From assembly GCF_000003815.2 (NCBI RefSeq), contig NC_049979.1, forward strand, positions 1,316,848-1,380,847: a stretch of DNA of 64,000 nt, written 5' to 3'. Position 1 is the first letter of the stretch; each line of letters opens with the position of its first letter. Source of the DNA: Branchiostoma floridae (taxonomy: Eukaryota; Chordata; Leptocardii; Amphioxiformes; Branchiostomatidae). The notes beneath the pieces are model-generated. The model was not told the origin of the DNA, did not search any database, and saw only the letters and a list, made by a program, of their open reading frames with translations. Made by a program: the position numbers and the translations under genes. Of the stretch, positions 1-64,000 are shown piece after piece.

Positions 1-1254
1 TCTAATGTGATCCATCCAATGTAGTTTAATGATGTAAGACTGCATCACTGCAGTAGGATGTTGGTATTTTCAACATCGTACTGTAGTAATACAGATATAG
101 ATTGTACAAGTATATGAATAACTTGGACCAAGACGTACAATGTTTACTACACATGATTACATCAACTGTTCAACACCTAAATCTGTTAAAGAGGGAGGTT
201 CAAATATATAAAAGCACCCAATAAATTTGGCTAGTGTAGTTTGGCTATCATAAACTGTCTGGCTTCAGTCTCTCACTGTCTTCTGTTCACTTGGGTGCTG
301 GGCTGGGTGGTTAAGACCTAGAGAATCAAATTGTCTCTTCCATACACTTTATAAAGTGTAGACACAAAAGATAAAGAATTCTAGTTTTGCACATAACAAT
401 TGGATAAGTCTGATTCATCTAGACAGGAAGAATAGAAAGTAAAACCAGCCTGGTAGGGAAACAGCCTATAAGGAAAACATTGGCTGGTGGTTGGTGACAG
501 TCTGTAACAGTAAGTCTGCTAGCTTTCCCAGATTGCAGAGAAGGCACTACAATTACAAGTTCTCCATATTTCCAGACACATGACTGTCAATAGAAAGCTA
601 TGTGTAAGTGAGCGGTGAGTGCCCCTTGCAACTAGGGCTTATTTTGTATGATATATAGGCTAGAACAGTGAGTTCAAATTCAAAACTGAAATCCCTAATC
701 TTTTATACTGGCATGATGATGATAGCTGGTAATAGTAGCTCTTATCTGAGAACAAATAGCTTTTATCAGTAATAGTGAATATTGAAACTCAGGCCTTTCC
801 GAGACAGTGGTAAAAACAAGAAAGCACTTAATTCAAAATATTGGAAAATAAAATCAAAACTCGTTACTTGACTTTTTACTACACTAAAAAAAGTTAAGGC
901 CCGTCGGGCAGCCATAAACACAAACTTTCCCCTAATTTCTACAAAATTCTAATTTTAATTACCACACCAGTCCAAAAGTGTTACTGTTCTGAAATAATCT
1001 GTAAGGTTTTCATTGAACATCTGATTGCCAAATATGTCAGGTCATTTTTGTACAACCTTGGTTGAAAACTGCAGAACTGCATTAATACCAACAGCTGCTT
1101 TGGGACATGATGCAAACAATTTGATTTATCTATGGATAAGTTATTTTTTAGCACTGTCAATAAAATCTATGTAACGTTATACGTTTATAAACCTTTAAAA
1201 AGAGTGCATGTTGTCATGTTGAATTCTTAGACCCGACATCAGTACATTTACTGT
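1..1254. other. Non-coding flank
   Basis: AT-rich sequence with no open frame of note and no recognisable repeat or RNA gene. It lies downstream of the LRR gene, which is on the minus strand, so it may hold that gene's 3' untranslated region or terminator. I see no polyadenylation site I would defend. Confidence 0.5.
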
Positions 1255-1799
1255 GTGGGGGGAATGAGGAGGGGGTTGGGTGGTATCTTTAGTGGGTATG
1301 TTTTTGACTGTGGATGTTCCAACGGTTTTGTTCGTAGCCAATTTCCTTTCACCTGCACCTTTTGTCTTGAGGTTCTTTTCTGGTTAGTCCACATCTTCAT
1401 ACAAGTGAGGCTGCGAACCCGATGGCATGGTTACGAGGCCTTTATGGGGTGGGGGCAGAGGGGGAGGCTCATCTTTAGTGGGGTTGCTTTTGATACCTGT
1501 TCCAAGGACCTCGTTCTTAGCAATCTGCCTGAGATCTGTACCTTTCGGTTTGGGGCTCTTTGGTGCTGCGTCTACATCTTCATACAGGTTGGGCTGTGAG
1601 ACTGATGCCGGGAGTGATGGCATGGTTACAGCGCCTTCACGAGGTGGGGGCAGAGGGAGAGGCTCATCTTTAACAGTTATGTTTTATTCTCCGTAACAAT
1701 GGTCTTATTCTTTGCAAATTTCCTGAGTACTTTACCTTTCGGTTTGGGGCACTTTGTAGGTGTGTCCACATCTTCATACAGGTGAGGCTGTGAAACTGT
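1255..1799 (-). pseudogene. Decayed extra tail cassettes of the LRR gene, beyond its stop
   Basis: Immediately after the TGA of the LRR gene the same frame continues with SQPHLYEDVD and PKPKGKVLRKFAKN, a further copy of the roughly 57-residue tail cassette. A one-base deletion in an A-run near 1682 (AATAAAAC here, AATAAAAAC in the intact cassette) then breaks the frame. Two more cassettes follow: one with PNLYEDVDAAPKSPKP and KDEPPPLPPPHK at about 1385-1623, and a last degenerate one ending in YEDVD then TAA near 1384. The tail was therefore once longer by about three cassettes, or these copies expanded after the stop arose. An assembly error at the stop is possible but would have to coincide with the separate deletion. 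Confidence 0.75.
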
Positions 1800-4355
1800 T
1801 CACATGGTTACAGTGTCTTTTCGTGGTGGGGGCAGAGGGAGAGGCTTATCTTTAACAGTTATGTTTTTATTCTCCGTAACGATTGTCTTGTTCTTAGCAA
1901 ATTTCCTTAGACCTGTACCTATCGGTTTGGGGCTCTTTGGTGGTGCGTCCACATCCTCATACAGGTGGGGCTCTGAGACAGCCTTAAGACCGTCATCAAC
2001 TGTACGGGAAGGGGGGAGAGGGTCAGGCTCTTCTTTAGGGGGCTTGTCGGGCTGTCCCAGGGCTTTTTTCTTTGCAGACTGCCTAATACCTGTACGTGTT
2101 GATTTGGGACTTTTGAGTATTTGGTATGCGCAAGGCTCTGAGACAGCTAGCAAGGTGTCAGCACTTTCACGAGATGGGGGAAGTGGCAGGGGCTCATCTT
2201 TCGGGGATTCGATTTGATTTGGGGATCCAGGAATATTTTCTTCAACAGGTTTCCCTGGACTTGTACTTTCTTTTTTTGGGTTGTTTGGTGGTGATCCCAC
2301 ACCTGTGTACAGACGATTTGGTTGTGAAAGAAATGTCCCTTGGTTATATGCTAGGTTCCTAGCATCAAAGGATGGAGTGGTAGCCTGAGCCTGTTCAGTC
2401 TGATCATGACCACTGATAACTGCAGTAACTGCGATGTTTGCGTAGGATTTAGTGATGGCCTGTGACTGACCCTGCTCTGTCTGATCATGTTGTGTGTCCA
2501 TGTCTTCATACTGGTGACCCTGACCGACGGTGTTTACAGCAGCGGTGGTGTTTGTGTGGGGTCTAATGATGGCCTGATACGGGCCCGTAACTTTGTACAG
2601 CTTTGCAGTAGACCCTGTGTTATATGTTGGCTTATTGTTCAAGGATCCAGTGATAGCCTGTTGCCCTGCCTGTCTGTGACCACTGACTTGTACAGTAACT
2701 GGTGTATGTATGTAGGGTTCACTGAGAGCATGAGACTGTCCCTGCCCTGTCTGATCATGACCACTGGTAGATGTTGAGTTCTTTGGTGTTGTCACCACAC
2801 CTGCGTACATAGCATTTGGCTTTAAGGCAGCTAGTATATTGTTATGTGTTAGATTTCCAACTTTCCGAAGGCCCGCATGAGACTGGCCCTGCCCTGTTTG
2901 ATCATGAATGTCTACAGTAGCTGTGGTGTTTGTGTCAGTTACGATAACGTTGGAATTCTGGCCTGAAGGAGGAAGCGCGGTCCTCCTCTTGCACCAGATC
3001 GTGAGGACGATTACGCCAATCAGGACAATGCCGCCTCCTGTACCACAGATGGAGCCGACGAGAACAGGCAGGGGGAAACTGGGAGAAGATTCATGGGAAG
3101 TGTCTGGAGTGATTGCAAGGGGTGCCGTTAGTGTTGATTTTATGTTTAGAGACCTTGCTGTTGAGCCAGCATTTCTTTTAAAATACCAGCGAGAGGGAGA
3201 AGTGACGGTGACATTGTAACAGTTAGTAGTACTCTCAAATCGAAGATCTAAAGGCAGTGTTGATATGGTGGTCTCGTTACAGATCAGGTCTTCAGGATTA
3301 ATATCTTTCAGCTTTTGCCCGCGGAAGTTGTCAGGTTGGGCACAAGTCATCTCGTTTTCAAATGAAGCAGACCCATTCATTTTGAGTCTGAAGGGAACCA
3401 TCCCGCAGTCGCACTGCCAGGGGTTCTCCTCAATGCTTACAGAATGAATTGCTGACAACATGTCATGGACGGACGGGGGAAGAAAAGATATCTGGTTTTC
3501 ATTCAGAAATAGACATTTAAGGCTCGGTAAAGTAGAAAATGTACCTGTCTGGATAGAAGTTATCTTGTTTTTACCCAGATATAGATATTTAAGGATGGGT
3601 AAATTAGAAAATGTACCAGGCTGGATAGAAGTTATCTGGTTTTTCTCCAGTTCCAAGTCTGTGAGCCTCTGTAGATTAGTAAAACTACCAGGCTGGATGG
3701 ATTGTATCTGGTTAGATCCCAGGATCAGGTCTATGAGTTTGGGTAGATCAGTGAATATACCTGTCTGGATAGAAGTTATCTGGTTTTGATCCAGATATAG
3801 AGATGTAAGGTTGTGGACATTAGTAAATGCACCGGGCTGGATAGAAGTTATCATGTTACGGTGCAGGTTCAGGTACTCGAGTTTTGGTAGATTAGAGAAT
3901 GCGCCATTTTTGAGGTATTTTATTCTGTTCGACACAAGGATCACCTCCCTCAGCAAAGAATGACTTGAAAAAATACCAGGATTAATGTTAGTTATCCTGT
4001 TATACATAACGTCCAATATTTCAAGCTGAGGTAGTTTGGACAATGCACCAGTCTGAATGCTAGTTATCTGATTAAATCGCAACTCTAAGCGAATGATGGA
4101 TTTTGGGAGGTTCTGGGGGAAGCTGGTTATCTGATTATTCCCCAAATATAAGAAGGTGATGTTTTTTAGGGTGTTCTGGGGGGCGCTTTTGAGGCCCAGG
4201 CTGTCGCAGTTGCAGCAAGGAGTTTCTGGTGTTCTGCGTAAACGATTTATAACGCAGGGAGAGGATATTGAACACCTGCATCCAGCTTCTGGCAATTCGG
4301 GCTCCTTCAGGATGATGAGGAGGAAAATCAGCACGTGTCTCAACCTCCTTCCCAT
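1800..4355 (-). CDS. Leucine-rich-repeat single-pass membrane protein with a repetitive signalling-type tail
   Basis: The product is about 851 residues. A hydrophobic signal peptide (VLIFLLIIL) is followed by a cysteine-rich LRR N-cap, about ten LRRs (repeated NQITSIQPGxF units, residues ~60-300) and an LRR C-cap (NPWQCDCG). A membrane segment lies near residues 428-454, followed by stop-transfer WCKRR. The cytoplasmic tail of almost 400 residues has two repeat types: HDQTGQGQSHA-containing cassettes, then cassettes of about 57 residues pairing a tyrosine motif (YEDVD, YTGV) with a proline motif (PLPPPR or PLPPSR) that fits the class II SH3 ligand PxxPxR. I chose the start at 4355 because the pyrimidine-rich CTGTTCTCTTCAG just upstream looks like a 3' splice site; an in-frame ATG at 4394 would fall inside that intron. 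The architecture implies a cell-surface recognition or adhesion receptor. I do not recognise the specific gene. Confidence 0.85.
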   Translation of the reverse strand: MGRRLRHVLIFLLIILKEPELPEAGCRCSISSPCVINRLRRTPETPCCNCDSLGLKSAPQNTLKNITFLYLGNNQITSFPQNLPKSIIRLELRFNQITSIQTGALSKLPQLEILDVMYNRITNINPGIFSSHSLLREVILVSNRIKYLKNGAFSNLPKLEYLNLHRNMITSIQPGAFTNVHNLTSLYLDQNQITSIQTGIFTDLPKLIDLILGSNQIQSIQPGSFTNLQRLTDLELEKNQITSIQPGTFSNLPILKYLYLGKNKITSIQTGTFSTLPSLKCLFLNENQISFLPPSVHDMLSAIHSVSIEENPWQCDCGMVPFRLKMNGSASFENEMTCAQPDNFRGQKLKDINPEDLICNETTISTLPLDLRFESTTNCYNVTVTSPSRWYFKRNAGSTARSLNIKSTLTAPLAITPDTSHESSPSFPLPVLVGSICGTGGGIVLIGVIVLTIWCKRRTALPPSGQNSNVIVTDTNTTATVDIHDQTGQGQSHAGLRKVGNLTHNNILAALKPNAMYAGVVTTPKNSTSTSGHDQTGQGQSHALSEPYIHTPVTVQVSGHRQAGQQAITGSLNNKPTYNTGSTAKLYKVTGPYQAIIRPHTNTTAAVNTVGQGHQYEDMDTQHDQTEQGQSQAITKSYANIAVTAVISGHDQTEQAQATTPSFDARNLAYNQGTFLSQPNRLYTGVGSPPNNPKKESTSPGKPVEENIPGSPNQIESPKDEPLPLPPSRESADTLLAVSEPCAYQILKSPKSTRTGIRQSAKKKALGQPDKPPKEEPDPLPPSRTVDDGLKAVSEPHLYEDVDAPPKSPKPIGTGLRKFAKNKTIVTENKNITVKDKPLPLPPPRKDTVTM

Positions 4356-4689
4356 CTTGGTACCTGAAGAGAACAGGTAATAAAGAACAGGCATTAGTAC
4401 ACATATCTGAGCCGTTGTAACACCGATATTGCAACTTCCGACTAGATGTCAACGTAAAAGGCCATCGGCTTCAGTATCTGTCTCAACACATGCACACTTT
4501 CAAACGACTTTTTTTTCCAACGACTTTTTTCTTCTAAATCAGGTTCATAGGGCCTGATGTTACCATCATGAAGATGAAGAGCGGCCCATAGCGATAACTG
4601 TAGCAGCATCTCTTCTCCCTAAGTCAGAAACATCAAGCTTAGGCAAGCTTCACTTCACTGACTCAATAAGAGAAGCAGGGGTCCGGGTT

Positions 4690-4935
4690 ACGAGGCTGCG
4701 CGGGAAATTCCCTACCCCATTTTGGCCGGAATGGTTTGGCACTCCCCAAACACGGGACCTCCTTTTAACGTCCTATCCTAGGGACGGCCCTAGCCGAAGC
4801 TAGGTACTCATTTTCACCTGAGTAAAGTGAGGAAAGTCGTGTAAAGTGCCATTCCCAAGGGCACATGATTGGTGATATAGCATTATGCGAACTCGTAACC
4901 TCTCGGTCTCGAGACAAACACACTGCCGCTACGCT
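4690..4935 (-). mobile_element. Degraded tRNA-derived SINE
   Basis: On the minus strand it carries the body shared by the better SINEs at 34.9-35.3 and 36.9-37.2 kb: GCCCTTGGGAA, GACTTTCCTCACTTTACTCA, a GGTGAAAATGAG block and a GGACGTTAAAAGGAGG-like block. The tRNA-like head near 4890-4935 is strongly mutated. Confidence 0.7.
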
Positions 4936-5551
4936 ATGCAATCTCACGAAGCACCTAATAGCAGATTCAGACTGCTCTATAATAAAGACGCCCAATACGC
5001 CTGGTCATCGTTCTGTTCATGTTCCACATATGTGTCCACAAGGCCGCGCTACTCAAGCCCTAATTACCTCCATGAAATGTCATGGAATGGAGGTTATATT
5101 TTCTGTTATATGTCTCTGTCTGTGTAGATGATTACTCAAGAACGGCTGGATGGATTGGTTTCATACTTGTTGTGTTGGTGGGGTGTGATAAAAGCTCGAA
5201 TCGATGAGATTTTGGGCGCCGTATCTGTCGTTATGATTGATGTAATAATAACAGAAATCACCCCTATATCTGCGATATATTGGAACAGGCATCGTGCTTT
5301 AAGTGTTTGTTAATGGCTTAGCTCCAAGCAGATGATGACAGCTGTTTGGGGAACCCCGAGGTTTTTTGAATATGATAATTAGTTTTATTTATGTCTGCTT
5401 AGGATATCATGGAGATGTGAAGCGTAAGTATAATTGTAAGAAGTTGAGGTACATTTAACGGTAATGCTTAACAGGTATGGATGTCTCACATACTGTACTG
5501 CTGATTTGAGTGACATGGTGATCAACATGCCATTAGGTCCTCTCATCTGGG

Positions 5552-5651
5552 NNNNNNNNNNNNNNNNNNNNNNNNNNNNNNNNNNNNNNNNNNNNNNNNN
5601 NNNNNNNNNNNNNNNNNNNNNNNNNNNNNNNNNNNNNNNNNNNNNNNNNNN
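5552..5651. other. Assembly gap (100 N)
   Basis: Exactly 100 N, the conventional placeholder for a gap of unknown size. Confidence 0.98.
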
Positions 5652-7329
5652 ATAACATTTATAACCATTACTCTCAAATACAACCGACTATAAACATACA
5701 TACCATCCACAAAAAAGCAATAAATATTTCATGGAGGTATGAGGTCCCCGAACTCTAGTTTCGCTTTGTTATGTCTTTGTATCTATGTCTTATTCATAGT
5801 GTATCAAATTATACTTTGCTTCTAATTGTTACTGTTAATACCATTTTCCCCTTAGTAGTTACTTGTGTATTTTGTTTGTTACGGGGAGATACTAGTAACA
5901 GACTTGCCCCCCTTTTATGCAATTACCAAGAAGTGAGGGGAAGTCGAATGTCCTAGAATAGATTAGATGCATATCTGTATATAGTGATGTGTATGATTGT
6001 TTCCATTGTCACATATATATAATTGTTACCATGTGACCTGTACTAAGCCCAGTGGGGCAAATATGTGCAATACAGGTCTTCATTTATTGTTACTAGTATT
6101 TTATTTTGATGGTAAGGTTGAGTAAACAGACTAGCGAGACAATTAAGTAGGGGTTATTACAAAGAATATCTGTTTTTGAGACCCTATAAATCCCTAGGCC
6201 TGGTGGTATGATGGTTCAGTCTTGTAGATACAACTTGAATAGACTTCCTTAATACATTGTGCAGCAAATAGTATAATTCAAAAGTATGAAAGTCTTATCT
6301 AAGCAAATAAGGCAATTTCTGAATTACTGTTCACTCTTAAATCATGTAAAGCTGACATTAATTTTCATGATTTATATGCCTAATAATGTTCACCTTCACT
6401 AAGCTGTTAACACACTCAGTTCACTGCAGTACCGATGGAAAATGCCAGGTGGACTGACTGATTGGTACACAGATTTAGAGATGTATTTGTGATTCTAAAT
6501 TGTATTCAATGATTGTATTTTAATAATTGTACTAATTCATATGTATGTATGTATTCATGTGTGGGTCACGACTCCAGCATACCGCTGCCTGTGTCCCACG
6601 TGTATTTTATCGTTTGCAATTTCAATAAATCAAATCAAATCAACAAGGAGAACCATTTTCAAACGTGATTTTCTTTCCATAACCACTATACTCATCTACT
6701 AAATATCATTAAGATCTAGTAACAGCTTCTCGAGTAATGATGCCCACAAAGAACTCGCAATATTCACAGCCCACTCAGTAACGATGGAACATGCCAGGTG
6801 AACCATCTTTTAAATTGACTAAATGAGCTAGCCCATGGCAAGGAATGGTAGTTCCTTTAACACAATGTTTTTAGTACGAAACTCACAGATTGACACGTCA
6901 TCTGATCTTTAAACCATAAATGCTTTCACATTTGATAGTCTGGGGCTGAAACTTAATCACCAAGGCGTGTTCTACCACCGCGCTCATTGACGTCAACAAG
7001 AATTTAAAAAAAAACCAATAAAATACGATGAGACATGAGTTAGGGTACTGAAAATACAAGTTAGCTGAAGCACCTTTATGAACTTCATAAAAGAAATGGC
7101 AAATATTACTCATGTCTTTGAGTTTCCATGTACTTCACTGTTTGCCGGCATTTCTTGCTTTCAAAAAGGTCATTTTCCTGTGTATGACCAAATGTACCTT
7201 ATTAATGGTGCTTTCGAGAATATTGAAATGTCCCTCTGATACGGCCTTTACAATAGTGGTAGTGGCTCGGGAGAAATCTTCCTTGTGGGCCGTGTAAGTA
7301 CATGGCAAGGCACATGATGTGACGCTGTT

Positions 7330-7440
7330 GTCTATGAAAAAAGCTAACCTTATGATTTATCCAAACTTACCTTAAGATTTATCCAAACTTACCTTAAGAT
7401 TGATCCAAACTTACCTTAAGATTGATCCAAACTTACCTTT
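7330..7440. repeat. 22-bp tandem repeat
   Basis: Four to five copies of a unit containing TTAAGATTGATCCAAACTTACC, alternating GATTTATCC and GATTGATCC. The duplicated block near 10.97 kb has only one unit, so the expansion is specific to this copy. Confidence 0.85.
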
Positions 7441-7721
7441 CAGTCCAGTCAGAATATCGTCAGCTGGCACTATCAAGACCCTTGTTCCTGCCCTTGTGGC
7501 TGTTGTTTTGCCTGTAGGCTACGTGTTCCGGTAGCTGATGTGTGATGCAGTGTGACAAACAAGTTTAGATCAGTCTTATTTATAGGGTGGTGCTGATTGT
7601 CTGAGCCCTGGGTGTTGAATATTACCATTGATAAAAGATGAATAATCCTAGTTTGCTTCTTATTGAAAAAAATTGACAGGCCTGAATGAAAAATGGAGGT
7701 ATTATTTTTGGTATATCTCTC

Positions 7722-7800
7722 TCTGTGTGTGTGTGTGTGCGTGCTTCTGTGTGTGTGCGTGCTTCTGTGTGTACGCCTGTGTATGTGTGTGTGTGTGTTT
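7722..7800. repeat. TG microsatellite with GTGCTTCTGTG interruptions
   Basis: Simple TG repeat in block copy 1. Its counterpart is a purer TG run at about 11300-11360 in block copy 2. Confidence 0.9.
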
Positions 7801-7879
7801 GTTTTTTTTTCCAGATATTTGAGGTCATCATAACTTTAGAACCTCTTGACGGATTGCAATACTGGTATGTATATAGGGA

Positions 7880-9149
7880 TTGGGAAGAAGAAGGTCAACG
7901 TCACTTTCACTTTATTTATTTTACCAGGAACAACTCAGGTCAGAGCTAGACCTGCTTTTCAGGCAGTCCTGGGCTTACATAAAAACACAATAACAATACA
8001 GCAGACAGTTTTTTACCACATTCTGCAAGATAGTGAACACAGGACTACCAAAACCACTGTACACCCAACTCACATTCCAGTCAACCAACAGTCGGTACCA
8101 AACACGGTCAACAACAACAAACTGCATCAAACTGTCAAAACCTAGGACCAATGCAGAAAGGAAGCGCTTCCTTTACCGTATGGCTTACCACTGGAACACA
8201 GTTACTAAATGAACTTGTTTTTTCTCAGTTGTATAGTTTGCAATGTACATATTATGTTTTGTATGTATGTAATGTAATGTAATGTAATGTTGTGCGTGTA
8301 TTAATGTATTTTATGTAGACCACTGGAAGAATAGCTGGCAACATAATGTTGTAATAGCTAAAAGTGGATCTGAATAAAGTCAAAGTCAAAGACGCATTTC
8401 TATGAATTTCGGTATGCAGAGAGTTAAGACCAAGATGTACACAATGCCATGCAAAATATGCAAATCAGGACTTAATATGTATAATTGATGAAGAAAATAT
8501 GTAACTCCAGTGCTTTCGATGATTTATACACGTCAAATATATGATACATTATCAGGTGAATCGTCAACAGATAATAGTCATCCAAATAAGAGTCTAATGA
8601 ATTAGAATTTGAAGATGTCATACCTCCATAGTGGTAGATAGTGGGGATAAGGTGTACACCACGATGCATAGATTATGTAAATGCCCAAGTCCTTTGCATA
8701 CTTAAAGGTAGAATGTAATCAGGGAATTTTGAAAAACGATAAACAAACAAACTTGTGCCCATACAATAAACTGCAATTGGTTAAGAAGGCCATCATAAAT
8801 TATACATATTATACTAATTACAGCCCTATTTCCATAATCAATGAGACAAGATGAAACAATGAATCTGCAATGGCTCTTCATGGATGTATGAGGTCTCCTT
8901 GGTCTTGCATGAAACCTGCACCGGCCGGTTTGAATTTAACCATCAATGATGGTGAATAACTATGGTTTGCTTGTTGTTCAAAATAACACATACTACATAG
9001 TCATGTTTGGGCTGTGAATTGTTCTACCATTTTCCACTGTTTCGAAACTTTCTCATAAAAATATAAAATAAAAAATAAGAAATACTTGCCGAAACCTCAG
9101 CAACTTGTGCAGCCGTTGGCAAGTGGAATTGTAATTACTTTAACACGCT
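7880..9149. other. Intergenic, probable retroelement remnant
   Basis: No gene is supported. The part from about 8130 to 8395 ends in an AATAAAGTCAAAGTCAAAG tail, like the 3' end of a non-LTR retroelement. The remainder is AT-rich and featureless to my reading. Confidence 0.45.
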
Positions 9150-11295
9150 AGTATTTAACTCTCCGGTTGACACGTCATCTAATCTTTTAACCATAAAAAT
9201 GTTCACATTTCATAGTCGGGGGGGGGGGGGGGGCAACGTGTAATGCCTAGGTTACACATAGCCGACTTTGGCTCCCGAACACTAGCCGACTCTTAGCCGA
9301 CCCAAGTCGGCAGTAGTTCGGGAGTAGTCTGACCAGTTTAGGCCACGCCTATTTTTTAGCGCCGAACATGTCCCGAACACCTCCCGACAGGTAAATGACT
9401 TACTCCCGACTGTGTCCCAAATGCTAACTAACCTATCACCAACCATCCCGACCTCTAGCCACAGACTGCCGAATCACTCCCGACTGATCCCCAACCGATT
9501 GCCGACCCTTTTTCGACTTGAAATAGACATAATCAGCGATTTTCAAAAGAGTGCAAAATTTTCGTTTTTAATCAAGAATGTCCTTTGTTCTATTTGTAAA
9601 CATCACTAAGAGATAAAATTTAGATCACATATAGCTCCAGTGCGGCATTTATGGGTCTTTTTGTTTTTAGCTGGATGTCGGTCGTGTGAAGTTCGGCAGT
9701 GATTCGTCTACGTTCTGGCAATAGTCTTTTTGCTTGGGAATGAGTTAGCAGAGATTTGTCTAAGGTCTTGGGCTAAATCATTGGTAAGTTGGAAACAAGC
9801 TGGGAGTAAATCAGCAATGTTTATGGCGTGGTTAAGATTTAATTTGACTGCTGACTTACTCCCGAACACCAACCGAACACTAGCCGACCGTGCCGAACAC
9901 CAGCCTACCACCAACCGACCCATTCCAGAGTTGCCGTTCAGAGCCGAATGTTTTGAACATTTCAAAACATTCGGATGGAGCAGCCGAACACCAGCCGACT
10001 CAGCAGAACGCCATCCGAACGCCATCCGACTCAGCCGAACGCCAGCCGACTACAGCCGACTAGCTCCCGAATCACTCCTAAACCATAGTCGGGAGAGAGT
10101 CGGGAGCCAAATTCGGCTATGTGTAACCTAGGCATAAGGGTGTGGTCTACCAGCGTGTTCATTCTATTTAAGTATAAACAATAAGCTGCTCCAAGTCCGA
10201 ATATTAAGTAACGATAATGACGTTAAAAAGAATATAAGAACTTTTAAAAGAAATCAAGTGGAACATAACCTGATGCACAGTTCTAAAGTACAGGTTAGAT
10301 GAAGCCACCTGTTCTCGACTAAAGTAAAAAAAAAAAACGGTGGTGTTGTGAGGGTTGAAAGGCAGAACACCTTGTATTTATAGACATGTGATAAGTTCAG
10401 TATGATTTCTCCATGTGCACCCAGTACATATAGAACCTCATAAAACACGTTACGCATATTTACGGTCTTTTAATGTTGATGTATTTCACTGCTTGTTGTT
10501 TCAAAAGGCCAGGTTCTTGTGTGTGTGTGTGACCAAACCTACCTCGATAATGTTGTTGCTGTTGTTTCAGATTGAAACGTCCCTCTGATTTTACAATTAT
10601 ATTTATTGTTTTCCTTATCTCATGTAGAAACACAACTCTGTTTAGATCTGTGAAACCTTTGTTTGATGGTTTTGATCTATGTGATTATGATATGATATCT
10701 GGTCTTGTTATCCGATTTGTATATTAGTTACTGATTACGTTCCTGACGTTCTTCTATGTTACAATATCCTATGTTCAATTATAGTTTATACTGTGTGTGT
10801 CTTATAAGCCCACGTGGGCTGGGCGTTCTAACGCATGACACGTTAATAAAATTCATTCATTCATTCATATAATGTCCATGGCTAAGAAGAAATCCTCACC
10901 CTAGCTAGTAGGGCGCATAAGTACATGACAAGGCACATGATGTGTCTCTGCTACCTGTAGAGTACACTTACCTTTAAGGTTGATCCAAGCTTACCTGTCA
11001 GTCTAGTCAGAATATCGACTGTTGGAACCTTCTAACCAGGAGGATATCAAGGCTCTTTTCGCGCCCTTCCTACTGTTGTGCCTGTGGGGTACGTGTTCCA
11101 GCAGCTGATCCGTGATGCTGTGTGACAAACAATTTTAAATCAGTCTTACTTATAGGGTGGTGCTGATTGTCTGAGCCTGGGTGTTTGAATATTACAATCG
11201 AAAAAGATCAATAATCATAATTTGCTTGTTATTGTAAAAATTGAAAGACCTGCGTGGTCTTACCTCCATGAAAAATGGAGGTATCGTTTTTGATA

Positions 11296-11335
<40 letters not shown>

Positions 11336-11360
11336 CCTTTGTGTGTGCGTGTGTTCCCAT
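9150..11360. repeat. Duplicated non-coding block, copy 2, with a transposon inside
   Basis: This is the partner of the block at 6878-7870. It is interrupted by the 891-bp transposon at 9244-10134 and by a LINE-like 3' tail near 10800-10870 (AATAAAATTCATTCATTC). Removing the insertions restores the order of landmarks of copy 1. Confidence 0.7.
9244..10134. mobile_element. Non-autonomous inverted-repeat DNA transposon, 891 bp
   Basis: The ends read TGCCTAGGTTACACATAGCC on the left and its complement on the right, extending with mismatches through GGCTCCCGA. Both ends are flanked by TAA, consistent with a 3-bp target duplication of the PIF/Harbinger kind. The interior is full of short direct repeats of GCCGAACACCAGCCGACT type and holds a palindrome at about 9944-9974 with arms CCGAATGTTTTGAA. 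No transposase frame is visible. A 189-bp right-hand end of the same family sits in the last coding exon of the first adhesion GPCR. Confidence 0.88.
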
Positions 11361-13251
11361 ATATTTGTGGTCAGCATAACTTTAAAACCTAGACAGGTCC
11401 AACTAAATAACCTCAATGTCCAGACTTTGGCTCTCTTCAGCAAAGACCTTGAGGGTGCTGATTTTCTAAACATCCCAATAGCAATATACACAAAAACAAA
11501 AAATGTGAACATCATTGAATTGAATGTGTCTGAATACTAGTTAGAAAATACACTGTGAGGCGTCCACCTATATGCATTTCATTTGTATTATGGTTTTTTT
11601 TCATACATTTGTTTCAAGCATTACTCCTCATCTGGTGTACAGGTACATTTTTTTGTGATTTTCATACATACATATGTTGTTTGGGGAAAACGTGTTTGAT
11701 GGCATGGGTAAATACGTTGTCCATGCATGTATAACGCTACTTCGTTGCGACAATGCAATCGATATCGTGTTAGCAGCTGCTAACATGTACAAGTACACTA
11801 TATTCAAATACNNNNNNNNNNNNNNNNNNNNNNNNNNNNNNNNNNNNNNNNNNNNNNNNNNNNNNNNNNNNNNNNNNNNNNNNNNNNNNNNNNNNNNNNN
11901 NNNNNNNNNNNGCATCAGCTTCATAATAATTATTAGCAAGTATCTTTCTTTCTGTCCGATGTAAAAACTGCAGCGGTATGTGCTGTCATTCTGCAGGCTC
12001 AGTTAGACACATAATGAATGGTTCTTCACTTCAGCCCCATTTATGCATACTTCGCTTATACAGGGTGAAGGCAATAAAAAATCACGACAATGTTCGGAAT
12101 AGGAGTTACCCCTGAGCAATAGTACCCGTTGATCGTACAGAATGGAGTAAAATCTCATTACATAATAACTAGACACAGTAGGCAATACATGAACAGTACA
12201 TAAACAATAAAACACTTAAGCATCAGTCAATGATAAACACATGATAAAAAAAATTCCCCGCACAGATCGCTGTTCTAGTATGGCACCCATGACTCATCCG
12301 TAGCCTCATTAACATGTTCTACAAGTGGGGCATTTCAGTTCTATTGCACTCGGTTTCTTGAAGCTCGTTGACAAGAATGCAAGTGCAATATAGCCGATAT
12401 GCCATCAGAAAAGGCCCAACTCGTAGATCCTACTAAGGAGGCTAGTTTGTCCGTTAGATTTAAGGGAGAGTCTTAACATGCATACGTCACTCACAAACCA
12501 ATTCAGTAGCGAGGAATCTGAGTGCTTCACGATGCCTACTTAATTTACTGTATTTACTGGTGATTATGACTGGATTAATCATGTTAAGAACGTCTTCAAT
12601 TACCACACCTTTGGACATATCCTGATGAAACCTGAGTCTTATAAAGTAGAGTACATGTATATTGCCCACCACCTTCGCTACCGTCTACAATATACGCAAG
12701 ATACAAGAGTGGTTTAGCTACAGCACGATCAATTCAACACTATCTTTTCTCAACAAAAACCTTTATGATATAGATTACGTTAAAATAACGTAAAGCGATA
12801 ACTCAGTTAAGAATAAAAATCAGAAACAGAAAAGGCCCATTTCGTCCCAAGCAAATCGAAGATGAATTTCAATTTGTCATGGAACGCTCTGGATATGATG
12901 TTTTATGTGATAAGTTTTTCACATTTTTAAATTAAGTTCAGCAGATTTCACGAAACTCGATGCTATAGACAGATTTGCATATATCCTTTGATCATTTTAG
13001 ATGTAACGACTACCACAACACAAAATGGTATATAAGTATATAAAAGAATGCTTTGCTAGTAGAAAAAAATACAAAAAACTCAGGATTACCCTCAATTTTA
13101 ACATAACATCAAGATTTAGGCAAGAGTCACAATACCTTAATGTTTTAGAAATTCGACTACAATTTGAATTCGAATTTTGTACTACACAGTACATCCATGT
13201 ACATTCATGTATAGAGGCCTAATAATGGAGAAAATCGGAACGAAAATCTAC
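11361..13251. other. Intergenic stretch with one gap
   Basis: No gene, RNA or clear repeat seen. Contains a 100-N gap at 11812-11911. It lies downstream of the sialyltransferase and may contain its 3' untranslated region. Confidence 0.5.
11812..11911. other. Assembly gap (100 N)
   Basis: Exactly 100 N, unknown true size. Confidence 0.98.
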
Positions 13252-16200
13252 CTATTTCTTAAAAAGTATCACTGGCATGGTTCTGTATGCAGTACCAATG
13301 CTCCTCGCTTGTGGAGCTGCTGAAATACCCGAAATTCCGTCCGGCATGTCGTGAGCCCCGTAGACGTTGCTCGACAAATCCATCGTGTTGTCGTAGTAGT
13401 GGTAGCTCAGCGCCCTGCCTCGCGTGTCCTGGCTGNNNNNNNNNNNNNNNNNNNNNNNNNNNNNNNNNNNNNNNNNNNNNNNNNNNNNNNNNNNNNNNNN
13501 NNNNNNNNNNNNNNNNNNNNNNNNNNNNNNNNNNNATGTGAGCTCCCGCGGACGGTTGGCGGATCTCAAACCCAGCTTTTTTCCAATTCTGTAACACATA
13601 TTATCTGGATGCTCATCACGCATTTAACTACATAAACAATGACATACGCATGCTTTTGGGCCAACTAACAGAGCCAAGATAACTATCAAAACAGCAAATA
13701 TATTACAATGAGAATAGTGTTGAGATTAGATCTATTATTGTTTTGTTTACGTTGTCAGTTTTGATTATGCTACGTTTTAGTTATCTAGACTAAATGGCCC
13801 TTTAAAAAAAGCTGATCCAGTGATGATACAATAGAAGTCGTTTAATTGCACAGCCTATTTGCCAGCGTATGTCGTGCAATAATTCTACTGGTGCGATAAT
13901 GCGAAGTTATCCAGCTGGGCCGCACCGGTTTGGGATTTGGAGATTCCATGCAGTTAATAGAAGTGTGCGTTAATCCGTTGTGCAATTAACTGACTTTTAC
14001 TGTATATGCGATATGTGTTGTTTCTGTGTAAATAAAGTAGTAAATTGATAAATGGAAGAAGGAACTCACGCTTCCACCAGAGTGTTGATTGGTGCCGGAG
14101 GAAAAGCTGTCTTGATCGGCAGGTTGTGCCGAAGAACAGTCTGTATGATCACTCTCACGTACTTCTCTACACCAGAGGACCTTAGAGCAGGCACGTACAA
14201 GATCTGGTCGCCAACTTGTGTCAGACGTCGTAACAACCGATCATAATCATCCTTTGTTTCATTTTCCCATTGGCCGAAGTTATGCGCGATCACAGATGGG
14301 TTCATTGTAGTCAAGTTCGCCTTGGAGCCGACATCTTTCTCGTAACCTTCTATCTGAGGCAAGTTACACCGAATGACGAAGTCCATGGAGTCGATGTCCT
14401 GACCACAGGAACTGTTCAGCACAACGGCGGAGTTGCCCACGACTGCACACGTGTTGAAATGGCGGCCCTTCAGGGGGGATTCCTCTGGGAGTAACTTCAG
14501 GAAATCTTCCGTGACTTCGAATAGTTTCTCGTGACTGAGAGGCATTTCATATCTCAAACGCTGCCCGATCCGAAGGGAGGACCTCACAAATGTCAAGTGG
14601 TCCACGTTATAATAGGAATTGAGTATGTGTTGTCTGGAAGTGGAAACAACTCTATTTAGCCAGTTCGAGGAGTCAAAACCAACAGCAAGCCGTTTGTGAT
14701 GAAAATGTTCTTATTTGCTATTAACTTCTAGATTCTACAAATGTTGAGTCAAAGTCAGATCTAGAAATACTTAACTTTTTTAGGTTTTAAACTTATTTGA
14801 GAACAATTTAGACTTATTTGAGGACATTAGTGTACGTTTTACTTGTCTGATTATGTTTGCAATCTGCAGCATATCTTTGGCCATTTACAGCTACGTATAC
14901 TTTGAACGATTTACAATATGGTTGAAACTTTTTACTGTAGTACTTACCTCATTTTCTTCACCTCGGTACTGTTGAAACGGATTTTACTCTCATTCTTTGA
15001 CAGGGTAATCCCAGACCCCGATAGTTGTGTTGGGTTGTCCTGCACAGAGGCCTGAGGGGCGGAATCTGCTGTGACGCTCCCTGTGGTACCAGGCAGCCTT
15101 GATGTTGCTCCCAAGAAATCTTTGCTGTAAGAGGGTGATGGTAAAAAAAAGTAATAATTTCATTGTCATGACATGGTGACGTAGTCTGTGTAACACAATC
15201 TCTGCTGTCCGGGGCTGTAACTGACGCCCCCCCCCCCCCCCCAGTCTGTCTAATCCCCCGGAATTAATCATTTGCAAAATTCGGGCCACATTCGGGGCCA
15301 TTCAGGTGGGAATTCCAAATGGACCTTATATCCCCTTCACATTCACATGAGAAGGTATGAGCCAAAACGCCGTCAGAATGATTTTTTCTTCTATTCCTGG
15401 TAATTCGTAATGTATTCTAGAAATTATCACTGCATTTCAGATATTCTTCTGGCCACACTCTAGCAGGACTCGAAGTGGCTTGCCATTTCAATTCTCCATG
15501 GAATGAGATAAGAATGTTGGAATGCCGTAGAATACGGCCACACTGCAGTTATAATAGTTGAAATACACTCTTTAAATACACTATGAATGCCGTTCGATAA
15601 AACTTTCGGGTCAGTCAAAAGAATGGGCACAAATATCGGGAATGCAGTGAGAATTTCTAGAATACACTACGAATTCCCTAAGGAATAGAAGTGAATGTTC
15701 ATTCTGACGGCATTCCGGCCCATTCTTTTTCTCGTGTGAAGGGGCCTTAACAAGGTAGCAGACTTATTCATCCCGATGATGACGCGGTACATAAAATAGT
15801 ACGGATAAACTTGTTGAAGGAGAGGTAAAAGGCCTTATTTGAGAGACAGCCAGATATGATCTGTGCTGCGTGGTCACGGAAGGTGTCGACTCTGAGACTG
15901 TATGATTTGGACTGTGAAAGTTTTCTAAGTTCGTGTAACGAAAATTACGCAACTACCTTTCTAGTGTGAGCCGGCTGCTGTTATTTGACCTCTACAGAGC
16001 GGCGTTTCAAAGTTGGTGTGACAATGCGATACGCTGACAGGATTTTTTTTATTTTTTTAAAATATTTTGTGGCTTGTACCCAAAACTCAGACATATCCGT
16101 TTTTGTTATTCGTAAAGTGCACCCAAGTATAGAAATCCCCATAGGCCGACAACTTATTCCGCTACCATAATGGCGAACAAATAAACTGAGAAACTGAGCA

Positions 16201-16930
16201 GGCGCTATTCTCCAGAGTTACTGCATACACGTAACGTTACATTCATACATGCGACATCCAATAGGTTGTTACCAATGGCAACCTTTCAGGTGAAGTCACG
16301 GAACCTAAACGTCACTGGGCCAAAACAAGTTACGGAAAGGATCCGGTGACATTGTAAACAAGACCGGTTGAGTGCCGGTTACCATGTGTGCATGTGATTT
16401 TCAGTCTTTGTTACTTGAATAAAACTTTTATCCTTGTGTAAGTCAGGCCTTTGCTTGATTTTCTGACAGCTAACGTTATATGTCATGGCTTATCTTTTTC
16501 AAGTGTCCACACAAGATCAAATGCATCATCATGAAACAAATAAGCAGAAACAGAAGAACTCAGTGGTCTTTGGAAGGCAAAATTAACCAACATGTTGTCC
16601 TTTTGTTTCATCCATTTCGATGGAACCAAGGTCATTATTTAGGTGTCTTTAAAGCAACGATACATTTTTGCTTCGAAAAAGAAGGAAAGTTCATACACAC
16701 ACTCACACAAAAAACACATACCGCTGGGTCCCATGGAAGTTACTGGTTGCGTCCTTCAGGTGACGTCGTAGTCCTTCATACGTGAAGCGTTCGCGCCAAT
16801 TCACAAACAACATAACTAAAGTCAACACAAAGAAAAGGACCACCCCTGCCCTGAACATTCTTGGCCAGTTGCGACACAAGTTCTTGAACCACATGATAGA
16901 ATGTCCCCGCAGCAGATAACGTCCTTCCAT
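13252..16930 (-). CDS. Alpha-2,8-sialyltransferase (ST8Sia family), 4 exons, last exon damaged or misassembled
   Basis: Type II Golgi enzyme predicted to transfer sialic acid from CMP-sialic acid to glycan ends. Exons on the minus strand: 16930-16722, 15124-14948, 14633-14070, then 13588 to the stop; junction phases agree. Exon 1 gives a short cytoplasmic end and a signal anchor (VVLFFVLTLVMLFV). Exon 2 is a stem with KIRFNSTEV. Exon 3 holds sialylmotif L (CAVVGNSA, FVIRCNLP, DVGSKANLTTMNPS). Exon 4 starts in the motif S region, is cut by a 100-N gap, and resumes at LSYHYYDN (motif III). In the read frame the protein runs to 13252. Ignoring one extra base near 13350 recovers HDMPTE, the motif VS pattern Hx4E, then QQLHKRGALVLHTEP with a stop at 13269-13271. 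The ST8 assignment is firm; the subtype (nearest by eye to the ST8SIA2/4 type) is not. Confidence 0.88.
13269..13588 (-). CDS. Sialyltransferase exon 4 (motifs S, III and VS)
   Basis: The acceptor TATGTGTTACAG precedes AATTGG. Phase 2 from exon 3 selects the frame IGKKLGLRSANRPRELT before the gap. The alternative frame (NWKKAGFEIRQPSAG) looks superficially motif-S-like but needs a different phase. After the gap, YHYYDN and the HDMP part of motif VS are in one frame, and the conserved TEFRVFQQLHKRG continuation is in the next. The gap removes the core of motif S. Confidence 0.75.
13436..13535. other. Assembly gap (100 N) inside a coding exon
   Basis: Falls inside exon 4 of the sialyltransferase, so its true size decides the frame relation between the two halves of that exon. 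Confidence 0.98.
15324..15752. mobile_element. MITE with long terminal inverted repeats, in sialyltransferase intron 1
   Basis: The left arm reads CCCCTTCACATTCACATGAG, later GCCGTCAGAATG, CTTCTATTCC and TGTATTCTAGAAATT. The right arm read backwards gives GGCCCCTTCACACGAG, GCCGTCAGAATG, CTTCTATTCC and TGTATTCTAGAAATT. The arms are about 130-140 bp with several mismatches, so the element could fold into a long hairpin. The outer ends carry TTA/TTAA-like sequence, but the target duplication is unclear. Confidence 0.8.
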
Positions 16931-17385
16931 CGTGACTGTGTGACTTTCCTGTTATGACAAAAACTGGAACCAGAACCCGATATGGCCCGCCCTGCCAGCC
17001 AGCCAGTGTCCTCGCCAGGTAATGAAGCGTCTCAACTTTCAAAAGCCATTCACAATCAGATTCAGTAGCTTGTTCAAACCTCGGAGGAATGTATATAACG
17101 TTATTGTTTCCACATACAGCGAAGTCTTGTCCGGCGTATGCTGCAAGCCTGCAAGGAGGATTTCCCAATACGTCTAGGTTCAGGTGAGGAAACTGAATTC
17201 AAGTGCCCATCGTCTTTTTGACAGAGACGCCACCTATCAAGATGCTGAAGAACTACAACAACAACCACTATGACGACGACTGCCCGAAATAGCCACAGGT
17301 TGCATCACAACTACGCAAAACATACCCCTTATAAGCTTGGATTCGCGTCGTCGCGGTTACATCCGAGACGGGACAGTTGCAGAAG
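16931..17385. promoter_or_regulatory. Probable shared divergent promoter region
   Basis: The 455 bp between the initiation codons of the sialyltransferase (leftward) and TRPT1 (rightward) must hold both 5' untranslated regions and at least one promoter, unless either gene has distant non-coding first exons. I see no convincing TATA box at a useful distance. The placement is inferred from gene arrangement, not from a motif. Confidence 0.45.
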
Positions 17386-20300
17386 ATGAGCCAGGCAGAA
17401 GGGAGGAGCAGAGGGAAAGGATCTGGCCGAGGAGTGAGTAAAATATTTGCTCACGAAATAGTTAAGTTTATGAATCAGCCCCCCTCCCCCTTACGTTGAA
17501 AGTTATTCTTCCGTAGGCAACTGACCTTATTAGCTTTTACAGTTTCAGTGTGCGGTGCCAGTGTGCGATCTCAACTGAAACTTTGACCATGTAGCCGAAG
17601 TTTTATAGTTCAGAAAAATCTTACACTGGTAGAGCTGCTCTAGCCAACATCAACCTTATTTCTAATGAAAATATTTCATTAATTTTACCCTCTTACTAGC
17701 TAGTAGTCTTACTTCTTAGTAACTACGGTCTTAGTCTTAGAAGTCTTAGAAACAGTTGCCAGTGGTTGCATTGCTTTCTGGTTAAGATATTCATTGTCCG
17801 TTTATCTGGAGAACTTTAAACTTTGATACACAGCCTTATGCCAAACAATTAAAACAAATCAGTACAGACCGTTGTTTTGCACCTGTCTGTGTGTTTGTGT
17901 GTGAACAGAGAAGGAGGAGAGGACAGAGAGCACATGGGGCAGAGGCAAGTGTACTAGTAATCCCATTGTGGTTTGGCTGGGCTCTCTCTTGCCAGGCTCT
18001 TTGGGGGCAGAGCGGGCTTTCAGCCACCAGCGTAATCCTATTAACAATATTGTCCACCACGATAGACCGCTGTGGTTCACAAATTAAACTCCGCAACCAC
18101 CCAAACTTCTCAGTTCAGTTTAGTTCAGTTCTAAACTTCTACCCAAAGATTGCTAGTACCCCAGATTAAACTTATTCTTCTACCCCAAAGAGCACCCAGC
18201 GAACCCATGAAGAGATGGTCAAACTCATACTTTCTTTCTGTGTCCATAATGTTATCTGTAATGTAACGTAATGTTACATCGTACCACTATCACATTCACA
18301 ATCACAATGGTGTTACAAATATGATTTTTTTCGTTAGACTGGACTGTAAATTCATATTGTATCAACTGAAATATATTTTCAACTGTTCAGGGTGGCCACA
18401 ACATCAAGCTGTCCAAGTCGCTGTCCTATCTGCTGAGACATGGAGCTGCCAAGATGGGCTTCCAGCTGGACCCAGGTCAGATATAGGTCACTGTCTTAAC
18501 CCCTCACCTCTGACCCTTAACCCTTACCTGCTAAGACATTGACCTGTCGAGCTAGATTGGTTTCTAACTGCCTTTCTAATTCAGCCCATTACCCGGCCCC
18601 AACCCCTCAACTCTGACCCTTAACTCATTATGCCCTTACCTGCTCCAAGATGGGTTTCCAATGGTATCCAGGTCAGATACAGGTCACTATTCTAACCCCT
18701 GACATCTGACCCTTAACTCGTAGCCCTTACAGGTCTGCTCCAAGATGGGTTTCCAACGGGACCCAGACCAAACACAGGTCGCTACCCTAACCCCTCACCC
18801 TTATCCCCTAACCCTAATACTAGTGTGCCAAGATGTGGATCCAAGTCAGATACATAAACACAGAATTAGAAGACAACCAGTATGTAAATATATGGACGTG
18901 ATTTACACGAGCTTAAAGTTAAAAGTTAAACCCTTCCCGCGCCAAGGGCAGTGCCCACTTCTGGCGCATAGGGCGGTGCCCATCTCTGTTTCGTTAGCCC
19001 TGGGTCACACACAACGCAATCACTACAGCGGGGGGCTAGTCCACTGGTAGTGGTGTGTGTTCAACTTCCATACTCTTTCCCGAATGCTGAGTGCTAAGCA
19101 GAGAAAGCAGCATGTACCATTTCGAACTCACGACCTTCCGAATGCAAGGCGAACACTCTACCCACTAGGCCATTGCACGAGCTTGCCAGCTGGTAAACAG
19201 GTTAGTCAAAAAAAAGTTTCTGATTTTTGTGGGGCGAGGCTCAGAACTTAGCAATGATGAACTCAAATCTGGGAATTCAAAGGAACCAATTATCCAATTG
19301 AACGATACACAAAGAAATAATGCTCCATGGCCTGTTCAAAGGCATAAATGGAACTGCTTTTCTTTACTAGCTGAAGTTTTGCTCTGTGAATGTTGTCTTC
19401 TTTTTAGTGTGTGGCACTGTACTATGAAGTATTCCAACGCTATGGCGAAAACCCTCTGCTGTAGGGCAATCCGTAAATATCCTACCATCTTCCCACACCC
19501 GCAGTACAAAAACTATCCAGTCCTAGAGGCAAAGTTACCCATCAAAATATAAAAGGATTCTCTTTCTTGTGTTGTGGTTTTTGGCTTGTAAATTGTTTAA
19601 AATGCCAGAAATTTGCCGTTAAAAATGGCGCGCAGTAAGTGGAGATGTCGGATCCACGCTTCTGATACTACTGATCAGTTTGCTACAGGCCTTAAATTCT
19701 TGCCTCTGTTTTTATCCTCCCCCAGGCGGCTTCCTGTATGTGGACGAGGTTCTGAAACACCCGCAGTTCAAACGCTACACCGCGGACGACGTGCGGCAGG
19801 TGGTCGCTGACAACGACAAGAAACGTTTTGCTCTTCAGGAGGAGGAGGGGACCGGGAGGCTGCAGATCAGGGCCAATCAGGGCCACACGCTGGAGGTGAG
19901 GATGGTTTGTGACAGTAGTTTAGACAGAGATTGTATTGTAGAAGCATAAAGGGTATATTCTGTGAAACACACTTACACACTGCAGACACATGCACACATA
20001 CACACGCTGGAGGTGAGGATGGTAACTGTATGTGACAGTAGTCTAGAAATATGTTGAACCATAAAGGGTATATTCTGTGAAACACACGTACCAGTACACA
20101 CATACTGGACACACATATACATGCATGCACACACACAGGCAAGAACATTAAACTGGGTTGTCATCTTACCTGCACCATTCAATAACAGAGAGAGAGAAAT
20201 ATAAATCATACTAGAATTGTTCAAGAACCATTGCTATTTATTCTTTTATACTTTATAGGTGGTAACAGTCAATGCAGCTAATAACAATCCATGTACACCT

Positions 20301-23031
20301 ACATCATAGGACATTTATGTAGAAAACCCAGTACATGGACCAGTGCAGATTAGGTGCAGGTAGACACCAGAAATACCTGCACAGCTCCAATTTTACCTGT
20401 ACTAACCTGCATATGCAGGTGGTATTTCGAGCCCTGGTTGTACAATGTTCTACATTTCTGTTGCCAGGTGGAGGAGCTGGACCTGACCCCCATCACGGAC
20501 CCTGCGGAGGCCCCCACGGTGGTGCACGGGACCTTCCTCAGCTGCTGGGACAAGATCAGGACTCAGGTACGGAACAGCACAGCAAGACAGCTGTTTCCAG
20601 CATCAGACATTTTTCTGTTCCACTCATGTAATGAAGATCAGTTTTTGGACAAACGAGGTGAAAGTTTTGTCCAACCCAGCAAGAATATTCTGTTGTGAGA
20701 TGGTGGGATAAGTCCTTGCCACAGCCATGTGTAGATAAGTTAACATTAAACACCTTAGGGCAACTTATTTCCTTCCATTTCATGATGGAAATCTGGCAAG
20801 AGGACATTATAGTGAAAACAAAGAGCAGGGAGTTTGTTTGTTTATTTGAACCTTTTCAGCCTGCAGGCCGCTTTTCATTAAGGTTATGAGGTAAAAGTAA
20901 CTTGAATATGCCTGACATTGTATTATCTCCACAGTGTACTATAAGTACACTTCTCCCTCACACTCTGTTTTCATGTTGATCTTCCAGTTCAGAAATTTGT
21001 GTTGAAATCCTACTGCCTTAAAAAAGATAGAGGATTAACCTTTAACTGTTTTTTTTACCTTAAAGTTAAACTTTGTACCTCTTTCCCATTTTTACCTTTA
21101 ACAGTCATATGCATATAGTTCACGAGTGGAAAAGATTAATAGTTAATTTTTAATTCCTGTGCAGGGCCTGTCCAGGATGAGGAGGAACCACATCCACTTT
21201 GCACCGGGGGAGCCAGGGGAGGACGGGGTCATCAGTGGTCAGAATCTTTCTGTTTGTTTCCTTTTTCTTCCTTTTGTTTCACATAACTGTACAACTGCTG
21301 CAACACACAAGTTTCGTACAGTAAGAATTTCAAAAGTAAACGCCCACCTCAGCACTACTCGGCAGTATTGTAAATAAATGTTATTCAACACAGCTGCTAA
21401 GATGAGGTCTTAGGAGCAGCATTGATTAAAATGGAAAGAAGTACAATCTGCAGAATACTGGAAGGTTTTATCAACTCATACAATGTACCTGAATGACGTT
21501 TGTGTTCAGCACCGCGTGATAATTAACACAAGCTTAAGTTGTAGCTCTTCTCCATTTATGATCAGCATATTCTGTCCATCATTCCCAACCACAACTTGAC
21601 TATGTGAATAAAAGTAGGAAAGAACAAATATTAAAAACAACTGTACATGTATGCTGAACAGTTCTAACTATTTGAATCTTGAAATCTGTCAGTGAATGGT
21701 TTATTTTTATGAACTTTATATCATTGTTTTCTTTTTCGTTCTTTCCAGGGATGAGAAGAACATGTCAAGTTCTGGTCTTCATCGACATGGAGGCAGCCAT
21801 GAGAGGTGAGGGAGTGTGACTGCCTGAATTTCTGTGTTCCAGGGTTGTAGCCAGCACCAGTCCTTCCGTCCTTTGACGGAATTTTGCAGCTGGGGACAGA
21901 AAAAAAATTTGCCCATTCCGTCCTCTGTGAGCAAAATTTAACCCTCAACTTGCATGAAATATCATTTCAGAGAGTCTACATTTCAAAATTTTCCTTGGGA
22001 GCATACCTCCGGACCCCCTAGCAACGCTGCGCAAAAGCCATTCAGAATCGAGGGGACGGAAAATGATTTCTGGCTGGCTACAATCCTGCTGTGTTCTCAT
22101 TTTTTCAGAATTCATAGTAAAACTTTCTATATTTCTTTGAAATGGTAGACCACTTTGGTTTAGAAAGACTTTGGTTTGGTTTGGGTTATTCTTACCACCT
22201 GGGTTTTGGATCAAATGTCCTGTCGTTACACCACGTGACCACTTCATGTTATATCAGTTTCCTTTCTTAGTTTCTTTACTTTAAACGTGATGTTGTATTT
22301 CCAGATGGCCTGCAGTTTTTCCGTTCTGCCAACAATGTGATCCTGAGTCCAGGTAATGAGGAGGGGCTCATCCCACCTAAGTACTTCCAGCAGGTCTTAC
22401 AGGCCAGACCAAGTGAGTTGTCAGTTTGTTTGCTTTTTTTCTTTTTCTGAGCCTTTCTTCATTTATTTAAAACTCAAATTGCCTGAAAAACTAATATTGG
22501 CTTGCTGGCTGCTGTTCATAAATTTTTGAGGCCATGATGGGAGAAAACGACACAGCTAGATATGCAAAGGTTAGGTGGAACAGGTTGTTCGTTGTATTAT
22601 AACCAACTGCACTGAATGGCAGGTATAATAGCTATACAGATACAGGAGCCAGTGTGTTACACTGAAAATAAAGGGTGGTTATACTGGCTATACAGATACA
22701 AAAGCTGATGTGTTACACTGAATGGTGGTTATACCAGCTATACAGATAAAGGAGCCAGTGTGTTACAATGAAGGGTGGTTATACTGGCTTTACAGATACA
22801 GATGCTGCTGTGGACGGCAGTTATATGGGCTATACAGAATACAGAAGCTGGTGTGTAACACCAAAGGGCTATTATACCAGCTATACATATACCGACATGT
22901 ACTGACACATATACAGATACCTTCCCTCATCCACTATAGCATGACTGTACAATGAGGCAGATATCATTTGACCAATGCTGTTCTGTTCATTTCCAGGGAG
23001 AGTTCTTCCGCTGGACTTGCCGTCGTCATGA
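17386..23031 (+). CDS. TRPT1: tRNA 2'-phosphotransferase (Tpt1/KptA family), 8 exons, complete
   Basis: Removes the 2'-phosphate left at tRNA splice junctions, using NAD+ as acceptor. Exons: 17386-17433, 18391-18475, 19726-19895, 20468-20566, 21165-21237, 21749-21805, 22305-22412 and 22997-23031. Total 675 nt, 224 residues, all junctions GT-AG and phase-consistent. Family hallmarks in order: LSKSLSYLLRHGA (RHG carries catalytic/NAD-binding residues), GGFLYVDEVL, KKRFAL, IRANQGHT, VVHGTF, GLSRMRRNHIHFA, SGMRRTCQVLVFIDMEAA, DGLQFFRSANNVILSPG and IPPKYF. The length matches animal TRPT1. The short basic N-terminus from exon 1 is poorly conserved in the family. The stop in exon 8 follows directly after the PRRVLPLDLPSS end. 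Introns 2 and 3 contain duplicated copies of the preceding exon ends. Confidence 0.95.
18440..18860 (+). repeat. Tandem degenerate copies of the end of TRPT1 exon 2 with its splice donor
   Basis: The exon 2 end GCCAAGATGGGCTTCCAG plus intron start GTCAGATATAGGTCACTG recurs at about 18645 (CCAAGATGGGTTTCCAATGG, then CAGGTCAGATACAGGTCACT), about 18740 (CCAAGATGGGTTTCCAACGG) and, more degraded, about 18828. Stretches of TAACCCCTCACCTCTGACCC lie between. At least one copy retains a candidate GT donor. Confidence 0.85.
18920..19185 (-). mobile_element. tRNA-derived SINE, second family
   Basis: Read on the minus strand it has a tRNA-like head (TGGCCTAGTGGGTAGAGTG as A-box region, GGTCGTGAGTTCGAA near the B-box). 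A body with TGCTTAGCACTC and GGGCACCGCCCTATGCGCC follows. Related copies occur at 34.34-34.66, 40.22-40.35, 55.75-55.99 and 60.54-60.67 kb. Confidence 0.75.
19880..20105 (+). repeat. Duplicated end of TRPT1 exon 3 with its splice donor
   Basis: CACACGCTGGAGGTGAGGAT spans the real exon 3 donor at 19896 and recurs exactly about 116 bp downstream near 20000, followed in both places by TGTGACAGTAG and GGGTATATTCTGTGAAACAC. The second copy is an intronic decoy donor. CA-rich sequence fills the rest. Confidence 0.85.
22615..22900 (+). repeat. Minisatellite of about 50-60 bp unit in TRPT1 intron 7
   Basis: About five to six degenerate units built on GGTTATACTGGCTATACAGA, then TACAGGAGCCAGTGTGTTAC, then ACTGAA. 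Units vary by small insertions. It lies just before the last exon. Confidence 0.85.
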
Positions 23032-24394
23032 CAGAGTAGAACCAAGGCAGAGCTGCAGCTGTAATGTTCAGATACAAGTAGTTTCATCAAAATTAGTTGA
23101 TTTCCCAATCACTGTCTCCAAAATGCAGTAACCAGGCAACAGAGGTGTACACCCAGGAAATCTCATCCTCCTACGAAGGGATATCCAACAGCAAAACTGC
23201 CTGTCTGGATGTACCCTGCTTTCTCAACCTTCGCCCAAACCAGCTGTCAGCCAATCAGGGAATAGGCCTTTCAGTTTTCAAAAGGGGGGCTCACATATAT
23301 AAGGATAAGCTCATTAATATTTATAAGCAGGGCGGTCAGGAACTCAGGGGGACGGTTGAAAGAGCAGGGCACATCCAGACAGGCGGTTTGGCTGTTGGAT
23401 GTCCCTGCGTAGGAGGATGGGAAATCTTGGCTGGAGTGACAATGTCATCAAGGACATCATAGTGTGACCTACCAGTGTGAACAGATAAGGGCCAGTTCGA
23501 AGAGCGGTATGAAGACTATTTAACTGCTGCCTACCCATGTCAGGGAACCCAGCAGCAGTATAATCAAATATTGGATACTACTAAATTAGTGCAATTATTC
23601 ATGCACCATATGGTGTACAGGGTACTGCCCAATGTGCATATAGCACTTGGGCGCAATTATGTACAGCTGTACAGGCACTACAGCAGGTCAACAGTCCACT
23701 GCTACTTTAAATGATAGTTTAAAGCTGCTGTATGTGACTTTTAAAATTGTGCGTTATTCGGAATATTCGAATAAAAAAGACTTCTGTATGTATAAGCAGC
23801 CACACCTCTCTGGGCTGCAGTACCATGTGAACCAGTCAGTATTGCCCTGAGGAGGGTGGCAGACAGTCACCTAAACGTTGGTGGAATAAAAAAAACTTAT
23901 TAAGGGACTTGCCAACATGATTGAATTATTAATGGGTGTGTGCTAATACTTACTCAGTTTAGACCAACTACTCTCTCTTTGCAGCCAAGGGCTAAATAGA
24001 GAGGAGCTTACAATTGGTGGGGCTAGATTGCAAGGGTCTTTAATGGCAGCCTGTATACAGCGCCTAGTGACCTGGATACAGCGCCCAGTGACCTACGACG
24101 GTAAATGCCTAGTTGCAGCTGTAGGTTTTGAACCAGTCACAATGGGAAGAATGGCACTTGGTAGTGGACAATCCCTAAAACACTTTGGATACGGATCATT
24201 GAAACAAAGTATCATGTCCAAACCTTAGCTCCTCTTACAGTGACATCGAGTTTCCGGTTACCCAAACGACCCTTAGAGTTATTTGAAAGTACAATGTAAA
24301 ATCAAAATTCGGTAATCATTAATAAGTATGTTGGATATATTCTGCCAAAGATCTGGCTGAATGACATGTTTGCAGAAGTATTTTTGTAAAATTG
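23032..24394. other. Intergenic between TRPT1 and the GPCR tandem array
   Basis: Holds a hAT-like MITE at 23164-23419. AATAAA-containing stretches near 23768 and 23884 could serve TRPT1 polyadenylation. No gene is supported in the rest. Confidence 0.55.
23164..23419. mobile_element. hAT-like MITE with 8-bp target duplication
   Basis: Flanked on both sides by GGAAATCT. The terminal arms begin CATCCTCCTACG and extend about 75 bp through CTGTCTGGATGTACCCTGCT with a few mismatches. The interior has AGCCAATCAGGGAATAGGCC and TCATTAATATTTATAAGC. A second copy lies in the opposite orientation at 58721-58942. The 8-bp duplication points to the hAT superfamily; no transposase is encoded. Confidence 0.9.
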
Positions 24395-25980
24395 AATAGA
24401 TCTTCCCGAGCTTGACTTGTAAAAAGACAAGACTGCCATAATCCATGACTTGTCCACTTCTCTGGAATTCTGTTGCGGCAACAGCTGCATAATAAGCGCG
24501 CTGCTGCAGTCAGTCAGCCGGTCTCTCAAACACGAGCTCTGCGGTGCCTTAAGGTGGTATCTCACTGCACTTGGGGCACCTGTGCGGCACTGTGGGGTCC
24601 ATTCACTGCGGCACTGTCGTGGAATTTTCGACAATTTTTTTAAATAATTGAGATATTGTGTAATATGTTAAAGTATGACTTGGAAGGAAACATATTGACA
24701 AAATGTAATGAATATTTGGACCTTATCTCCAAGCAAAATACCACCATAATACTGCCATTTTGTGTGTGTGTCTGTGTGTGTGTGTGTCTGTGTGTGCGTG
24801 GGTGTGTCTGTGTGTTTGTGTGTGTGTGCAATGAGGTTACAATCATTTGATTTAACCTTGGTGTGTATGTGTGTGTGGGGGGGGGGNNNNNNNNNNNNNN
24901 NNNNNNNNNNNNNNNNNNNNNNNNNNNNNNNNNNNNNNNNNNNNNNNNNNNNNNNNNNNNNNNNNNNNNNNNNNNNNNNNNNNNNNNNNNNNNNNNNNNN
25001 NNNNNNNNNNNNNNNNNNNNNNNNNNNNNNNNNNNNNNNNNNNNNNNNNNNNNNNNNNNNNNNNNNNNNNNNNNNNNNNNNNNNNNNNNNNNNNNNNNNN
25101 NNNNNNNNNNNNNNNNNNNNNNNNNNNNNNNNNNNNNNNNNNNNNNNNNNNNNNNNNNNNNNNNNNNNNNNNNNNNNNNNNNNNNNNNNNNNNNNNNNNN
25201 NNNNNNNNNNNNNNNNNNNNNNNNNNNNNNNNNNNNNNNNNNNNNNNNNNNNNNNNNNNNNNNNNNNNNNNNNNNNNNNNNNNNNNNNNNNNNNNNNNNN
25301 NNNNNNNNNNNNNNNNNNNNNNNNNNNNNNNNNNNNNNNNNNNNNNNNNNNNNNNNNNNNNNNNNNNNNNNNNNNNNNNNNNNNNNNNNNNNNNNNNNNN
25401 NNNNNNNNNNNNNNNNNNNNNNNNNNNNNNNNNNNNNNNNNNNNNNNNNNNNNNNNNNNNNNNNNNNNNNNNNNNNNNNNNNNNNNNNNNNNNNNNNNNN
25501 NNNNNNNNNNNNNNNNNNNNNNNNNNNNNNNNNNNNNNNNNNNNNNNNNNNNNNNNNNNNNNNNNNNNNNNNNNNNNNNNNNNNNNNNNNNNNNNNNNNN
25601 NNNNNNNNNNNNNNNNNNNNNNNNNNNNNNNNNNNNNNNNNNNNNNNNNNNNNNNNNNNNNNNNNNNNNNNNNNNNNNNNNNNNNNNNNNNNNNNNNNNN
25701 NNNNNNNNNNNNNNNNNNNNNNNNNNNNNNNNNNNNGGTGCCATGATTAGCTTGTTTTGGCACCCCGTGGGGTTGAAATACCTTTCTGCCTGACTTGGCT
25801 GCTTCGTGATCTTGTCTGTTCCGTGGATTTGTTTTTTGGAATGCATTTCCTCCTGCGCACCGGTCACCTGTATGCGGACACAGTGTGCTAAGCGGTATTC
25901 AGATCATGAAATAGTCATGAGCGATCTGTAGTCTTCTCGTCGTTTTCCTCCTGGGAAACACTTGGGGTTCTAAGGCATCG
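24395..25980 (+). repeat. Upstream duplicated block A with probable 5' untranslated exon of receptor 1
   Basis: Matches 44500-45723 in the same order: ATAGATCTTCCCGAGCTTGA, GCGCGCTGCTGCAGTCAGTC, AACACGAGCTCTGCGGTGCC, GCGGCACTGTCGTG, a TG microsatellite, TTAGCTTGTTTTGGCAC, TGCGGACACAGTGTGCT and GTTCTAAGGCATCG. Both blocks end in GTGAGTATC and then diverge. A conserved end followed by a consensus GTGAGT suggests an untranslated first exon with donor at 25981, spliced to the acceptor before 26714. An 850-N gap lies inside. Confidence 0.75.
24887..25736. other. Assembly gap (850 N)
   Basis: A sized gap placed at the end of a TG microsatellite and G-run. The equivalent place in block B has unbroken sequence, so the missing DNA is probably like 45010-45510. 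Confidence 0.98.
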
Positions 25981-26554
25981 GTGAGTATCATAGGTGTCAT
26001 GTAATAATCAGATACCATATTGTAGCAAGAGAGAGTGAAAACAGAAGTTGAGGTCCACATGAGTTCATAGCTAGGAACATAATTCTATTGATAATCATTA
26101 AGATTTCGGTTAAGTTGCAATGTCTACATGACTTCTTCCACAATGATAATAAGAGTTCCAAACTATGTCATATACAAAACTAATGAGGAAATGCCACATG
26201 TTTTCACATTTCAGGATGTGATTTCTCCAGACCGTTTGTGAATAATATGTGATGCAAACTAATCACATTTTTCACATAAAGCTCGATTTCTGTGTCACCC
26301 CTCAGAAATGTGACGTGAATGTTATCTTATGTGACCATCTGTCAGTGTGATAGAATGTTTCCATTATGTCACATTATATCACCTTTTCTTGGCATTTTGC
26401 AGCAAATGCACATAATTTCCACATTTATGCCCCAGGTAGCGAATGTAATACAACAGCAAATGGCGCTATTACATCAACCATTGTGTTTATGCTCCAATAA
26501 CAACGAAACCTTCAGTTCTTTACTTGTAGAAAAACAGTCAGACGAGTCTACGAT

Positions 26555-26665
26555 TGACTTTGTACTAGGTGAGGTTTCAACCACACCTAGTACAAAGTCA
26601 AAACTTGAAAGACTCAGTAGGGCTTAATGCTTTATTTGTGCAAGGAGCTTTTATTAAGCTCCTTG
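26555..26665. repeat. Two small perfect inverted repeats
   Basis: TGACTTTGTACTAGGTG at 26555-26571 pairs with its exact complement at 26584-26600 across a 12-base loop. CAAGGAGCTT at 26641-26650 pairs with AAGCTCCTTG at 26656-26665 across a 5-base loop. Both lie in the intron or 5' leader just before the start codon of receptor 1. Confidence 0.85.
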
Positions 26666-26725
26666 GTTTGTGTGATAACTGGGAGTTGAGGAAATGTTTA
26701 CGTTTTACCGCAGGTATAAACAAAC

Positions 26726-29700
26726 ATGTCGACCGGCAACAAGTTGGTGGCCATCTTGTTTCTACTTCATGCCATGCGTGACCCAGGTTTTACTGACGGA
26801 CAGACCACAACAACACCGGGTACATCAAGCTATGGTAAATAAACTCACAATTTTGTAACGGTAACCCAAATTTACTTAACATCATCATCATCAGCCCCAT
26901 AGCTTTTTTTTATTACATGCGGTCGACCAGTTCTACTACAATTTAACCTGTGCCCGATGTGTGATTCGGGTCAATCTGCTCCCCATTTGGGGTCTAACCG
27001 GGGGGCCAAGAAGACAACAAGAGCGAAGTCAAGTAGAGTTTATAGTCAATTGCACCAAGTTTCTACAGTCAAAGGTACAGAGACAGTTAGCCTTTATTAC
27101 ATGGAGATGGGATTTTAAAATGCAGTGGGAGTCCAATAATCCACCAAACAGATTCCTTTGTAGCAAAATTGACCAATTACCATTGTTTTGAGTATTGCCA
27201 GTTCTCAAGTTTCCACAGACAATCAGGTCCAGGTTCATGTCCGGACCTGGAAATTTCTGTACTGGTACCTCCCCCAAGCAACAATAGATTTTTTCTTTCT
27301 TTCTGTCCTTTCACATCTTATTCTTTGACTTTAGATTCATTTTGGCATTCTATGGCATTAGTTATCTGTTTTCTGATACTTTTTTTTTTCAATCTACGGA
27401 ATATTTGTGCTCATTCTACAGCTGCTTTGCACAATTTATTGTGTGGTCGAAAACTTTTTTTTTTTTGGAAATGGCCGAAAATTGGTGCGAGCGCGGATGT
27501 CATCCATATAATCAAATGAACGTGGCCTTATGAAGAGATGCATTGCAAATATGCGTTGTATGAAATAACTTTGATTAATCTAATTAATGACTTTCTGTCA
27601 AGTCAATGGTGGTAGCATTTCATCATCAGTGTCTTGAAAATGACAAGGTTTTCATACAGTGTTTTACAGTATAAGATCGCATGGGGGAGTAGTACAGTGA
27701 CATCGATTTATCGAGTCACTAGACAAAGTGAAAGTTGAAAGGATTCCGTGCCTTCAGTCAATTTGAACTGACAACTTCTATTGCTAGTTGACATCAACCA
27801 TTTTGCCTGTGTCAGGCCTACGTAACATTTCCTACTCGGGCCCGGCCGGGTTGTTTGCGGAAACGAAGAATTAAGGTAGTATATAACAGTGGCTGAGGAG
27901 CTTTGGGGGGTGTTTTTGGTCTTCTAAAATTACCATCTTAGATAATGTATGGACCTTGATTTTTTTAAGGTAGTACCTTAATGCATAAAGATGATTTATG
28001 CAAATTGGTATGACGTCACAATGACGTAATCGACTACTTTAAGGCCACACCCATTTTTTGAAAAAAAAAGCTTAAAAATCTTAAATTTTGACTTGTTCTT
28101 TGACTGTCATTATTGATACTTTTCAGAAATGTGCATAAAAGTGCTTTGAAAAGATCTGCGCTCTTGTCATGCTGATTTTTTATCATTTTTTTCTTGAAAT
28201 TTTAATTACCCCTTATGCTAACTATAAATATGCAAAAGGCATGCTGTTGAATTATGTTTGGTCCTTTCTGAGTTCATGTCGTACTTTTCGTTTGTTCCCC
28301 CAAACTGCCCCTTTGTGGAAATGTGACGTCTGAATTAGATGAATTCGAGTAAACTTTTTCCGATCAATTCTCTTTTATTTTTCTCAAGGTCGTTCGAAGA
28401 AGATAATCTTCCCCTATCCTCGCAGCACCAGTAACTACGCCGAGTTAAACGCCACTCTCTCTGAGGAATTGGGCAGTTTTACCTTCTGTGTACACATGCG
28501 CACGAACGACACTGCCGGCTCTTTAGTCAGCTATGCAACAGGAAGAATCAGCAACGAGATACTCATTGAAGGATGGAGAGGAAAAGGTTTCAAGGTAGGT
28601 TAGTGTTTTTCCTTAGCCTGGGTTGCACAATCAAAGTGAAAGTGATCCCCAACCAGTTTAGCTCAAATGTACTCCGGCAATGAACAGATGAGCTCATAGA
28701 GGACATACACTGTATACTGTATTTACATGTTCACGGTACCGAGAAAATTACCGAACTCATTTCGACAAATGTAATGAGCAGTGGACCTCGCTCTGCTTAA
28801 TGTCCTGTCTACAACCCTTTCCAGTAGCGTTCATAAAGGTGAGCGGATAGACACATCTGATATTTGAGCTTCTTGTTCAACTGGACTGCGTACGCTACCG
28901 CACAAAGTCAATCTATTAACTGTCAGGGGATGACCGGTGGGTGCTAGAACTGCCCTTGCCACTGGTCAGGCTGATAGAGGCTTGATGGCCAAATATCTCT
29001 TAGCCAGTGAATAGGGAACATGAATTTAGTGTTAGGTTTCATTTTGTTGCATCAAGGTACCAATACAATGATGTATCATGTTCTTCTTTCAGATTCTCGT
29101 AGCAGGTGGAGTAACAAGTGGCAGATCGTTCAGTCTTCCCGTTTTGGACGGCTTATGGCACGTTATTTGTCTAACGTGGCAGGGCGTAGACGGGGCATGG
29201 GAACTATACGTTGACGGTGCACTGAATAGATCAGACTCGGGGCTTGGCGCTCGCAGAGTCATATCCACACAAGGAACGTGGATCCTTGGACAAGATCAAG
29301 ACAGTCAAGGAGGTGGATTTGACACTCCACAGGCCTTCAGTGGAGAAATGACGAGAGTAAACCTCTGGGACCGTGTTTTGTCTACATCCGAAATTGGGAC
29401 GAATTGGACCACGTTTTGCAGTCACCAAGGCAACGTTATCAACTGGACTAACACACAGATTCACGTGTTTGGGCAGGCCGGCTTTGCTCAATATGACCAT
29501 TGCGGTAAGTGTTTTCACTAGGAGATGTGCTCTCCTGCACTCCTAATGGACTTTCGAACGTAATCACATATTCAACTTTCATGTAAATGGATGAAACCAA
29601 GTTGTACTATACGTAATCTAGGGTTCATAAATAAGAAACCGATTGATCGAAACATTCGCAGGGTATCGGTACAGTGTACCGGTACAAAGCCGGTTTTTCT

Positions 29701-32700
29701 TATTGGACCGCCCCGCCCCCCCGTGATCTCGCCCCCCCCCCCCCGGGATCACTAGTGTTTTCGGCCCCTCCTTACCCTTTTGGGGTGAAGTCCTTCTAGT
29801 GATTTACATCTCCAATAAACCTAGAAGTTACAGTACTTTTGCTTCGTACAAATCACACCATACCTCCATTAAATATTTTTAGCCCTTGCAGATTTATAGT
29901 GTCATCTAGTCTCATTCATTATGCAAATAAAGCTGTAATTGACACGTTTGAGTTAACACGTGTGCAGATACTTTCGTTTAGCTGTATTTTATGATGACAT
30001 TTTGTCCTGAATTAAGAAAATGACTTGCGCATTTGCACAATCTATACATAGTGGTGCACAATTAATTTGCACATTGCACTTTAGAATTTTTGTACTTTGA
30101 CATTAATTATGCAAATCAGAATCTCATTTTCATAATCATTATCTGATATGTTTCACCTTCCATAACCTTTAAATTACATACATTACGTGTATTAAAGTCA
30201 CAACATGGAAACACTAGAATTACATATTCATCTCCTGAATTATGCGCATTATGTCCTAATTTGCATTTTTGCATGTCATTTCGTAAAGCCCATGCCACTT
30301 ATCCCTTATATCATGGTATGTGAAGGTAAAAAGAAAAAGGGAAGTTCTGTTTCAGTGACACAAGCAAGGTACTTATACCAAATTAACTACCAGACTATAT
30401 TCCACAATCATGATGCTATTGACCTATGTGAAATCAAACCTGAACATGTGGAGATTTACATGATCATGATATTTTGTTGTGTACAAACAAACACAAAAAC
30501 ATACAAGTCTCTGCAGTACCGACAGAAAGTGCCAGGTAAACCACTTTGGACGTTGACTTTCCTTTAGACAACCGCTACACAACAACCAAATCTCACCAAG
30601 ATCCATTCACAATGTCTCCAGTTATATGCTGTTAACATACTTACAGACACACCAGGCCCTCGCCCAACCGTTTGCATAGCCCTCTGGCGAAGGCGAAAAA
30701 GTGTACTTCGTTTTATGTATCCATGTAGTTCTTATCGCAAAACATACATAGTCTTTTAGGCTAACGTCACATTTCCAAACCGGGGCCCGGCCGGGCTGTT
30801 TGACAGTTTGTGGAAACGAAAAAAAAAAGAAATGTATACGTGAAGATATACCCGAAGAATGCCCGCGACCATACTCTTGACGTCTTGTGTAGTTTGGTGT
30901 CCTTCATATCATACCTTTTGTTCCCAAAAGCTGCCCGGCAATGCCCCGGTTTGGAAATGTGACGTAGGCTTTACTAAGAGTTTGGGTGTATATACCGGAT
31001 TCATTTTGCAGTCGGTGATCGCTGATCTTTTATTAGCCTCAGTAAACTATTGTCATATCAATCGTTGACGTTTCACAGAGTCAAGTGATACAGACATTAA
31101 CGATTGGCATTCGTCATTTTTATAACGACGGTGTTTTAGGTTGCCCGTCCAATACTAAAGCTACATGTACGCCCAACCATGGTGGAAATAAGTGGCTGTG
31201 AAAAGAATAGTTTATGCCACAGTCTACATGACTGCTCTTGGGGGATATGGAAGTGATAACAACCATGTATGCGACTTAATCGTGCCAATGAGCATCAAAT
31301 CAAATCATACAAATCTGAATAACAATTTACGATATTTCAGTCTCAAAGATTTTTGTTACATGTATTACCTTTGTGCGAAATTTCAACTCATTTGATATGA
31401 TAATGCACCTGTTATGATAAGTCGCCTTCTTAACACTGCAATCTTGCTTACTTCGGGAGACCTGTCAAGGTTACGTTAAGGAGAAAGATCGAAAACGAAA
31501 TCGGTATGTAACGTTATGTAGTGGTCAAAACATAAAGGGATAATCCGCTGGAAAAGACGTTCTACTGGGTACCCATATGTTGTCTGAAAAACCTCACAAA
31601 CAGCTGACTCAGTGAGCAGTAGATCATATGTTGCAGGAAGTTTATGGCGCCCACCGTCTCTGTTCAGGGATGGTTACAAAGCTCTGATGTAGATGGCTTC
31701 TTTGATCCCTCTAGTGACAAAGTATGTCCAAGATTTTGACTTTGTCAAGTGAGACCGAATGCCTCGGTGATTCTATGTGAATATGTTGGGACATGTTTGA
31801 GGTTTTTGATCTCAGACCACATAGACCTCCTGCAACCTATGATCCACTGCTTACGTGTTCTATCTGCATAACGTGACGTCACGACAGCAGCGGATTGTTC
31901 ATTCCTTGACAAAGACTGGAGCACGTCGATGTAGGTTAGACATCCAGGTAATGAGATACGCCAAAAATAGTTACTCAAGCAACTGGATATGGTTTTGAAA
32001 CGGTCAAAACCATATCCAGTTTCAAAACCATTTGAAACTTTCAAAACCATATCCAGTTGCTTGAGTAACTATTTTTGGCGTAAAGACTGGAGCTGTTCAG
32101 TTCAAAATTTGGCTGAGTCTAATTTTTGTGTTGAATAAACTAGCTCGATTATGACTTCTACCAACACAAATGAACTTTCAAGTTTAGATTTTCTTGCAGT
32201 TGTTCTGAAACAGGACAGCCTAGCTCCATTACTAAATAGGAAATTTGAATTCCAATTTTCTATAATGTATTGACAGCCGAGCTCCACCACTTCGCGTACG
32301 CTTTCAAAAGCAAACTTCAATAGAAAAGTTCAAATTTCCCCATGTCCCGACAGCTGTGGACCATTGCCAGTCTGACCCGTGCATCAATGGGGCCTGCAGT
32401 AGCGGTGCGGACAGCTTCACCTGCTCCTGTGACGATGGCTACGAGGGAGAAACTTGTCAAACTCCCGTCGGTATGTGAGCCTATACTTAAATTTACCCCA
32501 AATTTCAACGCATCTGTGGAGTATCACTCACTTTCCAATGATTCCATATCAATGAAGCATCTGCGTGCTGTCCACCAAGTTGGTGTCATTGGTTTTCATT
32601 TCAATGGATCGAACTCGTAGCTCAAATATACATTAGCTGAAATACAGCTCACTAACCCTTATCACGACGGTCTAAATCCAGCTGACGTTACGCTGGGAGA

Positions 32701-35700
32701 CTCAATTCCTGCAAGGGGGAACCAAATTAGGAAACGTTAGTTTTTGACAGGAATGATTATGGTATAGCTAATTTTTCGTTTAATTTTTTTTGCACAAGGT
32801 GATTTTTGAACTCGAAGAAGTGGGGGTAAAATATGTATTATTTGTCACAAACATTGTCGTTCTAATGCATTAGCTTTGGCCGTGGTCTCCGCCGACCTGA
32901 CACTGGCAGGCGAAGTGTTTACAGACGACCTGAATGACATGAGTCATCCACGGTTCCTGATGCTCGCAAGGGCGATAGAATCTGAGGTACATAGTTTTAT
33001 GTTTCTTGGTACCCCCCCTTTTTTTTGATTATCAAAGATGGACCATAATATTGCATTTGTATGTTTTATCCAAATTGGCTGTTATAATGGTGTCTATCTT
33101 CTGTCCTGTAGACATCCCTAGCGTTTGCGGCAGTTCCAAACTTCAGAAAGGCAACAGTGACGAGATTTCGGTAAATGAAAATGATTTTCCATTTTGTGTT
33201 TTTGCATCCTATTGCTATTTTAAACAAACCAATAAGACCAGTTAACTCAGTGAACGCATACATTTGCCAATTGTTAACCCAGGCTTATATCTGACTTATT
33301 CTAATTCCAACGTAATCTACCATTGCTTGCGACTGTGTATTATTGTATGTCTGTAAGAATGTCAGTCTTTATCCTTCCTTTAAGTATGGGCAGCGTGATT
33401 GCTACTGTAGACATGGAGTTCCAGAGTACTGACCAGGCTCCTGGATCGGATGAGGTCGTCATGGTAGCAACTCTTCAGCAGTACATCAGCGATAACGGAG
33501 GACGTCTGGGTAACCTGACTGTGAGTCAGGTGGATGCTGTGCTGTCTCCAGGTAAGTGTGAATCCGCAAGTAACCAGATTTCCTCACTGTTGATGAATGT
33601 GGAGAGGGACATGATCCAACAGATAAATTCAAATTCTGTATTTGTGATCTATAGTTTAACTGTAATGAGTTGATTTTCCTACAGCCATGCCATAGACCTA
33701 CTAGAATGGACGTATGGCCTAATCAATAGACATTAAATTCATATTGATTAGCTGATGCGTTTCCCCTTTAAATTACATGCAACTGAAATTTCTAGTAAAT
33801 GTTTCATGATAATCATACGATGCAGTATAATGAAATGTGTCATAGAAAATGATATTTCGAGTAACTTGTGTTCTATAGAGCCATGTTAATAGTCTCGCAT
33901 TTGAATACATATTAGATATCACTCAATGGCTTGCACATTACACATATGATGGATACACACACACACACACACACGCACACATGCACACGCGCGGGCATAC
34001 ACGCATGCTATCTGCAATCTTGCAATCTTACTTTAATTGAAGTAAGGCGACGAGGTTACTTTAAGAATCCACTGCACAGCTCAATTTCATATTCATTTTT
34101 CTTTCTTTTCTTTCCCATTCTTCGACAGTCTACTGTAAGGAGGAGGCTGTACAGACAGAGGCCGGGCTGGTGTATTTTCCTCGTGCGGACGGCGACAGTT
34201 TCTCCTACTCCGCTGAACGATGTAACTCTTCCGCAGAACATGGTCAGTATGATGCGGGCCTATTTATAAGGGAATGTTAAAATCTTTCACGGATATCACA
34301 AGTCCACCATACCATGTATATTAATGACATTTAATAGTTAAAGTCCTTCCCGCACGAGACGGGCGGCCCCATATCCATTTCAATACCCTCGGGCCACACA
34401 AACTTGTGTAATCACTTTGTATATTGTCGATGCACTGGGTAAGTGATGTATTGGTGTACTGTACCTTGCTCTTTTCCAAATCCAGTGCTTAGCAGAAAAA
34501 GTGGCATGTTTATTTTTAAAGTCTTTGGTATAACTCACTTTTAAAGTCTTTGGTATAACTCACTTTTAAAGTCTTTAATACGACTCGGCCGGGGATCGAA
34601 CTCACGACCTACTGAAAGAAAAGCGAACACTCTACTCACTTGGCCATTGTATTTACGTGTTTTCATGTTCCTCTCTCCAGAGAAGCCCCTGGCCACTCGG
34701 TTCTGCCGGATCGCCACGGGTAGAACTGCGGTGTGGGACCCGCCTGTCCTCCTCACGTGTGATACTGACTCGCGAAACCTGTCTCAGGTAGGCGTTTACA
34801 GCTAAAACACATAAGCACACTAGCTGCGTGTTGAATGTATAGGAACTGAAATGATCGGGAAATAATACTTGTTCTTCTTGTTCTTGTTCCCCTATTGATT
34901 GTGTTGGGGCAAACCATCCAGGACATGTTCGCACATGTTCGCACACGACGGGTTATACCGCCCCTTACGGGGTGACACACCCGTCCGGGTGAATGATGTA
35001 GGTCACCATGTGGCTGATACGAGACAGAGGTTCGCCAGGCCTCCATCCGAGTGATTTGAAGTGAATCACCAACTCCCAACAGAAGGATTTGCACCAACGC
35101 ACACCGCACCATCGCACATGTGGGGGTTCTTTAACGTGCATGGGGTATGGCTCTCCCCATACACGGGACCTCCATTTAACGTCCTATCCGAGGGACGACT
35201 CATTTTTCACTTGAGTAAAGTGAGGAAAGTCGTGTAAAGTGCCTTTCCCAAGGGCACAAGACCGGCAACACGGCAGGCGGATTCGAACCGGCGACCTCTC
35301 GGTCGCGGGCCGAATACACTACCACTGTGCTACGCGGCCCTACTTGAATAGGGACACAGACTAAAAGGACTAAGGAACAGGACAGAAATTTGAGTGATTA
35401 CCATATAAAACACAGTGTTGAGTGAGTGCGTATATGATATTTGACTTGAGGGTAAGATGGAGGCCAAGGCGGATTTGGGGCTCCCAGCGGCTTCCCTTGG
35501 TACTTCAACGAAACTTCCTGCGTTTATATCTTCTCCAGATTGTAGTGACCAACGAGACAGCTCTGTCTGTGGCGGCGGAAGTGCAGGTGATCACAATACA
35601 GGCTGAGACGCTCTCGTCTGATGACGTCACCAGCATCAGTACCATCTTACAGGAAATAGTCAACGTCAGCGCCACAGAGCAGGTACGCTATCATCATCAT

Positions 35701-38700
35701 CATCTCTCTCTCTCTCTCTGTGTCTGCCTCTCTCCCTCTCTCTTTCTTTATCCACCATCTCTCTCTCTGTCCCCCTCTCTATCGCAGACTCCACGCAGCT
35801 TTGCCAACTCCCCACTGTGTTCCAGTTTTCATTTTACATGATCTTACAGATGTATAACAATCAGAACTCGCCAATGATCAGAACCATATGCCTACCAGAA
35901 AAGAAAACTGTCTCCTAAAGTGTTGCCTTCTCCCACAGATCGGAGACTCCCTCCTGACGACTGTAGACAACCTGATCAACGTGAACGTCACTGTCCTGCA
36001 GCAGAGTCAGCAGGAGAGCAGGGGGCCGACCAGGTAGCGGCGGACACATGCAAACCATTAGACCTGTAGTTTATCTTACGCTATATGATATATTGAGCAG
36101 TCGGTATATATAACTGATCTTTGGTGTGACCCACCGGCTTTGTACCACCGCTGCCACCAATGTTGGTTATAGGAAGAATATCCACTTTGACTCGTGTCTT
36201 GGGTGAGACTAAGATGGGATTTCCGTGTCCCTCTCTCTTCACTGGATCTTATTCACAGCAGATGTCACAATGTTACTGTCGTGGGCTAACTGGCCACACA
36301 TGACGTCCGCTACACGTATAACCACCTTCCGGAGCTACACACCAGTATCTTTATTTTAGAAGTCTGAAATGACAGATTGCATAGCAGCTGAAGAAGTAAA
36401 AATATAACTGCCCGAAGGAGAACTACTAGACGTATATACCGTAGACTTGAGATGCTCAGAAACATCTTAACTCGTCATTTCAGAGTCGTCCAGGCATTGG
36501 AGGCATTTGCTGATACAGTGGCACTGACCACAGAGAAGTACACCGCCGTGCGGCCAGGGGTGGCCTTGCAGGCAGCTGACGTCAGTCCAGAGGATTTGGA
36601 CAAGGGGCAAGGTTAGCATTGACTGGGTAGTGTCCTGTCATCATAACGTCGTTAATCAGGTTGTTTCTAAGACCAAGGAATTTTAGTCTTTTTCTTCGAT
36701 GTTTTACTACAACACCAAAACTATTTAATTCCTGACATATCTGCCAGTAATTAACACCACGACATAGTTACTGAAAACCTCGCACTGATACAGTATCAAT
36801 TTTTTTTCTTCTCTTATGGTTTCGTTTGCCTTATCCAGTTCTCATATCTTTAAAGTGTTACTCCGGGGTGGAACCGCGTAGCGCAGCGGGACCGTGTTCG
36901 GTCCATGACCGAGAGGTTGCGGGTTCGAATCCGGCTGTCGTGCTGCCGATCTTGTGCATGCCCTTGGGAAAGGCACACGACTTTCCTCACTTTACTCAGG
37001 TGAAAATGAGTAGCTAGCTTCGGCTAGGGCCGTCCCTCGGATAGGATGTTAAATTGAGGTCCCGTGTCTGGGGAGAGTCACACCCTATGCACGTTTAAGA
37101 GCCCCCACACGTGCGATGGTGCGGTGTACGATGGTGCAAAATCCTCCCGTCTAGAATTGGTGATTCTCTAGAAATCACCTGGACTCCAGGCCAGGAAGAA
37201 TAGTGACACACATCACTAATGGAGATCTACATAACCAATCCAAACCCCAGTGTTTTATTAGGAAAGATCGGTAGGATAACGAGAAAATGTGTTACTTTCC
37301 TGATAGGATTTGCCTTCTTCCTGAGTGGAGACGATTCTAACAGCTTGAAGGAAGGTAGGGTTAGAAGCTTCACTACGAAGGACGAAACGGGCTTTCTGCG
37401 AACTGCTGATATCGCCATCTATATACCTCCGAACATCTCAAGCATGGTACAGATCAACAACACATCAGGTACTTTCTGATGAATTGTACTAATATCCATG
37501 AGTTTGTTGTACATTCTGCACCATTTCTGCTTCATTGAAGTCCATGTTACCGGTACAGGGGTATTAATAGAAGTAGGGTCAAAGTAGTAGAAATTATCAT
37601 TCCACTATATATATCAGTTAAATATATCAGTTAAATTATCAATAGTCAAAACGCAAAGTTATTCAGACAACCGACACTGAAGCGATACAATGTCAAACTG
37701 ATAAATATACGTCTGAAGTTAAGGGGACCCTATGTTACAGTATTAAAGTCTTTTGTTGTGGAATTCATCACCAAAAGTGATGTTACCCGGCCGTGAAACT
37801 GATCAATCCGCGGTCAGCGAAAATCTAAGCAGAATCCAAACAGTTTTTTTCTCACCCTCTCCATGCAGAAGTCCGTCTGAGTTACACCCTCTACAACAGC
37901 AGCAGCCTGTTTGTGCAGACTTCCCAGGGTGCAGCGGGACCTTCCCAGGATGCAGTGGGAACCCGCGTCATAGGCGGGAGAATCGCAGGGAGGCGAGTTA
38001 AGAACCTGCCCGAACCGGTCATCATCACCTTTGCCCCCCTACAGGTAGCCTAGGTGTCACCGTATTCTACGGTTCGCTCCTCAGATTGCTTCTATGATGG
38101 CGCCCGTTTGCATTTCTTCTACTTCGGCTCTTTGCGCCTTGGAAGGCGGTCAACAGCTTCAGTCAATCTCTTCCTCAGTCAGGTGCAGGTTACTCTGTGT
38201 AGTCCTGCCTTGGCAATGCCTCTTACGGTTACTACTTCTACTGTCAGTCTATACAGGCTATGACTCTACGCAAAGGAACTCTCATGGCCAATTAGTCCAA
38301 TTCTAGCATGGCAGTCTCTACCGCAGAACGTGCAGCTACACACTTGGCCTGTATTTATCCTTTCCGTTCTTGTCCTCTTCCTATATGTCTCGCTTCCAAA
38401 ACCTTTCTCTCACGGGCAACCTTGTACAATTCCACATCTGTGTGCAATGCCGATATTTTTCATTTGGTCTTTACATGTTGCATGCCCAGAATATTTCGTG
38501 TTCGGTTTATCATCTTCTCCTTTCCCTATTCTTATTTTCTGATTTGTTTTCATTTCCCCAGAATTTCCTTCCTGAAGACGTAAAGGGGGTCAGGTGTGTG
38601 TTTTGGGACTTTGAGGCCGAGGTAGGGCAAGGGGCTTGGTCAACTGAGGGGTGTGAGAGCACGGGCGAGGAAAATGGACTGTACACATGTGCCTGTAACC

Positions 38701-41700
38701 ACCTCACCAACTTCGCGGCAATCTTTGTAAGACTCCCATTTACTAAACGGCGATCGCGCTGCAACCTCGCTGCGATTTAAATTGTATTTGTCGTTTCAAT
38801 GGCTTCATAATTGGAATATTTCTTTGACTTCAAAATGTAAAGTTATGAAAATACTGAAAAGACCACAAAACACCAAAGATTCCTTTCTTTTAAATTGTGA
38901 AATTCTTCTGTGGCCTCCTTCAGTCAATACTAACCATGGTAAATTCCCAATCAACATCAGACCACATAGCCACATGGAGAACATTTGTAAGCTGACTCAG
39001 GTTTGTTGCAAAGTGCTTTTCTGCATAGTGATGGAGATCGAAAGGGCATTTGGAAGTCCGATGCCAGTTACACGAGATTTATAAAACATTCGATACTCCC
39101 AAAAGTCACCTCAGAGCCAATCATCACAGCCCTTTGGTATATCTTACTCTACAATCTAACTGTCTATCGTCTTATGTCTTCAGGACGTGTTCGGTGCGGG
39201 TTTCGGAGTCCACGAGAGGCCGCTAGAGGTCATCACTATTGTGGGGTGTGCCGTGTCCATCGTTTGCCTGGTCCTCACTTTACTCTCTTTTATCGTCACA
39301 AGGTAGATAACTACATTATCGTATGTCTGAGCTACTTGATCAATACATGTTGAGAAAGATCTTACATACGAAGTTACATGTTGGTGAGCATACTGTTCGT
39401 AGGAATACTTAATCTTGATAATGCTCTTGCTTGATAACGCTTGTTCAATGTAAAGATAATTTTTCTGCGCAGTTTTCCTGGTTACTTTGTATTCATCCTG
39501 TAAGTAGTATTGGCTCAAACTGGAACGCGTTAGTCTTTTATTCATGAGGACCATCGTATCATTTAGATGACAATTTTGTAGTATTGATCCGGTGGTAACA
39601 TCAAAGCACATGGGACCGTGTGGCACGATCGGGAGCGCGTTGGTCTCAGGCCCGAGAGGTCCCGGGTTCAAATCCGCTTGCCGTGTCACCGATCTTGTGC
39701 CCTTGGGAAAGGTACTTTACACGACTTTCCTCACCTAACTCAGGTGTAAATGAGTACATAGCTGCGGCTAGTGGCAGTGACAGGCCTTTGTGGTGGTGAC
39801 AGGCCATAGGGGCATGTTCGGGCATGACGCACCCGCCATGACACACGAGTCAGGGGTAGGAGGAACCCCTTGCATCCTTGGTCGGAAGTCCTCCTAGGAG
39901 ACGGAAACTCCAAATAATAAACCTGCATCTGCTGGGGCCGTCTTACGTGGCAAACAGTTCTGTCCCTGTAGGACTTAGTGCGCCAGTAGACGAGAGGGTG
40001 GAGAAGGGAGTGCACACCCCTCCTTCACCTTAAAAAGTCACATGCAGGCCAGGCAGACTGGTCGTCTAAGCAACCTTGTCTGCCTACCATTGATCTTCGG
40101 ATACGAAGAAACAGCCATCATCAACATCAAAGCAGGAGTCATGGGCCTGACAACGATCATATATTTCTAAGCACCATGCATTTCTCCAAGCACACATGCT
40201 TAAGTCCTGCACACCTTATAATATATAGGGCGGCGCCCGTCTCCTTTTCTTTAGCCCTTGGGCCACACAGTTGTACAAACACAGATGGCACTACATACTG
40301 TAGCATGTAGAGTGCTAAGAAGAGAAAAAGTACGTACCATGTTTCATTACGTTGCGTTAGCATTGATTGGATCATGCGTTTCTAATTCCAGGAACTACAA
40401 ACGCCGCGCCAGCACAGGCCATGCCAGGAACCAGCGCCTCGTCCTCATCAACCTCTGCGTGGCTCTGCTGGCCATTCTCGTCATCTTCCTCGCTGGGATC
40501 AACCAGACGGCGTCTCCCATTGGCTGCACGGTGGTGGCCGCGGTGTTACACTACTTCCTATTGGCTGCCTTGGTGTGGATGGCGATTGAGGCCGTTAACA
40601 TATACCTCGCCGTTGTGGTGGTGTTTGACCATCACGTGTCTGAGAACTTCGTCATCAGGGCTGCAGCAGTAGCGTGGGGTGAGGATTTGCTTCTTCACAT
40701 ACGTGATAAATCGCCTGAAAGGGGTACTGAATCCCAGAAGCAGGTCTTGTTTTCTAGGGCTCACTTATCATATTTTAAAACACTTCCAAAGGCGATTTCG
40801 AAAACACGTCCCGAACCAGCACGTGAAGACGAACCATCCAAACACGTTTTTCACAGAACTCCACAGCTCCAAACATATGCTCAAATGTATTGGTAACAGT
40901 AACAAACGTAATAAAAAGCATATAGGGTAGGCCATGCGCCAGAACATTGTATATCTAACGGTAATTTTTCAGCTACAAGTGTACTTTGATATGTTTGTCC
41001 AGGCTTTCCCCTTGTCGCCACGGTGTTGACTGTGGGACCCTCAAGTCTCTACCAATACAGAATGAAGAACATGTAAGTTATATAGTCAAAGACATCCTCA
41101 TAATGATCACTTCTCACGTTCGTATTTCTACTTCTTGTGGAGCTATCATAGATGTCATCCTTATCATCGATACTCCTAAAATACATAGCTACTTTCATTG
41201 GAATTTGCATCTATTCTAACCTGTCCTACATACCACCTATGGATACACAGTCCATGTTCTCTGCAGAATTACCACCAGACCATTGTGGTCCCTGTTAAGT
41301 GGTCCATTGGATATCATTGTAACGGTTACGGAATCAGCTTTCTAACATGGTGACAAAAGCTGGCCTGGATAACGTAACAACGAAGGTACAATTAAACGAA
41401 ATCAAGTTTCCAACACTTTTGTCAGGTACAACAGAATTGACAGAGCATCACCGAACCCCATCAATACGTAGAAACGTAAACTTAAAACTTAACATAATAA
41501 TGAAAATATTTGATGGATATTATGCAGCCACTCTCATATTGGTCGAATTACCAATCATCACTGCTTATTATGATGGACACTCGGTATCGGTCTATTAGTA
41601 CCTAGACTGATAAATAGGAAAATCGCCACAACAAGGAAATCGCCATAAAACGTTTTCTGTTTTTTTTTTTTTTTTTTACAGCTGCTGGCTGGCACAGACA

Positions 41701-42646
41701 CCCCTGATCTATGCCTTCTTGCTCCCGGCGGGTCTCATCCTACTGTTCAACCTGATGGTCTTCGTCATCGTCATGTGCAAACTGGTCCGGGATGAGAAGG
41801 ACCTGAAACAGCTAAGAGGTGGATATGAAAAGCTCCTGGGCCATATAAGAGAAATGGCTATAGGCACACACACACAGAGACATGTATATATATATATATA
41901 TATTCAGACACCTACACAAACATACAGGAACAAACGGTCTTGGGCCCTGTTTCAAAAATCAGTTGAAAATCAATCTTTAAGTACTTGCTGAGGCTAAAAC
42001 ATTCAATCCACCAATACAGCATCAGTTCACCCCGACATGTTTGTAGGCTTAAGATATCAAGATGTTAAAGACATTCTCGAGGCCTCTATGACAGCTTTAT
42101 TTTCAAGTGGTGTGTCTTATGGTACCTGGGAGAATTATGGCAGTGGGTCTAAGGTAGCGGAAGGGCAAAGATAGCGGAAGCTTCCTAAAAAGTCTGTCCC
42201 TTTCCAAAATCTATTCAGTTACCTGAGTAAATGTTATTTATTTTCGCCTGGATGTCTATTCCACAGCGACGCATGACAGTTGACAACATACATATTTACC
42301 CACAGGTGCTAAGGTCCAAGAGGCGGACCGTTCTTGGATAATCCGCCAGATCCGCCGAGCCTTCAGCATCATGGCTCTGTTTGGTCTCACCTGGCTGTTC
42401 GGCTTCTTCGTCATCAACGACGCTCGCGCCGTGTTCGCCTACCTGTTCTGCCTCTTCAACACCCTCCAGGGCCTCTTCATCTTCATCTTCCACTGCGTGA
42501 TGCGGGAGGACATGAAGAAGTGGTGGAAGAATGTTTTGAACATTTCAAAACATTCGGCTGAGACAGCCGAACACCAGCCGACTCAGCCGAACGCCAGCCG
42601 AACACCAGCCGACTCAGCCGAACGCCAGACGACTATAGCCGACTAG
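26726..42646 (+). CDS. Adhesion GPCR 1: PTX-EGF-SEA-HormR-GAIN-7TM (ADGRG6-like)
   Basis: The spliced frame is 3228 nt, 1075 residues. Exons: 26726-26834, 28389-28594, 29093-29504, 32354-32470, 32874-32986, 33112-33170, 33385-33551, 34129-34242, 34681-34787, 35539-35682, 35939-36033, 36484-36611, 37307-37468, 37869-38044, 38562-38726, 39184-39302, 40392-40678, 41003-41072, 41682-41818 and 42306-42646. Every junction is GT-AG and in phase. Domains by residue: signal peptide 1-~24, pentraxin ~37-242, EGF 243-281, SEA ~282-394, HormR ~395-468, GAIN with GPS ~469-758, 7TM ~763-1035. HormR after SEA and a pentraxin module match the vertebrate ADGRG6/GPR126 layout; the EGF domain is extra and CUB is absent. 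The last codons are read from a transposon, so the tail differs from receptor 2. The role is inferred: a self-cleaving adhesion receptor activated by a tethered peptide. Confidence 0.9.
27814..28330. mobile_element. MITE related to 30759-30972, upstream of the pentraxin exons
   Basis: The left end AGGCCTACGTAACATTTCC with GGGCCCGGCCGGGTTGTTTG pairs with the right end CAAACTGCCCC, then TGTGGAAATGTGACGTC. The same terminal pattern marks the shorter element downstream of the pentraxin exons. The interior is longer and AT-rich. Confidence 0.7.
28389..29504 (+). CDS. Pentraxin (PTX) domain exons of receptor 1
   Basis: Two exons, 28389-28594 and 29093-29504. The first gives IIFPYPRSTSNYAEL, FTFCVHMRTNDTAGS and SYATGRISNEI. 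The second gives FSLPVLDGLWHVICLTWQG, LGQDQDSQGGGFD, then AFSGEMTRVNLWDRVLS. The LGQxQDxxGGGFD segment with QAF is the calcium-binding loop pattern of pentraxins, and WHxICLTW aligns with the pentraxin signature, although its first histidine is replaced by valine. This module is not present in receptor 2. Confidence 0.92.
30364..30540 (+). repeat. Dispersed repeat, also at 49804-49990
   Basis: Shared with the second receptor's SRCR-proximal intron: GGTACTTATACCAA, ATTCCACAATCATGATGC, TGAACATGTGGAGATTTACA, ATCATGATATTTTGTTGT and AACATACAAGTCT. The terminal CAGTACCGA, then AAA, then TGCCAGG motif also appears at 6.43 and 6.78 kb, so a dispersed family is the simplest reading. Confidence 0.7.
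30759..30972. mobile_element. MITE, downstream of the pentraxin exons
   Basis: Left end ACGTCACATTTCCAAACCGG with GGCCCGGCCGGGC. The right end read backwards is CTACGTCACATTTCCAAACC, then GGGGCATTGCCGGGC. The inverted arms are about 45 bp and the element is about 214 bp long. Confidence 0.85.
31957..32082. repeat. Perfect 43-bp inverted repeat
   Basis: 31957-31999 and 32040-32082 are exact reverse complements (outer bases TACGCCAAAAATAG). The 40-base spacer carries another copy of CAAAACCATATCCAG and a CAAAACCAT. It is absent from the equivalent place in receptor 2. It sits at the edge of a wider dispersed repeat (about 31.57-31.95 kb) that has its own weaker inverted arms around AGCAGTAGATCATATG and ATCATAGGTTGCAGG-type sequence. 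Confidence 0.9.
32354..32470 (+). CDS. EGF-like exon of receptor 1
   Basis: A 117-nt phase 1-1 exon: VDHCQSDPCINGACSSG, then FTCSCDDGYEGETC. The six cysteines have EGF spacing. The matching exon in receptor 2 is 54007-54123. Similarity of the two loci resumes just upstream, near 32285 and 53932. Confidence 0.92.
32874..33551 (+). CDS. SEA domain exons of receptor 1
   Basis: Three exons (32874-32986, 33112-33170, 33385-33551). LAGEVFTDDLNDMSHPRF and LARAIESE open the domain, TRFRMGSVIATVDMEF follows, and GNLTVSQVDAVLSPG closes it. G-S-V in the turn is the SEA self-cleavage signature (G then SVVV in the consensus), so autoproteolysis is plausible though not shown. Confidence 0.85.
34129..34787 (+). 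CDS. HormR-like exons of receptor 1
   Basis: Two exons (34129-34242, 34681-34787). They encode VYCKEEAVQTEAGLVYFPRA, ERCNSS, FCRIATGRTAVWDPPVLLTC: four cysteines and the WDPP stretch typical of the hormone-receptor module that precedes GAIN in ADGRG6-type receptors. The assignment rests on position and cysteine pattern. Confidence 0.7.
34340..34655 (-). mobile_element. tRNA-derived SINE, second family, present before the tandem duplication
   Basis: The head, read on the minus strand, has GGTCGTGAGTTCGATCCCC (B-box) and TGGCCAAGTGAGTAGAGTG (A-box region). The body resembles 18920-19185. The equivalent intron of receptor 2 carries the counterpart at about 55755-55985, so insertion preceded the duplication. 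A local triplication of CACTTTTAAAGTCTTT is specific to this copy. Confidence 0.75.
34873..35343 (-). mobile_element. tRNA-derived SINE, first family, copy-1 specific
   Basis: On the minus strand: a head with GGTTCGAATCC as a perfect B-box (35279-35289), then GCCCTTGGGAAAGGCACTTT, ACGACTTTCCTCACTTTACT, GACGTTAAATGGAGGTCCCG and CACGTTAAAGAACCCCCACA. The same intron of receptor 2 (56135-56465) lacks it, so it inserted after the duplication. Confidence 0.88.
35539..38044 (+). CDS. GAIN domain exons of receptor 1 (before the GPS exon)
   Basis: Five exons: 35539-35682, 35939-36033, 36484-36611, 37307-37468 and 37869-38044. The helical part includes VSAAEVQVITIQAETLSSD-like and TILQEIVNVSATEQ segments. 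The beta part includes GFAFFLSGDDS and YIPPNIS, then NSSSLFVQTSQG, RVIGGRIAGRRVKNLPEPV and ITFAPLQ. The PEPVxITFxPL segment just before the GPS exon is typical of GAIN subdomain B. (VSAAEV is written loosely; the exon reads LSVAAEVQVIT.). Confidence 0.85.
36864..37203 (+). mobile_element. tRNA-derived SINE, first family, copy-1 specific
   Basis: A-box TAGCGCAGCGG at 36879-36889 and B-box GGTTCGAATCC at 36922-36932, followed by the body TGCCCTTGGGAAAGGCA, ACTTTCCTCACTTTACTCAG and GGTCCCGTGT. The insertion is missing from the matching intron of receptor 2. Confidence 0.9.
38562..38726 (+). CDS. GPS exon of receptor 1
   Basis: CVFWDFEAEVGQGAWSTEGC, then TCACNHLTNFAAIF. Four cysteines and two tryptophans are in place, and the HL-T cleavage tripeptide is intact, so self-cleavage into two fragments with TNFAAIF as the start of the tethered agonist is expected from the family. 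Confidence 0.95.
39184..42528 (+). CDS. Seven-transmembrane exons of receptor 1
   Basis: Five exons: 39184-39302 (TM1, VITIVGCAVSIVCLVLTLLS), 40392-40678 (TM2 and TM3), 41003-41072 (TM4), 41682-41818 (CWLAQTPLIYAF, TM5) and 42306 onward (TM6 with FGLTWLFGFFVI, TM7 with LFNTLQGLFIFIFHCVM). These are hallmarks of family B2. By eye the 287-bp TM2-3 exon differs from that of receptor 2 at only about a dozen positions. Confidence 0.95.
39607..40130 (+). mobile_element. tRNA-derived SINE-like composite, copy-1 specific
   Basis: A different tRNA-like head (B-box GGTTCAAATCC) is joined to the shared body GCCCTTGGGAAAGG and CACGACTTTCCTCACC. It runs on through CTGGGGCCGTCTTACGTGG to a tail with CTTCGGATACGAAGAAACAG and ATCATCAACATC. 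The matching intron of receptor 2 (60191-60708) does not contain it. Confidence 0.7.
40220..40345 (-). mobile_element. Headless SINE fragment shared by both receptors
   Basis: GGGCGGCGCCCGTCT, TTAGCCCTTGGGCCACACAG, then GTGCTAAGAAGAGAA match the body of the second SINE family. The counterpart lies at 60545-60665 in the same intron of receptor 2, so this insertion is older than the duplication. Confidence 0.7.
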
Positions 42647-42717
42647 CTCCCGAATCACTCCTAAACCATAGTCGGGAGAGAGTCGGGAGCCAAATTCGGC
42701 TATGTGTAACCTAGGCA
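42529..42717 (+). mobile_element. Transposon right end inserted in the last coding exon of receptor 1
   Basis: Matches 9946-10134 at the same length (189 bp): it starts inside the palindrome at GAATGTTTTGAACATTTC and ends with the terminal CCTAGGCA. Receptor 2 reads straight from GTGGTGGAGGAAGCTGCGG to AACATGGCGG at this place. The reading frame enters the element after MKKWWK and continues for 37 codons, rich in AEHQPTQP- and RTPADSAE-like segments, to TAG at 42644-42646. Confidence 0.92.
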
Positions 42718-42887
42718 TGAGAGACATGGCGGTACCGTGCAGCTACAGTGGAGGGAAGAAGCGTGGTCTGTACGATGTCAGTGGGAGAAGAACATCGCTT
42801 TCCTCCACTGTACAAACGTCGCAGACAACGCTTGTTAGGCTGAGCTCTTTCTCATATAATAGCAAACCTGATGTTGGGCCGCTGTAG
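42718..42887 (+). pseudogene. Stranded original C-terminal tail of receptor 1
   Basis: Still open as MAVPCSYSGGKKRGLYDVSG, then RRTSLS, TSQTTLVRLSSFSYNSKPD and a stop. It is almost identical to the functional tail of receptor 2 but is separated from the 7TM frame by the transposon-borne stop. Good conservation implies a recent insertion, or rescue by splicing or a polymorphic insertion. Confidence 0.85.
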
Positions 42888-44499
42888 TAACAATCATGTC
42901 TATATTTAGGGAGACTGTCTTAGGGTGGGAAAGGTGATACACTCTAGCAGCACGCTATAGATGGATGCGGGCTGATTCGGATAAACTGCTGAAGTCAAGA
43001 GTATTACTAAGCAGATTCTTTAGATAAAGGTGATGTTAAAAAGAATATATATTGCATTTCACATATATGAGGACAATGAGAAACAAGTAATATACTAGAA
43101 GAAACCAAAATCACATACCACGCAATTGATTATTCATAAAGGCAATTTTTTTCAAAGGAAAACTAAACTGGATGTACAACATGGAAATGAATTCATTTTT
43201 TTACACCGAGACAAAGATCGAACAATCAAATGGATATTTATCTATCATCTGTGGTAACAAAAGTATTGAGCACTCTTATGGCATGCTAAGTATTCAGGAT
43301 GGGAAATGTGATTACGAAAGCATTTAAGTCAATCCTGATTCCTATCATAACATTAGGTATAATATTAGGTGTAAATGTACGCAGATCGAACACTCGACTT
43401 CACCTATCACCTTACGTTGCACTGACTAGTAGGCTTTAGATTTCACTTCTAGCTTCAGTATTTCCAGCAAAACCTAACGTGAACACTCTTATATCAGCTG
43501 TCAACAAAATTCTCCTAAACTATTATTCCTAGCGCTAGCTTATTGTTTCTATCATAAGTGCGCACATGTATAAATGTTCACTTGAGTTGAAGGTAATATG
43601 CTATGGATCACATTAATGTAACGTACGAGGCATCAACTGTAATGTGACATACCGTTTTTAATTTTTTCTTTACGTTGTAATATCAGTATGATTGGAATTT
43701 TTTATGGGCTGCATATCATCTGTAATGATGCAATTAATTTATACAGGCTCTTTTGTACTTGATTGAAAAAAAATCTCCAACCGTTTTTGTGCTTAAGTTA
43801 TATTTGGTTTTATGTACATCGTTATGCTTAATTAACGTCATATCTACTGTTTTCTATACACTGGTTCCTTTGCATGTCGGACTGACATATGGTGGACGGG
43901 TCCCTGTGTCTGCTACATTTTGCAGTACAAAATGTGTGGGAAAGATTTTAGATTTTATTGCCAATTTAACCTTAAATCTGAAATAAGAGCAGTCTTTTCG
44001 CATTTCTATTAGTGACACATTGTACCAAATTACATTGCATACTTGGAACTTCTGTAATGTTATGCTATGTGAAGTTCTAAATGTGTTAATACTTAAGTCT
44101 TGAGTATTCGTGATATGTGCAAAAAACGTGCGTCCGCATGTAGACAGCTAAGGCGGCCCAGTCAATGCCCTCCTCTTTCCAGTTTGATCTTTTCACTGTC
44201 TTTATGGAGTCTAAGGGTGAATTATGTCGTATATTTGTAATAAAAAGGTTGCTTCATATACGTTTTTGTTTCTGTTAGTACCGCAAAAAGGCATGAAACG
44301 CTCTTACATGGCAAAGACTGTTTAGCGACATGGTGACGGCCGTTAGAAAAGGTGAAAAGTAACTGACAACCGTTTACTAGACGAAAAGGTGCGGCTACGA
44401 CAACACAATCCACCCTTACAAACTGATCCCAGCTCAGGCTTGAAATACCACCCATGTAGAATCTAACCACGCGAAGGGCGGTATGACTAGTCGGACAAC
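42888..44499. other. 3' region of receptor 1 and spacer to the second repeat unit
   Basis: The first few hundred bases resemble the sequence after receptor 2 (TGTTAAAAAGAATATAT versus TGTTAAAACGAATATAT, and ATCACATACCA-like ends). This is consistent with duplicated 3' untranslated sequence. From about 43.3 to 44.5 kb I see no gene or repeat. Confidence 0.5.
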
Positions 44500-45027
44500 A
44501 ATAGATCTTCCCGAGCTTGACTTGTTAAAAAAAAGACTGACAGAGTGCAGCACTTGGGTGGACTTCTCTGCAATTGTTGCGGCAACAGTTACATAGCGCG
44601 CTGCTGCAGTCAGTCAGTCGGTCTGTTGAACACGAGCTCTGCGGTGCCTAAAGATGGTATCTCATTGCACTTGGGGTACCGGTGCGGCACTGCGGGGTTC
44701 GCTCACTGCGGCACTGTCGTGTAACTTTCGTCGATTTTTTTTAATACTAGTAAATTAGATCTTGCGTAATGTGTAAGAGTATCACTAAGAAGGCAACACA
44801 TTGACAAAACGTAAAGAACATTTGTTTCTTACCTGAAATACCACCATAATACTACCATTTTTTTGTGTGTATGTGTGTGTGTGTCTGTGTGTGTCTGTCT
44901 GTCTGTCTGTATGTGTGTGTGTGTGTCTGTGTGTCTGTGTGTGTGTCTGTGTCTGTGTGTGTGTGTCTGTGTATGTGTGTCTGTGTGTGTGTTTGTGTGT
45001 GTGTAGGGGGGTGTCTGTGTGTGTGTG

Positions 45028-45077
<50 letters not shown>

Positions 45078-45723
45078 TGTCTGTGTGTGCGTGTGTGTGT
45101 GTGCGTGTGTGTGTGTGTGTGTGTGTGATACATGAAATGATCATGAAGACCCCTCTGCCCCCCTCCCCACGCACAGCATACTTCTTCAGCGTACAGTGTG
45201 CATGTGGCGATGTCGTATAATTTCCGAAAGGCTCATGGGAATCATTCTCAAAATGATCTGACGGGAATGTCCGACGACTCGACCGAGTTTACCGGATTTG
45301 CAATGGGTCGAGTTGGTAATGGTCGGAGTTGTCCTGATACCATCTGGCGGTAACGTTACGTTTATCATAATGGTTAACATTGATTGCATTGCCTTCTGTA
45401 ACCATGAGCCCCACCTAAAACTTTCCGCGTGTTTATACCCAGAGAAGATACAGAGAAGATGTTGTGACAGGGGTAAATAGTAAATACGATTCGCTGACCA
45501 GAGACAGTAGGTGCCATGTTCAGCTTGTTTTGGCACTAGTGTTGTTCCATGGAGTGAATTTTCGGAATGCATTTCCTCTTGTCCACCGGTCACCTGTAGT
45601 ATGCGGACACAGTGTGCTGAGGGTATTCGGATCAGACGCAGTATACCGAGAAGACCATCATGGGCGATCGGTAGTCTTTGCGTCGTTTTCCTCTTGGGAA
45701 ACACTTGAGGTTCTAAGGCATCG
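44500..45723 (+). repeat. Upstream duplicated block B with probable 5' untranslated exon of receptor 2
   Basis: Direct repeat of 24395-25980, ungapped here. It includes the TG microsatellite at 44865-45127 and ends at GGCATCG before the donor GTGAGTATC (45724). Sharing a putative first exon and upstream region suggests both receptors inherited the same promoter. The direct orientation defines a tandem unit of about 20 kb. Confidence 0.75.
44865..45127. repeat. Long TG microsatellite
   Basis: About 260 bp of TG with TCTG and GCGC interruptions. It is open in several frames on both strands, which produces spurious histidine/threonine- and cysteine/valine-rich translations. Confidence 0.97.
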
Positions 45724-47358
45724 GTGAGTATCCTATTCCTTTCCCTTATCTAGACCTTAGAACACTGTCTCATAGTTTAAAAAGTGTCCGACATTTTTGG
45801 TGTAGAAGGTTGTGGAAAAGTCGAGGCTATGTAGGCATGGGGAAGTGCAGAGATGCTGTCAGCCTGTGGTCGCCCCGTACATACGTACCCTGGGCAACAA
45901 TTTTTAAGACTCCCCCCTTTGTCACAGACGACCAAACATATTACAACCCCCGATACTTCTCAGAAGCCTGTGTGTAGCACAGCTTCGCCAGGCCGTAAAT
46001 CTAAAGCAGTGTCTATACGCAAAAGCATATTATGTCCTGCTTCATTTCGTTGTATGTTTATATTTGAACGTATCAGTGTTTTATTCCCATGTATACTTCC
46101 AATTAGCCTTTGGTCATGAACTTTCAATAAAGTAGACACTAGTATAGACATTCAGTATAGACATTCACGTAATGATTATATGCGATATAAATTTTTAGTA
46201 TCTGCATCTCTTATATTTACTTTCACATGGATAACTTTATTGCGCAACAATTGTACAAGGTACAAAGCATGACATCTACTTATACATGCAGTTCTATAAG
46301 ACTTATCTACTTTATGCAAGGGTACATGTGGTTGGTTGCACTTATTAGTTGTGTCTCGGACATAGCATTAGAGGTTGGAGCCCAGACCTCTCCTTACACC
46401 GACTTTTACCTCCCCAAACGAAGTCAGGTACACATTTTTGTACTTTGTTGGAGTCGAGGAAGTCGTGTTACGTGCTTATTTTCCAAGAGCATAAGATTGA
46501 TAGCATGACAGGATTTGAACCTAGGACCTGTTTGTGGCGTCGGGCGTGGCATAACTGCTAGAGCGTTCGGCTCGGAATCTATAGGTCCTGAGTTCGATCC
46601 CGCCGCGCCCCCGACGTTGTGCCCTTGGGAAAGGCACTTTACATGACCTTCGTCACTTCGCCCAGGTGTAAAAATAGGTACCTGACTTCGGTCGGGGAGG
46701 TAACAATGTAAGAGTACCTTTACCTCCTGTCTGTACCGTGTATGTGGCACTGTTAATATAAGTTACAAAACTTGAGCAAATAGAACAACCCAGGACCTCT
46801 TGCTTCAGGAGCAAACACCCTGTGGTTGCGCCATAGTACCCCATACACGCCCCCATCTGGGTGACCTGCTAAACCTGCTAATATAAGAAGTACAAAGACA
46901 GGAGTTTTTTATATCCCAAAATATGCCCTACCGCTGCCTCTGCTTCGTGCTCTACAATCTATTACACCTCTCCAACGTACAGGTATGCTGAAAACACGTC
47001 GCGTGCAGTGTTTGCTTAACCGTACAACTCATCTGTTTTGTGATCATCTTTAAGCATGGTTGTTCATCCGAATACCTAAACAAAGCATAAAGACTAGGCC
47101 CCCCGAGAGGCGTTCTAAAAGTTTGCGACTGAACACAAAGTCCATATTTGCATGACGAGCGACGATTGTGCAATCTACAGCGTTTACTTAAGTCATACTC
47201 ACCGGTTTCGTGAATGCTATCGGTGCCAGCCACGGTGGACCGGAACACGGTAACTGTATTGTCCTGAGCATGTTCATCAGCTATTACATGATGTAAATTA
47301 CAAGGCGCTTTTAGAATCATTTTCTGTATGCATAGAATCTATCATTTTCTGCAACAAC
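45724..47358. other. Intron or leader region between untranslated exon and start of receptor 2
   Basis: Not similar to the corresponding region of receptor 1. Contains opposed SINE pieces at 46350-46535 and 46536-46765. CATAG near 47330-47336 is a possible acceptor before the start codon at 47359. No other gene is seen. Confidence 0.5.
46350..46765. mobile_element. Two SINE copies in opposite orientation
   Basis: On the plus strand from about 46536: a head with GAGTTCGATCCC (B-box), then GTGCCCTTGGGAAAGGCACT and GGTACCTGACTTCGGTCGGG. On the minus strand from about 46525 down to 46350: GGTTCAAATCC, GCTCTTGG and GTACCTGACTTCG-type body. The head-to-head arrangement could form a hairpin. Confidence 0.7.
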
Positions 47359-48188
47359 ATGGTGGGAGCACCTCCACGGCGTCTAATGACACACGTCCTG
47401 TGCTTCCTCGTCTTCTTGTTTCCGAGTGATATTCTCAACTCCAGCGCAACTGGATGTGGAGGTAACCTTACGGCTCCATCTGGAGGTCCTGTGACGTCAC
47501 CTAACTACCCCGGTAACTACGGCAACAATGAGACCTGTGATTGGCTGATCACCGTTCCGACAGGAAGCACGATTCGTCTTACGTTCGACAGCTTCAACCT
47601 TTTGAACGGGTCTGACTTTTTGGCCGTCTACGATGGAGCCAATGCTAGTGCTTCGCAGTTTCAGAGGTAACGTTCTATTAGAAATGACTCACAGGAACAA
47701 GAAGGTTGATTATGTAAAAGCCAATGCCTATAAAATGTAAATCAATTTAAAGTTAGGATATAATGACAATGACAATGAAGTTTATTGCATATTCATGCCC
47801 CATTGGGGCTAAATGCATTCAGATTGGTATAAAGGGAGTAAACGGAAAACTATACATATACTACAAAGTACGTGCTTCTCTCTTCTTAAAGCATGTGTAG
47901 ACAAACTTACAGAGTTTTTCCAGTATATCGTAGTTAGATGATGACATAAGGTATTTGAACAGATCTTCCTTCGTTATATAAGAATCTGCTCTCCAAAAAC
48001 GACGTTGAAACGTCTGAACGTTTTCAGAGTAATTACTATTTGGCGTAACATACTTTTCTCCCTGTCCAGTTTGACAGGCTCACAGACAGTCAACCCCATC
48101 ATTAGCACATCTAACGTGATGCTCCTGAGGTTTACATCTGATGGGAGTGGGACGGCGCAAGGCTTCCAGTTCTCCTACACAAATCATT
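47359..48188 (+). CDS. Signal peptide and CUB domain exons of receptor 2
   Basis: Two exons (47359-47666, 48070-48188). HVLCFLVFLFP forms the signal peptide core. CGGNLTAPSGG, VTSPNYPGNYGNNETCDWLI, FNLLNGSDFLAVYDG and LLRFTSDGSGTAQGFQFSY are classic CUB signatures. The domain ends CGG-to-FxFxY and looks complete, but only two cysteines are visible rather than four. Confidence 0.93.
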
Positions 48189-51100
48189 GTAGGTGTTGTG
48201 ATCTTGGCATTTCAACATCATTGCATTATTTCTATTCACTAAACGGTACAATACTGTAGGCCTCTGCTATATATCGGTACTGACTGTGGGTTTATTTGTG
48301 GTTGTGTTTGTGTACAGCATGATTCGAGAAGTCGTTGATAGATCTCTGTGACATTTTGTATATAGGTGACAACAATGCAAAGCCCAAATCGACTAGGTAA
48401 GTTCTAGGTAATTCTTCTTTCGTGAAAGATATGTGTTGTATGTTTGGTGAAAGATAATTGTGTTGTATGTTTGGTGAAAGATAATTGTGTTGTATATTTG
48501 GTGAAAGATAATTGTGTTGTATGTTTGGTGAAAGATAATTGTGTTGTATGTTTGGTGAAAGATAATTGTGTTGTATGTTTGGTGAAAGATAATTGTGTTG
48601 TATGTTTGGTGAAAGATAATTGTGTTGTATGTTTCGTGAAGCATAATTGTGTTGCATGTTTGGTGAAAGATAATTGTGTTGTATGTTTGAGACCCCAAGT
48701 CATTTAGTTGAACTGCGTGAGCCAGTAAATAGATGTTAACCATGCAAACCATTACCTATATATATTACTTGTTTTGTTATTACTTGTGAACAGTTATGAA
48801 TCCGCTAAGTTCGGAAACTATATCAGCTGCAAAGACGAATCTGTCAATAGATATCCAATACCCCTATTAGGGGCTATATATATACACAAATATAAAGGTT
48901 CCCATACAAAATTGAACCAATATTAGGTGGGAAAAAAAAAGTAGATCCCTTTTAAAATCCATTTCCAGCTGGGAGGCCTTATGCCTAAATATATAAGCTA
49001 AGAATTTAAGTCAATAAATCAACTTATGATTTAGAATTTCTTTCCTACTTTCATTCGTTGTACAATGATAGAACATTAATGATTGATTGTATATCATCAG
49101 ATCATTAAAAGACAACATAACTTTTAGGCTCCTCCACAACGGCCCCGGTCACGGCCACACCATCCCCCACCAGCAGAATCCGTCTGGTCGGAGGTTCCAG
49201 CCCAAACGAAGGTCGTGTGGAAGTCCGGCCGGTGGACAGTTTCGCCTGGGGTACCGTTTGTGACGACCATTTTGGAATCAACGATGGGAACGTTATCTGT
49301 AGAATGCTGGGTTACAGCGGAGTTGATCAAGTTCGTAATTCTGCCTTTTTTGGTCAAGGTAAGATTTTTATATTGGACCACGCTATAATATAGAAACATC
49401 CATTTTAGCATCCACTGTGCTTTTACATCGACTTTTTTTTCCGATAGAATTATTTATCGCTGTTTGCAACACAGGAACAGGTGACATCTACATGGATGAC
49501 CTTCACTGTACTGGGACAGAGAGAAGCCTGTTTGACTGCGGGTATAGAGGGTGGGGGAGACACAACTGTGACCATCGCGAGGATGCAGGCGTGGTCTGCC
49601 TCAGAAGTACCACAATTAGTACGTTCATACAGTGTATATCAATTGCCATTTGTCATACAGATAATATCATTTTACAGCTGACTATTGGTATAAGTCACCA
49701 CATTTGAAGCATTCACCAGAAGTTGCCTACAATAAAATTCAATCATCTTGATTTTCAACATATCACGGCCAGGTAATTATGCGTGGCGGGTTCTTAAGCC
49801 GGGAAGGTACTTATACCAACCTAACTACCAGACAACTGCGATGCTTTACTATATTCCACAATCATGATGCCATTGACCTATGTGAAATCAAACCTGAACA
49901 TGTGGAGATTTACATGATCATGATATTTTGTTGTATACAAAAAAAAACACAAAAACATACAAGTCTTTGCAGTACCGAGGGAAATTGCCTGACCTACTGT
50001 GAGACTCAGTCGATGATTGTTGAGTCATCTACACAGTTTTCCAGCTTCGAACTAGAAATATTGGTGATTCAGACGAAGACTGCAGCAGGTACATAACGTT
50101 AAATCTAGAGGTGGAGTGGGGTACTTAGTTTCTCGTTTCCCCCCCTCATGAGATCGAGAGTAACCAAACGCACCCAGGCAAAAATCTAGGAGCACCACTA
50201 TGACAATTAGAAGTAGAAGAAAAAAATCTAATGATCATTGTTGATAACCTTGAATAGCATATTTCAATACAGTAGTATAAAAGAAGAAAAACATAATGTT
50301 GCTTTAAATACGGTGAAAGGCCTACATTGATGTGATGGGTCTTGGGGAAGAATCACATAATTCTTTTTTTTTACGGACGGCTGCTTTATTCAGACTCGAC
50401 TCTTGCCCGCCAGCCTTGTCAGGCATGACTGCTGACGAACAAGTTTTAGATGTCCAAAAAATGAGTTAATCATAAGGATAATCAAAATGAATTCAATACT
50501 GGAACCAAGTTACGCAGACGACAAAGTTATTTTGCCTTCTTTTTGTAAGAACAATGTAAAAATAACTGATTAATCCCAAATTATTTGCATAATTGATATT
50601 TATGGGAAATTTATCTTTCTCAGCTACATATGGGACAAGTTTGAAAGTCCTATCATGGAATTCAATGGATTTATGAACTTTCCTCATTGATTATGCAAAT
50701 TAGCTGTTGGTTTGCGTAATTAGTATTACATTATGCGAGTCATCACTTAGGTTATCTACCACTCAAAAATCACGACCACAGCATGTTCAGAACACAAGAT
50801 GTCAAAAATTGAAGTTTTGCTGCAGTACCGTAGGAAGCCGCTATGGGACCCATTATCAGACTTGACCTTTGTTTTCCTGACCCCTACCCACCTACCAAAT
50901 CTTATCAGAATCCTTTCAAGACTTCTCGAGTTATGCATTCCACAAACAAACGGACGCACACACTCGGCCCGCTACCGTCCTGACGAAAAATGCTACGCCA
51001 ACCATTTTCGAACTAAACCTTCCTTTTTGCAAACGCTATTGAAGTACCAAATATCATGAAAATCCATATACAGCTTCTTGAGTTAAATGTTGTTGGCATG

Positions 51101-54100
51101 GATTTATCTACTTTCCTCATTAATTATGCAAATTAGCTGTTGATTTGCTTAATTAGTAGTACATTATGTAAGTCATCACTCATTCTATCTACATACCAAA
51201 AATCATGATGAGTTTGAAAGGTTTGAAAGGAATTGGTGCCTGCAGTTAAAACTCCCAAAACTCCAAACTCATAACACTTACTCTCTGCCCCAAGGGCTAT
51301 CTACCACTCAAAAATCATGACCACAGCATGTCCAGAACACGAGATATCGAAAGTTGGAAGTTTTTGCTGCAGTACCTTAGGGAGCCGCTAGGAGACCTAG
51401 TTCGAAGCTAACCTTCGTTTTCCTAAAACCTACCAAATATCATCAGGATCCATTCAAGGCTTCTCGAGTTATGCTGTACACAAAAAAGCGGACGCACACA
51501 TTCGGCCCGCTACCATCCTGACGGGAAAAGGCTACGCCAACCATGTTCGAACATGACCTTCCTTTTCGTAACCGCTACTCAAATACCAAATATCATCAAA
51601 ATCCATGCACAGCTTCTCGAATTATGTGCTGTTGACCTGCATATAGGGACACAACATGAGGCCGAAAATATAACCTTCTTGGCGAAGGTAATAAATAGTA
51701 TTGTAACGTTATATCCTGTAGTTTGGTTTAGTTGGGGAACCTCATTTGAAGTGGACATTTGAACTTATGGTCCACCAGTGTTTATCACACAATGCAAAAA
51801 GTTAACAGAGGTTACAAAGATCAGAAAACCTCACAGACTTCTTAAGTATGAAGCAAATGACGAAAAAGAAAATGTAAAGACAACATTGTACCAGTTGCTG
51901 CATTGTGAAAAGCATCCGGATAGCCTCGACAAGGTAGTTTTGTTGCTGTGGTCATGCTAGACAATATGGTCTGTATCTTTCACAGACAAAATGAAATAGC
52001 TGAAAATGTTGATAAAACCATAAACTGTATGAACACTTGTCTGCGATAGGTGCGACACCAACTGTGGGTCAGAGGTCTACAGTCAGCACACCTACAGTTC
52101 TGACTTCAACAGCAACAACGAGAACAGCCTGCACTGTGACACAGTCGACAGGTTAGTTTTCTTCTACATCGATGGACATCGGCACTGCTGTGAACCACAT
52201 TTGCACTGATTAGTATCTTCTATTTTAATCACATGTTCCCTTTGTAAAAGATGATAAATATCTAACAAGCAAGGCAAGGAAATGAGGACAACAGCTTCCA
52301 GGCTGTCTCACAAATACACTTTGGAACGCTCAGGAATAGGGTGGCACTTGCTTTAGCCGCCGAGTAGCATAATCATCAATTATCATTTAGAGGCCATAGA
52401 ATGGTGGTGTAAGTAACTAACCTGAGATACAGCCTTTTTGTTTTCTGGTGGTGATGGCAGCTTTTATGATCAATAGTAGTGGCATTTCAGTTCTGTGCAA
52501 ACCTTCTGGGAGCCTTTGGTTTCTTTTCTGGTTTCTTTTCTGGTTTCTTTCCTGGTTTCTTTTCAGGTTTCTTGTCTGGGTCTTTTAAATGGAAATTGAT
52601 GGACATGTAAAATGCACATGTGAACACTTGACTGTTATAATAATAGGTACAGCATCAACAGTGGGGCAGACGCCAACTGGAAGCACACCGACGGTGGGGC
52701 AGACGCCAACTGTAAGCACCGCGACGGTGGGGCAGACGCCAACTGTAAGCACCGCGACGGTGGGGCAGACGCCAACTGGAAGCACCGCGACGGTGGGGCA
52801 GACGCCAACTGTAAGCACCGCGACGGTGGGGCAGACGCCAACTGTAAGCACCGCGACGGTGGGGCAGACGCCAACTGTAAGCACCGCGACGGTGGGGCAG
52901 ACGCCAACTGTAAGCACCGCTACGGTGGGGCAGACGCCAACTGTAAGCACCGCGACGGTGGGCCAGACGCCAACTGTAAGCACCGCGACGGTGGGGCAGA
53001 CGCCAACTGGAAGCACACCGACGGTGGGGCAGACGCCAACTGGAAGCACACCGACGGTGGGGCAGACGCCAACTGTAAGCACCGCTACGGTGGGGCAGAC
53101 GCCAACTGTAAGCACCGCGACGGTGGGGCAGACGCCAACTGTAAGCACCGCGACGGTGGGGCAGACGTCAACTGTAAGCACCGCGACGGTGGGGCAGACG
53201 CCAACTGTAAGCACCGCGACGGTGGGGCAGACGCCAACTGGAAGCACCCTGACAGTGGGGCCAACTGAAAGCACACCGCCGGTTGTGACTTCAAGGGCAA
53301 CTACAAGGACAGCAAGCACAGCGGCCCAGTCTACAGGTTATATAGCGTTGGCTCTAAAGCTAGCGGTGTCTGTAACACTTCTGTATAAACACTGTACTTG
53401 TTGGTACCGGTAATATCTTACTTCCATATACGAGATACTACGGAAGGGCAGACATAGTTACTGTAACACTAATCTAGTTCTGAAAATATGAAATTGTCCC
53501 CAAAGGGTGGCTGGACAACGGGCACTCAAATTGCTTATAGTCATACATTATGTACATACACATGTAACATGATATTTGCATTATGTACATACACATATAA
53601 CATGTTATTTGCATTACGTCATACACATGTGATATGCTGGTACACTTCGTAACCCACAGGTTCAGCTGGAACTCAGGGAACTGTCAGGACCCTGGTCACC
53701 AGACTCGTCACAACTCTCAACGCTACTGAGACTCTTCCAAGTCAGTAAAGCACTATAAACAATGAGACCCCTTTCTACTAGACAGAACTGAGTGACAGTA
53801 CAGCTAACAAAATTGGATTTGTGTAACCTTGATTTTATAATTAGAAGATGTCACAATATTAAAGTATGATTAAAATGGCAAAAAAAAACAGAAAATTGTT
53901 CTTTATCTATGATAGTGAGCCAGGGAAATCGTAGCTCCACCATTTCGTATACGCTTTCGAAAGCAAACTTCAATATAAAAGTTCAATTTTCCCCATGTTC
54001 TGACAGCTGTGGACCATTGCCGACTCGACCCGTGCGTCAATGGGACCTGCAGTAGCGGTGCAGACAACTTCACCTGCACCTGTGATTATGGGTACGGAGG

Positions 54101-57100
54101 AGAAACTTGTCAGACTCCCTTCGGTATGTTGTGAGCCTTCACTCACTTTCCAATGCTTCCATATCAATGAAGCATCTGGGTGCTGTCCACCATGTTGTTG
54201 TCATTGATTTTCATTAAAATAGACCGTAGCTCAAATATACATTAGCCGAAATGCCTTACAAAACCGGCGGTCTAAATCCCGCTCACGTTCCCTCTTCCGC
54301 CTCAATTCCTGCAAGGGGGAACCAAGTTAGGAAATGTCAGTTTTGGTATGCATATGGGTATAGCAAATTTTGGCAACATTTTGTACAATTTGTATATTTT
54401 GTGATTTTCGAACTTGTATAATGACAGATGTGGGGTGAAATATGCATTATTTGTCCCAAACATTGTCGTTCTAATGCATTAGCTTTGGTCGTGGTCTTTG
54501 CCGACCTGACGTTAGCAGGCGAAGTGTTTACTGACGACCTGAAGGACATGAGTCACCCACGGTTCCAGATGCTCGCACGAGCGATAGAATCGGAGGTACA
54601 TATGTGTGTTTCTAATTATCAATGGTGGACCATGACATTGCATTTCTCTCTTTTATCCAAAATTTCTGTTTTAACGATGTCATCTTCTTGTGTCTTGTAG
54701 ACATCCCTGGCGTTTGCGGCAGTTCCAAGCTTCAGAAAGGCAACAGTGACGAGATTCCGGTAAATAAAATTTCAACACTGGTGATAGGCTACGATACCTG
54801 TTGTATCTGGTGTATTTTATTTATTCTACATTTCTGCCATGTAAATCCGATCTTCGAGCATTTGTATGGTTGATATCTATTGAAATTCTATTCTTTTACC
54901 ATTGCATGTGTCACATATCTCCTCATCATTTGTAAATTAGCATATGTCCATGTGAAACTTTGAAAGCAACTCGTACCATTGCATGTGGATGTGCATAACG
55001 TATGTACGTCTGCATGGTTGTTTTTGCTCCTTACTCTCAGCATGGGCAGCGTGATTGCTACTGTAGACATGGAGTTCCAGAGTACTGACCAGGCTCCTGG
55101 ATCGGATGAGGTCGTCATGGTAGCAACTCTTCAGCAGTACATCAGCGATAACGGAGGACGTCTGGGCAACCTGAGTGTGAACAAAGTGGACGCTGTGCTA
55201 TCTCCAGGTAAGTGTGAGTCAGTAAGTAACTAGACTTTATATTTCCACACTGTTCATGAATATGGAGAGTAACATGGTCCAATAAATATGATCTATAATA
55301 TGAATTACAGCCATGCCAGCGAGTCTATGATTTGCACATTACATACATGATGGATACACACACACACGCACGCATACAAGCACGCACGCACACGCAAATT
55401 GTAGAATATCATGTATCGTGTTTGCTGTCTGCAATATTACTTCGATTGAAGTAAGTCGACGAAGTTAAGCATCCACTGAACAGTTCAACTTCATATTCAT
55501 TTTTCTTTCATAACGCCCATTATACTGTAATGCGACAGTCTACTGTAAGGAGGAGGTTGTAGAGACAGAGGCTGGGCTGGTGTATTTTCCTCGGGCGGAC
55601 GGCGACAGTTTCTCCTACTCCACTGAACACTGTAACTCTTCAGCAGAAAATGGTAAATTTTGGTATATTTAAGAGAATAATAAAATTTTTCATAAAAGTC
55701 ACTGTTCCACCATATCCCATGCCGCCTGGACGTGTTCATGGTATTTAGTTGACGTTTAAGCCCTTCCTGTACCAGATCCATTTCAAAGGCCAATTGGGCC
55801 ACACAAAACTGAGCTTTCAATACAGCATGATATTGTAGTGGTGTTTGTTCAACTACTCTTTCCAAATGCCGAGTGACGAGCAGTGAAAGCAGTCACAAGT
55901 TTTACAAGACATGGCGGCAGCGGATCGAACTCACGACGTGCCATGTATCAAATGTAATTCCAACGCTTCACTCACTTAGCAATTTCATAGAATTTACTCG
56001 TTCTCGTTTTGATATTGTGTACCACAGAGAAGCCCCTGGCCACTCGGTTCTGCCGGATCACCACGGGTAGAACTGCGGTGTGGGACCCCCCTGTCCTCCT
56101 CACGTGTGATACTGACTTGCGAAACCTATCTCAGGTAGGCGTTTACATATAAAACAAAAGAGTTGTGCATTGGATGTGATTATGTGGCTGAATTCTTAAA
56201 AATCAATGTTTTCATCTGGACTTACTGGAGCAACGAAAAAAATAAGAGTATTACGATTTATGAAACACAGCTATGAGTGCGTTCGTATCTGTGTGGGTGT
56301 TTGCACATACTGTACACTGCACAACTCAAATTGGTATGAAATGCTTAACATAATATTTAATTAGAGGGCAAGATGGTGGGAAGATGAAGGCCAATATGGA
56401 TTTGGGGCATTCTAGCAACTTTCCTTGGTACTGCAACGAAACCTCCTGTGCTCATATCTTTCCAGATTGTAGTGACCAACGAGACAGCTCTATCCGTGGC
56501 GGCGGAAGTGCAGGTGATCACAGTACAGGCTGAGACGCTCTCATCTAACGATGTGGCCAGCATCAGTACCATCTTACAGGAGATAGTCAACGTCAGCGCC
56601 ACAGAGCAGGTGCGTTATCACTCCTCTCTCTCTCTCTTTATCTTTCTCTATCTCCCTCTCGATCTCCCTCTCTCTCTCACTGTTGCAGAATCCACCCAGA
56701 TTTTTTCAACCATCCACTTTGTTCCGAGTTTATTTCTTTCATTCTCACAGACGTATAGCAATCAGACCTCGCCAATGATCAGAACCATGTGCCTACCAGA
56801 AAAGAAAACTGTCTCCTAAAGGGTTGCCTTCTCCCACAGATCGGAGACTCCCTCATGACGACTGTGGACAACCTGATCAACGTGAACGTCACTGTCCTGC
56901 AGCAGAGTCAGCAGGAGAGGAGGGGACCGACCAGGTAACGGCGGACATATTCAAACCATTAGATAAGCATGTTTATGTCATACCTCGGTTGGCAATTCGA
57001 ATACCTGATTCGGACGTTAGAACATTGCTGTTGCAACACTTTTGGTTCGAGGGCACCAAATTTGTTCAACTTCTGGCGCATTTCGCATCAAAACATGGGT

Positions 57101-60100
57101 TTTCTCAGGTGGGTATGACATAAATAAAATACAACGTGTTGTATTCTATATATATATATATATATATATTGTGCAGTCGGTATAACTGATATTTGGTGTG
57201 ACCCAACGTCTTCTGTCCCACCGCTGCCACCAGTGTTGGCTTTAGGAAGGAGATCCACTCTGACTCGTGTCATGGGTGAGACTGACATGGGATATCCGGG
57301 TCCTTCTCTCTTTACTGGATCTAATTCACATCAGATGTCACAATATTACTGCCATGTGCTAACTGACCACACATGGCGTACCGCTACACAAGTATTACCT
57401 TCAGGAGCTACACACCAGTATCTTTATTTTTAGAAAGCTATATATTAAGCTGAAACGCCAGATGACATTGCATAGCAGTTGAAGAAGTAAAAAGGACCAA
57501 ATACCGTCTTAAGGTGTTTAGAAACATCTTAACTCGTCTTTTTAGAGTCGTACAGGCATTGGAGGCATTTGCTGATACAGTGGCACTGACCACAGAGAAG
57601 TACACCGCCGTGCGGCCAGGGGTGGCATTGCAGGCAGCTGACATCAGTCCAGAGGAGTTGGACAAGGGGCAAGGTTAGCATTGACTGGATAGTGTCCTGT
57701 CATCATAACGTCGTTAATCAAACAAAGAGTAGCATTTTTTAATTCCTGATATACCTGGTAAAACAATACAACGTAGAAGTAGTAGTCCACAGTGTTTTGT
57801 CGTTGCATTGGTCTAAACTACTCTTCAAGCAGAAGTTTGGCTACGGCTGTTGTATAGGTGTTTTTATCGGGCTGAATCCGTTTTCTCTCATAGTTCATTT
57901 CACCATTTTATTTCCCATTTATCGAAGTATTTCGTTACTCGAGTGTTTCGCTTGGAGCGACGAGACAATGTGTTACTTTCTTCAGGATTTGCCTTCTTTC
58001 TGAGTGGAGACGATTCTAACAGCTTGAAGGAAGGCAATGTTAGGAGCTTCAGTACTGAGGACGTTACGGGCTTTGTGCGAACTGCCGATATCTCCATTTC
58101 GATACCTCCGAACATCTCAAGTCTCATACAGATCAACAACACATCAGGTACTTTCTGGTGAATTGGACTGATATCCATGAGATTGTTGTGCATTCTGCAC
58201 AGTTTCTGCTCCATTTAAGTCCATAGAGGTAGAGTTACTTTAGTAATGGGGTAAAATTATCATTCCACGGCTATATATACATATTAGTTGATACCATCAC
58301 TCTCAGTTATCATTAGTCAGAATACAAAGGTGCAGCCGACACTGATGCAAAATGATGTCGAACTCATAGATACATGTCTGAAGTTAAGGGACCCTCTGTT
58401 ACAGTTTTAAAGTCTTTTGTCGTGGAATTCATCACCAAGTATTAGTGATGATGCCACGGTCGCGAAACAGATCAATCAGCCGTCACCGAAAATCTAAGGA
58501 GACCCCAAGGAGTTTTTTTCTCTCCCTCTCCCTGCAGAAGTCCGTCTGAGTTACACCCTCTACAACAGCAGCAGCCTGTTTGTGCAGACTTCCCAGGGTG
58601 CAGCGGGACCTTCCCAGGATGCAGTGGGAACGCGCATCATCGGCGGGAGAATCGCAGGGAGGCGGGTCAAGAACCTGCCCGAACCGGTCATCATCAACTT
58701 TGCACCCTTACAGGTAGCCTCATCCTGTCTGGATGTACCCTACTTTCTCAACCGTCACAGGCACAGCCCTGCTTATAAATATCAATGAGCTTACCCTTCT
58801 ATATGCGAGATCCGTTTTGAAAACTGAAGGGCCTTTTCTCTGATTGGCTGGCAGCTGGTTATTGGCAAAGCCTACAGGAACTAAGAGTGACGGTTGAGAT
58901 AGCGGCAGGGTACATCCAGACATGTCCCTGCGTATGAGGATGGGTAGCCGGGGTGTCACCGTATTCTAACTACGGTTCGCTCCTCAGATTGCTTCTATGA
59001 CGGAGCCCGTTTGCATTTTTTCTACTTCGGCTCTTTGCGTCTCAGAAGACGGTCAGCAGCTTCAGTCTGTCTCTGCCTCAGTCAGGTGCAGGTTACTCTG
59101 TGTAGTCCTGCCTTGGCAATGCATCTTACGGCTTCTACTTCTACTGTCAGCCAGTCTATACAGACTATGAATCTACGCAAAGGAACTCTTAGGGGCCAAT
59201 CAGTCAAATTTTAGGATGGCAGTCTCTACCGCAGAATGTGCAGATAAATACTTGACCTGTATTCATCCTTTTCCTATATGTCTTGCTTCCAAAAACTTAC
59301 TTTCACGGACAACCTTGTACATCTGTGTGCAATGCCGTTATTTCTCATTTGGTATTTAGATGTTTGCCCAGAAGGTTTTGTGTTCTTTTTATCATCTACT
59401 CCTTTCCCTTATCTTATTCATTTTGAGATTAGTCTGATTTGATTTGATTTCATATTTTTTAGAATTTCCTTCCCGAAGACGTGAAAGGGGTCAGGTGTGT
59501 GTTTTGGGACTTTGATGCCGAGTCAGGACAAGGGGCGTGGTCGACTGAAGGGTGTGAGAGCACGGGCGAGGAAAATGGACTGTACACCTGTGCCTGTAAC
59601 CACCTCACCAACTTCGCGGCAATCTTTGTAAGACCCCCATTTTACTAAACGGCGATCGCGCTACAACCATGTTGCGACCACAATTATATTTTTGCACCAT
59701 TGACTTCATAATTTAAAATTGTAAAATTTTTAAAAATAGTGAAAAGACCACAAAATACCAACAACGTGAAAAGGATGTTTTCTTTTCAATTGTGAAATTC
59801 TTATATGGCCTCCTTCAGTCAATACTAACCATTGTAAATTCCCAATCAACATCAGACCACATAGCCACATGGGGGAACATTTGTAAGCTGACTCAGGTCT
59901 GTTGCAAAGTTCTTTTCTGCATAGTAATGAAGTTAGAAAGGACATTCGGAAGTCCGATGCCAGTCACGCTTAAAAAACATTCGATACTCCCAAAAGTCAC
60001 CTCAGAGCCAATCATCACAGCCTTCGGGTATATTCTACTCTACAAACTGTCTATCGTCTTCCTATCTTCAGGACGTGTTTGGTGTGGGTTTCGGAGTACA

Positions 60101-62112
60101 CGAGAGGCCGCTAGAGGTCATCACTATTGTGGGCTGCGTCGTGTCCATCGTTTGTCTGGTCCTCACCTTACTCTCTTTTATCGTCACAAGGTAGGGAACA
60201 GCTGCCTTATACATGTATCTCAACAACTCGATCTAGAATGAAAACAAATCCCACATACGAAGTTAAATGTTGGCGGGCATATCGTTCAGAAGAATACTTA
60301 TTATGGATAATATTCTTAATTGACAACGCTTAAGACAGTGTAAAGGTTTTGTTTTCCGTGCAATTTCAAGGCTGGTTTTCATCCTGAAAGTACCATTGAG
60401 ACAAGCGTTAACATTTTTATGAGGTCCATCGTGCCATCTAGATGGCAATTCTGTTGTATCCATCCGGTGGTAACATCAAACCAGAAGACTAGAGTAGAGC
60501 CTAACAACGGTCATATATTTCTTAGCACCATGTATGTCTCCAAGCAAAGGGCGGCGCCCGTCTTTTTCTTTAGGAATTGGGCCACACAGTTGTACAAACA
60601 CAGATGGTACTTAATCCTACAGTAAGTAGAGTGCTAAGAAGAGAAGCAGAATGTACCATGTTTCATTACGTTAGCATTAAATGGATCACATATTAATAAT
60701 AATTCCAGGAACTACAAACGCCGCTCCAGCACAGGCCATGCCAGGAACCAGCGGCTCGTCCTCATCAACCTCTGCGTGGCTCTGCTGGCCATTCTCGTCA
60801 TCTTCCTCGCTGGCATCAACCAGACGGCGTCTCCCATTGGCTGCATGGTGGTGGCCGCGTTCTTACACTACTTCCTATTGGCTGCCTTGATGTGGATGGC
60901 GGTGGAGGCCGTTAACATATACCTCGCCGTTGTGGTAGTGTTTGACCATCACGTGTCTGAGAACTTCGTCATCAGGGCTGCAGCAGTAGCATGGGGTGAG
61001 GGATTTTCTAATTCACAAACCACCTGAAAGGGGTACTGAACCCCAGAAGCAGATCTTGTTTTCCAGGATCCGTTCTTTTGCATTATAAAAGTTTAAAACA
61101 CTTCGAAAAGCGATTTCGATAACACATCCCAAATTAGCGTGTTAAGACGACTTGAACCATCCAAAACCTACACAACTCCTAACACATTCTTAAGTGCATT
61201 AGTAAAAGTACCAAACTTAAAACAAAAGCATGTTTCGTAAACTAGGCGATGTGACATAATGGACACGTGACTTCAACATTAAAATTAGTTAACGTTTCTT
61301 GCTGCGCTAAATGTAGTCCTTGTCGTTACCCTGCCTTAAGAAAAGTTCATTTTTCAGCAACAAGTGTGTTTTCATACATTTGTCCAGGGTTTCCCCTTGT
61401 CGCCACGGTGTTGACTGTGGGACCCTCAGGTGTCTACCAGTACAGGATGAAGGACAAGTAAGTTATAAAGTCAAAGGCATCCTCATAATGATCACTGCTC
61501 ACTTTGAAATTCGTACTTCTACTTCATGTGGAGATGTCATCCAAATAATCGTTACTTCGAGATCCTGTTACATAGCAAGTTGGTATTGCAATTTGCATCC
61601 ATTCTCACCTGTACTAGTGACCACCTTGTTGATACATAGTCTATGATCTCTGCAAAATAGCCACCAGGTCATTGTGGTCCCTGTTAATTGGTCCTTTTGA
61701 ATATAATTTGAAAGAGTACAAAATCAGCCTTAAAAATGGAATTTATGAAATTTGAAAAATATTTCATGGGAGTCATGCAGCCTCTCTCTCATTGCTCGAG
61801 GCCATTGGTTGGCCTGCTCATTATAATAGGATCGGCCCATGAGTATCTTGAATGGCAGATAGCAACAGGAAAGCATAGCTGAATAAAACGTTTTATTTTC
61901 TCTAATGTTTTGCTTCCAGTTGCTGGTTGGCACAAACACCCCTGATTTATGCCTTCCTGCTCCCGGCGGGTCTCATCCTACTGTTCAACTTGCTGGTTTT
62001 CGTCATCGTCATGTGCAAACTGGTCCGGGACGAGAAGGAACTCAAACAGCTCAGAGGTGGATATGAAAAAAAACAGCCAGCGCCACACACGCACACAGGC
62101 ACACACGCGCAT

Positions 62113-62152
<40 letters not shown>

Positions 62153-62864
62153 TACACAACACGACACACACATACAAGAACAAACTTTCTTTGGTTTTGC
62201 CTCAAAATCACTTAAAAGTCACTACTTAAAAAAAATCATTCAATCCACTAATACAACATCAGTAACCCCAAATGTGTTTGCACACCCAAGATATTCAGAT
62301 GTTCAAGACATTCTTGTTGCCACTGTCTCACTGCCTGAAAAGATGGGACCTTTCCAAAACTTTTCTATTGTATCTTGAGTAAATGTTACCTTTTGCATCT
62401 TATTGCCGGGATGTCTATTCTTCATCGACGTATGAGGGTTGACGATATATGTTTTATGTGCAGGTGCTAAGATCAAAGAGGCCGACCGTTACTGGATAAT
62501 CCGCCAGATCCGCCGAGCCTTCAGCATCATGGCTCTGTTTGGTCTCACCTGGCTGTTCGGCTTCTTCGTCATCAACGACGCGCGCGCCGTGTTCGCCTAC
62601 CTGTTCTGCATCTTCAACACCCTCCAAGGCCTCTTCATCTTCATCTTCCACTGCGTGATGCGGGAGGACATGAAGAAGTGGTGGAGGAAGCTGCGGAACA
62701 TGGCGGTACCGTGCAGCTACAGGGGAGGGAAGAAGCATGGTCTGTACGATGTCAGTGGGAGAAGAACGTCTCTTTCTTCCTCTAGTGTACACACGTCACA
62801 GACAACGCTTGTACGGCTGAGCTCTTTCTCATACAATAGCAAACCTGATGGTGAGCCGCTGTAG
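47359..62864 (+). CDS. Adhesion GPCR 2: CUB-SRCR-mucin-EGF-SEA-HormR-GAIN-7TM (ADGRG6-like)
   Basis: The spliced frame is 4224 nt, 1407 residues, 24 GT-AG in-phase exons: 47359-47666, 48070-48188, 49128-49358, 49475-49606, 52050-52151, 52647-53336, 53660-53740, 54007-54123, 54483-54595, 54701-54759, 55041-55207, 55539-55652, 56028-56134, 56466-56609, 56840-56934, 57546-57673, 57986-58147, 58538-58713, 59463-59627, 60072-60190, 60709-60995, 61388-61457, 61920-62056, 62464-62864. Domains by residue: signal peptide ~1-30, CUB ~34-142, SRCR ~155-263, Thr/Ser stalk with repeat ~264-554, EGF 555-593, SEA 594-706, HormR ~707-780, GAIN/GPS ~781-1070, 7TM ~1075-1345, tail to 1407. The tail holds RRTSLSSSS, a candidate basophilic-kinase site. 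From the EGF exon on, exon lengths and phases equal those of receptor 1 except the last exon. AATAAA at 63059-63064 may be the polyadenylation signal. Confidence 0.92.
48420..48690. repeat. 27-bp minisatellite in the CUB-SRCR intron
   Basis: About ten copies of GTGAAAGATAATTGTGTTGT plus ATGTTTG, the first truncated and one variant (CGTGAAGCATAATTGTG). The unit is a multiple of three and stop-free in several frames on both strands, so it mimics coding repeats. It is within an intron by the splice model. Confidence 0.95.
49128..49606 (+). CDS. SRCR domain exons of receptor 2
   Basis: Two exons (49128-49358, 49475-49606). IRLVGGSSPNEGRVEV, WGTVCDDHFG, ICRMLGYSG, YMDDLHCTGTERSLFDCGY and NCDHREDAGVVC follow the SRCR pattern. 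Six cysteines and a two-exon structure fit the group A class. A short Thr/Ser/Pro linker (TTAPVTATPSPT) precedes it. Confidence 0.95.
49804..49990 (+). repeat. Dispersed repeat, also at 30364-30540
   Basis: Same sequence landmarks as the copy in receptor 1, with a longer A-run and a small insertion (GACAACTGCGATGCTTTA). Confidence 0.7.
50650..51660. repeat. Intronic repeat in two tandem diverged copies, period about 543 bp
   Basis: CTATCTACCACTCAAAAATC starts near 50753 and again near 51298. Both are followed by GACCACAGCATGT, TGCTGCAGTACC, GGAGCCGCTA-like, AGACTTCTCGAGTTATGC-like, GCGGACGCACAC and CTACGCCAACCAT. A leading module GATTATGCAAATTAGCTGTT occurs near 50690 and 51122. No coding potential; family not identified. 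Confidence 0.8.
52050..53740 (+). CDS. Mucin-like stalk exons of receptor 2
   Basis: Three phase 1-1 exons (52050-52151, 52647-53336, 53660-53740). The first encodes PTVGQRSTVSTPTVLTSTAT, then TRTACTVTQST. The second encodes the 11-residue repeat array and ends TSRATTRTASTAAQST. The shared ends show that the first two exons are tandem duplicates and that the array grew inside the second. Very rich in Thr, Ser and Pro, so dense O-glycosylation and an extended rod are expected. Confidence 0.88.
52658..53251 (+). repeat. Coding minisatellite: 18 copies of 33 bp (11 residues)
   Basis: Unit ACGGTGGGGCAGACGCCAAC plus TGTAAGCACCGCG, translated TVGQTPTVSTA, with variants TVGQTPTGSTP, TVGQTPTGSTA, TVGQTSTVSTA and TVGQTPTGSTL. 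Near-identity between units means recent homogenisation, and copy number is likely polymorphic. The antisense strand is also open across the array. Confidence 0.97.
54007..54123 (+). CDS. EGF-like exon of receptor 2
   Basis: VDHCRLDPCVNGTCSSG, then FTCTCDYGYGGETC. Same length and phase as 32354-32470. Upstream intron sequence (CAAACTTCAATA, TTCCCCATGT) is shared, marking the point where the two receptor loci become alignable. Confidence 0.92.
54483..55207 (+). CDS. SEA domain exons of receptor 2
   Basis: Exons 54483-54595, 54701-54759 and 55041-55207. LAGEVFTDDLKDMSHPRFQ, LARAIESE, TRFRMGSVIATVDMEF and LGNLSVNKVDAVLSPG. The G-S-V turn is kept in both receptors. Confidence 0.85.
55539..56134 (+). 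CDS. HormR-like exons of receptor 2
   Basis: Exons 55539-55652 and 56028-56134. YCKEEVVETEAGLVYFPRAD, HCNSSAEN, FCRITTGRTAVWDPPVLLTC. Four cysteines, as in receptor 1. Confidence 0.7.
55755..55985 (-). mobile_element. SINE of the second family, counterpart of 34340-34655
   Basis: Minus-strand head with GTCGTGAGTTCGATCC, and a body with GCCGAGTGACGAGCAG-like and TTGGGCCACACAAA-like segments, in the intron between the two HormR exons. It is more eroded than its counterpart. Confidence 0.65.
56466..58713 (+). CDS. GAIN domain exons of receptor 2 (before the GPS exon)
   Basis: Exons 56466-56609, 56840-56934, 57546-57673, 57986-58147 and 58538-58713, identical in length to those of receptor 1. 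The last ends NLPEPVIINFAPLQ directly at the donor GTAGCC, into which a MITE has inserted. Confidence 0.87.
58721..58942. mobile_element. hAT-like MITE inserted in a 5' splice site of receptor 2
   Basis: Same family as 23164-23419, in opposite orientation: arms with CATCC, TGTCTGGATGTACCCTAC, and backwards CATCCTCATACGCAGGGACA; interior CTTATAAATATCAATGAGC and CTCTGATTGGCTGG. The target duplication is GGTAGCCT on the left and GGTAGCCG on the right. Receptor 1 shows the empty site (CAGGTAGCCTAGGTGTC). The left duplicate includes the last exon base and the donor. Confidence 0.92.
59463..59627 (+). CDS. GPS exon of receptor 2
   Basis: CVFWDFDAESGQGAWSTEGC, then TCACNHLTNFAAIF. An intact HL-T cleavage site and the same Stachel-type start as receptor 1. 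Confidence 0.95.
60072..62864 (+). CDS. Seven-transmembrane and tail exons of receptor 2
   Basis: Exons 60072-60190, 60709-60995, 61388-61457, 61920-62056 and 62464-62864. TM1 VITIVGCVVSIVCLVLTLLS; the TM2-3 exon with WMAVEAVNIYLAVVVVF; CWLAQTPLIYAF before TM5; FGLTWLFGFFVI TM6; IFNTLQGLFIFIFHCVM TM7. The undisturbed tail runs from WWRKLRNMAVPCSYRGG to KPDGEPL and gives the ancestral state for receptor 1. Confidence 0.95.
60545..60665 (-). mobile_element. Headless SINE fragment, counterpart of 40220-40345
   Basis: GGGCGGCGCCCGTCT, GGGCCACACAGTTGTACAAA and GTGCTAAGAAGAGAAGC in the TM1-TM2 intron, at the same place as in receptor 1. Confidence 0.7.
62095..62160. repeat. CA microsatellite in the TM5-TM6 intron
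   Basis: CA repeats beginning about 40 bases after the donor. Receptor 1 has a short CA/TA tract at the same position (about 41868-41905). Confidence 0.9.
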
Positions 62865-64000
62865 TAACAATCACGTCGAGTTGTTTTTAGTAGGTCGTAC
62901 TGGGAGGGGAAATGCGGTGTTAAAACGAATATATAACGCATTTTACAAACATAAGGATATTATCATAAGAAAAAGTTATAATAATCATATACCAGAACAA
63001 AAAGAAGATATATATCACACAATCAATAATACATAAATATGATTGTTATGAAAGGCAAAATAAAACTGAATACAAAACATGTAAATTTATTTTTACACAG
63101 AGATACATAGACAAAGATTTAGCAATCACTAACAATAAAATGGTAATGAACGATAATCAGGCTCCACTGTCCACCGTGGAATACAAATCTGGAACAACCC
63201 TCAGATAATTACACAAACTTCTCTTTTCTAAACGTTAAAAGTAACCTAAAAACCTATCTGATAAACCATGATCCTAGCCCCTATAATAGACTCAGTTCAG
63301 ATCGTATCTTAAAGCATTATCCGTATGTATCGTTATAACATATGATGTTTTATTTTACTTAATGGTTTATCGATTATAATCATTTTCATTATGTATAGAG
63401 GAGGAGGGCCTAGTGTAAGATATATACGCTTATCTCTCCACGTTTCTCTGTTTATCATTATTATCATTGTTTAATGAATATCTAATGAAGACCATCATGC
63501 AATCTTGAAATTTCTTGTTGTTCAAATGAATAAACAATGAAATAATAAATAAATAATCAGGCATGTCTTTACTCTACTGTAGAGAAAACGCTATTCAGCA
63601 TATACGTGGTATGTGTGAGGACCAGCATGTCAAGCCCGACAACATTGAATATTAATATTATTAGAGTTAAGCGGTGAAACAGGACCACACTCCACACTTT
63701 GATCTACTTCTTGGCATTCTTCAGCCTTTCTCTCAAAGTTACTGTAAGTGACCTGCTCGAGTCTCACACACAGACTATATAAACTACACTCTGTTCTCGT
63801 ATATTATGTCCAGAGGTGAGTTTCTGACCTGCTTACGTCTTGAATATCTAACGAAGACCCTTATGCCACCTTGTTAGATCTCTCTGACACATACAGTGTA
63901 CATGACCTGTGCATCTGTTGGTTGTTTATCTAGTAGGAACCATATTTTGTAATACCTTATATTGTATACGTCTAGACAATGAAATGGTAGAAGGCAGTGA
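62865..64000. other. 3' flank of receptor 2 with a LINE remnant
   Basis: AATAAA at 63059-63064 is a likely polyadenylation signal for receptor 2. Nothing gene-like is seen after the LINE fragment that ends near 63545. Confidence 0.5.
63150..63560 (+). mobile_element. 5'-truncated non-LTR retrotransposon 3' end
   Basis: A short open stretch from about 63177 reads WNTNLEQPSDNYTNFSFLNV, then KSNLKTYLINHDPSPYNR. This is like the carboxy end of LINE reverse-transcriptase proteins (W-N, spaced F and LK motifs). It is followed by an AT-rich 3' region and an AATAAATAAATAATC tail. The clade is not assigned. Confidence 0.55.

What the first reader, a model, noticed from the sequence alone, without database searches (positions are those of the whole stretch)
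26726..62864. Tandem receptors divide the ADGRG6 ectodomain: pentraxin in one, CUB in the other
Seen: both genes have EGF-SEA-HormR-GAIN-7TM in the same order with identical exon lengths. Receptor 1 begins with a pentraxin domain and no CUB; receptor 2 begins with CUB then SRCR and no pentraxin. Known: vertebrate ADGRG6/GPR126 has CUB-PTX-SEA-HormR-GAIN. Inferred: either a CUB-PTX ancestor duplicated and each daughter lost one module, or each daughter captured a different module. Complementary loss in neighbouring paralogs would be a clear case of domain-level subfunctionalisation.
Basis: partly seen in the sequence, partly recalled or inferred. Interest (0 to 1): 0.88.

Follow-up and report, generated by a model that had tools for sequence, protein, structure and literature searches.

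The report
Lancelet receptor with a swapped head
In what appears to be a lancelet, one of three side-by-side adhesion receptors seems to have exchanged its original outer end for the start of a different adhesion receptor 18 million bases away, so the neighbours did not simply split an ancestral vertebrate-like receptor between them.

Summary
The anatomy is real. Receptor 1 (26726-42646) is pentraxin-EGF-SEA-GAIN-7TM; receptor 2 (47359-62864) is CUB-SRCR-mucin repeat-EGF-SEA-GAIN-7TM; 16 of 17 shared exons match in length and splice edges.

The ADGRG6 "complementary loss" reading fails. A third tandem copy starts 5 kb past the window: CUB, two SRCR, seven CUB, same core. Receptor 1's signal exon and both pentraxin exons are 81-86% identical to another adhesion receptor 18 Mb away (no other match above 59%), whose 7TM groups with human latrophilins. 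Its pentraxin resembles neuronal pentraxin and CRP; ADGRG6's was not found at E<=1.

Array-specific DNA brackets the exchange: 25817-25992 on the left and 30366-30471 on the right, shared only with receptor 2's post-SRCR intron. Donor-like DNA spans 26497-29664. A high-copy repeat (about 29723-30365) fills the junction.

Best reading: receptor 1 is a head-swap chimera made by recombination at a phase-1 intron; order and direction are inferred. Seven different heads were seen among eight family members. Lancelet aGPCRs with new domains and fast exon shuffling are published; I found no report of this swap.

The parts
24395..25992 (.). Left flank of R1, native to the array: blocks 24395-24827 and 25817-25992 collinear with R2's left flank (44500-44926, 45543-45735)
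   Evidence: 81% and 79% identity. In the whole genome the second block matches only itself, R2's flank and a 72-bp piece 4.4 kb upstream of R3 (3 matches of 3 candidates). The first block partly matches the donor locus in another orientation, so it is partly a repeat; its genome search did not complete. A run of Ns lies between the blocks.
26497..29664 (+). Donor-like segment of R1: 5' flank, signal exon, two PTX exons and parts of the introns
   Evidence: Collinear DNA similarity, 71-89% by piece, with C1:19501071-19503581
26726..26834 (+). R1 exon 1, start codon and signal peptide, phase 1 out
   Evidence: gene model; 86% DNA identity with donor exon 1
28389..29504 (+). R1 pentraxin exons 28389-28594 and 29093-29504 (outer phases 1 and 1)
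   Evidence: Pfam Pentaxin 5.5e-34; 84% and 86% aa identity with donor
29665..30365 (.). Dispersed repeat at the junction (high-copy from 29723; 29665-29722 matches other dispersed pieces in part)
   Evidence: 1365 first-look candidates, 40 scored; besides R1's own copy 19 cover 550 bp or more up to 30365 at 88-97% identity; small pieces
30366..30490 (.). Intron remnant shared with R2's post-SRCR intron (49804-49944)
   Evidence: 85% identity. In the genome search 30366-30471 matches only R2; a dispersed repeat also matches from 30472 on. 170 bits against at most 61.7 for 200 control 125-mers
32354..42646 (+). R1 core: EGF 32354-32470, SEA 32874-33551, HormR-like 34129-34787, GAIN/GPS 35539-38726, 7TM and tail 39184-42646
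   Evidence: exon models and Pfam
47359..48188 (+). R2 signal peptide and CUB (47359-47666, 48070-48188)
   Evidence: Pfam CUB 1.1e-24; first CUB exon 89% aa identical to that of R3
49128..49606 (+). R2 SRCR (49128-49358, 49475-49606; the last donor site is weak, chosen by eye)
   Evidence: Pfam SRCR 9.1e-30
52647..53336 (+). R2 mucin-like Ser/Thr repeat exon, phase 1-1
   Evidence: 33 bp x 18.2 copies, 95% match; open in frame
54007..62864 (+). R2 core: EGF, SEA, HormR-like, GAIN/GPS, 7TM
   Evidence: exon models; 88.9% aa identity to R1 core

Best explanation
R1 is a chimera of two adhesion GPCRs. An R1/R2-like ancestor of the tandem array began with signal-CUB-SRCR. A segment of at most 4.4 kb at its 5' end was replaced by the signal exon and pentraxin cassette of a latrophilin-like receptor (PTX-HRM-GAIN-7TM) 18 Mb away on the same chromosome. 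The junctions lie outside the coding exons, the right one in a phase-1 intron where a high-copy repeat now sits. R2 and R3 kept CUB-SRCR fronts. Mode of action (inferred): the constant SEA-GAIN-7TM core is a signalling chassis with two likely cleavage points (GSVIA in SEA, HLT at the GPS), and the exchanged head sets what it senses: a pentraxin in R1, CUB/SRCR on a mucin stalk in R2. Shown: the shared front, the bracketing array-specific DNA, the shared core. Inferred: direction, order of events, role of the repeat, function.
For: R1 signal+PTX exons are 81/84/86% aa identical to C1:19501218-19503429; no other match exceeds 59% (150 of 160 candidates scored). DNA similarity with that locus is collinear over 26497-29664, parts of the introns included. 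The other gene reads on into HRM, GAIN and GPS (model, hand-trimmed), and its 7TM groups with human L2/L3 (support 94 and 0.98). The left flank 25817-25992 is found only in the array, and 30366-30471 only at R1 and in R2's intron 0.2 kb after SRCR; the tool warns that it skips very common words. From 29723 to 30365 lies a dispersed repeat. Boundaries between head modules in R1 and R2 are all phase 1. R2 and R3 share signal+CUB. Of seven other family members, six show no PTX in the sequence held.
Against: Dating does not fix the order: Ks for PTX, R1 against the donor, is 0.38 [0.25-0.52] (0.35 [0.25-0.47] with the signal exon), as high as or higher than R1-R2 core Ks (EGF+SEA 0.26 [0.15-0.41], HormR-like 0.11 [0.03-0.21], GAIN 0.19, 7TM 0.16); gene conversion in the array may explain it. 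The seventh relative (C14:4.99 Mb) has a PTX pair 40 kb beyond its outermost exon found (49% identical); if it belongs to that gene, PTX is not unique to R1 in the family. R3 lacks the intron remnant. R2's SRCR differs strongly from R3's (Ks >1), so the ancestral front is not fully fixed. Repeat copies are 88-97% alike, so the repeat may be younger than the swap. One assembly only; no transcripts.
Confidence: 0.77

Rival explanations
1. Complementary loss: a CUB+PTX ADGRG6-like ancestor duplicated, R1 lost CUB and R2 lost PTX.
For: The two heads are complementary, and R1 keeps a scrap of R2's post-SRCR intron, so R1 may once have had an SRCR-side front.
Against: The PTX cassette with its own signal exon is shared with a latrophilin-like gene and is not ADGRG6-like; no PTX trace in R2 or R3; no CUB found in the sequence held beside the 3 PTX-7TM places except R1's own neighbours; Adgrg6 reported absent from amphioxus (PMC11475505).
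Confidence: 0.06
2. Other direction or order: the PTX front belonged to R1 or the R1/R2 ancestor and was copied into the latrophilin-like gene, while R2 regained a CUB front from R3 by conversion.
For: PTX Ks is not lower than R1-R2 core Ks; core exons show a mosaic of nearest neighbours; a PTX pair lies 40 kb from the C14:4.99 Mb relative.
Against: Needs more steps: R2, R3 and the C3 relative all begin with CUB, and array-specific DNA lies on both sides of the donor-like block in R1. The C14 PTX is only 49% identical to R1's.
Confidence: 0.13
3. Assembly artefact: an allele or another locus was misjoined upstream of R1's EGF exon.
For: One assembly; Ns in the left flank; a repeat at the junction.
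Against: Two misjoins would be needed, since both flanks are array-specific; frames and phases are consistent; PTX Ks near 0.35 is far above allelic difference (the latter judged from recall).
Confidence: 0.04

Closest known systems
Vertebrate ADGRG6/GPR126 (CUB-PTX-SEA-HormR-GAIN-7TM; PMC6954182, passages read)
   Same: Adhesion GPCR with SEA and GAIN/GPS and, split over two genes, CUB and pentraxin folds
   Different: No gene here has both; PTX is not of ADGRG6 type; by eye the SEA has GSVIA, close to the ADGRF motif, and no (R/K)-X-K-R furin site as in human GPR126; EGF and SRCR present; 7TM not placed with ADGRG6
Amphioxus adhesion GPCRs with new domains (Nordstrom 2008, PMC2246102, abstract and passages read)
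   Same: Reports CUB, SRCR, C-type lectin and other domains in lancelet aGPCRs and suggests domain shuffling
   Different: In the passages read, no locus-level donor, breakpoint or tandem array is given
Fast exon shuffling in lancelets (PMC4284660, passages read)
   Same: 1-1 phase bias, TE fragments enriched in translocated regions
   Different: Genome-wide statistics; the term GPCR does not occur in its main text
Lancelet/Ciona aGPCR families ADGRN and ADGRX (PMC8584163, passages read)
   Same: Families outside all vertebrate aGPCR families; this one may be one of them

Membership tests
Adhesion GPCR class | GPS/GAIN plus secretin-type 7TM | tested here: met
   R1: GPS 2.3e-14, 7tm_2 8.4e-41, GPR128_GAIN_subdomA 1.6e-7; R2: GPS 7.6e-15; R2 7TM by 94% identity to R1
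ADGRG6/GPR126 | CUB followed by PTX in one ectodomain | tested here: not met
   R1 PTX only, R2 and R3 CUB only
ADGRG6/GPR126 | PTX of the ADGRG6/ADGRG4 type | tested here: not met
   NPTX1 124 bits, CRP 96, ADGRG4 31.5, ADGRG6 absent at E<=1
ADGRG6/GPR126 | CUB of the ADGRG6 type | tested here: inconclusive
   ADGRG6 42.3 bits against best single domains of cubilin 55.7, PCPE1 47.7, neuropilin-1 42.9
ADGRG6/GPR126 | 7TM grouping with ADGRG2/4/6 | tested here: inconclusive
   ADGRL3 scores highest, G4/G2/D1/G6 follow; unrooted tree of 20 sequences (4 human) leaves the family outside the G2/G6 pair
ADGRG6/GPR126 | Hormone receptor (HRM) domain | tested here: inconclusive
   No HRM match in R1, R2 or R3; GPR128_N below cut-off
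ADGRG7/GPR128-like | GPR128-type GAIN subdomain A and N-terminal domain | tested here: inconclusive
   GPR128_GAIN_subdomA 32 bits over cut-off 22; GPR128_N 25.6 bits (R3) under 27.2; no 7TM comparison was possible
Subfunctionalised duplicates | ancestor with both modules, one lost in each copy | tested here: not met
   PTX came with a front shared with another receptor; no gene with both found in the places examined
Exon-shuffled chimera | symmetrical phase-1 module, non-allelic donor, junctions outside exons | tested here: met
ADGRN/ADGRX | grouping with the published lancelet sequences | not testable with these tools
   sequences not available here

The most novel reading that the evidence does not exclude
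The array and its dispersed relatives form a receptor system with one signalling core and exchangeable recognition heads (pentraxin; CUB-SRCR-mucin; CUB-SRCR2-CUB7; CUB12-Sushi; Sushi-SEA-EGF; C-type lectin+SUEL; two SUEL). Heads are traded between receptors, even of other aGPCR families, by repeat-assisted recombination in phase-1 introns, while gene conversion keeps the cores alike: a germline head-exchange repertoire for sensing microbes or matrix.
Probability: 0.3. Interest if true: 0.82.

Novelty: new variant of a known kind. Interest (0 to 1): 0.62.

Why it matters
Domain shuffling among adhesion GPCRs is usually inferred from domain tables. Here a likely donor, the recipient, the phases and array-specific DNA on both sides of the exchange can be named, with a repeat at one junction, so it becomes a testable case of how a receptor acquires a new sensing head. 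It also removes a tempting account of how ADGRG6 might have been divided, and points to a lancelet receptor family with one core and many recognition heads.

Tried and rejected
Complementary loss from ADGRG6: rejected as main reading. The CUB comparison with solved structures does not help either way, since cubilin's 163 bits sum four domains. A CUB+PTX receptor elsewhere: by eye over the 119 7tm_2 matches (150 of 220 candidates scored) and the 129 PTX matches (150 of 150 scored), PTX lies near a 7TM in 3 places: R1, C1:19.50 Mb, and C14:5.049 Mb (40 kb beyond the outermost exon found, 49% identical, so doubtful). No CUB was found beside the second and third in the stretches held, 20 kb and 6 kb, and around R1 only those of R2 and R3. 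The CUB list scored 150 of 969 candidates, so it is not exhaustive. Dating the swap by Ks was inconclusive. Classification by 7TM stayed open because only four human sequences could be read from printed alignments. Class of the junction repeat: no inverted repeat found, unclassified. A first script for relatives failed because a variable was overwritten; it was rerun. R3's CUB/SRCR front was read from domain hits; the automatic models of it were rough. C7:11.08 Mb (a CUB 77% like R2's, with a PTX 5.4 kb away) was not read.

Full report
What is there. I modelled both receptors with a small splice-aware gene finder plus comparison of the copies. R1 has 20 exons (26726-42646) and R2 22 exons (47359-62864). 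Both give open frames with consistent phases. R1's exon edges projected on R2 fall on AG and GT, with equal lengths, in 16 of 17 shared exons. Core amino-acid identity is 88.9% (R1-R2), 90.2% (R1-R3) and 90.6% (R2-R3). Pfam supports Pentaxin, EGF, SEA, GPS and 7tm_2 in R1 and CUB, SRCR, SEA and GPS in R2 (R2 without its repeat exon and 7TM). The unit called HormR does not reach HRM; GPR128_N is its best match, below cut-off. R2 has an extra mucin-like repeat exon.

A third copy. Fetching the next 59 kb showed R3 (C1:1385953-1412249) with hits for one CUB, two SRCR, seven CUB, EGF and the same core. R2 and R3 share the signal+CUB exon (89% aa for the CUB part; Ks 0.47). Their SRCRs are far apart (Ks above 1). 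In the 143 kb joined stretch no PTX match outside R1 has E below 0.6.

Where the pentraxin comes from. In the genome, R1's signal and PTX exons have one close relative: C1:19501218-19503429, 81%, 84% and 86% identical. Other matches stay at or below 59% (134 matches, 150 of 160 candidates scored). DNA similarity is collinear from 26497 to 29664 and includes the 5' flank and parts of both introns. That second gene reads on into HRM, GAIN and GPS (a hand-trimmed version scanned), and its 7TM groups with human ADGRL2/ADGRL3. Against solved structures R1's PTX finds neuronal pentraxins and CRP; ADGRG4 is weak and ADGRG6 absent at E<=1.

Both edges of the exchange. Upstream, 25817-25992 matches R2's left flank (79%), and 25806-25875 a piece 4.4 kb upstream of R3 (81%), and nothing else in the genome (3 matches of 3 candidates, self included). 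Downstream, 30366-30533 matches R2's intron 0.2 kb after its SRCR (85%); its first 106 bp match nothing else, while from 30472 on a dispersed repeat also matches. The tool notes that it skips very common words. As a control, 200 random 125-mers from other R1 intron DNA reached at most 61.7 bits against R2's intron, the remnant 170. Between donor-like and array-like DNA lies a dispersed repeat: besides R1's own copy, 19 copies cover 550 bp or more up to 30365 at 88-97%, of 40 scored and 1365 first-look candidates. The query ended at 30365, but, which began at 30340, did not find those copies, so the repeat seems to end close to 30365; the call meant to map its ends did not complete (last try). 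So the donor-like block looks like an internal replacement anchored on both sides in DNA native to the array. Since R1 keeps a piece of R2's post-SRCR intron, and R2 and R3 share a CUB front, R1 most simply lost a CUB-SRCR front and gained the PTX front.

Results against. PTX Ks (0.38, 95% range 0.25-0.52; 0.35, 0.25-0.47 with the signal exon) is not lower than core Ks (0.11-0.26 for R1-R2), so timing does not prove the order. Per-exon nearest neighbours are mixed, which suggests gene conversion within the array. The repeat may be younger than the swap. R3 lacks the intron remnant. A PTX pair lies 40 kb beyond the outermost exon found of the C14:4.99 Mb relative; it is 49% identical to R1's and its link to that gene is unknown.

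The wider family. The same core occurs at C3:3.04 Mb, C14:4.99 Mb, C14:19.67 Mb, C17:4.82 Mb and C18:11.98 Mb, with different fronts: 12 CUB (tblastn) then Sushi (C3), Sushi-SEA-EGF (C14:19.67; SEA and EGF by tblastn), C-type lectin+SUEL (C17), two SUEL (C18). The front of C14:4.99 Mb stayed unresolved. With R1, R2 and R3 that is seven different fronts among eight members examined; a fragment at C14:20.6 Mb and most distant members were not examined. These relatives' models are rough. In C14:19.67 Mb the EGF follows the SEA, whereas in R1-R3 it precedes it.

ADGRG6 or not. The 7TM scores ADGRL3 161.6, ADGRG4 142.8, ADGRG2 129.4, ADGRD1 129.1 and ADGRG6 127.8 bits. Over GAIN+7TM the ADGRG6 chain is the only one of the five printed alignments to span nearly the whole query. 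GAIN subdomain A matches GPR128's model. In a tree of 20 sequences the family stays outside the human G2/G6 pair, but only four human sequences were used, some lancelet ones align poorly and the tree is unrooted, so placement is open. R2's CUB is no nearer to ADGRG6's than to several others, but not clearly farther either. Adgrg6 is stated to have no amphioxus orthologue (PMC11475505, passage).

How it may work (inference). The SEA carries GSVIA, close to the GSVVV/GSIVA motifs reported to self-cleave in ADGRF1/ADGRF5 (PMC6954182, passage), and the GPS carries HLT. Force or ligand on the head could shed pieces and expose the tethered agonist TNFAAIF. R1's PTX keeps an ILGQDQDS...GGGFD..QAF stretch aligned with CRP's ILGQEQDS, which in CRP holds calcium (recalled). 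This suggests a head that binds calcium-dependent ligands, while R2 would present CUB and SRCR on a mucin stalk.

Novelty. Lancelet aGPCRs with CUB and SRCR (PMC2246102, abstract and passages), lancelet-specific aGPCR families (PMC8584163, passages) and fast 1-1-phase exon shuffling with TE enrichment (PMC4284660, passages) are in print. Paper searches listed nothing on this swap, judged from titles and abstract openings; the library lacks most subscription journals.

Noticed in passing
42532-42717 and 42717-42886: R1's last exon holds an insert of about 186 bp with CAGCCGAAC-type repeats that replaces the conserved C-tail; the old tail remains open downstream, so R1 may have a new tail or splice the insert out.
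   Followed up: partly
49128-49606: R2's first SRCR exon is 78% identical to one at C14:13.21 Mb but 63% to those of R3, so it may be another module taken from elsewhere; its second exon has lost the donor site seen in R3.
   Followed up: partly
32354-42531 against 54007-62689 and R3: Nearest neighbour changes from exon to exon among R1, R2 and R3 (one intron is 92% alike between R2 and R3, against 73-77% for the other pairs), which looks like gene conversion in the array.
   Followed up: partly
1803-4448 (-): Single open frame of 882 aa with leucine-rich repeats and a likely transmembrane segment (by eye).
   Followed up: no
14069-14710 (-): Sialyltransferase family 29 exon (Pfam 5.2e-31).
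   Followed up: no
19623-19946 (+): Tpt1/KptA RNA 2'-phosphotransferase exon (Pfam 1.1e-15).
   Followed up: no
outside the window: G000 C7:11083753 and C7:11089334-11090295: A CUB exon 77% identical to R2's lies 5.4 kb before a pentraxin exon pair on the same strand, with no 7tm_2 match listed near; possibly a CUB-PTX protein that is not a receptor.
   Followed up: no
L023-L026 (C17:4.82 Mb, C18:11.98 Mb): Relatives of R1 carry C-type lectin and SUEL (rhamnose/galactose-binding) lectin heads on the same core.
   Followed up: partly
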